A stretch of 36,385 nt of DNA from a virus. Below, in pieces: positions 1 through 36,385 of this stretch. A program made the position numbers and the translations under genes. The notes below the pieces were generated by a model that worked only from the letters and a program-made list of their open reading frames with translations, ran no database searches and had not been told where the DNA came from. The stretch spans positions 1-36,385 of the IMG/VR virus record IMGVR_UViG_3300010885_008196. One strand, written 5' to 3'. Positions within the stretch are counted from its first letter, which is position 1. Every line of letters begins with the position of its first letter.

Positions 1-105
1 AGCGGTAGCCAAGCGGGTACAGGATACTTCTTAAACTTTAGCAGTCCAGTTCCATACGGAAAAGTAGTTATAGCATTGATCGGCTTCGACGGATCAATTA
101 GTTAA
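1..105 (+). CDS. 3' end of a phage structural/fiber-like protein (partial)
   Basis: An open frame enters from the left edge and stops at TAA 103-105, giving the last 34 residues of a protein ending in GFDGSIS. The stretch is rich in Gly, Ser and aliphatic residues with beta-strand character, like the fiber-type proteins that follow. The stop lies 11 bases before the next ATG and the intervening GGAG acts as that gene's ribosome site, so the two genes are probably cotranscribed. Too little is present to name the family; the fiber role is inferred from position and composition. Confidence 0.6.
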   Translation, partial: SGSQAGTGYFLNFSSPVPYGKVVIALIGFDGSIS

Positions 106-116
106 GGAGTAGGCTC

Positions 117-1655
117 ATGAGCCAAGAGGGTCGCATTGGAGGTCCGTTACTAGCGCAAAACTTACTGCGTAATGGTACTGATCTTTCATTTGAAACTAGT
201 CTCCTTTATTTCAACGTAGGTTCACAATACCTTGGTATCAATACTCAAGGACCTAGCAGTGATCTAACGATCGGTACTGTAAAAAACAATGGCGGCACTA
301 CTAACAGTAAGATTGGAACTGTTAATCTTCGAGTAGATACTACCGCAACTATTGGTAATTTTACTGTTGGAACAAGTACTATCCAACATCTAACAAGTAG
401 CATTACTATCACTCCGGCAAGCTCCGGAAATACTGTAACACCGGGATTAAGCACAAGTAGTTTATACTCATATGGTAATACCGTGAGTACAACACTAGTT
501 AATGATAATGTAAATTTTACCCCGAACCGCAGTCCAGTTACCACTAGTTCAGTACAAAATCAAGCAGTATTAGACAATGCGACTGGATTATTTACAGGTG
601 GTTTTTCCGGGGCAAATGTCTTAGGCAAGGTTATTATAGGGTGGACAGTGGTCAGTCAACCAACATGGACTGTGACTGCGGTAAACTATGTTGCTCAAAC
701 TATCACTATCTCCGGGGGAATGTTTCTAGCTGGATCTAGCTATCAATTTACTGGTTTAAGCTCGGGAGAAATTTATCTTGCTAACGGCAATGGCAATGTC
801 AATGTTGATGTTAATGCTGGACTTCATGCTACGGGAAATATTACTTGGGACGGTAATATTACACTGGGCAATCAACCAACAGATACTATTACATTTGCCG
901 CTGAAGTTAACAGTGACATCCTCCCCCAAGTATTGACCAGCTTGATAACTCCTGTCAGTGAGCAAATACTAACAGAAGCATTAGATTTGTTTATTACAGA
1001 AGACGCCCAACCTTTATTCACAGATCCGGCAGCCCCGTATATAGCTACAACATATTTGTATAATCTAGGATCAAGTAGTTTAAAATGGAATAACATCTAT
1101 GCCGGTACATTAAACAGCACAGCCAGCGGAGTTTCAAGCGCAATTTCAGCATCAAATATCAGTATTGGAAATTTTACATTAAGCAGTAATAATATTTCTA
1201 ATGCCAATAATGATATTAGTTTTTCTACAACTGGCACTGGCCAAATTAAATTTAATGCATGGCCCTATATTAACGGTAGTATTATCACTGGCGGAGCTCT
1301 AGCAAAAACAAATATACTTTCTCAAAATAGTCCGTTGTTTATTGGTATAGATGATGAAAACTTGTTGTTTACTAAAATTTCAACAATATCAGCTTTTAAT
1401 ATTTCTTCTACAGGCAATGGCTACGTTAAGATTACAGGAACCTCTGGACTTGTGCTGCCAGTAGGAACTACTAATGGACCAGCCAAACGCCCTATAAATC
1501 CAGAAACCGGAGCCACTCGCTGGAATTCAGTTTTACAATACGTAGAAATATATAGTGGTTCGATCTGGATACCTGCATACGGTACTGCCGCCAACGCAAC
1601 TGCCACCGACGTAGAAGACGTTTCGACGTTATATACTATCGTCTTCGGCTACTAA
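117..1655 (+). CDS. Tail-fiber-like structural protein, paralogue of the gene at 1791
   Basis: A 512-residue Ser/Thr/Asn/Gly-rich protein with no catalytic motif. It shares three blocks with the next gene. The N-terminal block (residues ~6-45) has GGPLLAQNLLRNG followed by FETSLLY. A central block from ~residue 236 has LHATGNIT, then a DILP segment and YNLGSSSLKWNN. The C-terminal block from ~435 has GYVKITGTSGLVLP and ends in a tryptophan-bearing segment. Between DILP and YNLG it carries about 30 extra residues (LITPVSEQILTEALDLF) absent from the paralogue. Such blocks are typical of marine myovirus fiber or collar-associated proteins. The start is chosen because TAAGGAGT lies just upstream. 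Role in host attachment is inferred from repeats and context; the exact virion position is unknown. Confidence 0.8.
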   Translation: MSQEGRIGGPLLAQNLLRNGTDLSFETSLLYFNVGSQYLGINTQGPSSDLTIGTVKNNGGTTNSKIGTVNLRVDTTATIGNFTVGTSTIQHLTSSITITPASSGNTVTPGLSTSSLYSYGNTVSTTLVNDNVNFTPNRSPVTTSSVQNQAVLDNATGLFTGGFSGANVLGKVIIGWTVVSQPTWTVTAVNYVAQTITISGGMFLAGSSYQFTGLSSGEIYLANGNGNVNVDVNAGLHATGNITWDGNITLGNQPTDTITFAAEVNSDILPQVLTSLITPVSEQILTEALDLFITEDAQPLFTDPAAPYIATTYLYNLGSSSLKWNNIYAGTLNSTASGVSSAISASNISIGNFTLSSNNISNANNDISFSTTGTGQIKFNAWPYINGSIITGGALAKTNILSQNSPLFIGIDDENLLFTKISTISAFNISSTGNGYVKITGTSGLVLPVGTTNGPAKRPINPETGATRWNSVLQYVEIYSGSIWIPAYGTAANATATDVEDVSTLYTIVFGY

Positions 1656-1667
1656 AAACCAAAACAG

Positions 1668-1676
1668 CTAAATACT
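1668..1676 (+). promoter_or_regulatory. T4-late-promoter-like box
   Basis: CTAAATACT lies 13 bases after the preceding stop codon and resembles the T4 late consensus TATAAATA. The same nine bases occur at 31789-31797 before another leading gene. If transcription starts about six bases after the last A of the box, the transcript begins near 1680 and has a leader of about 110 bases. No sigma-70 type -35 element was recognised. Assigned by motif and position only. Confidence 0.5.
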
Positions 1677-1682
1677 ATTACT

Positions 1683-1705
1683 GTAAGATTTGACCAAAAT
1701 CTTAC
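1683..1705 (+). repeat. Inverted repeat (9-bp stem, 5-base loop) in the intergenic leader
   Basis: GTAAGATTT is followed by the loop GACCA and the exact reverse complement AAATCTTAC. It lies just after the promoter-like box and before the next gene. No T-run follows, so it is not a canonical intrinsic terminator. It could partly terminate read-through from the upstream gene or shape or protect the 5' end of the next mRNA. Confidence 0.55.
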
Positions 1706-1790
1706 GATATTCGACTGTGGTAAACCCGCAAAGAGCTCGCAAGAGATGTAAATGTGGTTAACCGTGAAACACGGGGTATAAGGAGAGCTC
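1706..1790 (+). promoter_or_regulatory. Structured 5' leader with ribosome binding site
   Basis: This 85-base non-coding stretch has a small hairpin, CCGTG-AAA-CACGG (about 1760-1772), and the self-complementary GAGCTC twice. One copy is near 1734; the other overlaps the ribosome-site region AAGGAGAGCTC right before ATG 1791. Pairing of the two copies would partly hide the ribosome site. No known riboswitch family was recognised; a regulatory role is inference. Confidence 0.35.
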
Positions 1791-3275
1791 ATGGCTGTTG
1801 GTCGTATTTCAGGTCCGCTCTTAAAGGATAATCTACTTCGTAACGGGGTAAATTTAGCTTTTGAGACGAACTTACTCTATCTCGATGTTGTAAACAGCCG
1901 CCTAGGTGTAAAGACAACAACGCCTCAATACGATCTCGATATTAATGGTACCACACGCTCGACATTCTTATACACAAGCACTCAAGCTGACATAGCAACA
2001 TTTACTGTAACTGGTAGTACTATCAGCAGTACCAGTAATACTATAACATTTACGCCTAATGGTGTGAATCCTACAATATTTTCCGGCACGATCAAAGTTG
2101 GCAATTTGAGCCTAACAGGAAATACTGTTAGCTCAACAGATACGAACGGCAACATCAATATTACTGCCAACGGCACTGGCGGAATTAATTTAAATTCTAA
2201 TGTATTGATTACAGGCAACTTACATGCTACTGGTAATATCACAGCCGATGGTAATATACAACTAGGCGATAACGTAGCAACTGATACTGTCAGCTTTACC
2301 GGCGAAGTCAACAGCGACATTCTTCCTAGCGCCAATGCTCTATACAATTTAGGCTCTAATGCACTACAGTGGAATAATGTTTATGCCCAAACAGCAAATG
2401 TTACAAATTTTAACATTACAAACTTCACAGCTAACAGTCTTAATACTAGCGGAAGTCCAAGTTTATATATTAGCGGAAACACAATCGCATCAGTTGGTAC
2501 CAATGCTGATGTAAATCTTACCACCAATGGTACAGGCGGGGTACTAATAGGTAATTTTAAATTTTATCAAAATAACATTACTAATACAGTATCCAATAGT
2601 GTTACACAACTTACACAATCAACTTACAGTTGGACTGCAAGTATTACTATTGGGTCTGCAATTACCCTTACCACTGCGGTAATTACTGGAACAACATTGA
2701 CATTTGCTTCAGCTAGCGGGACTGTAGCAGTTGGACAGACACTAAGTGGCGGAACAGTATTAGCTGGCACATATATAGTATCAGGAGCTGGTACGGTATG
2801 GACTGTGAGTTCTAGCCAAAATACCACTTGTACGACCTCTACACCGATCACAATGTCAGTGAGTTCTACAACTGCCGGAACATTGGCTGCAGGCATTTAT
2901 ATTACTAGCGGCGCCGCATTGAACACATTAATCGTTGCTACCGCTGTTGAAAATCCTGCATTATCCGGTGCCGGCGGCATTGGTACATATTTTGTAAACA
3001 TCAGTCAAACAGTCGCATCTACCGCAATGACCGGTGTTGGCGCCGGTTATGTTAAAGTAACAGGCACATATGGATTGGTAATCCCATCCGGTACTACTGC
3101 AAGTCGCCCAGCGTTGGCATATACCGAAGTTGGTATGGTTAGATACAATACTGATCAAGGCTACGTTGAAGTTTATAACGGAACAGCATGGTCTAGCATT
3201 GCAGGTGCAAGTAGCGGTATAAGTACAACCCAAGCTAGCGATATTGCGCTAGGTATTGTAATAAGTTTAGGATAA
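1791..3275 (+). CDS. Tail-fiber-like structural protein, paralogue of the gene at 117
   Basis: A 494-residue fiber-type protein. The N-terminal block has GRISGPLLKDNLLRNG and FETNLLYLDV; the central block, from ~residue 144, has LHATGNITADGNI, VNSDILP and YNLGSNALQWNN; the C-terminal block starts at ~419 with GYVKVTGTYGLVIP and ends with VEVYNGTAW. A beta-rich module is inserted at residues ~284-414, with GTLTFAS-like strands, VGQTLSGG, GTYIV and SQTVAST motifs; a related module occurs inside the 3601-residue protein. AAGGAG precedes the ATG. The C-terminal NG-x-W pattern is common at the ends of phage fibers. It is probably a virion fiber or fiber-adaptor subunit; whether it forms a heteromer with its 512-residue paralogue is not visible. 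Confidence 0.8.
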   Translation: MAVGRISGPLLKDNLLRNGVNLAFETNLLYLDVVNSRLGVKTTTPQYDLDINGTTRSTFLYTSTQADIATFTVTGSTISSTSNTITFTPNGVNPTIFSGTIKVGNLSLTGNTVSSTDTNGNINITANGTGGINLNSNVLITGNLHATGNITADGNIQLGDNVATDTVSFTGEVNSDILPSANALYNLGSNALQWNNVYAQTANVTNFNITNFTANSLNTSGSPSLYISGNTIASVGTNADVNLTTNGTGGVLIGNFKFYQNNITNTVSNSVTQLTQSTYSWTASITIGSAITLTTAVITGTTLTFASASGTVAVGQTLSGGTVLAGTYIVSGAGTVWTVSSSQNTTCTTSTPITMSVSSTTAGTLAAGIYITSGAALNTLIVATAVENPALSGAGGIGTYFVNISQTVASTAMTGVGAGYVKVTGTYGLVIPSGTTASRPALAYTEVGMVRYNTDQGYVEVYNGTAWSSIAGASSGISTTQASDIALGIVISLG

Positions 3276-3278
3276 ACA

Positions 3279-3830
3279 ATGGCAACCACATTTAAAAACG
3301 TACTTCAAAATAATATAAGTCCAGTACTATCTGCTACCAGTGTAGCATCTGCTAGTCCCGGCGCAGGATCTGTTACCATTTCATTTGCAACGCAAGTAAC
3401 CATTCCGTTCCAAGTAGGATCATATGTAACAGTAGCAGGTGTTAGTGTAAATGGATATAACGGAACATATCAGGTAACAGGTGCGACTGTTAGCTCGGTA
3501 AGATATGCAAACGCAACTACTGGTGCGGCAACTGGAGGAACTATTACTCCTACATTGTTAGTTTCTAATGCTTCAGCAAAAACAACAGTGATTGGATTAA
3601 GTCTGACCAACACAGCCACTAACGTAGTGTTAGCATCAGTTCAGCTACAAGATACAGTGGCACTGACTAATGCTTACTATGCTAAAGATATAATAATACC
3701 TGCTTCACAAAGTTTACGAGTAGTATCAGCAGGAGAAAAATTAATATTAGGTCCAAGTACAAATGTGTTGGTATCATGCAGTACTTCAGCTAGCGTAGAT
3801 GCAATAATAAGCTATGTTGAGATCAGTTAA
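3279..3830 (+). CDS. Small virion-type beta-sandwich protein
   Basis: A 183-residue protein in two parts. Residues ~22-92 form a module with SVTISFATQ, VGSYVTVAGV and YNGTYQVT; the same module type recurs several times in the 3601-residue fiber. Residues ~95-183 (TTVIGLSLTNTATNVV, then IIIPASQSLRVV and a beta-rich end) look like small phage virion proteins that follow a 'VxxxxxxNTxxxxxTV' beta-sandwich pattern. The start lies 3 bases after the previous stop, with AGGA at the end of the upstream gene serving as ribosome site, so translation is probably coupled. The call rests on composition and context, with no named family. Confidence 0.65.
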   Translation: MATTFKNVLQNNISPVLSATSVASASPGAGSVTISFATQVTIPFQVGSYVTVAGVSVNGYNGTYQVTGATVSSVRYANATTGAATGGTITPTLLVSNASAKTTVIGLSLTNTATNVVLASVQLQDTVALTNAYYAKDIIIPASQSLRVVSAGEKLILGPSTNVLVSCSTSASVDAIISYVEIS

Positions 3831-3839
3831 GGAATAATT

Positions 3840-4220
3840 ATGTCATATTATGTTGGTGGTGATTTAAATTTAAATGATATTTTAGGAGAAGGTAATCCTA
3901 GATATTTTTACGGACTACGTAGGGACGATGACGGCGCATTGTATTTTACTAGAAACGATCAGCTTGGTACCAGTACTGCAATAACATTAAACGTAGCAGG
4001 ATCTAACGCAAATAATTTTGAAAATTTTGAATACGGTGTAGATTTCTTTGACGGTAGACTAGCAACAGATCATAGTCGTCCGTATCCTAATTTGTATTTT
4101 GATCAATATCGTTGGGATAATAAAAACTGTTTTTATTATCTAGATCAAGCGACCGGACAACTAGTAGTAAGAATAAATCAAGCATATACATATTCAGCAT
4201 CACAAATTATAAGTGCATAA
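3840..4220 (+). CDS. Conserved marine phage structural protein, function unknown
   Basis: A 126-residue protein with YYGLRRDDDG-type N-terminal features (FYGLRRDDDGALYF), a central ENFEYGVDFFDGR and a C-terminal LYFDQYRWDNKNCFYY. I recall similar small proteins next to fiber genes in marine T4-like phages, where they are annotated only as structural or hypothetical. It is rich in aromatic and Asp residues, unlike its Ser/Thr-rich neighbours. There is no signal peptide or membrane segment. GGA lies 7 bases before the ATG. It could be an adaptor between the tail and a fiber; that is inference from its place between fiber genes. Confidence 0.65.
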   Translation: MSYYVGGDLNLNDILGEGNPRYFYGLRRDDDGALYFTRNDQLGTSTAITLNVAGSNANNFENFEYGVDFFDGRLATDHSRPYPNLYFDQYRWDNKNCFYYLDQATGQLVVRINQAYTYSASQIISA

Positions 4221-4238
4221 TAAACAAGGAATTTAGAC

Positions 4239-7200
4239 ATGGCAGCAGAATTTAAAATTGGTAGACTAAGATTTACATGGGCTGGACAATGGTCCACCGC
4301 AGTTACCTATGCACGTGATAATGTAATACAGTATAATGGTAAAGTTTATGCGTGTCTAACACCGCATACTTCATCTAGTTTTTACAATGATATTAATGTT
4401 TTAAAATATTGGAATTTAATTGCAGAAGGTAAAACATGGATAGGTCCTTGGGTATCATCTACTAGTTACTCGCTTGGTAACTTGGTCAGTTATGGTGGCG
4501 AAATATATACCTGTACTACTCCTAATAATGATAGCACGTTTACATCTAGTAAATGGACTACCTGGACATTATTTGATAAATGGAATAATGCCTGGGCACC
4601 AAACTACGCCTACGGAGTTGGTGACGTTGTCAAATATGGCGGTATTGTCTATCGCTGTAACCTAAATCATATTTCTGCAACTTACGTAACTCCTACATAT
4701 TTAGGATTAGAAAACGATCAAAGTAAATGGACCGTGGTCGACAGTGGCTATGAATATAAAGGAGCATGGACAGCTCTTACAAGATATAAACAAAATGATC
4801 TAGTAAAAGTTGGACCAAATGTCTATCAATGTTCGACATATCATACCTCATCATCACTATTCGCTTCATCAAATTGGACCATGTGGATTCCTGGTGTTGA
4901 AACCGTATCTACATATAATAGCAGTACATACTATCAAGTAGGTGATGAAGTTAGCTATGGTGGTTACAATTATGTTAGCAAAACTTCTAACAATTATGGT
5001 AACACACCATCAACTGACGGCGGAACTAATTGGACATTATTAGATACCGGTTATGGGATCAAGGGTATATGGACTGGCGGATTATCTGTAAAAGTTGGAG
5101 ATATAGTTCAACGAAACGGTCAATTATTCATAGCTACTGCTGATAATAATTCAGTAGACCCATCAAGTGCAATTATATCAACAACCTATACGTCTTCAGG
5201 AAGTTCTGGTACAACATTGAAAGTGGCTTCTACAAGTAATCTAGCAATAGGAATGGTATTAAACGGAGTTGGTTTTACACAAGGACAAACTGTTGTTAGT
5301 GTTGTTGACTCTACCACTATATTATTAAATGCAGGTCCTAACGGATCTCCAGTAAACGGGCAATCATTAACATTTGCCGGAGTAACTGCGACTTCATGGC
5401 AATTATTAGTATCGGGCAATTACTGGACCAATCGTTGGGTTTCAGCTTCATCGTATGTGGTTGGCGATATAGTAACATGGCAAACTTTCACCTATAGCTG
5501 TGTGCAAAATCATACAGCACTGACCGCCAACCGTCCAGATAATGATACTGCTCGTGCATACTGGCAGTATGTTATCGCTCAAGCTCAGAAAAATTCTTCA
5601 ACATCAACTGGCGATCTTCAATACTATTCTTCAACCACAGGAAAATACACAGCCTTGCCAATAGGTACTGATGGATATGCATTACGAGTAAATTCTACAA
5701 CTCCGTCATGGGCAAAATTAAATGTATCACCCTCATTGTACTATGTTTCAACCAACGGAATTGATCGTAGTGATTACGGAACAAACTGGGACCAGCCCTG
5801 GAAAACTATACAATATGCCGTAGGTGTATTAAGAAACGGAACTCAAAATCCCAATGCAGTTGCCTTGTTAAATGCAAATAAATCTTGGATTCTAGCTGAA
5901 ATGTTGCAGTGGGCGATTTATCAAGTTGCTAATAATTTGACACCATTTTCAACAACCTATTCATTAGATCAAACAAAGACTACTAGAGATGCTGGCTATA
6001 TTATTGATGCAATAGTATATGATATAGGTCGTGGAGGTAACAGCCAAACAGTTGCCGCTGCCACAGCATATTTTGCCTACGGTAGTACAAATACATTTTT
6101 TAGTACAGCAGTTGCCGCAGATGTTCCATTCTACTTACCTATCTTAAATAGATTATTAGTATTGATAACTAATGCATTAAATCAAACGTCGCCCGGAACT
6201 AGCTATCAAACATTAAACAATACACCAACTCCTGCGACTCAGACAATTGGACAAACTGCGGCTGAAGGTGCCGCGGTAACAACAGTAACTTCGTTATTTT
6301 CTATAATAACACTTTCTTTAACTAATCAAAATACCTCATATATTCCTTCAGCTAATACTGGACTTACTGCGACTATAATGGTTAAAACAGGAACATACTC
6401 AGAAGCATTGCCTATCACAGTTCCTGAAAACGTTGCTATCAACGGAGATGAACTTCGTGGAGTAGTAGTTCAACCAGCTGTGATCATTAATACAGTTGCA
6501 ACAGGTTGTACTACAAGTTTAATTACGGTAGTCACTACCGCAGGTATGACAGCAAACTGTCCAGTACAATTTGGTACTAGTATTGGCGGACTAACGGCCG
6601 CAACAACATATTATGTTATAGGTAGTAGTATTACAGGTACACAATTTAGTGTGAGCCTTACTTCTGGCGGTGCAACACCTATACAGCTTACAGCAACTAC
6701 TAATAAATCAATAACAGTCTATGGCGGTGATGCCGTTAAGAATATGTTTTTATTGCGAAATGGTTCTGGATTACGTAATATGAGTTTAACCGGATTACTT
6801 GGATTCTTACAAGCCGCTGACACATACGGAATTCAAAGACCAAGTGGCGGTGCATATTCAAGTCTAGATCCAGGAACAGGACCTAATGATACCACAGCTT
6901 GGATATTCCGTCGCTCACCTTATTGCCAAAATATCAGTATGTTTGGAATTGGTTGTACAGGTTTGAAGATTGACGGAACTCTCCATAACGGTGGCAACAA
7001 ATCTATTGTTTCTAACGACTACACGACAATTATCAGCGATGGCATTGGCATATGGTGTACCGGTAGTGGTGCATTAACTGAAGCAGTTTCGGTGTTTAAC
7101 TATTATGGTTATATGGGATACTTTGCCGAGAATGGTGGACGTATGCGAGCAACTAATGGTAACTCATCATATGGTACATATGGTTGCGTAGCGTTAGGGT

Positions 7201-10200
7201 TTGACCTAACTGAAGCGGCAGCTACTGGAATTGTATTCAATAGATCACAACAAATACAAGCGTCAGTGCAGAGTAGTCTAGGATCAACAAGCCAGTTAAT
7301 CAAATTGAACTATGCAAATGCAGGAAATAGTTATACAACAAGTACAACTAATTTATTAAATTATAGCAATTTATTTACAGCTGGCTGGGCTACTGATAGT
7401 AATGTAACATTGCAAAAAAATATTTTATCATTAACAGGCTATACTGAAGCATGGACTTTAACCGGTACTACTTCAGGAACAGATGGAAGTTATATCTATC
7501 AAAATATTGCTATACCGGCAGCCGGTGGTGTTTATACCAACGTTCCGGGAACCACTATTACAGGTAGCGGAAGCTCGGCAACATTCGATGTTACTGTAAC
7601 TAGCACAGCATATACCGTGGTAGTTAATCAGGGTGGCTCTAACTATGCGACAACTAATATTATCAATATTTCAGGATCAGTATTTGGTGGTATTGCAGGT
7701 ACTAATGATTTAACATTGACTGTATATTCTTTATCAGGCAGTTCAATAACTAGTGTTACTGTAAGCGGAACCGTTCCAACATCGGCTGCTCAAAGCTATA
7801 CTTGCAGTTTATATGTATATGCTGGAACATCATCTAATATCGATCTTTATGCAATATTTTCAGGATCTAGCACAAGAACTAGTTCTTTAAACTATAATTT
7901 TACAACAGGATCTAAAACCCCGTCAAGTGCTAACAGCGGATTTTTACCAATCAACTACGGTGTACAATCTACAACAGTTACTGGATGGTATAGAATGTGG
8001 ATGGCGGTAAACGACACAACTGGACAAAATACACAGTTACAATTTAGAATATATCCAAGAGGATATTCTGCAGGAACTGCTAATCAAACGTCAATAGTAT
8101 ATGGAGCACAAGTAGAATTATCTACAAGTACGTTTAGTCCAAGTTTTTACTTAGAAACACAACAGACCAGATATACTTCTTATGCAAACTTCCAAGTAGT
8201 TGGCTCAGGATCTAGTGCATATCTACTAGGTGATGAAACAAGATCGGGTAGTGTATTTGAATCTAGAGTTATAGATTCTGGATCAGGTGCAGGCGGTAAC
8301 GGATACCTAACAGCAAGCAATAATGCACAGGCTGGAAATGCTACACAGATTACATTGGCTCAGTCTGATGTAAGATTACCAAGTAACTATGTTACCATGA
8401 GATTGTTTATTAATAGTGGTACAGGTGCAGGACAGTACGGATATATTAGCAGTTTCAATAGCACTACTAAAGTTGCTACTATTTTAAGAGAATCGTTTGA
8501 TGTGGTCCCGCTTGGCAGTTGTACAACTTCGTCATTTACAGTTGTATCAAATATTGATAGTTTGTATAGCGGATTGGCCATACAATTTGTCCCGACATAC
8601 TATACAGTATTGATAACAGGTACAAATTTAGGCCAACAGACCGTTACATCAATACAGACTGCTGTTATTAATAATTCAATAACTAGCACATTGACTGTGT
8701 CTAATGCCTATGCATTTTACATCAATATGCCTATTAATTTTACAGGCACTATTTTTACCTCACTATCATCAGGCTATACATATTATGTTCAGTCAATCGT
8801 TGATGCTACTACCATAACAGTTTCATTAACTATTTCTGGAACATCAATATTCTTGACTACCGGAACTGGATCGTTCACATTAAATTATCCAACAAACATT
8901 GGAGCACTGTCAGGAACTTCAATTACTAGTAATATGGTTGTTAATTTACCGATCACGTTCACAGGATCAGCATTAGGCGGAGTCAGTGTTGGTACAGCAT
9001 ATTATATTCAAGATGTTATCGATGCCAATTCATTTACGATAACCAGTAATTTAATAACAGTGACGCCAACAGCGGCCTCTACAACGGCATTTACAGTAGT
9101 ATCGTCGACAAGTTTAATACCAATGAATCCAATAGTATTTTCTGGTACACCATTTGGTGGAGTTTCAACAGGACAAAAATATTATATTGCAAGCCTACCA
9201 AATACAACATCATTTACGATTGCATCAACATTACTAACAGTAACAGTTAACAGAACATATTCGGGATCAAATCTTATACAAATTGATCAATCAGTTGCGT
9301 TCTTTGTGGCAAATCAACCCATTATATTTTATGGAAATACATTTGGTGGCATACTTAAAGAACATGTATACTATATACTAGCCATTGACACTGGTGCTAA
9401 TACCTTTACAATTTGTGACGTAGCACCAAATTCACAACCATACAATCTAAGTGCTGTCTTTCCTGCAACTGGTGTGATGTATGCAAGAACTTGCGGAACT
9501 ACAACAACGCTAACTGCTGGTTCGGGATCAATGACTGGCACGAGCTCTGGAAGTAGATTTACATTGAGTCAAGGATCCGGCACTATGAATGGCACATTCT
9601 CAACAGTGTTATTTGGCGGAGTTACCCAGGGAACAACCTATTATATTGACACTGTTACTTCAACTACTGTATCAATCAAAGACGTTAGCAATGCTCCGAT
9701 TACGCTGATCACTGGCGCAGGTTCCATGAACATAGGTGCTGTAGGATGGGATCATGTGGTTCCAGGAACTCCTATTTTATCTTTACTTGACAATTCAAGT
9801 TTATACTTTATAGAGCCAAGATTACAATATGCAGATCCCGCATTTACGCAAACAACAGCCGCTGCCCCATACACACTAACACTAGGCACATACAATGGTA
9901 TGGCATATGGTGCAGGATACTTCATTGCAATACCGTCAGGCGGTGCCCAAGCCGCAAGATCATTAGACGGAAGCAGTTGGACTGCGCTGTCTTTACCGGC
10001 AGCCAAGTCGTGGACCGGTATAACCTACGGTGCCGGATATTTTGTAATGATTGCAGGAACAACATTTAGCGGAGATAATTCTGTATTATATTCTGCAAAC
10101 AACGGTAATGGATGGAGATCCTCAACACTACCTGTAAGTTCTAACTGGAAAGCAGTGACCTATGGCAATGGTACATTTGTAGCAGTAGCTAATGGTACAG

Positions 10201-12425
10201 CATACAGTGCATATAGCACAAACTTTGGCCAGACATGGACACAGTCTACAATAAAAGGTAAAAAAACTGCAACTGTATTTGGTACTGCAAAACTTAGCAC
10301 AACACAAAAACAATTTGGCGCAACAAGTTTAGCACTAAATGGTACAACAGATTATATTACATTCGCTACCAGTACTGATTTTGGATTTGGTACCGGTGAC
10401 TTTACTGTTGAAGGATTCTTCTACCATACGACTGGTGGAGTATTCCATAGCTTGTTTGATTTTAGAACATTGGCTACAGAAGTATCTGTATTTTTAGCAG
10501 TAAACGCAAGTGATAAGATTTACTTGTATGTAAATGGTTCAGTAGTAACTACAACTACTGCCAGTTTACCGCTTAATGCTTGGACACATGTGGCACTAGT
10601 AAGATCGTCAGGAACTACTTCAATTTATGTTAATGGAACACAATCTGGAACTCCTTATTCAGATACAAATGATTACGGTTCTACTAAACTATTAAGTATA
10701 GGAGCAGATCGCGCAGGCGCCAATTTCTTCCCAGGATATATTGATGAAGTTAGGATTAGTAAGGCTACTGCTAGATATACAACAACCTTTACTTTACCGA
10801 CACTAGCTTTTGTACCTGATGCACAAACTTCATTGCTATTAAACTTTGATGGGTTAAACAATAGTACTATAATCACAACCTCAGAATCATGGACCAGCGT
10901 AGCTTATGGTTCTGGATTATTTGTTGCTATCACCACTGCATCTAACACTGCCGCATATAGCACAGATGGTATAACATGGACAGCAACTACATTACCATCA
11001 ACTACATCATGGTCTAGTATAACTTATGGTAATGGAAGATTTGTAGTAGTATCAAGTGCTACAGGTCCAGCTGTAGCATCTGCCTATAGCTTCAATGGAA
11101 CAACATGGTACAGTTCTAATATAGGAATCACCAGTACACAGGTGATTTACGGGCAAGGAGTTTTCCTAGCAGTAAATTCTAGTAATGTTAACGCATATAC
11201 CAGTGAAGAGGGTCTTAACTGGAAATTAAGAACAGTATCAACCTCAGTATACAGTGCAGGTGCGTATGGTGTGGTACTATCAACCGGAGCAGGCGCCTTT
11301 GCATTACTAGGCGGAGCTTCGACAGGCAGTAGTATAACAACTGGAGTCAGAACCAAAGGTAGACCAAGTATTAATACAAATGTGCTGAATTCTATTAGCC
11401 ATTGGGAACCGGGATCTGGTTATACTTTTACGCCTACACTTACTATTACCGACCCTAACGTTACGGTATTGGCCAGTATAGTACCTAGACTAGGAAACGG
11501 TTCATTAGGTGGCCCAACATTTATTAATCGAGGCACTGGTTATAATAATACTTCAACTGTTATTAATATTGCAGGAAATGGATACTCTGATGCGTATCAA
11601 ACAGGATACACTATCATCTTAAATAATATGTCAAGACTGCCGTTAGTTGGTGATAATTTAACTATTTCGGGAATTCCTCAAATTTATAAAGTAACAAGCG
11701 CATCTCCTATGTACGGAACCACAGCTCCTAACATAGAAGCTAATGTACAGATATCGCCTGCTATGACAACATTATTATCACCAACTAACGGCACTACTGT
11801 ATCAGTAAGAACAAAATACAGTCAAGTACGCTTAACTGGACATGACTTCTTGTACATCGGTACTGGAAATCAATCTGTAACAAACTATCCTTCAGGCGTC
11901 TCTATCAATAATGCACTTGCAGGCAATCAAACAGTTGAATTAAACTATGGTCGTGTATTTTTTACAAGTACTGACCAAGATGGTAACTTTAAAGTTGGTA
12001 ACTTATTTGGAGTTCAGCAGGCAACTGGTATTGTAACATTAAGTGCTAGCCAGTTTGGCCTAAGCGGTCTAAGCACATTGAGCCTGGGTGGTGTGGCTCT
12101 AGGATCGTCGGGTGTGGTTATTCAAGGATTTAGCACAGACGGTACTTTTACAGCTAATACTGATAGTGTTATTCCAACACAAAAAGCTATCAAAACTTAC
12201 CTAACTAGTAGATTAACACAGGGTGGTTCCAACACTACTACAGGACAATTGACAGCTGGTACTATAGTATTAGGAAATGCAACATTTATCGCATCAACTA
12301 TCACAAACGGCTTGTCAGGGTCGTCTGTTAAAATGCAAAGTAAAGTGTATATAAATGCTAACGGAGTTGATGGAAACATGGCAGCTTTAGATTTCTTCAT
12401 TAGAAATGCAAGACGCTCTAGCTAA
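4239..12425 (+). CDS. Giant modular tail fiber protein A (2728 residues)
   Basis: A very long Ser/Thr/Gly-rich protein that shares its backbone with the 3601-residue protein downstream. In order: seven carbohydrate-binding-like W/Y-GD-V modules (residues ~10-437); a fiber connector LPIGTDGYALRV; a YYVSTNGID segment that opens a right-handed beta-helix-like region (~500); one RDAGY helical repeat (~582); a VKTGTYSEALPITVP strand block (~715); the conserved helix core NMFLLRN to FNRSQQ (835-1006); a jelly-roll-like domain ending VYGAQVE (~1040-1307); a tandem array of TYYV modules (~1470-1832); propeller-type repeats (AYGxGxF, ~1880-2360) split by a LamG-like domain (~2004-2205); and a conserved C-terminal domain (~2525-2728) with DQDGNFKVGNLF and PTQKAIK. 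AAGGA precedes the ATG. A host-binding long fiber is likely; receptor and trimerisation are not readable. Confidence 0.85.
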   Translation: MAAEFKIGRLRFTWAGQWSTAVTYARDNVIQYNGKVYACLTPHTSSSFYNDINVLKYWNLIAEGKTWIGPWVSSTSYSLGNLVSYGGEIYTCTTPNNDSTFTSSKWTTWTLFDKWNNAWAPNYAYGVGDVVKYGGIVYRCNLNHISATYVTPTYLGLENDQSKWTVVDSGYEYKGAWTALTRYKQNDLVKVGPNVYQCSTYHTSSSLFASSNWTMWIPGVETVSTYNSSTYYQVGDEVSYGGYNYVSKTSNNYGNTPSTDGGTNWTLLDTGYGIKGIWTGGLSVKVGDIVQRNGQLFIATADNNSVDPSSAIISTTYTSSGSSGTTLKVASTSNLAIGMVLNGVGFTQGQTVVSVVDSTTILLNAGPNGSPVNGQSLTFAGVTATSWQLLVSGNYWTNRWVSASSYVVGDIVTWQTFTYSCVQNHTALTANRPDNDTARAYWQYVIAQAQKNSSTSTGDLQYYSSTTGKYTALPIGTDGYALRVNSTTPSWAKLNVSPSLYYVSTNGIDRSDYGTNWDQPWKTIQYAVGVLRNGTQNPNAVALLNANKSWILAEMLQWAIYQVANNLTPFSTTYSLDQTKTTRDAGYIIDAIVYDIGRGGNSQTVAAATAYFAYGSTNTFFSTAVAADVPFYLPILNRLLVLITNALNQTSPGTSYQTLNNTPTPATQTIGQTAAEGAAVTTVTSLFSIITLSLTNQNTSYIPSANTGLTATIMVKTGTYSEALPITVPENVAINGDELRGVVVQPAVIINTVATGCTTSLITVVTTAGMTANCPVQFGTSIGGLTAATTYYVIGSSITGTQFSVSLTSGGATPIQLTATTNKSITVYGGDAVKNMFLLRNGSGLRNMSLTGLLGFLQAADTYGIQRPSGGAYSSLDPGTGPNDTTAWIFRRSPYCQNISMFGIGCTGLKIDGTLHNGGNKSIVSNDYTTIISDGIGIWCTGSGALTEAVSVFNYYGYMGYFAENGGRMRATNGNSSYGTYGCVALGFDLTEAAATGIVFNRSQQIQASVQSSLGSTSQLIKLNYANAGNSYTTSTTNLLNYSNLFTAGWATDSNVTLQKNILSLTGYTEAWTLTGTTSGTDGSYIYQNIAIPAAGGVYTNVPGTTITGSGSSATFDVTVTSTAYTVVVNQGGSNYATTNIINISGSVFGGIAGTNDLTLTVYSLSGSSITSVTVSGTVPTSAAQSYTCSLYVYAGTSSNIDLYAIFSGSSTRTSSLNYNFTTGSKTPSSANSGFLPINYGVQSTTVTGWYRMWMAVNDTTGQNTQLQFRIYPRGYSAGTANQTSIVYGAQVELSTSTFSPSFYLETQQTRYTSYANFQVVGSGSSAYLLGDETRSGSVFESRVIDSGSGAGGNGYLTASNNAQAGNATQITLAQSDVRLPSNYVTMRLFINSGTGAGQYGYISSFNSTTKVATILRESFDVVPLGSCTTSSFTVVSNIDSLYSGLAIQFVPTYYTVLITGTNLGQQTVTSIQTAVINNSITSTLTVSNAYAFYINMPINFTGTIFTSLSSGYTYYVQSIVDATTITVSLTISGTSIFLTTGTGSFTLNYPTNIGALSGTSITSNMVVNLPITFTGSALGGVSVGTAYYIQDVIDANSFTITSNLITVTPTAASTTAFTVVSSTSLIPMNPIVFSGTPFGGVSTGQKYYIASLPNTTSFTIASTLLTVTVNRTYSGSNLIQIDQSVAFFVANQPIIFYGNTFGGILKEHVYYILAIDTGANTFTICDVAPNSQPYNLSAVFPATGVMYARTCGTTTTLTAGSGSMTGTSSGSRFTLSQGSGTMNGTFSTVLFGGVTQGTTYYIDTVTSTTVSIKDVSNAPITLITGAGSMNIGAVGWDHVVPGTPILSLLDNSSLYFIEPRLQYADPAFTQTTAAAPYTLTLGTYNGMAYGAGYFIAIPSGGAQAARSLDGSSWTALSLPAAKSWTGITYGAGYFVMIAGTTFSGDNSVLYSANNGNGWRSSTLPVSSNWKAVTYGNGTFVAVANGTAYSAYSTNFGQTWTQSTIKGKKTATVFGTAKLSTTQKQFGATSLALNGTTDYITFATSTDFGFGTGDFTVEGFFYHTTGGVFHSLFDFRTLATEVSVFLAVNASDKIYLYVNGSVVTTTTASLPLNAWTHVALVRSSGTTSIYVNGTQSGTPYSDTNDYGSTKLLSIGADRAGANFFPGYIDEVRISKATARYTTTFTLPTLAFVPDAQTSLLLNFDGLNNSTIITTSESWTSVAYGSGLFVAITTASNTAAYSTDGITWTATTLPSTTSWSSITYGNGRFVVVSSATGPAVASAYSFNGTTWYSSNIGITSTQVIYGQGVFLAVNSSNVNAYTSEEGLNWKLRTVSTSVYSAGAYGVVLSTGAGAFALLGGASTGSSITTGVRTKGRPSINTNVLNSISHWEPGSGYTFTPTLTITDPNVTVLASIVPRLGNGSLGGPTFINRGTGYNNTSTVINIAGNGYSDAYQTGYTIILNNMSRLPLVGDNLTISGIPQIYKVTSASPMYGTTAPNIEANVQISPAMTTLLSPTNGTTVSVRTKYSQVRLTGHDFLYIGTGNQSVTNYPSGVSINNALAGNQTVELNYGRVFFTSTDQDGNFKVGNLFGVQQATGIVTLSASQFGLSGLSTLSLGGVALGSSGVVIQGFSTDGTFTANTDSVIPTQKAIKTYLTSRLTQGGSNTTTGQLTAGTIVLGNATFIASTITNGLSGSSVKMQSKVYINANGVDGNMAALDFFIRNARRSS
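4269..5550 (+). repeat. Seven tandem carbohydrate-binding-like modules in giant A
   Basis: Each module of about 45-55 residues follows W-x(7-9)-Y-x-x-GD-x-V-x-Y-x-G-x-x-Y-x-C/A, as in SYSLGNLVSYGGEIYTC and AYGVGDVVKYGGIVYRC. The pattern resembles chitin-binding type 3 (CBM5/12-like) modules, which suggests glycan binding. The sixth and seventh modules are separated by an ~85-residue beta-rich insertion. Family assignment is by pattern and has not been checked by a profile search. Confidence 0.65.
8640..9735 (+). repeat. Tandem TYYV modules in giant A
   Basis: About five successive copies of a ~65-residue unit, with some divergence: a hydrophobic strand, NxPIxFTG, FGGVxxGTxYYIxxI, then SFTI strands. 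Examples are PIVFSGTPFGGV and TAYYIQDVI. The array sits between a segment ending ILRESFDV and one beginning GWDHVVPG. The other giant protein has the same two flanks around only about two such units, so copy number differs between paralogues. Confidence 0.65.
10250..10855 (+). other. LamG/concanavalin-like domain inserted in a propeller (giant A)
   Basis: Residues ~2004-2205 of giant A contain FGATSLALNGTTDYITF, TGDFTVEGFF, AWTHVALVRSSGTTSIYV and GYIDEVRISKATARY, the hallmark series of the laminin-G-3/concanavalin-like lectin fold. Propeller-type repeats (W-x-x-V-x-YGxGxFVAV) lie on both sides, so the domain looks inserted within the propeller. The paralogue lacks it. A sugar-binding role is known for many members of the fold but is not shown here. 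Confidence 0.75.
11813..11857 (+). repeat. 45-base exact repeat, copy 1
   Basis: These 45 bases are identical to 22703-22747 at the start of the shared C-terminal fiber domain (encoding YSQVRLTGHDFLY). Flanking sequence in the two genes differs at many third codon positions, so this stretch of exact identity suggests recent recombination or gene conversion. Confidence 0.85.
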
Positions 12426-12444
12426 AAATGAAAATTTAAATTAA

Positions 12445-12453
12445 GATAAATAT
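12445..12453 (+). promoter_or_regulatory. T4-late-promoter-like box before giant B
   Basis: GATAAATAT lies between the two giant genes. Six bases beyond the last A of GATAAATA lies 12458, where the ribosome site AGAGGA begins; ATG 12474 follows. This would give a short, 16-base leader. Assigned by similarity to TATAAATA and placement. Confidence 0.5.
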
Positions 12454-12473
12454 TATCAGAGGAACAGAATAAA

Positions 12474-15400
12474 ATGGCAGAATATAAATTAGGTAGAATT
12501 AAGTTCGTTTACCAAGGTACATGGACTACTAGCACCGCTTATGTGGTAGACGACGTGGTTACAGTAGGTGGAAAAACCTATATTTGTACAGTTAGTAATA
12601 CTTCAGCCGCTACGTTTGCCGCAGACTTAGCTTCAAATTATTGGAGCAAGTTTGCCGACGGTAATAACTGGCGTGGTGCATGGGCCAATGGAGCATTTTA
12701 TAACCCTGGCGACCTAGTTCAATACGGCGGCACTGTTTATAATGCCAATACTGGACATACGAGCACTGCTTCAACTGCCTTGATAGTTGCTACTGGATTT
12801 ACAGTTAGTGGTGGTACTGCAACTCTAACATATGCTACCCAAGCAATACAACCGTTCTTAGTTGGAGCAACAATTACACTGTCTGGGTTCCTTCCGACAG
12901 CAACAAGTACACCAAGTAACGTAAATGCTTCATTTACAGTTTTAACTTGTACAACTACTCAACTTGCATTTTCATTAAGTGGTACATATACTGTATCAGC
13001 ATTAGGAACTGTGTCAGGCGCAAGCCAATTGGGTCTTGAAGCTGATCAATCAAAATGGGATACATTCTCAACAACATTTAATTGGTCAAATGCATGGACC
13101 ACTAATACTCGTTATAAAGTTAAAGATTTAGTTTCATACGGCGGCTACACATATGTTTGTAAAAATGCACACGTATCAGCAAATACTGCTACTCTTGGTT
13201 TGGAAACTGATTCCAGTAACTGGGATACATTCAATGCCGGCATAGCTTATCAAGGGCAATGGAGCGGAAGTAGTGTACGTTATAAATTAAATGATATCGT
13301 AACTTATGGTGCTGACCTTTGGATCTGTACCACCCAACATACTTCATCTACAACATTCAATGCATCAAACTTTGCAATTTTTGTTAACGGGTTGCAATTT
13401 GAAAGTAGTTGGTCTACCGGTACAGTTTATCAAATAGGTGATTTGGTTACTTACGGTGGAAATACCTATGCGGCCATACAAAATCATAGTAGTCAAGTGC
13501 CGAGTACAGCAACAGCCTACTGGCAACCATTTACCACTGGATTTAATTTCCGTGGAGACTGGCTAGTAACAAACACATATCGAATTGGTGACGTTGCTCG
13601 TCTTGGCAGTTACACTTATGTCGCAACAGCAGATAACACTCAACAAATAGTGGCAGGTATTGCAACAACTATCAGTTCAGATGGAACTCGTCCTAATCAA
13701 ATCACACTTGCTGGTAATATTACTATTACTGGAGCGAGCGTAACATCAACAACTGCTACACTTACCTATGCTACACAAACACAGATTCCGTTCGTTGCTG
13801 GCCAAACCATTGTAGTAGCTGGCGTTACAAATACTGCATATAACGGCACATTTATTGTAACAGGTACACCCAGTACTTCACAAGTACAGTACACATTGAC
13901 TGGATCTCCAGCAAGTAGTTCTGGTGGAACAGTTTCAGGAACTACTGCTAATCTAGTTGCAGGATTACCGATCGTAATGAGCGGTACAACATTTGGCGGT
14001 ATAGTAAGCGGTACAACCTATTATGTTTATGCTACTCCTCCTGACAGTACACACTTTGTATTAGCATCAAGTCCTGCTAACGTTGGAACAGTACCGTTCA
14101 CCATAACCAGTACAGCATCTGGTTCAATGACTGGTACTACTAATCCAACGCCACCATTTTCTACCTACTGGTCGAGATTAAATTCAGGTATTCGATGGAA
14201 TGGTGCTAGTGCATCATACACGGCAGTATCTGCAACCAACGTTACTGGCTCAGGTACTAGTGCTACATTCAATGTGACTACTAGTGGAACTGCTTATTCT
14301 GTAACAGTTAACGCAGGTGGATCAGGTTACACTTATCAGAATATTATTAAAATTCTTGGAACTAGTGTTGGCGGTATCAGCCCTGCAAATGATATTACAT
14401 TAACATTAACCGCTGGCGGAACAGGACCGGTTAGTACATTTACATTCACTGGCTATGCAGTTACTTGGGTCACTGGCACTAGTTATGTATTAGGCGATTC
14501 AGTTTATTTTGGTGCTAATAGTTATATTTGCGTTAATGCACATATTGGCACATCGGGTAACAGACCTGATGCAGATACAACTGCAACATATTGGAATTTA
14601 TTAGCCAGCGGCGCAGAATCTGCTAGTTTAACTACACAGGGTGATATATTCTATTTCGGGGCCAACGGACCAACACGTTTACCAATCGGGACAGATGGAC
14701 AAGTATTAAGAGTTTCATCTAGTACTCCTGCTTGGAATTACTATGGTAACATAAACAATGTTGTATATGTAGGACCAACTGGTGTAGATTCAGTGGGATT
14801 AGGTCAAGGATTGAGCATTGATAAACCGTGGCTAACAGTTCGTTACGCCGCAAAACAAGTTGAAGACGGATATTTAAATGCCAATGCTCGAGATTTATTA
14901 ACTAAAAATAAACAATTTATTTTGAAAGAAGTTAGTAACTATGTAACCTATACCTATAAAGCAAGTGTAACAGGAACATCAGCAGGCGCATTCCTTACTG
15001 CAAGTACTGCTGGTTTAAGTGTAGGTATGCCTATCACATTTACAGCACAAACTGGTAGCTTGACTATTACTGCGGCATCTATTCTTAGTACCACTGTTTA
15101 TTATGTACAGAGTATTGTTACAAACACTAGCTTTACAGTTGCCAGTAGCTACGGTGGTTCTGCATTAACTGCCGCTGGAACTGGTACTGCTACAGTACAA
15201 TATTATACATCATTATCTAGTGAAATTGAACGCGACGCAGGATATGTACTCGATGGCGTAATTTTTGATATCAGCCACGGTGGCACGTTAAAAACTGTGA
15301 CAAATACACGAGCATATTTTAATACCTCGGGTAGTACATACACTAATACTGCGGTACAATCGCAAGTAGTGCCGTTCGTTGGTGCACAAAATTATATGTC

Positions 15401-18400
15401 AACATTGATCGGAAATGTATTAGCTAATTCTACTCCAAGTAGCAATTATCAAACATTAAATAGTGTCAGTGTTGGAAATCAAGCTATTCAAATTAAAGAT
15501 ACTACCATTCCTGCTGAAACAGGAACTACAAGTTCTGCACAAAATTTAATAGCCATTCTTACAAGCGCATTAAATGCCGGTAATACTAATGCTGTTCCTA
15601 CAGCACAAAACCCTAATACAACAATATTTGTTAAAACAGGAACATTCAACGAAGTATTGCCAATTGTTGTTCCAGCGTATACCGCAGTAGTCGGCGACGA
15701 GCTTCGTTCAACAGTAGTACAGCCACTAACAGCCAATAATTATCTAGTTAATGATAAACCAAAATCAATCGCCGCAATGACTCGATTGAAAGCAGTATTA
15801 TCTAATTTAATTAGCAATACTGTTGTTACTGCTACAACCGGTAATACCCAAGTTTTATCAGTAACTACATCTAGTGGATCAGCAGGAACTGCAACATTAA
15901 CATTTGCAACACAACCGTCAGCACCATTTACTGTAGGTCAATATATAACAGTCAGCGGATTTACTGGCGGTGCGAGTGGATATAATGCTAGTGCTGTTGT
16001 AACTGCTTGTACAGCAAATAGTGTAAGTTATGCTAATGCTACTACAGCCGCATCAGCAGGTACTCCGATAGTTTCAAGTCAAGTAACTGGATTATCAGCA
16101 GGCGATACTGGCAGTTCGGCAGCAGTGACTAGTGTGATTAATAATACCGTTGCTATGCAACAGATTATTCAAAACGGCATTAGTCAAGCACCTGCATTTA
16201 GTTTTACTAACCCAACAGGATATAATGCAACATATCTAGTTGGCTATGGCGACGGTAAAGCACAGATTGTTAACAACTATGCATTTATCAAGGCGGATGT
16301 TGCAAACTATTTTGCTAATACTGGAACTACTGCTGGCACAAGCACAGTATCAGCAGTATGGGCGGCATTGACATCGGCACAACAAGCAAACTTTTATGTA
16401 CAAGTTAATAATATTTTAGATGCTGTACAGTATGATATGACTTACGGTACTAATACACAAAGTCAAATTATCGGAAGCAACTATTATTCGTACGGTGTTA
16501 GCCAATTAACCGCTAACCAAAGAGCCGCATATGCGATTGTTTATGCGTTCTTACAAACTACCCTAAACAATATCATTACTAAGGCTGTGATTAGTCCACA
16601 GTCGGGTAACGTATTGACCACTAGTTATCTAACAACTGCTGGTTCGGCAGCAAGCGGTAGTTTTGCACAAGCTCGTGTTGGTGATGTTATCTATTGGATC
16701 AATAATGGTGTCGCTGACACAACTTCTGCAACGTTTACAGGAACAATTTCAACAACCACGCTTTCAGTCAGCGGTGTTACAGGTACGATTAAGATTGGAC
16801 AAATTGTAACAGGCGGTACAGTAGCTGCCGGTACTTATATTACAGCAGGATCGGGCGCAAGTTGGACTGTCAGTGTAAGCCAATCCGCTACCGCTACCGG
16901 CTCGACAATGACAATTACTCCTATAACGTCAGGAGCATATGCCCTAGCTAGCTCAGCACTACAAACTGCGTATACCGCAGTTATAGCTAGACAAGCTGAA
17001 GTTCAAGCTGACGCAGTTGGTTGGGTACAGAAATTTTATCAAACAATGAGTTTTACATCATCAACATGTTACCGTGATGCAGGATACGTTGTGCAAGCAC
17101 TAGCATATGACCTAGTGCTAGGTACCAATGCAGGCAGTATTATTGCGGCTCGTCAGTATTATAATGGTACGACCAGCGCGGCAGTTGTCACAGCTAATCA
17201 GTTGTCTGCAGAAGTTGGCTCAATAGGATTTATCGGAGCAAAAGTTAAATTGATCGCAGCCAGCGGCACAGTTACTCAAACCAGTGCTATGATAGATGAT
17301 GCTATCGCTTATATAAATGGACAAGTTTCGTTTACAACAGTTACTGCCGCAAGTACAAGTGGAACACAAACAACAGCATATACTACCAGTGATGTGATTA
17401 CAGTCACTTCGGGATCACAGACTGCTACATTTACTCCTACCTTGACTACTGCAACTACTGGGTTGTCAATCCTTAGTGTCACAGCAGGTGGTATTGCAAC
17501 ATTTAGTTCAACCATTACAGTAATACGTGGACAATCAGTAACTGTACCAGTAGCAAGCGGTGGAATGAATAATGGAACATACTTTGTAACATCAAGTGCT
17601 GCCAATACAACATCAGTAACATTAAGTTCTAGTTATGCTAATGCTATCTCAGGCACTATCGCATCATTCACCGGCGGCTCAGTGGTTGGTGCTACTAGTA
17701 ACGTATCTATTGGTTCAACTTATAATTCTGTTGCTTCAGTAAGTGTTGCAACAGGTGGAACATGGACTTCGTTAGTAACAACTGCACAAAATACTTCTCC
17801 AAGTGTAAGCTCAGGTTCGGGACTAACACTAACGCTAAACTATGGCGCAAGCACATACTCAACTTCTTTAACAACTGCTACTACAAGTACAAATGTACTT
17901 ACAGTAGGAAGTACTGCGGGAATGAGTGTAGGCATGCCGATATCGTTCACTAGTTTGCCAGCAAATTTAACCAAGACTGCAACTGCTATTTCTAGCAATG
18001 CTATAACTTTAAATAACGTTACCAGTTTAATTGTAAATCAACCGATATATTTTACAGGCCTAGTGTTTGGCGGCATTAATGCTAATCAGACATACTATGT
18101 TCAATCAATTGTAAGTAGTACAATTACTATTAGTACAACAGTTGGTGGAAGTGCATTGACCCTAACTAACGTAGCTAGTGGATCAATGACTGCAACTATT
18201 AATACTGCCAGCGGACTAGTTGCTGGAAACAAATATTTTATTGCATCAATTCCATCAACAACAACATTAACAATTACAACAACCAGTGGTGGAAGTGCAT
18301 TTGTGCTAGGCAATACTGTCAGCTTGACAGCATTGGCTACAGCAGGAGCTACTCCTGAAACAGTTGGTACAATAACATACAATAACAATAGAACCTTAAT

Positions 18401-21400
18401 ACAGGGCGCTGAAATTTTACGTGCTAATAAAACATTCCTAGCATATGAGCTTGCCGCATATACATCAGCAACTTACGGCTGGAGTGTAACTTCTACTACA
18501 GCCTCAACTGGACGATATAATACAAGTGCCGCACATAATTTTGTAGTAGGCGACCCGATTGTATTCTCTGGAACAGCTATTGCTAGTAGCGGAATTACAA
18601 CAGGCACGGTATATTACATACTAGCTGTACCAACAACAACATCATTTACACTGACTGCAACTCAGTTTTCATCAACTGCTGTGACTATCACAGCTGACGG
18701 TACTGGTTCGATGACTGCAACTTACTATTATAATCTTGCTAAATGTGTTCGTGATTCTAGTGCATATATTGATGCACTGGTATATGATTTACAATTTACA
18801 GGTAACTACAAAATTACCAGAGCCGCACAGCTTTATAATAATGCAGTTAGTGGATCTTTACTCAGTAACATGTTCTTACTGCGTAATTCTACAGGTATAC
18901 GCAATATGACATTGAGCGGGCTAAGTGGATATCTAACAGCCGCTAATCAATATGGTACAAAACGTCCAACAGCAGGTGCATATTCAAGTTTAGATCCAGG
19001 ATTTGGAGCAACTGATACCAACGCATGGATCACAGCAAGAAGTCCATATACACAAAACGTTACTATGTTTGGTTATGCATGTAGTGGCATGAAGATTGAC
19101 GGTGCATTACATGCTGGTGGTAATAGAAGTATTGTTGCTAACGACTATACAACTATTATCGGTGACGGTATCGGAGTATGGTGTACTGGTTCAAACTCAT
19201 TAACTGAATTAGTTTCAGTGTTTAACTACTATGGCTATGCTGGATATCTTGCAGAACTAGGCGGACGTATGCGAGCAACCAACGGTAACTCATCATATGG
19301 TACTTATGGTGTAGTTGCTGAAGGTGTTGACACTTACGAAGCTCCAATTTATGCAAACCTAAATAATCGTGCTAATCCAGCATATGTTACAAACGTAGTA
19401 ACAGATGGAACTAATCTTGTATACCGTGTAGAATATGCCAATGCTGGACAGGGATATACTAACGCTGTTCCTAGTATTAGCGGTAGCGGATATAATTCTG
19501 TAGCAGTCGCTGATGAACTCAGAGATGCTGGTTTATTTGAAACTCGTATTATCGACCTAAATGACGGTAACGGTTCTGGCGGTAGCAATTATGTGTCAGT
19601 TAGTAACACAGGACAACAGAGTAGCATAGGTAACATGTTGATCGCGGCTACTGATATTGCAATCACTGGCGCATATAACGGCATGCGAGTTCAAACTACT
19701 GCTGGTACTGGTGCCGCACAATATGCAAATATTTTAAGTTATAGTAGCAGTAAGACAGCATTGATCGTTAAAGATACATTTGCTCCTGTTGTAATTACCG
19801 CAACCGCAACTAGCAATAGTTTATTAACTGTAGCAAGTACTGCAACGTTGTATGTAGGTATGCCTGTCTATTTTGCCACAGCTCCAGGAAGTTTGTTGGC
19901 CAATCAACTATATTATGTAATCGCAGCCAACTTTTCAGCGACACAGTTTGCTGTAAGTACCGCATCTGGCGGCTCTGCTCAAACACCCGGCACTAATGCT
20001 GGTGTAACTATTACTGTTACTGCAACTGCAACAACAAATAATTTAATTACGGCTACGAATACCCTGACAGCAGGACAAGCAATAACATTTAGCAGTAGCT
20101 TTAATGGTATCTTTACTGGTGTTACATATTTTGTACAAAGTGCAAACTTAACTACGGCATCATTTAGTGTAACTAGATATTTCCCTAACGGTCCTACCGA
20201 GATTATCAGTGCTACTGGTAGTGCAAGTTCAACCGGTACTGTTGGTACAGCAATGTTTGCCGCAGGTTGGGATCATACTATCCAAGGTACAGCAGTTTCT
20301 AACATTCCAGACTTGACAACAAGTTATATTATCGAACCGAGAGTCGTTTATAGCACCCCGGGCTACACAGCCACAGCTAGATCATTGGTTGGTTCTAATA
20401 CCTGGACCGCAGTTACTTATGGTAACGGAAACTATGTGGCAGTGGCAAGTGCCGGTACCGCAACAAACTATTCAGCAGACGGCAAGACTTGGTCAACAGG
20501 TAGTGCTCTTCCAAGCTCAACAACTTGGATTGATGTAGTCTATGGTGGTGGTCAAGGTGCTACTGCTACAGCAATCGTGGGTGGTTTGGGTGGTTTGGGT
20601 GCAAGTTTAACAGCCGCATTGGGCACTGGCTCACAAGCTACACAAGTAGTCAGTGTTACAATCGTCAACGGCGGTACAGGATACTCAACTCCGCCTAACA
20701 TTTTGTTTACAGGTGGTGGTGGTACAGGAGCAACTGCAACATGTACAGTGTTGAATGGTACGATTACCAGCGTAACTGTAACTATTCCAGGAAGTGGATA
20801 CAGTTCTGCACCGACTGCTACTGCCAATACTAGCACATTGAATAGTATTACAATGAATACATGGGGCAAGAATTATACTTCAGCGCCAACCGTGACAGTT
20901 AGCTATCCACAAGGACTTACACCAACTGTATTTGCCACAACAACATCTTATGCAAGTCTTGCATATCTAGTAACTGCGGCTGGTAATATCTACCAAGTGA
21001 CAGCAGGTGGTGGTGGTAATTCGGGTTCTACCGTACCAAGCCATACTAGTGGTTCAGCAACTAACGGTGCCTTAACACTTACATATGTTGCTACACAAGC
21101 ACAAGCAACTGCATCATTATCTAATGGCGGTGTTTATGCATTAACTATTAGCAATTATGGTTATGGATATACAGCTACACCAACTATTACATTCAGTGAT
21201 AGTGGTGTAAGTACAGGTCCTAGATATGTCGCAGTAAGCGGTGCAAGTACAGCATCAGCTTACCTATTAGCTACTAGTTCATTAAGTGCAACGCCATGGA
21301 CTGCTGGTGGAACACTACCAAGCTCAAATATTCAAAGTATTGCCTATGGTAGTGGTGTATATGTAGTAGTCGGAGGTGCAAGCGCAACTGGTGTAATTGC

Positions 21401-23279
21401 ATCAAGTACAGATGCTACAAGTTGGACTTCAAGAACTAGCCCTACATTAAGTGCAGGTTCATGGTCTAGCGTAACCTATGGTGCAGGATACTTTGTGGCA
21501 GTTAACACAGGTGGAAACTTAACAGCCGCAAGTTCAAATGGTACTGTTTGGAATTCAATCACAGGCGGAGTACTCCCAGCATCAACTGCTTGGACCAGTG
21601 TTGCATATGGTAACGGCAGATTTGTTGCACTAGCAGTAAACGGAGCGGTAGCTTATCAGTTTATCACTGCATTAACTAGCGCATGGATCGCAACGCCTAC
21701 ATCAACTGGTACAACTACAAGTATATTAAGTTCAAGTTTTACATGGAGCAAGATTACTTATGGTGAAGGCTTGTTTATGGCTATTGCTAAAGGTACAACA
21801 GTATGCGCAACCAGCCCAGACGGTATTAATTGGACACTACAAGCTATGCCAAGTTCAAGCAACTGGCAAGGTCTTACATTTGGTAACGTAGTAAGTACAA
21901 CAATTGGCGCACAACCGTTATTTGTTGCAGTAAGCAATACCAGTGGAACTGTAGCGGCTAGCATACGTACTGGTGCAACTTCACAAGGTCGTGTAAAAGT
22001 TGCAAGCAATGCAGTCACTGAAATCCGTACACTCGATCCAGGTAGCGGATATGCAAAAGGTAACATTACAACCACTACTACAAGTTTAATTACTGCTGAT
22101 GATACAACTAATTTGTCGCAGAACTTGGCCAATAATCAACCAATAGAATTTACTGGTTTAGATAGTTATGGATTAGTAACTAACACAACGTATTATGTTA
22201 TCGGTTCAACCGTAACAAGTTCACAATTCAGCGTGTCAGCAACTGCTGGTGGTACAACACCAGTGACTCTAACTGCTGGCTCTAGTTTGACCGGTACATA
22301 TCGTGGCGCGCCGGTTGCTTACATAATTGATCCTAATAAAGTTATAAGTGTGTCAACTCGTCAACGTATGGGTGATGGTGCATTAGCTAACCCTAGCTTT
22401 ACTAATAGAGGAACATTAAATGCTACCGCTACTGCCAGTGTTGTAGGCGACGGATTCAGTGATTTATTCCAAGTTGGTACATACGTAAACGTATTAGGAT
22501 TATATGCCCAGCCTACAGCAGGCGCTAACGTACAATTTGCAAGTATCACAGGTAATGCACAGTGGTATAAACTAGTTAGTGTATCTAACTTCCTACCGGG
22601 AACTGGAATTTATCAGGGATTATATTCAGCAACATTCCAGATTAATCCTTCGTTAACTGTATACAACGCACCAGTTCATGCTACATTAATCACTACAAGA
22701 TTAAAATACAGTCAAGTACGCTTAACTGGACATGACTTCTTGTACATTGGTACTGGTAATCAGACCAAGACCAACTACCCATATGTGGATCCAACTACAG
22801 CTATCAGTGCAAATCAAGCTAATAGTTCAGGTGGCGGACGAGTATTCTTTACAAGTACTGACCAAGATGGTAACTTCAACGTGGGTAACTTGTTTAACGT
22901 TAAACAGGCAACTGGTACAGCTACCTTGAACGCTAACGCATTTAACTTGAGTGGTTTACAGAGCTTGACATTGACAAGTTTGAGTGTGGGAAATGCTACA
23001 ATTACGCAATTTAGTACAGATCCGTACTTTACAGCTAATAGTGACAACATAGTTCCGACACAAAAAGCTATTAAGAGCTATATTACTGCCCAAATAGGTG
23101 GCGGTGCGAGTGCTTTGAACGTAAATACATTGACAGCCGGTCAGATTGAAGTGGGCGTAAAAGGTCCTAATATTATTACAAATAGTACTGGAAATCAGAT
23201 TAACGTAAGTTCAAAGATGAACTTTACAGGCGGAATAGATGGAGCACCAGTTGCCCTTGTATTCTTTGGACAACGATAA
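12474..23279 (+). CDS. Giant modular tail fiber protein B (3601 residues)
   Basis: Paralogue of giant A with the same backbone and more insertions. It has seven W/Y-GD-V carbohydrate-binding-like modules (residues ~10-700, the last split by an inserted module); the connector LPIGTDGQVLRV (~736); VVYVGPTGVD (~763); four RDAGY-type helical repeats (~920, ~1314, ~1533, ~2090); FVKTGTFNEVLPIVVP (~1050); the helix core NMFLLRN to NLNNR (2132-2300); two TYYV modules; propeller repeats from ~2636 interrupted by a ~220-residue insertion (~2694-2915); and the conserved C-terminal domain (~3410-3601) with DQDGNFNVGNLF and PTQKAIK. AGAGGA precedes the ATG. No premature stop or frameshift was seen over 10.8 kb. 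A host-binding fiber role is inferred from modules and context. Confidence 0.85.
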   Translation: MAEYKLGRIKFVYQGTWTTSTAYVVDDVVTVGGKTYICTVSNTSAATFAADLASNYWSKFADGNNWRGAWANGAFYNPGDLVQYGGTVYNANTGHTSTASTALIVATGFTVSGGTATLTYATQAIQPFLVGATITLSGFLPTATSTPSNVNASFTVLTCTTTQLAFSLSGTYTVSALGTVSGASQLGLEADQSKWDTFSTTFNWSNAWTTNTRYKVKDLVSYGGYTYVCKNAHVSANTATLGLETDSSNWDTFNAGIAYQGQWSGSSVRYKLNDIVTYGADLWICTTQHTSSTTFNASNFAIFVNGLQFESSWSTGTVYQIGDLVTYGGNTYAAIQNHSSQVPSTATAYWQPFTTGFNFRGDWLVTNTYRIGDVARLGSYTYVATADNTQQIVAGIATTISSDGTRPNQITLAGNITITGASVTSTTATLTYATQTQIPFVAGQTIVVAGVTNTAYNGTFIVTGTPSTSQVQYTLTGSPASSSGGTVSGTTANLVAGLPIVMSGTTFGGIVSGTTYYVYATPPDSTHFVLASSPANVGTVPFTITSTASGSMTGTTNPTPPFSTYWSRLNSGIRWNGASASYTAVSATNVTGSGTSATFNVTTSGTAYSVTVNAGGSGYTYQNIIKILGTSVGGISPANDITLTLTAGGTGPVSTFTFTGYAVTWVTGTSYVLGDSVYFGANSYICVNAHIGTSGNRPDADTTATYWNLLASGAESASLTTQGDIFYFGANGPTRLPIGTDGQVLRVSSSTPAWNYYGNINNVVYVGPTGVDSVGLGQGLSIDKPWLTVRYAAKQVEDGYLNANARDLLTKNKQFILKEVSNYVTYTYKASVTGTSAGAFLTASTAGLSVGMPITFTAQTGSLTITAASILSTTVYYVQSIVTNTSFTVASSYGGSALTAAGTGTATVQYYTSLSSEIERDAGYVLDGVIFDISHGGTLKTVTNTRAYFNTSGSTYTNTAVQSQVVPFVGAQNYMSTLIGNVLANSTPSSNYQTLNSVSVGNQAIQIKDTTIPAETGTTSSAQNLIAILTSALNAGNTNAVPTAQNPNTTIFVKTGTFNEVLPIVVPAYTAVVGDELRSTVVQPLTANNYLVNDKPKSIAAMTRLKAVLSNLISNTVVTATTGNTQVLSVTTSSGSAGTATLTFATQPSAPFTVGQYITVSGFTGGASGYNASAVVTACTANSVSYANATTAASAGTPIVSSQVTGLSAGDTGSSAAVTSVINNTVAMQQIIQNGISQAPAFSFTNPTGYNATYLVGYGDGKAQIVNNYAFIKADVANYFANTGTTAGTSTVSAVWAALTSAQQANFYVQVNNILDAVQYDMTYGTNTQSQIIGSNYYSYGVSQLTANQRAAYAIVYAFLQTTLNNIITKAVISPQSGNVLTTSYLTTAGSAASGSFAQARVGDVIYWINNGVADTTSATFTGTISTTTLSVSGVTGTIKIGQIVTGGTVAAGTYITAGSGASWTVSVSQSATATGSTMTITPITSGAYALASSALQTAYTAVIARQAEVQADAVGWVQKFYQTMSFTSSTCYRDAGYVVQALAYDLVLGTNAGSIIAARQYYNGTTSAAVVTANQLSAEVGSIGFIGAKVKLIAASGTVTQTSAMIDDAIAYINGQVSFTTVTAASTSGTQTTAYTTSDVITVTSGSQTATFTPTLTTATTGLSILSVTAGGIATFSSTITVIRGQSVTVPVASGGMNNGTYFVTSSAANTTSVTLSSSYANAISGTIASFTGGSVVGATSNVSIGSTYNSVASVSVATGGTWTSLVTTAQNTSPSVSSGSGLTLTLNYGASTYSTSLTTATTSTNVLTVGSTAGMSVGMPISFTSLPANLTKTATAISSNAITLNNVTSLIVNQPIYFTGLVFGGINANQTYYVQSIVSSTITISTTVGGSALTLTNVASGSMTATINTASGLVAGNKYFIASIPSTTTLTITTTSGGSAFVLGNTVSLTALATAGATPETVGTITYNNNRTLIQGAEILRANKTFLAYELAAYTSATYGWSVTSTTASTGRYNTSAAHNFVVGDPIVFSGTAIASSGITTGTVYYILAVPTTTSFTLTATQFSSTAVTITADGTGSMTATYYYNLAKCVRDSSAYIDALVYDLQFTGNYKITRAAQLYNNAVSGSLLSNMFLLRNSTGIRNMTLSGLSGYLTAANQYGTKRPTAGAYSSLDPGFGATDTNAWITARSPYTQNVTMFGYACSGMKIDGALHAGGNRSIVANDYTTIIGDGIGVWCTGSNSLTELVSVFNYYGYAGYLAELGGRMRATNGNSSYGTYGVVAEGVDTYEAPIYANLNNRANPAYVTNVVTDGTNLVYRVEYANAGQGYTNAVPSISGSGYNSVAVADELRDAGLFETRIIDLNDGNGSGGSNYVSVSNTGQQSSIGNMLIAATDIAITGAYNGMRVQTTAGTGAAQYANILSYSSSKTALIVKDTFAPVVITATATSNSLLTVASTATLYVGMPVYFATAPGSLLANQLYYVIAANFSATQFAVSTASGGSAQTPGTNAGVTITVTATATTNNLITATNTLTAGQAITFSSSFNGIFTGVTYFVQSANLTTASFSVTRYFPNGPTEIISATGSASSTGTVGTAMFAAGWDHTIQGTAVSNIPDLTTSYIIEPRVVYSTPGYTATARSLVGSNTWTAVTYGNGNYVAVASAGTATNYSADGKTWSTGSALPSSTTWIDVVYGGGQGATATAIVGGLGGLGASLTAALGTGSQATQVVSVTIVNGGTGYSTPPNILFTGGGGTGATATCTVLNGTITSVTVTIPGSGYSSAPTATANTSTLNSITMNTWGKNYTSAPTVTVSYPQGLTPTVFATTTSYASLAYLVTAAGNIYQVTAGGGGNSGSTVPSHTSGSATNGALTLTYVATQAQATASLSNGGVYALTISNYGYGYTATPTITFSDSGVSTGPRYVAVSGASTASAYLLATSSLSATPWTAGGTLPSSNIQSIAYGSGVYVVVGGASATGVIASSTDATSWTSRTSPTLSAGSWSSVTYGAGYFVAVNTGGNLTAASSNGTVWNSITGGVLPASTAWTSVAYGNGRFVALAVNGAVAYQFITALTSAWIATPTSTGTTTSILSSSFTWSKITYGEGLFMAIAKGTTVCATSPDGINWTLQAMPSSSNWQGLTFGNVVSTTIGAQPLFVAVSNTSGTVAASIRTGATSQGRVKVASNAVTEIRTLDPGSGYAKGNITTTTTSLITADDTTNLSQNLANNQPIEFTGLDSYGLVTNTTYYVIGSTVTSSQFSVSATAGGTTPVTLTAGSSLTGTYRGAPVAYIIDPNKVISVSTRQRMGDGALANPSFTNRGTLNATATASVVGDGFSDLFQVGTYVNVLGLYAQPTAGANVQFASITGNAQWYKLVSVSNFLPGTGIYQGLYSATFQINPSLTVYNAPVHATLITTRLKYSQVRLTGHDFLYIGTGNQTKTNYPYVDPTTAISANQANSSGGGRVFFTSTDQDGNFNVGNLFNVKQATGTATLNANAFNLSGLQSLTLTSLSVGNATITQFSTDPYFTANSDNIVPTQKAIKSYITAQIGGGASALNVNTLTAGQIEVGVKGPNIITNSTGNQINVSSKMNFTGGIDGAPVALVFFGQR
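12504..14580 (+). repeat. Seven carbohydrate-binding-like modules in giant B, with insertions
   Basis: The seven modules follow the same pattern as in giant A (for example AFYNPGDLVQYGGTVY, RYKLNDIVTYGADLW and SYVLGDSVYFGANSY). Module 2 is followed by an inserted TYATQ-type unit (12796-13020) before LGLEADQSKW, a segment that in giant A follows its third module almost directly. Modules 6 and 7 are separated by a TYATQ unit, a TYYV unit and a GSG-SATF unit (about 13735-14460). Confidence 0.65.
14209..14460 (+). repeat. GSG-SATF module copy in giant B (second copy at 7525-7790)
   Basis: An ~80-residue unit with TGSGTSATFNVT, VNAGGSGY, NIIKI and NDITLTL. Giant A has a clearly related unit at 7525-7790 (TGSGSSATFDVT, VNQGGSNY, NIINI, NDLTLTV). 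Here it interrupts the start of the seventh W/Y-GD-V module, between WNGA and VTWVTGTSYVLGD. In giant A it interrupts a jelly-roll-like domain. The same unit in two unrelated surroundings points to module insertion. Confidence 0.7.
14893..18850 (+). repeat. Four dispersed RDAGY helical repeats in giant B
   Basis: Helical units with a NKxFIxxE helix and then RDAGYxxDAxxYDxxxGxN. The motif cores lie near 15231 (RDAGYVLDGVIFDISHGG), 16415 (ILDAVQYDMTYGTN), 17070 (YRDAGYVVQALAYDLVLG) and 18743 (VRDSSAYIDALVYDLQF). Giant A has one, near 5984 (RDAGYIIDAIVYDIGRGG). In copies 1 and 4 a TYYV module sits between the two helices. I have seen similar segments in marine phage fibers, but no function is known to me. 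Confidence 0.65.
19795..20250 (+). repeat. Two TYYV modules in giant B at the site of the giant A array
   Basis: Two units with VGMPVYFATAPG then LYYVIAANF, and AGQAITFSSSFNG then TYFVQSANL. They lie between LIVKDTFAPVV and AGWDHTIQG, the same backbone flanks that bracket the longer array in giant A. Other single copies in giant B lie near 13940-14130, 14960-15200, 17880-18310, 18490-18720 and 22075-22300. Confidence 0.6.
20551..21222 (+). other. ~220-residue insertion in the giant B propeller (GxGYxxxP repeats)
   Basis: Between VVYGGG and RYVAVSGAS, which together would form one normal propeller blade, lies an inserted stretch with GGTGYSTPPNILF, GSGYSSAPTAT and YGYGYTATPTITF. These GxGYxxxPxxxF/T repeats are a beta-rich unit common in phage fibers. 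Giant A carries a LamG-like domain in its own propeller instead. Confidence 0.65.
22703..22747 (+). repeat. 45-base exact repeat, copy 2
   Basis: Identical to 11813-11857. A shorter exact match follows about 100 bases downstream in both genes, around the codons for FTSTDQDGNF. The repeats are direct and about 10.9 kb apart. Confidence 0.85.
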
Positions 23280-23297
23280 AATTTTGGAGAAATAAAC

Positions 23298-23645
23298 ATG
23301 GCAACAGGAAGATTTACAACACCCAATGCACTTGGTTCAATTGCAGTTGGAACAGGAAATACAACATTGTATACAGTACCGACAGGTACTTATTCAGTGT
23401 TTAACGTTTCCATAACTAACACAGGAACTACTGCGGTAACAATACAACTTGCGTTATCAGCAGGAGCAACACCTAACTCATCAGATTGGATTGAATACGG
23501 TACGACTATAGCACCAAAGGGTGTGTTTGAAAGAACAGGTTTAGTTGGCGGCCCGGGAATGTTTGTAGTAGCACTATCAACAGCTACTACAGGTGGCGTT
23601 GGTGTTAACGCAACTGTCTATGGCATTGAGACATCAACAACCTAA
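23298..23645 (+). CDS. Small virion-type beta-sandwich protein
   Basis: A 115-residue protein with TLYTVPTGTYSVFNVSI, TNTGTTAVTIQLAL, SDWIEYGTTIAPKGVFE and GMFVVALS. This strand order is typical of small phage virion or neck-decoration proteins that I know only as hypothetical or structural. It resembles the C-terminal half of the protein at 3279 in pattern. TTGGAGAA precedes the ATG. The gene sits between a giant fiber and another fiber-like gene, 18 bases after the giant's stop, so it is likely in the same transcript. Confidence 0.65.
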   Translation: MATGRFTTPNALGSIAVGTGNTTLYTVPTGTYSVFNVSITNTGTTAVTIQLALSAGATPNSSDWIEYGTTIAPKGVFERTGLVGGPGMFVVALSTATTGGVGVNATVYGIETSTT

Positions 23646-23666
23646 TTAATTTTGGAGATATAATTC

Positions 23667-24869
23667 ATGGCACGTTATAATACCGTACTAGCAAGTAACA
23701 CAACAACCGTTACTAGCGGATCTACAATTGGAACCCCCAATTCTGGGTCGTTTACTACAATCACGGGTTCAGCAGGTGCGGTAACTATTCCGGATCCAAC
23801 GCAATTCTACGGAATGGTACAGAGTTTTTATAACGCCACAGCAGGTGCCGTTACACTAACCATTCCGGCAGCGGCAGCTGGTTCTTTATTCAAAGGACCA
23901 GGAAGTTCTAATTTAAGTACACAAAACTTACCAACACTAACAACAATCAGTCTAGCTTCTGATGGTTTACACTATTACATTATCAGTGAGGACGGCGGTC
24001 CTACTATCGCAACAAGTGTAGCCTTGGCAATAAATGCAGGAACTACATTCACTTCTAGTTCAGCTGATGATTCTACTAGTAACGCAACCGGTGCCGCAAC
24101 TTTCGTAGGTGGTATTGCAGTTAATAAAAATATTACCATTGGTAAAGGTGGTACTAATACTGGTTTGTTAAGAATTGAAGGACAGACTAGCGGAACGTTT
24201 ATACAAAAAGCCGCGGCAACCACTACCGGTTATACGGTAACTTGGCCATCTAGCGTATCAGGCGGCACTAACTATTCATTAGTATCGGATACTAGTGGTA
24301 ATTTATCTTGGATCCAAGCTGGTCCTATAGTTACACAAACTACTACTTCCGGTACGTATTATCCAATCTTCACAAATACTGCTAATGCTAGTATTATGAC
24401 GGATGCACGTACACAAACTACCGGATTGACATTTGATCCAAGTACTAACAACCTAGTAGTCAACGGTACAGTAAATGCTTATAGAACTGATACTACGAAC
24501 GTAACTAGCAGTTATACTATCGCATTATCAGATAGAGATAAAGTTGTTTCCGTGCTGAACAGTGCCGCAGTAACTATAACTATACCAACTAATGCTAGCG
24601 TAGCATTTCCAATAGGATCAATTGTTTATGTTCTTAAACAATCTGGTTCAACAGCTTCAGTGACACTAGCGGCAGCGTCCGGTGTATCGGTAAATAAAAC
24701 TGGAGTTTTAGCTACAGGTGAAGAAATTATTTTACGTAAACGTGCAACAGATACCTGGGTAGTATTTGACCAATATTATCCAGCCATGCAGTCACCTGCT
24801 ACATTTACTACCAGCGGTGCGTATACTGTGTTGACATTTAGTAGCACCAACGTGATGTCCGTAGGTTAA
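23667..24869 (+). CDS. Tail-fiber-like structural protein (400 residues)
   Basis: A Ser/Thr/Ala-rich beta protein. The N-terminal part (residues ~1-110) has FTTITGSAGAVTIPDP and AGAVTLTIPAAAAGS. The middle has AATFVGGIAVNKNITIG and LVSDTSGNLSWI, a fiber connector phrase, and the C-terminal part has SYTIALSDRDKVVSV, TITIPTNASVAFPIGS and WVVFDQYYP. The last block resembles the fiber phrase 'YTLxLxDxxKxV...VTIPxxxxxxFPxGxxxxVxQxG', common in phage fiber tips. TTGGAGAT precedes the ATG. It has none of the modules of the giant proteins. Probably a distal fiber or fiber-cap subunit; exact position unknown. Confidence 0.75.
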   Translation: MARYNTVLASNTTTVTSGSTIGTPNSGSFTTITGSAGAVTIPDPTQFYGMVQSFYNATAGAVTLTIPAAAAGSLFKGPGSSNLSTQNLPTLTTISLASDGLHYYIISEDGGPTIATSVALAINAGTTFTSSSADDSTSNATGAATFVGGIAVNKNITIGKGGTNTGLLRIEGQTSGTFIQKAAATTTGYTVTWPSSVSGGTNYSLVSDTSGNLSWIQAGPIVTQTTTSGTYYPIFTNTANASIMTDARTQTTGLTFDPSTNNLVVNGTVNAYRTDTTNVTSSYTIALSDRDKVVSVLNSAAVTITIPTNASVAFPIGSIVYVLKQSGSTASVTLAAASGVSVNKTGVLATGEEIILRKRATDTWVVFDQYYPAMQSPATFTTSGAYTVLTFSSTNVMSVG

Positions 24870-24896
24870 CAATATGAAAGAATTCAGGAGACAGAA

Positions 24897-25925
24897 ATGC
24901 CATTTATAAGAAGCGTCAGAGGAAATTACAATATCGAACCAGGAAAGCGTCAAGGAACACTTGATCGTTTTGAAATAACCGGCGGCGATCAAATCTACAC
25001 AGCAGGCGGGTATAGAATACACGTTTTTACTGAAAAACACGGCACATTAAATATAAAAGCCAAAGCTGGAGCACCTGCCGAAATGATGGCACTAGGTGGC
25101 AGAACTGTTACTGTTTGTGGATTGGTCATCGGTGGCGGCGGCGCGGGTGCCGGACGTCACGGCGGCGGTGGTGGAGCTGGCGGTATGGTTGTTATTGGTT
25201 CTGGTATATTACCTGTCGGAGGATATAATGCCACCCGCGGATGCGGAATGCCACAAAGTCCAACAGACGGTCCTAATGGACAGGGGTCTGCTCCAGTCAG
25301 TCAATTCTATGGCCCTTCAATCAATACTGTTACAGGCAACGGTGGCGGTCGTGGTGGAGCTCATAACGGTGACCGCCAAGGTCACCCGGGCGGATCTGGT
25401 GGCGGCGCAAGTCATTTAGGGTCACCGGGAAGTGCGACTCAAGGCGCTCAACCCCTAGGCGGAACTGGTTATGGAAATAACGGAGGCAGCTCAACCACAC
25501 ACGGAGCGGGTGGCGGCGGCGCGGGTGCGGCAGGACAGGCAGCAGGACCGTCAGGTGGGGGTTATGGCGGCGATGGTCGTCAAAATAGTATTACAGGAAC
25601 AAACTACTACTGGGCTGGCGGAGCTGGCGGTGGATTCCATACTGGAAATGCACCGCAGGTACACGGAGGCTTTGGCGGCAAAGGCGGCGGCGGTGGATCT
25701 GGTGGTGGCCCAAGCACTCAAAATAACGGCGGCGGCTGTGCATTAAATGCAGGAGCAGGTGGTGATTATCGTACTAACGGCAACGGTGGAGCCGGCGGAA
25801 CGAATACCGGCGGTGGAGGTGGAGGTGGTGCAGAAGCACCGAGTCACGGAAATAGCTATCCAGGCGGAAACAGCTACGGAGCCAACGGCGGACCTGGAAT
25901 TATAGTCGTAAGATACATCCTCTAA
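24897..25925 (+). CDS. Glycine-rich putative receptor-binding adhesin
   Basis: A 342-residue protein. The N-terminal ~85 residues (GGDQIYTAGGYRIHVFTE, then VCGLVIGGG) are an ordinary beta-type segment. Residues ~86-325 are dominated by runs of Gly with Ala, Ser, Asn and His, and the end is PGIIVVRYIL. Gly-rich runs of this type form polyglycine-II bundles in T-even gp38-type adhesins such as that of phage S16, and the PGIIVVRY ending is common in Gly-rich phage tip proteins. It follows the fiber genes and is last in the block, the usual place for an adhesin or fiber assembly factor. CAGGAGA precedes the ATG. The stretch is more G-rich than its neighbours, which opens long false reading frames inside it. 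A collagen-like or silk-like structural protein is the alternative. Confidence 0.7.
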   Translation: MPFIRSVRGNYNIEPGKRQGTLDRFEITGGDQIYTAGGYRIHVFTEKHGTLNIKAKAGAPAEMMALGGRTVTVCGLVIGGGGAGAGRHGGGGGAGGMVVIGSGILPVGGYNATRGCGMPQSPTDGPNGQGSAPVSQFYGPSINTVTGNGGGRGGAHNGDRQGHPGGSGGGASHLGSPGSATQGAQPLGGTGYGNNGGSSTTHGAGGGGAGAAGQAAGPSGGGYGGDGRQNSITGTNYYWAGGAGGGFHTGNAPQVHGGFGGKGGGGGSGGGPSTQNNGGGCALNAGAGGDYRTNGNGGAGGTNTGGGGGGGAEAPSHGNSYPGGNSYGANGGPGIIVVRYIL

Positions 25926-25934
25926 AATCTTATG

Positions 25935-25943
25935 TAATAAATA
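25935..25943 (+). promoter_or_regulatory. T4-late-promoter-like box before the oxygenase genes
   Basis: TAATAAATA sits between the adhesin stop and ATG 25949. The T4 late rule of initiation six bases after the last A puts the first transcribed base at 25949, the A of the start codon. No Shine-Dalgarno sequence is well placed. Confidence 0.45.
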
Positions 25944-25948
25944 TAGGC

Positions 25949-26608
25949 ATGAATAATGATGATTTCGTTACAACTGCCGCTTATATACAAAACAGGGCCG
26001 GCGATAAGATAATATATCCGTTTGGCCCACCTTTACATCAAACAGTTATTACAGATGAGTTTTGCCAAGATCTTTTAGATCAAGGCAAAACTTTGATTAA
26101 AGAAACTGATGATGCTAACTTTAGTCTTGCAGGTCAATTAAAATCTGGTAGAAGTTTAAGATTCACTGAAGACTATGTGAGAAAAGTTGAACCATATCTA
26201 CTATCAAAAATTCGCGTATTTTTAAACATGCTAGATCAACAGTATGAAGTAGTACATGCTAATTCTAGTTATGATGACATATATTTAAAAACACTCTGGA
26301 TAAACTATTCACACAAAAATGATTTTAATCCGCCACATGATCATCACGGTGATTTATCTTTTGTAATTTATTGCGACATTCCCGATGAAATTTTTGATGT
26401 ACAAGCTGATAGTAATGTACAAGATGCTGGAAAAATTACTTTTATGTACGGAGAAAATTTCAGCGATTTAATGTTTAGTAATTATACAGTTAAACCTTTT
26501 AAAAATTTAATGTTAGCATTTCCTGCAAAACTAAAACATTTTGTTCCTCCATATTGGACTGATTCAATACGAATTAGTGTCAGCGGTAATATTGTAAAAA
26601 GAACATGA
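25949..26608 (+). CDS. Putative 2-oxoglutarate/Fe(II) oxygenase (2OG-FeII_Oxy_5-like)
   Basis: A 219-residue cytoplasmic protein. The core LWINYSHKNDFNPPHDHHGD (residues ~116-135) with LSFVIYCDIP matches the signature 'WxNxxxxGxFNPxHxHxxxLSFVxYLxIP' of the 2OG-FeII_Oxy_5 group. H130 and H132 are candidate metal ligands, H197 (KLKHFV) the distal ligand and R208 (IRISVSGNI) the co-substrate anchor. The usual YGE segment before the last strands is present (MYGENF). The substrate is unknown; related proteins are frequent in marine phages beside fiber genes. The gene overlaps the next by four bases (ATGA). The ATG has no clear ribosome site and lies only 5 bases after a promoter-like box. Confidence 0.75.
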   Translation: MNNDDFVTTAAYIQNRAGDKIIYPFGPPLHQTVITDEFCQDLLDQGKTLIKETDDANFSLAGQLKSGRSLRFTEDYVRKVEPYLLSKIRVFLNMLDQQYEVVHANSSYDDIYLKTLWINYSHKNDFNPPHDHHGDLSFVIYCDIPDEIFDVQADSNVQDAGKITFMYGENFSDLMFSNYTVKPFKNLMLAFPAKLKHFVPPYWTDSIRISVSGNIVKRT

Positions 26609-27165
26609 AAAAACATAAATTAGAATGTGTTTATACTGTTAAAAGATTTACCTACCACAAAGAACTTAAACTAGCGTTATTAAGTTTATTAGATAATGCC
26701 AAATATGAAAATATAGTCAATGCACAAGTAGAAGCAAACATATCTAAAACTGATTGGTTTGATTGTACTAATTTTGAAAGATCTTGGTTTAAATTTATCA
26801 AAGAACCGTTAACTTTGGAAGTACTTGACATATATAAAGATATGAATTATGGTGGATTTAGGTTAAACGAAATATGGTTCCAACAGTATCAACAACAATC
26901 ACAACACGGTTGGCATGTACATAGTGCAAATTTTACAAATGTATACTATGTTGAGTTGCCTGAAGGTACATCAAAAACACAATTGATAGAACCATACTCT
27001 GGAAAGTTGATTGAACTTGATGTTGAAGAAGGCGATATCGTATCATTTCCAAGCATGGTGTTACATCGTGGACCACCGAATACTAGTGATAAAAGAAAAA
27101 CAATAATATCATTTAATACAGATGTAATTTATAGCGATGATATTTACGGACAAGGAATAAAATAA
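26605..27165 (+). CDS. Putative double-stranded beta-helix oxygenase
   Basis: A 186-residue protein. Its second half has the order expected of a cupin-like 2OG/Fe(II) fold: IWFQQYQQQSQHGWHVHS with H104 and H106, the strand NVYYVELP, then GDIVSFPSMVLHRGPPN with distal H154, and finally KRKTIISFN, whose basic residues could bind 2-oxoglutarate. The first ~80 residues are alpha-rich and unrecognised. The ATG overlaps the upstream stop as ATGA, so translation is coupled to the preceding oxygenase. The substrate is unknown. A cupin isomerase or a non-catalytic member is possible because the HxH pair differs from the classic HxD. Confidence 0.65.
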   Translation: MKKHKLECVYTVKRFTYHKELKLALLSLLDNAKYENIVNAQVEANISKTDWFDCTNFERSWFKFIKEPLTLEVLDIYKDMNYGGFRLNEIWFQQYQQQSQHGWHVHSANFTNVYYVELPEGTSKTQLIEPYSGKLIELDVEEGDIVSFPSMVLHRGPPNTSDKRKTIISFNTDVIYSDDIYGQGIK

Positions 27166-27166
27166 C

Positions 27167-27541
27167 ATGCCATTTTTTAAAACAACAAAGAATATTTTAG
27201 TAGACAGCGGAGAATATTTTGAATCAGCCTGGATGGCAAGCGAAACTCTGATATTACCGCCAAAGAAAGATTGGGACTATGCTAGAGAAATGCAAATAGA
27301 GGACGTTGATCTCTGGGAAGTAGTATACGAGGATAAAGTCGGCGTGTACGCATCATGGAGCCCGTACGCTGAATTTTATATGATACGATACGGATGGAAA
27401 GATCAATCTCCTAAGATTGAAACATACTACGGCCCAGGAGCTATGGATAAAGTAATTGCTATTGCAAAAGCAAACGGAACTGCATTACCATTGCATCAAC
27501 ATTGGGTTGAAGATGAACAGATGTGGTTATATCACAAGTGA
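27167..27541 (+). CDS. Small conserved phage protein, paralogue of the gene at 32329
   Basis: A 124-residue protein of unknown function. It aligns along its length with the protein at 32329: FKTTKNIL against FKTNKQIL, an IEDVDLWEVVY block against IEDVLLWEQLY, VGVYASWSPYAEFYMI against VGIYAAWNPYDEFYII, then a Gly-rich turn, a helix and ALPLHQHWV against ELPASDKWI. It is acidic and aromatic-rich, with no signal peptide. It begins one base after the preceding stop, with AAGGA upstream. Its last 10 bases overlap the end of the convergent halogenase gene. No enzyme motif was recognised. Confidence 0.65.
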   Translation: MPFFKTTKNILVDSGEYFESAWMASETLILPPKKDWDYAREMQIEDVDLWEVVYEDKVGVYASWSPYAEFYMIRYGWKDQSPKIETYYGPGAMDKVIAIAKANGTALPLHQHWVEDEQMWLYHK

Positions 27542-28989
27542 TTTCTTACTAAGGATATAAATTCTTTGTGAGAGAATGTATCTATTGTACAATCAGTTTT
27601 TAGTTGTTGTTTAATTACATCCTCTGCTTCTTTCTTAACATGGCTGTAAGTTCTCTCATATTCTAATCTAATCGAATCTCTATTGAATAAATTTAAACCA
27701 TCCATGACCACAGTAAAATTATCCTGTGTAAACAATGCATAGTCAGAGATCATACTAAAATCTTCACCAATCGGCAACTTGTTACGCCACATATCTAGGT
27801 TTGTTTGTAAGCTATCTGGCAATTCTAACTGAGCCACGTCTTTCCAAAATTGCGTATTTGTCTTGTTAGTAACATACTGTAATACTACAAAATCTCGAAT
27901 GTTATCCATGATGCTTGTAAAAGACTTATTATAGCTATTGATAACGTGTTCATCATAGGCCGCGATTTTATGCATGAGTAAAAATGCCTGTTGTATACTA
28001 GTACCTATACTTGATGCTTCTAGTGGCTCTACAAAACTACTGCTTAGTCCAATAGCACAGCAATTTTTAATCCATGCGCGATCAACACATCCGGGATCAA
28101 ACTTAAATTCTTTTCCTATAGTTATTTCACCACCATATAATTTCTCTACTTCTGCTTTAGCTTTTTCAGTAGAGATGTAATCGCTATCAAATATGTAACC
28201 ATTACCGTGTCGTCCCCATACAGGAATACGAAATAACCAACCGTAGTCCATAGCACGGGCCACAGTCCACATATCGTATTCGTCGGTATCGCTAGTCTGG
28301 AATGTAATAGCTGACTTCATCTTTAGATATTTTCCGTATGACTGCCACTTGGCGCCCAGCTTTCCAATTAATAGTTTTTTGAATCCGGTGGAATCGATAT
28401 AAAAATCGTAACTATATTCTTTCTTCCCACCAGTTAGTGTTGAAATATTACCTTCTTCGTCTAAATTAACACTAGATATGTCGTCTTCAAACACACCAAT
28501 GCCTGCGGCTTTAGCAGTTTTAATTAAAAAATCGTGCAATTTGTTTGTATTAAAATGAAATTGATTAAACGGTGGAGTATCTTTTTGATTTAACCAGTAC
28601 TTTTCGATTCGATTCTTCCACAGTAATCTTGAATTTAAGTACTGTGTATTCTCACTAATTTGTTTTCCGTAAACATGCGGATACTGAGCAAGTTTTTTAT
28701 TAAATGGTTCTCCGACATTATGTAGGTAATCGTTATCACCCCAGTTGGCAAACATAATTCCTGATTTATAAGTAGCATCACATTCTTTAATTATAGTATG
28801 TTGATCAATGCCAGCGAATCCCATAAATTTTCTAAAATGCTCAGTACTTCCCTCACCGACACCTACAATACCGATATTTTTAGAATGAACTACATCAACT
28901 GTTATGTTTAGATATTTTTTTAAAATAATTGCTGAAATTAATCCGGCAGTTCCGCCACCTACAATTAGTACATTTTTTGGAGATTTCAT
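27532..28989 (-). CDS. FAD-dependent (tryptophan-type) halogenase
   Basis: A 485-residue flavoprotein of the tryptophan halogenase family, which uses FADH2, oxygen and halide to form HOX that reacts through an active-site lysine. Visible: the FAD motif GGGTAG (residues 11-16); GVGEGST (43-49); K75 in YKSGIMFANW at the place of the catalytic lysine (Lys79 of PrnA); DSTGF (199-203); a degenerate GWxWxIP motif, here GWLFRIP (250-256); and VEPLEAS with E324 at the place of the catalytic glutamate (Glu346 of PrnA). The Ser next to that Glu in PrnA is Ala here. Related genes occur in T4-like cyanophages; the Syn10 enzyme VirX1 iodinates varied substrates. No flavin reductase lies in the window. The ATG overlaps the preceding stop (ATGA), with AAGGA upstream. 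Substrate and halide are not predictable. Confidence 0.88.
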   Translation of the reverse strand: MKSPKNVLIVGGGTAGLISAIILKKYLNITVDVVHSKNIGIVGVGEGSTEHFRKFMGFAGIDQHTIIKECDATYKSGIMFANWGDNDYLHNVGEPFNKKLAQYPHVYGKQISENTQYLNSRLLWKNRIEKYWLNQKDTPPFNQFHFNTNKLHDFLIKTAKAAGIGVFEDDISSVNLDEEGNISTLTGGKKEYSYDFYIDSTGFKKLLIGKLGAKWQSYGKYLKMKSAITFQTSDTDEYDMWTVARAMDYGWLFRIPVWGRHGNGYIFDSDYISTEKAKAEVEKLYGGEITIGKEFKFDPGCVDRAWIKNCCAIGLSSSFVEPLEASSIGTSIQQAFLLMHKIAAYDEHVINSYNKSFTSIMDNIRDFVVLQYVTNKTNTQFWKDVAQLELPDSLQTNLDMWRNKLPIGEDFSMISDYALFTQDNFTVVMDGLNLFNRDSIRLEYERTYSHVKKEAEDVIKQQLKTDCTIDTFSHKEFISLVRNHL

Positions 28990-29684
28990 AATAGGTTATC
29001 CTTAATTTCGCTTAATATTAATTTTTTATTTTTAAAAGTTTTATAATAATTTTCTAAATTTCGTAATGCACCTATTGGACTGTTTAGTACAAACCCATCT
29101 TTAATAAATCCAGATAGTCTGTCATTAAATCGAAATTGCTGAAAATTTATCTTTTCATCAGTGTGAAATCTTAAGTAGGTAAAAATTTCACCTCTATCAA
29201 TCTTAAAGCAATTGTATCCGTTTTTGAGATAAAACGCAAATTCAGTATTACGAAACCATTTGCCGATATTAAACTGACCTGCTACAATCATACACCGTTG
29301 TGTGATATTGTTATCTTCGAGATATGGGTGTTCATAAAATGTTACTTCTAAACTTGGTGAATCTGTAAAAAATATAAAGCACTGTTTAAAGGAAAATAAT
29401 CGTCTTTTAAGATCTCTAATATTCACATGATTATTAAAGAACTGTTCGTCATAAAAATTACTAGTTATTTTTTCATCGTCAATGATAAAATCATATTCGT
29501 ATATTGATCGTAATGCATAAAGATTTTTTAGGTTTTTATTAAATGAAGGGCAATAATTTAACATAGCCATTCCGTTCTTGGCATCATGTAAGTTCTTTTT
29601 GTAAAAAATAGATGCTACTGATTCAGGCTCTTGTGCTAGCATCCATTCGGGTTCGATACATGCCCAGTAAACATTAATTGTCAT
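28986..29684 (-). CDS. Conserved phage protein of unknown function in the halogenase operon
   Basis: A 232-residue protein from ATG 29684, preferred over a longer frame because AAGGAAAGTA lies directly before it and the N-terminus becomes MTINVYWACIEPEW, a plausible protein start. Conserved-looking features are YCPSFNKNLKNLYALRS, YDFIIDDEKI, WFRNTEFAFYLK and a C-terminal ALRNLENYYKTFKN. There is no nucleotide-binding, metal-binding or membrane motif. The pattern 'CPxxxxxxKNxxxxxSxxDxE...WFR' seems familiar from marine phage genomes, where such proteins lie with oxygenases and halogenases, but no function is known to me. It overlaps the upstream oxygenase by 11 bases and the halogenase by 4. 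It may be a distant relative of the protein at 30341. Confidence 0.6.
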   Translation of the reverse strand: MTINVYWACIEPEWMLAQEPESVASIFYKKNLHDAKNGMAMLNYCPSFNKNLKNLYALRSIYEYDFIIDDEKITSNFYDEQFFNNHVNIRDLKRRLFSFKQCFIFFTDSPSLEVTFYEHPYLEDNNITQRCMIVAGQFNIGKWFRNTEFAFYLKNGYNCFKIDRGEIFTYLRFHTDEKINFQQFRFNDRLSGFIKDGFVLNSPIGALRNLENYYKTFKNKKLILSEIKDNLL

Positions 29685-30339
29685 TACTTTCCTTAGTGTA
29701 TGTGATATATGGTTTAAGTGGCTTGACCATTTTAATTGGTCTTGTTTCAAGCGGCATACCTAATGATGTCCGGTTATCCCATTTTTCATCAGCATGTGGA
29801 CCGTTGGCATTTACAAAATGAAAGAATCCTTGAAGATGCCATGCTTCTTCTGGATATTCAAATTTTTCACGCCAGTGTTTTAATACAATGCCTTTATAGA
29901 TTACTAAATCTCCGGGTTTAAGATCTACAGGAAACCCTTCCATATATAGTGGCCATGTATATTTGTTATCATCATAACTATAATTGAAACATAACGATGA
30001 GCTGATTTCACAAGCATATCGGTCATCATGCAGTTTCAATTCGTCGCCGTTAGTATACACTCTAAAATAAGAATACGTGGGTAGTAGATCAAGACCAGTA
30101 TGTGTTTCTAATACGGATTGTAATTTGATTAACATAGTTTCCATAGCAGGATCTGCATATTTTGAATGAGCATTTGGTACTTGTGCATTGTTTAGCAATT
30201 TTCCACCCTCAGATGAAAAGTCCTGCATCTCATCAAATAGTGCATACTGTGTTATAAAGTCCCTAAGTTCTTCTGAGATAGCGGATCTGACTATACAAAA
30301 TCCGTATTTTTTAAATTCTTCAATATGTTGTTGACTCAT
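29674..30339 (-). CDS. Putative 2-oxoglutarate/Fe(II) oxygenase
   Basis: A 221-residue protein from ATG 30339, preferred over an in-frame GTG four codons upstream; GTGGAAAATAAT is better read as ribosome site and spacer. The fold signs are PTYSYFRVYTNGDELKLH, with H104-D-D106 as the HxD metal pair, CEISSSLCFNY, then KPGDLVIYKG and VLKHWREKF, with H155 as distal ligand. W-rich strands follow (AWHLQGFFHFV). It starts one base after the preceding stop. Proteins with this 'YxRxYxxGxxLxxHxDRxxCExS' pattern are frequent in marine phages and bacteria and are thought to be oxygenases; substrates are unknown. An N-terminal helix (QQHIEEFKKYGFCIVRSAI) resembles phytanoyl-CoA hydroxylase-type starts. 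Confidence 0.72.
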   Translation of the reverse strand: MSQQHIEEFKKYGFCIVRSAISEELRDFITQYALFDEMQDFSSEGGKLLNNAQVPNAHSKYADPAMETMLIKLQSVLETHTGLDLLPTYSYFRVYTNGDELKLHDDRYACEISSSLCFNYSYDDNKYTWPLYMEGFPVDLKPGDLVIYKGIVLKHWREKFEYPEEAWHLQGFFHFVNANGPHADEKWDNRTSLGMPLETRPIKMVKPLKPYITYTKESNDN

Positions 30340-30340
30340 A

Positions 30341-31096
30341 TTATTTTCCACTAAAAGGACATTTTCCCTGTTTGTCTAAAAATTCATGTATCTTTTTCTT
30401 TTTTTGATACCTACGATCGTCTTTCATGAACAACTTATAAAGTCCAAATTCGCGATCCCATTCTTTTTCTGTAACTAGATGATGTTTTATTACAACATTT
30501 CTTTCAGACATCGGATGTAACATCATCAACGGAGTTAATGGTGGTATAATACATGCCTGTTCTTGCGTTTGATTAATAACAAACATGTTAATATGTGTAA
30601 AATGTTGAATTTTATAATTCACGACCGCAGGCAAGATAGTAACATTGTTTAATAATGGTCTTAAATTCCAAGTAGGTTGAGTAGCAGTAAAATAAATTTC
30701 TTCTTTAGTTTTAAAGCCCCAGGGATTGGCTATCTTAATATTCTTACCATCATGCTGAGCAAATCCTTCAAATTGATACGGAGCATGTGATCCTTCAGTG
30801 CTGATATCATCATTTGATCCCTTCCATGAATACCACGCATCTCCTGGATTATTTAATGTGTGAATAGTTAACTCCATTTCAAACCAACTGGGAATAACTA
30901 TACCTTTTTTATAATAATCAAGAACTCCTATACAATTTTTTATAGTACCAAATTCCTTATCCGGTACCTGCTTAGGAGTTTTAGACCACCATTCGGGTAT
31001 ATATTTTATTGCATGGTCAACCTTAGCATAATCATATGCATAAGGTAACTTAGTAAAACAATCTAAAACGATATTTTTTTTCTTAAAAAAGAACAT
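30341..31096 (-). CDS. Conserved phage protein of unknown function (CPF C-terminus)
   Basis: A 251-residue protein with IVLDCFTKLPYAYDYAKV, YIPEWWSKTPKQ, IGVLDYYKKGIVIPSWFEME, a central ANPWGF segment, TQPTWNLRPLLNNVTILPAV, FTHINMFVIN and a basic C-terminus ending GKCPFSGK. I recall this family from marine T4-like phages, often near oxygenases and halogenases, without an assigned function. Tryptophans are numerous. No catalytic triad, Walker or metal motif is seen; the paired Cys residues near each end (C13 and the CPF Cys) could bind metal, but that is a guess. The ATG overlaps the upstream stop by one base (TAATG). Dependence on the upstream oxygenase for translation is likely. Confidence 0.6.
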   Translation of the reverse strand: MFFFKKKNIVLDCFTKLPYAYDYAKVDHAIKYIPEWWSKTPKQVPDKEFGTIKNCIGVLDYYKKGIVIPSWFEMELTIHTLNNPGDAWYSWKGSNDDISTEGSHAPYQFEGFAQHDGKNIKIANPWGFKTKEEIYFTATQPTWNLRPLLNNVTILPAVVNYKIQHFTHINMFVINQTQEQACIIPPLTPLMMLHPMSERNVVIKHHLVTEKEWDREFGLYKLFMKDDRRYQKKKKIHEFLDKQGKCPFSGK

Positions 31097-31725
31097 TAGT
31101 TCGGCCTATCTTTTAACCATGTTACGAGAGCATACTTAGTACCACTAGTCACTGGATGCGCTACATGTGCATATGCATAGTTAGAGGGGAATAGAATTAA
31201 CATGCCCGGTTCAGGTTTAATTTTAACACCAAAATTTGGAAATTCTATCTCACCACCCACATAGTCAGAATTTAGATATACAATAGCAGACACTGCTCTT
31301 CCAATACGTGTGGAACCGTCATAGTGTTTTCTATACTCTTCACCGGCGCCGTACTTTAATAGTTGGTATTGTTCATGCACTAACTCTTCTTGTATGTTAT
31401 ATCTAAAAGTATAAGGTACAGTCGCAGCCATTAACAGCATCCTATATTGATTATGTACATTTTGCATAACTGGATTGTTTCCAACATCACCAGTATATGT
31501 GACATTTAGCAATTTATTAGTTCGAGCACGTTGAAAAGGCCCGTCTCCGATTGTTTCCGCTCTCTGCCAAAATGCTCCTGAATCCGGATTAGTACATTCT
31601 TTTTCAACAGTTTTGATTGTTTCTGCTGGATTTGGCCACACATTTTCAAAAATATCTATACACCCGCCGACGGTAGAATTCGGAGTTAGTTCGCCAGGAA
31701 AAAGCCCGTTAATCATTAATGCCAT
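31096..31725 (-). CDS. Prolyl-4-hydroxylase-like 2OG/Fe(II) oxygenase
   Basis: A 209-residue protein with the P4H-type core: LLKYGAGEEYRKHYDGS with H134-x-D136; VSAIVYLNSDYVGGEIEF, the classic 'YLNxxYxGGExxF' strand pair; GMLILFPSNY; and AHVAHPVTSGTKYALVTW with H187 as distal ligand and K197 as the 2-oxoglutarate anchor. The family hydroxylates proline or other residues and small molecules using 2-oxoglutarate and Fe(II); several T4-like marine phages carry such genes. The first ~100 residues are family-specific. It is the first gene of the five-gene minus-strand operon. GAGGAG lies about 9 bases before the ATG and a promoter-like box lies further upstream. The substrate is unknown; fiber proteins are one possibility. 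Confidence 0.85.
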   Translation of the reverse strand: MALMINGLFPGELTPNSTVGGCIDIFENVWPNPAETIKTVEKECTNPDSGAFWQRAETIGDGPFQRARTNKLLNVTYTGDVGNNPVMQNVHNQYRMLLMAATVPYTFRYNIQEELVHEQYQLLKYGAGEEYRKHYDGSTRIGRAVSAIVYLNSDYVGGEIEFPNFGVKIKPEPGMLILFPSNYAYAHVAHPVTSGTKYALVTWLKDRPN

Positions 31726-31744
31726 CTATATGTCTCCTCGATAT

Positions 31745-31754
31745 ACTATTTACA
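31745..31754 (-). promoter_or_regulatory. T4-late-promoter-like box, leftward
   Basis: Read on the minus strand, TGTAAATAGT lies about 20 bases before ATG 31725 and directly ahead of the ribosome site GAGGAG. It matches the TAAATA core of the other boxes in this window and faces away from the box at 31789. It would drive the oxygenase-halogenase operon. Confidence 0.45.
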
Positions 31755-31788
31755 ATAAAAAAAACGCCGGCCATTGCATCTTGAACTG

Positions 31789-31797
31789 CTAAATACT
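31789..31797 (+). promoter_or_regulatory. T4-late-promoter-like box, rightward
   Basis: CTAAATACT, identical to the box at 1668-1676, lies 35 bases before ATG 31833. A start six bases after the last A of CTAAATA would be near 31801, leaving a leader of ~32 bases that contains the ribosome site AAGGAG (31820-31825). Confidence 0.5.
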
Positions 31798-31832
31798 AGA
31801 TAATACCTAGCCTAGAACTAAGGAGCAACAAT

Positions 31833-32345
31833 ATGAAAATAACAGCAGTTTATCACGTAACAAATAAAGAGTGGACAGTTGAATCAACTGACACATATGC
31901 CCCGGATTGTGACATGCACATTAGTTTTTCATCTGAAACTAAAGAGATAGCATTTACCGATATAAAATTTGGTTATAAATTAACTTTAAATAACGAAGTC
32001 GTAGCAGAAACAGATTACCCAATAGACAATATTAAACTTGAAACTGCGGTTGACGGATCACCAGTTGCAATGCCGCGCTTTATTATGCAACCAGGAGTAG
32101 ACTATAGTTTACATTTGTGGGCCGACGATGCAGGCCAGCACGGTGAACTTAATTCAGTTATAAAAATGTCTAAACCTGAACAACCACATCCGTCGTGGAT
32201 CTGGAATGAAACCATGTGGACAGCTCCAATTCCGTTGCCAACTGATGGTAAGACTTACAAGTGGAATGAAACGACTAAATCATGGGGCCCAGCTGATACT
32301 GATGTAGTTTGGATGGATGACTATGTCCATGCTGTTCAAAACTAA
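31833..32345 (+). CDS. Small phage protein with a Trp-rich C-terminal motif
   Basis: A 170-residue protein. The N-terminal ~110 residues look like a beta-sandwich (ISFSSETKEIAF, YKLTLNNEVVAETDYPI, PGVDYSLHLWADDAG). The C-terminal part has HPSWIWNETMWTAPIPLP and YKWNETTKSW, a 'PSWxWxxxxWxxPxxxPxDGxxYxWxExxxxW' motif that recurs in small marine phage proteins near fiber or tail genes. Its function is unknown to me; a chaperone or virion part is possible. AAGGAG is well placed and a late-promoter-like box lies upstream. Its 3' end overlaps the start of the next gene by 17 bases. Confidence 0.65.
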   Translation: MKITAVYHVTNKEWTVESTDTYAPDCDMHISFSSETKEIAFTDIKFGYKLTLNNEVVAETDYPIDNIKLETAVDGSPVAMPRFIMQPGVDYSLHLWADDAGQHGELNSVIKMSKPEQPHPSWIWNETMWTAPIPLPTDGKTYKWNETTKSWGPADTDVVWMDDYVHAVQN

Positions 32346-32688
32346 TAAACAAATATTAGAAACTGCCTGGGATCATCATACTCGTGCAGGATCGAGTACA
32401 CCGCCACATAAAGAATTATGGAACTGTGATAGAATTATAGATATCGAAGATGTATTATTGTGGGAACAACTATACTATCAACAAGGACATGTTGGAATAT
32501 ATGCCGCTTGGAATCCATACGATGAGTTTTATATTATAGTACATAACTTATTTCTAGATAGTCCTGCGGGAATTGAAAAATTTCGAGGATTTGATGCAAG
32601 TGAGCAAGTGTATAGTCGAGCGGCAGAGTTAGGAATAGAACTTCCCGCTAGTGATAAATGGATTTCAACTCCAGCGCAACTGAAATAA
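32329..32688 (+). CDS. Small conserved phage protein, paralogue of the gene at 27167
   Basis: A 119-residue protein from ATG 32329, chosen over in-frame ATGs at 32317 and 32323 because the paralogue begins with almost the same MxFKTxK sequence. No start has a clear ribosome site; the gene begins inside the preceding one, so coupling is likely. Conserved blocks are IEDVLLWEQLYY, VGIYAAWNPYDEFYII and a C-terminal ELPASDKWI. Function unknown. Its last 24 bases overlap the end of the convergent gene at 32665. Confidence 0.65.
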   Translation: MLFKTNKQILETAWDHHTRAGSSTPPHKELWNCDRIIDIEDVLLWEQLYYQQGHVGIYAAWNPYDEFYIIVHNLFLDSPAGIEKFRGFDASEQVYSRAAELGIELPASDKWISTPAQLK

Positions 32689-32919
32689 CGTTAAATCTTT
32701 TTCTCTTTCAAACACAATCCTAGACCACCAATCGGCATTATCTTTTAACAACTGAGCTCGATACTCCTGTTGCCATAGGGTTTCTAATAGTTGATTCTTT
32801 TCTTGAAATCCAACTAGGCAGTCAAATTGGTCTTTATATTTTTTTAAAATAAAACCGTTGGCTTTGACAAAACCGGCATTGATCTTTTGATCTGCGCCTA
32901 CTACTAGCATTTCAATCAT
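32665..32919 (-). CDS. Small protein of unknown function after the Nudix gene
   Basis: An 84-residue protein with N-terminal MLVVGADQKINAGF and a helical, charged second half (FQEKNQLLETLWQQEYRAQ, then DNADWWSRIVFEREKDLTLF). The ATG overlaps the Nudix stop as ATGA, which supports it as a real gene despite its size. No family is recognised. It is the last gene of the minus-strand neck block and converges on the small plus-strand gene. Its even frame and translational coupling are the evidence. Confidence 0.55.
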   Translation of the reverse strand: MIEMLVVGADQKINAGFVKANGFILKKYKDQFDCLVGFQEKNQLLETLWQQEYRAQLLKDNADWWSRIVFEREKDLTLFQLRWS

Positions 32920-33365
32920 ATTAAATCAACTAGATCAAATATAGTTTGAAGTTTTGTACGAATAGTCTTACTTGAAAAACTATTACGGAGTCCTTGGTGT
33001 AGGGGTTTAGGAGCATGATCTATCGTAGCCCATGCCCAACCTTGATGCTCATCACTTAGCACAGGAACAAATTCAGAGTCAACTACACACAAGTAAGTGT
33101 GGAAATTAAACACAGTATCATTTGATACGAATGTTTCAAGAGGTATAGTTTTTTTAATATCAGGAAGTGATCCAATTTCTTCTACTATTTCGCGCTGTAG
33201 ACCCTGCCATGGAGTTTCCCCTGTGATGTTTGTACCACCAACTAGACCCCATGTGCCTTCATGCTTGCCATGTGCTTTTTGTAATAGCAAGAATCGTCGT
33301 GTTGATTTGGCGTAGAACAATGCTCCGCTACAAACAATACGTTCTGTTATAGTTCTAGTCTCCAT
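32916..33365 (-). CDS. Nudix hydrolase
   Basis: A 149-residue protein with a complete Nudix box from G44 to S66: GTNITGE, seven residues, then REIVEEIGS, fitting GX5EX7REUXEEXGU except for Ser at the last, usually hydrophobic, position. E59, E62 and E63 are the expected metal ligands. An N-terminal SGALFYAKSTRRFLLLQKA strand pair and WGLVGGT precede the box, as usual. The family hydrolyses nucleoside diphosphates linked to another moiety (for example oxidised dNTPs, ADP-ribose or caps); the substrate cannot be read here. It starts 19 bases before the end of the gp15-like gene, with AGGA close to the ATG, so it is cotranscribed with the neck genes. Confidence 0.9.
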   Translation of the reverse strand: METRTITERIVCSGALFYAKSTRRFLLLQKAHGKHEGTWGLVGGTNITGETPWQGLQREIVEEIGSLPDIKKTIPLETFVSNDTVFNFHTYLCVVDSEFVPVLSDEHQGWAWATIDHAPKPLHQGLRNSFSSKTIRTKLQTIFDLVDLI

Positions 33366-34852
33366 GATCCTGGCTGATACTCACCTTCGAATGATTTAAC
33401 CCATGCAACTCCGTTCCATAGGTATTGTACTCCAGTGTATATATTCGTTTGCCAGACCATGGTGCTTGAATGTTGAGCATGTGAAAATATCAACTTCCAA
33501 GCTGTTCCTGTATACTCTATGATGTCATTAGCCTTAGCCACTAGATTGCCCCACGCGGCAGAATAGTTGGTATTAGAAACTGCTCCGATATCTTCAATGA
33601 TCAAATAGCGACGCCCAGCGGTTGCTGTTCCAGGATTGAATGTCAACGGATTGATAATAGCATCAAATGTACCGGTACTGTTTGATCTATAGCTACCGGC
33701 AGCATTATAACCTGCATCAAAGTCCAGTTTGCCAGTGCTGTCAATACCGGTGTTGGTAACCAGTGTATCTCTATCCCAGTTGACCAGCATGATCACACTG
33801 TCAGTGACATTGCCCGTGGCATCCACAGGTAGTGCAACTGACCCCGATACTTCAGTTCCGTTGGTTTGTGTTAGATATATTCTACTTGACCCTGCTGTAA
33901 ATTTACCAGGATAACGATTTAACACTTCCTGCCAGTTGATAGGAACTCCCTGTCTTACAGGAATTTCAAGTGTAGGTTCTCTGGGGATATATCCTTCGCT
34001 GGGTGTCAGCAGGATAGCTTGCCCAACTCCACTAGTATTGTTATAAACTTGTAGTGTATAGTCGGTAATGGTTACTATCTCTCTAGCTAACAAGTCGCTA
34101 TAACTGGTAGTACCGCTTGGACCGGCTAGATCTTCGCCTAGTCCTTCGATATAACCTGTGGGACTGGTATCCTTAGCACCCCATAAGCTGGTAACGATTT
34201 TTGTAATAACACCAAGATGTTTGACCTTGACCGGTGGGCTGATCCATATGGGAGTTTCTACAGTTAGCGTACCAATTTCTATAGGTGTATCAGCACCCAC
34301 GGGCACTGATCTACTGCTCCAATTGATGTTGGTCAAGTCTAACACGCTGAGACTGGTCCAGTCGATATAGTTGTCTGTAGTTTGTAATTCTAAACTGGGA
34401 TTGAACAAGACTAAGATTTGTTCCATTATCTGCAATTTTTGGTCGGTGTTTGCTGACCAAATGTCCACTTTCATGGTTAGTTTAAACGGCGTTGGCATCA
34501 GTCGCTCAACAGTATAGTTACGACCATTGGCTTGATTGTAGGTACTGTGTCCTGTTGTCGGGTCAGTTTGTATGTCTCGTTCACGTACATGTACCTTGCC
34601 TACAAAGGAAGCATCACTGGTACGGCTACGATCCAGTGCTAGTGCGCTGATATACACAGCAATCTTGGGAACACTAGAAACTTTGTTTTCCGAATTGTTG
34701 CGAATCATGCTGGCTACCTGTCGATCAGCATCTCCGTACATGACTGGAATTCTGTGTAAAGACCCGTCTCCGTATTTGACCACAAAGTTACTGAATATAC
34801 GAATAGTCTGTGTGATGTATCGTCTTATCTGCGCATCATAAAAGTGCAACAT
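33347..34852 (-). CDS. 15: Proximal tail sheath stabiliser (T4 gp15-like)
   Basis: A 501-residue protein. Its N-terminal ~220 residues match the T4 gp15 layout: FYDAQIRRYITQ then IFSNFVVKYGDG, HRIPVMYGDADRQVASM, KIAVYISALALDRSRTSD, RLMPTPFKLTMKVDIWSAN, and DQKLQIMEQILVLFNPSLE with a later TVETPIWISPP. In T4, gp15 caps the sheath and tail tube and joins the tail to the head. T4 gp15 is about 272 residues; the extra ~250 C-terminal residues here (including ITDYTLQVYN, NDIIEYTGTAWKLIF and EGEYQPGSW) resemble the extension seen in cyanophage relatives. The ATG overlaps the gp14-like stop by one base (TAATG). Assigned from recalled motifs, not a search. Confidence 0.8.
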   Translation of the reverse strand: MLHFYDAQIRRYITQTIRIFSNFVVKYGDGSLHRIPVMYGDADRQVASMIRNNSENKVSSVPKIAVYISALALDRSRTSDASFVGKVHVRERDIQTDPTTGHSTYNQANGRNYTVERLMPTPFKLTMKVDIWSANTDQKLQIMEQILVLFNPSLELQTTDNYIDWTSLSVLDLTNINWSSRSVPVGADTPIEIGTLTVETPIWISPPVKVKHLGVITKIVTSLWGAKDTSPTGYIEGLGEDLAGPSGTTSYSDLLAREIVTITDYTLQVYNNTSGVGQAILLTPSEGYIPREPTLEIPVRQGVPINWQEVLNRYPGKFTAGSSRIYLTQTNGTEVSGSVALPVDATGNVTDSVIMLVNWDRDTLVTNTGIDSTGKLDFDAGYNAAGSYRSNSTGTFDAIINPLTFNPGTATAGRRYLIIEDIGAVSNTNYSAAWGNLVAKANDIIEYTGTAWKLIFSHAQHSSTMVWQTNIYTGVQYLWNGVAWVKSFEGEYQPGSWRLEL

Positions 34853-36312
34853 TAGAAATCCGCCTTAGGTTTAAGAGCAGTACTCAAACTAGAACGTTGA
34901 GCTTCTCTGTAATTATATAGTGTTATAGCCCAGGTACCGTCATAGGGTGTGGTTACTCCCGTCGGCAAAGTAATTTTCAGTTTAGTTGAAACAACTCCTG
35001 TACTACTTGTGTAACTGTATGAAGTAAGCAGTGTAGGATAATCAGCAACAGCATAGTCTAGCTGGAACGAGTCTAGTTTTATAGCAACATAGCTGGCCGA
35101 GATATAGTCAATTAATGTGTAAATTACTCCAGTTCCTTTCAGGATATAGCCATTTGCCTGACCTGATATAGGAGTTTGATTATGTGAAAATCCAGTAGCA
35201 ACCTGATCGTTGTAGGTATAGTAAGTATTGTTAACAAATCCTGAACGTAGTGTACTGCGAGTATCTGTATTTGTCATGGTCATTCTAACGCTGTCCTCAA
35301 CTTTGACCCAACGTGTGCTGTCAAAGCGGAATAGTCTATTAGGTAAAAAATCGGTTCTCAAGAAAAAATCATCTTGTTGAGCACTTGCGGGAAATTGTAT
35401 GCCAAATCCAAAGTCATAACCGTTAACAGGAAATCCATCACCTACTAGATAACCGGTATAACCAGTACGTGCAGGAACTCCACTGACAGCACTAGCTCTG
35501 ATGTTGCTGATGTTGCTGGCATCTAAACCAGCTTCGTCAGCAGTTTCAAGTAGAGGTTTTCCTTGATCGTCAACGGCCAGTGTGTAAAACTGTCGAGTTT
35601 CATAACCGCTCTTAGGTGCATCAGCTTCTGCTTGGGCGACAATTTGATCGTTAATGGCGATTTCTTTATTGAATGTGCTGAGTAGATCTTTAAGAGTCGT
35701 TCCAGCAACATCGTCACCATTGGCATCTTTGGCCGCTTGATTAAAGATCTGTGCAAACTGTTGATTGTCTGTGACCTTCTTGCATTTTAATCTGTATAAA
35801 TGCGGGTACCAAGTATTGCTGAATCCTTCACTAGCACGACCTACATCTTCAATTACATAATAACGTGGTAGTGTTAGATCAAAATCGTTCAGTGCAAAAT
35901 CATCACGTAAGTGCGGCAATTCAAATACATCGCCACTAATAGGTTTACGACCGATGGTTCGAATCATGTCGTTAATGTGTACGGTCATGTAGATCGTATC
36001 GTTATCTATAAACAGGCCAAACTGGCTTAGATTAAAGTCGATATTTGCCACGTTATAAATGCCGCGCACACGATAAATTTCAGTGTCATAGGCACGATCA
36101 CGGTTTTCCAAGAACAACAGATCTTGTATGTTGGCCACATTTTGTGTGGCGTAAACTGGTTGATCAGCAGTTCCTGATGTTTTTGTAGCAGGTCCTAGGT
36201 ATTTGTGTAGGTATAAATCCGTACCACCAGCTTGGAACATTTCGCTAGCTTGGCGATCCATGAATTTAAAGTCATTTCCCCGTTCGGGTTTATACAGTGA
36301 TAGTCTTGGCAT
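34852..36312 (-). CDS. 14: Neck protein (T4 gp14-like)
   Basis: A 486-residue protein from ATG 36312. A longer frame exists from a TTG at 36375, but the sequence MPRLSLYKPERGNDFK matches the usual start of marine gp14-like proteins. Features are SEMFQAGGTDLYLHKYLGP, IQDLLFLENRDRAYD, FNLSQFGLFIDNDTIY, IGRKPISGDVFELPHL, LPRYYVIEDV and SNTWYPHLYRLKC; later GYLVGDGF, DDFFLRTDFLPNRLFRF and RWVKVEDSVR. In T4, gp13 and gp14 form the neck that closes the head and receives the tail. It is longer than T4 gp14 (256 residues), as in marine relatives. It is followed directly by the gp15-like gene, as in T4. There is no leader: a promoter-like box lies three bases before the ATG. Confidence 0.8.
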   Translation of the reverse strand: MPRLSLYKPERGNDFKFMDRQASEMFQAGGTDLYLHKYLGPATKTSGTADQPVYATQNVANIQDLLFLENRDRAYDTEIYRVRGIYNVANIDFNLSQFGLFIDNDTIYMTVHINDMIRTIGRKPISGDVFELPHLRDDFALNDFDLTLPRYYVIEDVGRASEGFSNTWYPHLYRLKCKKVTDNQQFAQIFNQAAKDANGDDVAGTTLKDLLSTFNKEIAINDQIVAQAEADAPKSGYETRQFYTLAVDDQGKPLLETADEAGLDASNISNIRASAVSGVPARTGYTGYLVGDGFPVNGYDFGFGIQFPASAQQDDFFLRTDFLPNRLFRFDSTRWVKVEDSVRMTMTNTDTRSTLRSGFVNNTYYTYNDQVATGFSHNQTPISGQANGYILKGTGVIYTLIDYISASYVAIKLDSFQLDYAVADYPTLLTSYSYTSSTGVVSTKLKITLPTGVTTPYDGTWAITLYNYREAQRSSLSTALKPKADF

Positions 36313-36315
36313 ATG

Positions 36316-36337
36316 ATATTTATCGTTAGATAAATAT
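36316..36337. promoter_or_regulatory. Palindromic pair of late-promoter-like boxes
   Basis: ATATTTATC, the spacer GTTA and the exact reverse complement GATAAATAT form a 9-bp perfect inverted repeat. Each arm is a T4-late-like box GATAAATA on its own strand. The leftward arm faces the gp14-like gene; the rightward arm faces the truncated gene at 36354. The simplest reading is a compact divergent promoter. Confidence 0.55.
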
Positions 36338-36353
36338 GAGTGGAGACCAAAAT

Positions 36354-36385
36354 ATGGACGATTTAGCACCTTCAACGCAAAGTAA
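36354..36385 (+). CDS. Start of a divergent gene (partial)
   Basis: From ATG 36354 the frame reads MDDLAPSTQS and stays open to the window edge. TGGAG (36341-36345) lies 8 bases upstream, a good ribosome site, and GATAAATAT lies at 36329-36337. An in-frame ATG at 36336 overlaps the promoter box and lacks a ribosome site, so it is less likely. Only ten codons are visible, so no family can be given. Confidence 0.45.
   Translation, partial: MDDLAPSTQS

Follow-up and report, generated by a model that had tools for sequence, protein, structure and literature searches.

Adjacent giant paralogues of a putative phage tail fiber suggest recurrent in-frame insertion of small domains into a shared backbone

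Results and Discussion

A Gene Cluster with Two Giant Fiber Paralogues

The window, i.e., the whole stretch of 36,385 bases that was analyzed, carries a tail-fiber gene cluster on its plus strand, and as contigs of the same clade reach up to 270 kb, we judge the record to be a fragment. The cluster includes two adjacent giant genes, whose products we call protein A (P1) and protein B (P2), and two smaller upstream genes, encoding proteins C and D.

117-1655, plus strand: upstream open reading frame (ORF) of the cluster
1791-3275, plus strand: protein C, 494 aa
2670-2825 and 2829-3020, plus strand: two type III modules of C (E 2e-15 and 3e-5)
3279-3830, plus strand: protein D, 183 aa, a 110-aa tail protein plus one module II (E 2e-21)
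3324-3551, plus strand: module II insert of D, about aa 16-91
3840-4220, plus strand: ORF between D and A
4239-12425, plus strand: protein A, giant tail-fiber paralogue, 2728 aa (PHROG 9851 'tail fiber protein', E 4e-127, four stretches)
12474-23279, plus strand: protein B, second giant tail-fiber paralogue, 3601 aa (PHROG 9851, E 2e-133, five stretches)
24897-25925: glycine-rich protein after the fibers, 342 aa (PHROG 2295, unknown function)

The PHROG 9851 profile matches A and B across most of the family length, and we infer from this family name and from the gene neighbors that both proteins are tail fibers. Downstream of them lie small tail proteins and then the glycine-rich protein, which we presume may be the adhesin tip. 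The minus strand encodes neck and sheath-associated proteins (PHROG profiles), and one of these is related to its counterparts in jumbo phages, for example Atu_ph07 and PA5oct. The gene order of a large protein, a protein of ~150 aa, a protein of ~130 aa and the fiber is identical in the cyanophages S-CAM1 and S-SSM7, whose fibers have the same upstream neighbors as those of the window. No reverse transcriptase was detected among the Pfam-scanned ORFs, which are a subset of the ORFs of this fragmentary record. Positions 25949-31725 are occupied by a series of 2OG-Fe(II) oxygenase-like genes that surround a tryptophan halogenase (27532-28989); a similar oxygenase run adjoins the fiber genes of pelagiphage Mosig. 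The paper on moraphages, a new aquatic jumbo-phage lineage, gave no match to these proteins in a term search (PMC12619734).

A and B Share One Backbone

An earlier note, made from the sequence alone, had proposed that the two proteins share a series of landmarks in one order, and every motif could be located in both proteins in that order (positions in A / B): LPIGTDG (473 / 736), RDAGY (583 / 920, with two further copies in B at 1534 and, as RDSSAY, at 2093), KTGTxxExLPI (716 / 1054), the beta-helix motif NGNSSYGTYG (973 / 2270), GWDH (1836 / 2598), NRG (2430 / 3311), DQDGNF (2579 / 3463) and PTQKAIK (2646 / 3528). The seven W/Y-GD-V modules claimed for each protein were likewise recovered with a profile of the unit (module V), which found seven copies in A and seven in B. 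This unit is Pfam CBM_5_12 (PF02839; E 1e-26 and 2e-22), scoring 92.7 and 79.1 bits against a Pfam cut-off of 26.2. The backbone runs from the CBM5/12-like stalk modules through the LPIGTDG connector to the beta-helix core, and on through the GWDH segment, the beta-propeller and the NRG segment to the conserved C terminus.

A profile-profile alignment of A and B runs end to end over 1945 columns, of which 759 are identical (39% identity), and BLASTP gave several colinear blocks (E 8e-72, 2e-30, 2e-29 and 8e-26), so that the similarity is significant over the entire length rather than confined to the C terminus. It reaches 57-67% identity in the beta-helix core, which is also common to cyanophage fibers. 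Alignment gaps of at least 25 aa leave 706 aa private to A and 1541 aa private to B, and most gaps correspond to recognizable modules. The net contribution of these gaps is 835 aa of the 873-aa length difference, which bears out the suggestion that insertions account for most of it. The main features of the two proteins are as follows, with I-IV denoting the module families defined below.

Protein A
4290-5642, plus strand: seven CBM5/12-like W/Y-GD-V modules, aa 18-468 (Pfam CBM_5_12, module V profile)
6492-6707, plus strand: module I, aa 752-823, immediately before the beta-helix core (profile E 4e-19)
6714-7298, plus strand: beta-helix core, aa 826-1020 (alignment with B)
7341-8183, plus strand: 281-aa stretch missing from B, aa 1035-1315 (alignment gap)
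7533-7769, plus strand: module IV within this 281-aa stretch (profile E 6e-26)
8667-9734, plus strand: type I modules in a row, aa 1477-1832, retained by most A orthologues (profile)
9816-11288, plus strand: beta-propeller, about aa 1860-2350 (AlphaFold, Foldseek)
10308-10889, plus strand: laminin-G (LamG) cassette, aa 2024-2217, between two propeller blades (Pfam Laminin_G_3, E 1e-21)
11766-12422, plus strand: conserved C terminus

Protein B
12522-14654, plus strand: seven CBM5/12-like modules, aa 17-727 (Pfam, profile, AlphaFold pLDDT 87.5)
12807-13019, plus strand: module II, aa 112-182, within the second CBM5/12-like module (profile E 4e-22)
13743-13940, plus strand: module II, aa 424-489 (profile E 2e-20)
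13911-14132, plus strand: module I, aa 480-553 (profile E 1e-15)
14214-14453, plus strand: module IV, aa 581-660 (profile E 9e-28)
14967-15197, plus strand: module I, aa 832-908 (profile E 5e-14)
15837-18503, plus strand: 889-aa stretch missing from A, aa 1122-2010 (profile-alignment gap, motifs)
18870-19433, plus strand: beta-helix core, aa 2133-2320 (57-67% identity to A)
19794-20225, plus strand: two modules I, aa 2441-2584 (profile)
20391-21983, plus strand: propeller repeats, aa 2640-3170 (YGxG motifs, alignment with A)
22062-22292, plus strand: module I, aa 3197-3273, where A has no module (profile E 1e-17)
22665-23276, plus strand: conserved C terminus (DQDGNF / PTQKAIK)

In the stalk of B, other modules are placed both between and within the CBM5/12-like units. 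The module II slot at aa 112-182 is occupied in 38 of 56 B orthologues, while module I at aa 480-553 is present in 27 of 56, with nine changes on the tree. The 889-aa stretch specific to B contains extra RDAGY-type units together with modules II (1136-1202), III (1421-1473) and I (1799-1951).

The Duplication Predates the Freshwater Clade

We collected relatives of A (155 stretches, of which 80 loci were kept, with A orthologues in about 80 loci) and relatives of the fiber C termini (at least 592, of which 80 were kept), and built an orthologue alignment set of 53 A and 56 B proteins, 109 in all. We use 'freshwater' and 'marine' as provisional labels, based on the named outgroups and on the titles of records. 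A and B are adjacent, with A first, in 80 of 89 viral loci, the intergenic gap being 27-77 nt, and B is longer than A in all 48 pairs compared. In the conserved core, the mean identity is 60% between A and B of the same genome, 69% among A proteins and 74% among B proteins, and falls to 41-43% between either of them and single-copy outgroups. In the tree, freshwater A genes group in a single clade (support 99/98), with freshwater B on the opposite side. As judged from these sequence comparisons, the A/B duplication is old and predates the whole freshwater clade.

Given the conserved pair and the tree, A and B of the window are not a before/after pair, as the earlier note had read them. Nor can A stand for the 'before' state, since it has 706 aa missing from B; both paralogues carry private inserts, and thus neither of them represents that state. 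Several of the A 'inserts', for example the type I row at aa 1477-1832, are moreover kept in 44-49 of the 53 A orthologues. What held up was the more general proposal of duplication and in-frame insertion at module borders or within domains, for which the genuine before/after evidence comes from orthologues and from the neighboring 110-aa tail protein.

Compact forms of the fiber exist outside the freshwater clade. A marine pair (L093/L094) measures 1641 + 1590 aa and, as searched in L093 with the module profiles, is without modules I-IV; another marine pair (L176) measures 1515 + 1976 aa. The placement of the marine A copies with A or with B is not firm (AU p 0.22). The single-copy fibers of S-CAM1 (1090 aa) and S-SSM7 (1477 aa) have no modules I-IV, and that of Mosig (1245 aa) has two modules IV and one weak module I match. 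L093 and L094 correspond to PBPT01000016.1 (335,231 bp) and PBPT01000082.1 (153,204 bp), which are binned as a Neomarinimicrobiota genome and are probably large phage contigs within a bacterial bin. In four loci one fiber gene appears as two ORFs, A in L016:9998-17645, L044:10001-18012 and L076:10001-18012 and B in L031:18741-28519, which may reflect a true split, a frameshift or an assembly error.

Four Module Families at Many Backbone Sites

In the orthologue alignments ~2400-2750 columns are filled in >80% of rows and thousands are filled in <20%. The catalogued inserts are mostly units of 65-95 aa, and iterated profiles built from several seeds define four families of modules of ~60-80 aa (profile lengths of 79, 65, 60 and 80 positions for I, II, III and IV, respectively); the CBM5/12-like unit and LamG were profiled as modules V and VI. 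At E < 1e-3, the 109 proteins contain 732 matches to I, 80 to II, 140 to III and 143 to IV. The same profiles found no match in reversed or locally shuffled copies of these proteins, which excludes composition as the cause of the matches. No Pfam family, including the Ig-like and BACON families, scored above its cut-off on modules I-IV, and some PHROG models of other virion proteins match modules III and IV. Among 50,697 records of named phages, type I had no match and type II had one, in a search whose low-complexity filter could conceal others. Profile comparison detected no similarity among types I, II and III (hhalign probabilities of 1-3%), so that a single sequence family is unsupported and treating the three as one kind of element rests on their size and behavior.

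Modules I-IV are found at >70 backbone positions, many of which are occupied in just one or two genomes. The position clusters number 9, 8, 5 and 6 in A and 19, 10, 13 and 4 in B for types I, II, III and IV, respectively, and 13 of 31 bins in A and 19 of 47 in B are filled in just one or two of the 53-56 orthologues. Nearly all sites of types II and III have low occupancy. Several type I sites are filled in 44-55 orthologues, and at these widely filled sites the modules may be ancestral. At several sites, the type of module varies from genome to genome. Parsimony gives at most nine changes per site (type II at B 148; type I at B 508-518), and many sites require a single change for one or two genomes; gain and loss are not always distinguishable in these counts. 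Protein length increases with the number of modules (correlation r 0.86), at ~90 aa per module in B. In eight B proteins (from loci including L008, L009, L055 and L070), 398-1389 extra residues follow window aa 3103-3107; these contain many type I and III modules and are apparently a local amplification.

A Laminin-G Cassette between Propeller Blades

The Laminin_G_3 match in A (PF13385, aa 2034-2175) scores 78 bits against a cut-off of 27.6. LamG occupies the same propeller slot in L023, L027 and L006, whereas the closely related L004, L058 and L001 lack it, the core identity of these three orthologue pairs being 82-86%. In most A orthologues this slot either is empty or has some other content. 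Elsewhere, the slot holds LamG in L084, module II instead in L012, L020, L025 and L086, and nothing in L015, L026 and L009. On the A tree, LamG requires five changes for five carriers at one site. No insertion was found at near-identical divergence among the orthologues compared, and the exact break points of LamG are not fixed, as the DNA of the plus/minus pairs is too diverged around the insert.

Structure models were made for two regions, aa 1850-2440 of A and the first 760 residues of B, and the remaining inserts were judged from natural bare orthologues. In the A model (AlphaFold), the propeller blades on both sides of the insert have a pLDDT of ~95, and most of LamG lies between 65 and 89, joined by linkers of low confidence. 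Foldseek matched this model to many propellers with low whole-model TM-scores, the best being a sialidase (E 3.5e-9), that of Vibrio cholerae (PDB 6eks, 1w0o); at ~11% identity this is a likeness of fold only. The V. cholerae sialidase itself has a lectin domain inserted between its propeller blades. The strict Asp-box pattern has two relevant matches in A and none in B, and looser STDGxTW-like repeats can be made out on inspection. The N-terminal region of B is modeled with a mean pLDDT of 87.5, and module II (112-182) appears as a separate beta domain, mostly at pLDDT ~92, within the split second CBM5/12-like unit. PDB matches to this region include chitin-deacetylase CBMs, fiber or receptor-binding proteins of Agrobacterium phages Milano and 7-7-1 and, weakly, ubiquitin-activating enzymes; among viral models, the nearest are proteins of metagenomic phages that are named only by their domains. 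According to these predictions, both inserts tested, LamG and module II, are separate domains rather than integral parts of the surrounding fold.

Proteins D and C

The small tail protein D comes in quantised lengths and offers an ideal natural experiment, of minimal size, on the insertion of domains. Across 74 loci it is bare in 53 (108-118 aa), carries one module in 20 (182-198 aa) and two in one (266 aa, L086); a 136-aa entry that reads as the bare protein with an earlier start was counted as bare. At about residue 17, D holds type II in the window and in L045, L012, L008, L073, L024 and L002, type I in L064, L080 and L021, and both types in L086. A second point of D carries a type III-like insert in L001, L003, L004, L006, L023, L048, L053 and L084, and two of the three tested inserts (L003 and L001) match profile III significantly.

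Longer relatives of protein C carry LamG domains, and since these occur in C-type proteins of several relatives, a possible source of the LamG cassette lies next door. In the C protein of the window, the two type III modules stand where relatives of the gene may have LamG. In the C-type proteins L013:7673-11692 and L069:1454-6406, outer LamG halves flank an inner complete LamG, so that one LamG appears to be nested in another.

Movement of Modules and Alternative Explanations

Several observations bear on the movement of modules between sites. Type II at the propeller site of A (2177) and at the stalk site of B (148) share up to 75-77% DNA identity over ~200 nt, and in the window 77 nt of module I at two different backbone sites are 71% identical (A 6603-6679, B 22185-22261). 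In L023, the 63 codons preceding LamG (1960-2023) are 84% identical to the distant L006 and 54% identical to the sister L004. Elsewhere in the gene L004 is nearer to L023 in every interval but a short one that follows the cassette. This resemblance of the flank to L006 rather than to L004 points to recombination at the border of the cassette. Between L023 and L006, DNA identity is 68% in the LamG cassette as compared with 84% in the 5' flank; cassette and flank may have moved separately, or LamG may evolve faster.

We propose that A and B represent old tandem paralogues of one phage tail-fiber family, into which self-folding beta modules (I-IV, ~60-80 aa) and the LamG cassette (~200 aa) would have been inserted in frame at domain borders and surface loops, many times and independently per lineage, not only in A and B but also in two neighboring virion genes. 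The modules may have spread by recombination among co-infecting phages, either through homologous exchange across shared backbone flanks or through ectopic in-frame joining, with local tandem amplification in addition. The inserts might project from the fiber and offer additional surfaces for binding glycans or polymers of the cell surface, which would widen or adjust adsorption. To this explanation as a whole we assign a probability of roughly 75%. Its historical part, the insertion of modules into an old backbone, appears highly probable, and an adhesion role of the inserted modules, predicted from their sequences, is somewhat favored. We consider it improbable that types I-III are dedicated mobile modules, interchangeable and recurrently placed at preferred points in several virion genes; if true, this aquatic phage lineage would possess a cassette system with which it keeps remodeling the surface of its tail.

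With respect to function, the modules could be neutral spacers that are tolerated in the loops of a long fiber and have no binding role, which would be compatible with the same insertion history. They have no known ligand, their sequence is of low complexity and rich in T, S and G, and their turnover is high. However, the modules retain conserved fold-defining residues in >1,000 recognizable copies, LamG and CBM5/12 belong to families with binding folds, and the insertions lie in virion surface proteins, although none of these points demonstrates selection. We regard neutral spacers as the less likely reading, but as a serious alternative.

It is improbable that the modules were made in place, by slippage or unequal crossing-over followed by divergence and without any movement. 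The adjacent type I row of A and the B site with up to 1389 extra residues in eight proteins may be explained in this way, and the BACON arrays of crAssphage largely grew so (PMC6949934), but singleton modules without a same-type neighbor are not, nor is the presence of the same types in C, D, A and B or of LamG at one site in five lineages. In addition, the DNA identity of type II between A and B is close to the backbone likeness between sister lineages.

Slightly less probable still is a module-rich ancestor of the freshwater clade with differential loss and little new insertion. The widely filled type I sites would agree with such an ancestor, and the change counts give no direction, but it is at odds with the many sites occupied in just one or two orthologues, with the occurrence of different module types at one site, with the predominance of bare D, and with the lack of modules in most outgroup fibers and in the compact marine pair. 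Finally, a recent duplication in this phage, with A as the pre-insertion state, would account for the adjacency, the identical domain order and the 63% identity in the conserved core, but is ruled out by the tree, which places A and B on opposite sides across lineages, and by the pair being conserved, and A moreover holds residues that B lacks.

Relation to Known Systems

Domain shuffling in phage adhesins and mobile tail-associated beta domains are already established (PMC10684548, PMC6949934). What is new here are four unannotated module families, with >1,000 occurrences in 109 proteins, and a resolved, quantised record of presence and absence in one gene cluster. Phage receptor-binding proteins show domain mosaicism and recent shuffling of fragments, with tail fibers and spikes prominent, in a pairwise survey over families in which tail fibers rarely had more than one ECOD domain (PMC10684548); the present data differ in that pairs of filled and empty sites are resolved within one orthologous family. 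Domain gain in large phage adhesins is usually inferred from distant mosaics, whereas this one family offers many natural pairs of this kind, and the effect of dropping a domain into a folded host protein is directly testable with small natural proteins.

The BACON repeats of crAss-like phages are tail-associated beta domains, acquired as individual units both through duplication and through horizontal transfer (PMC6949934). They form a single array, whereas the modules described here are dispersed over dozens of sites in four genes. Small Ig-like beta domains are spread among the virion genes of tailed phages, an earlier observation as cited in PMC6949934; the modules are likewise small beta domains in different virion genes, but they are not Ig-like by Pfam, are mostly interior, and are densely polymorphic between orthologues.

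Among the closest known systems are the fibers of T4-like cyanophages and pelagiphages (PHROG 9851; S-CAM1 SXBG_00229, S-SSM7 SSSM7_113 and Mosig_00063), which have the same backbone order and C terminus. In contrast to the two copies of 2728 and 3601 aa in the window, these fibers are encoded in one copy of 1090-1477 aa and lack types II and III. The family thus forms a series from compact to giant, from a single copy of 1090 aa through the pair of 1641 + 1590 aa to the pair of 2728 + 3601 aa.
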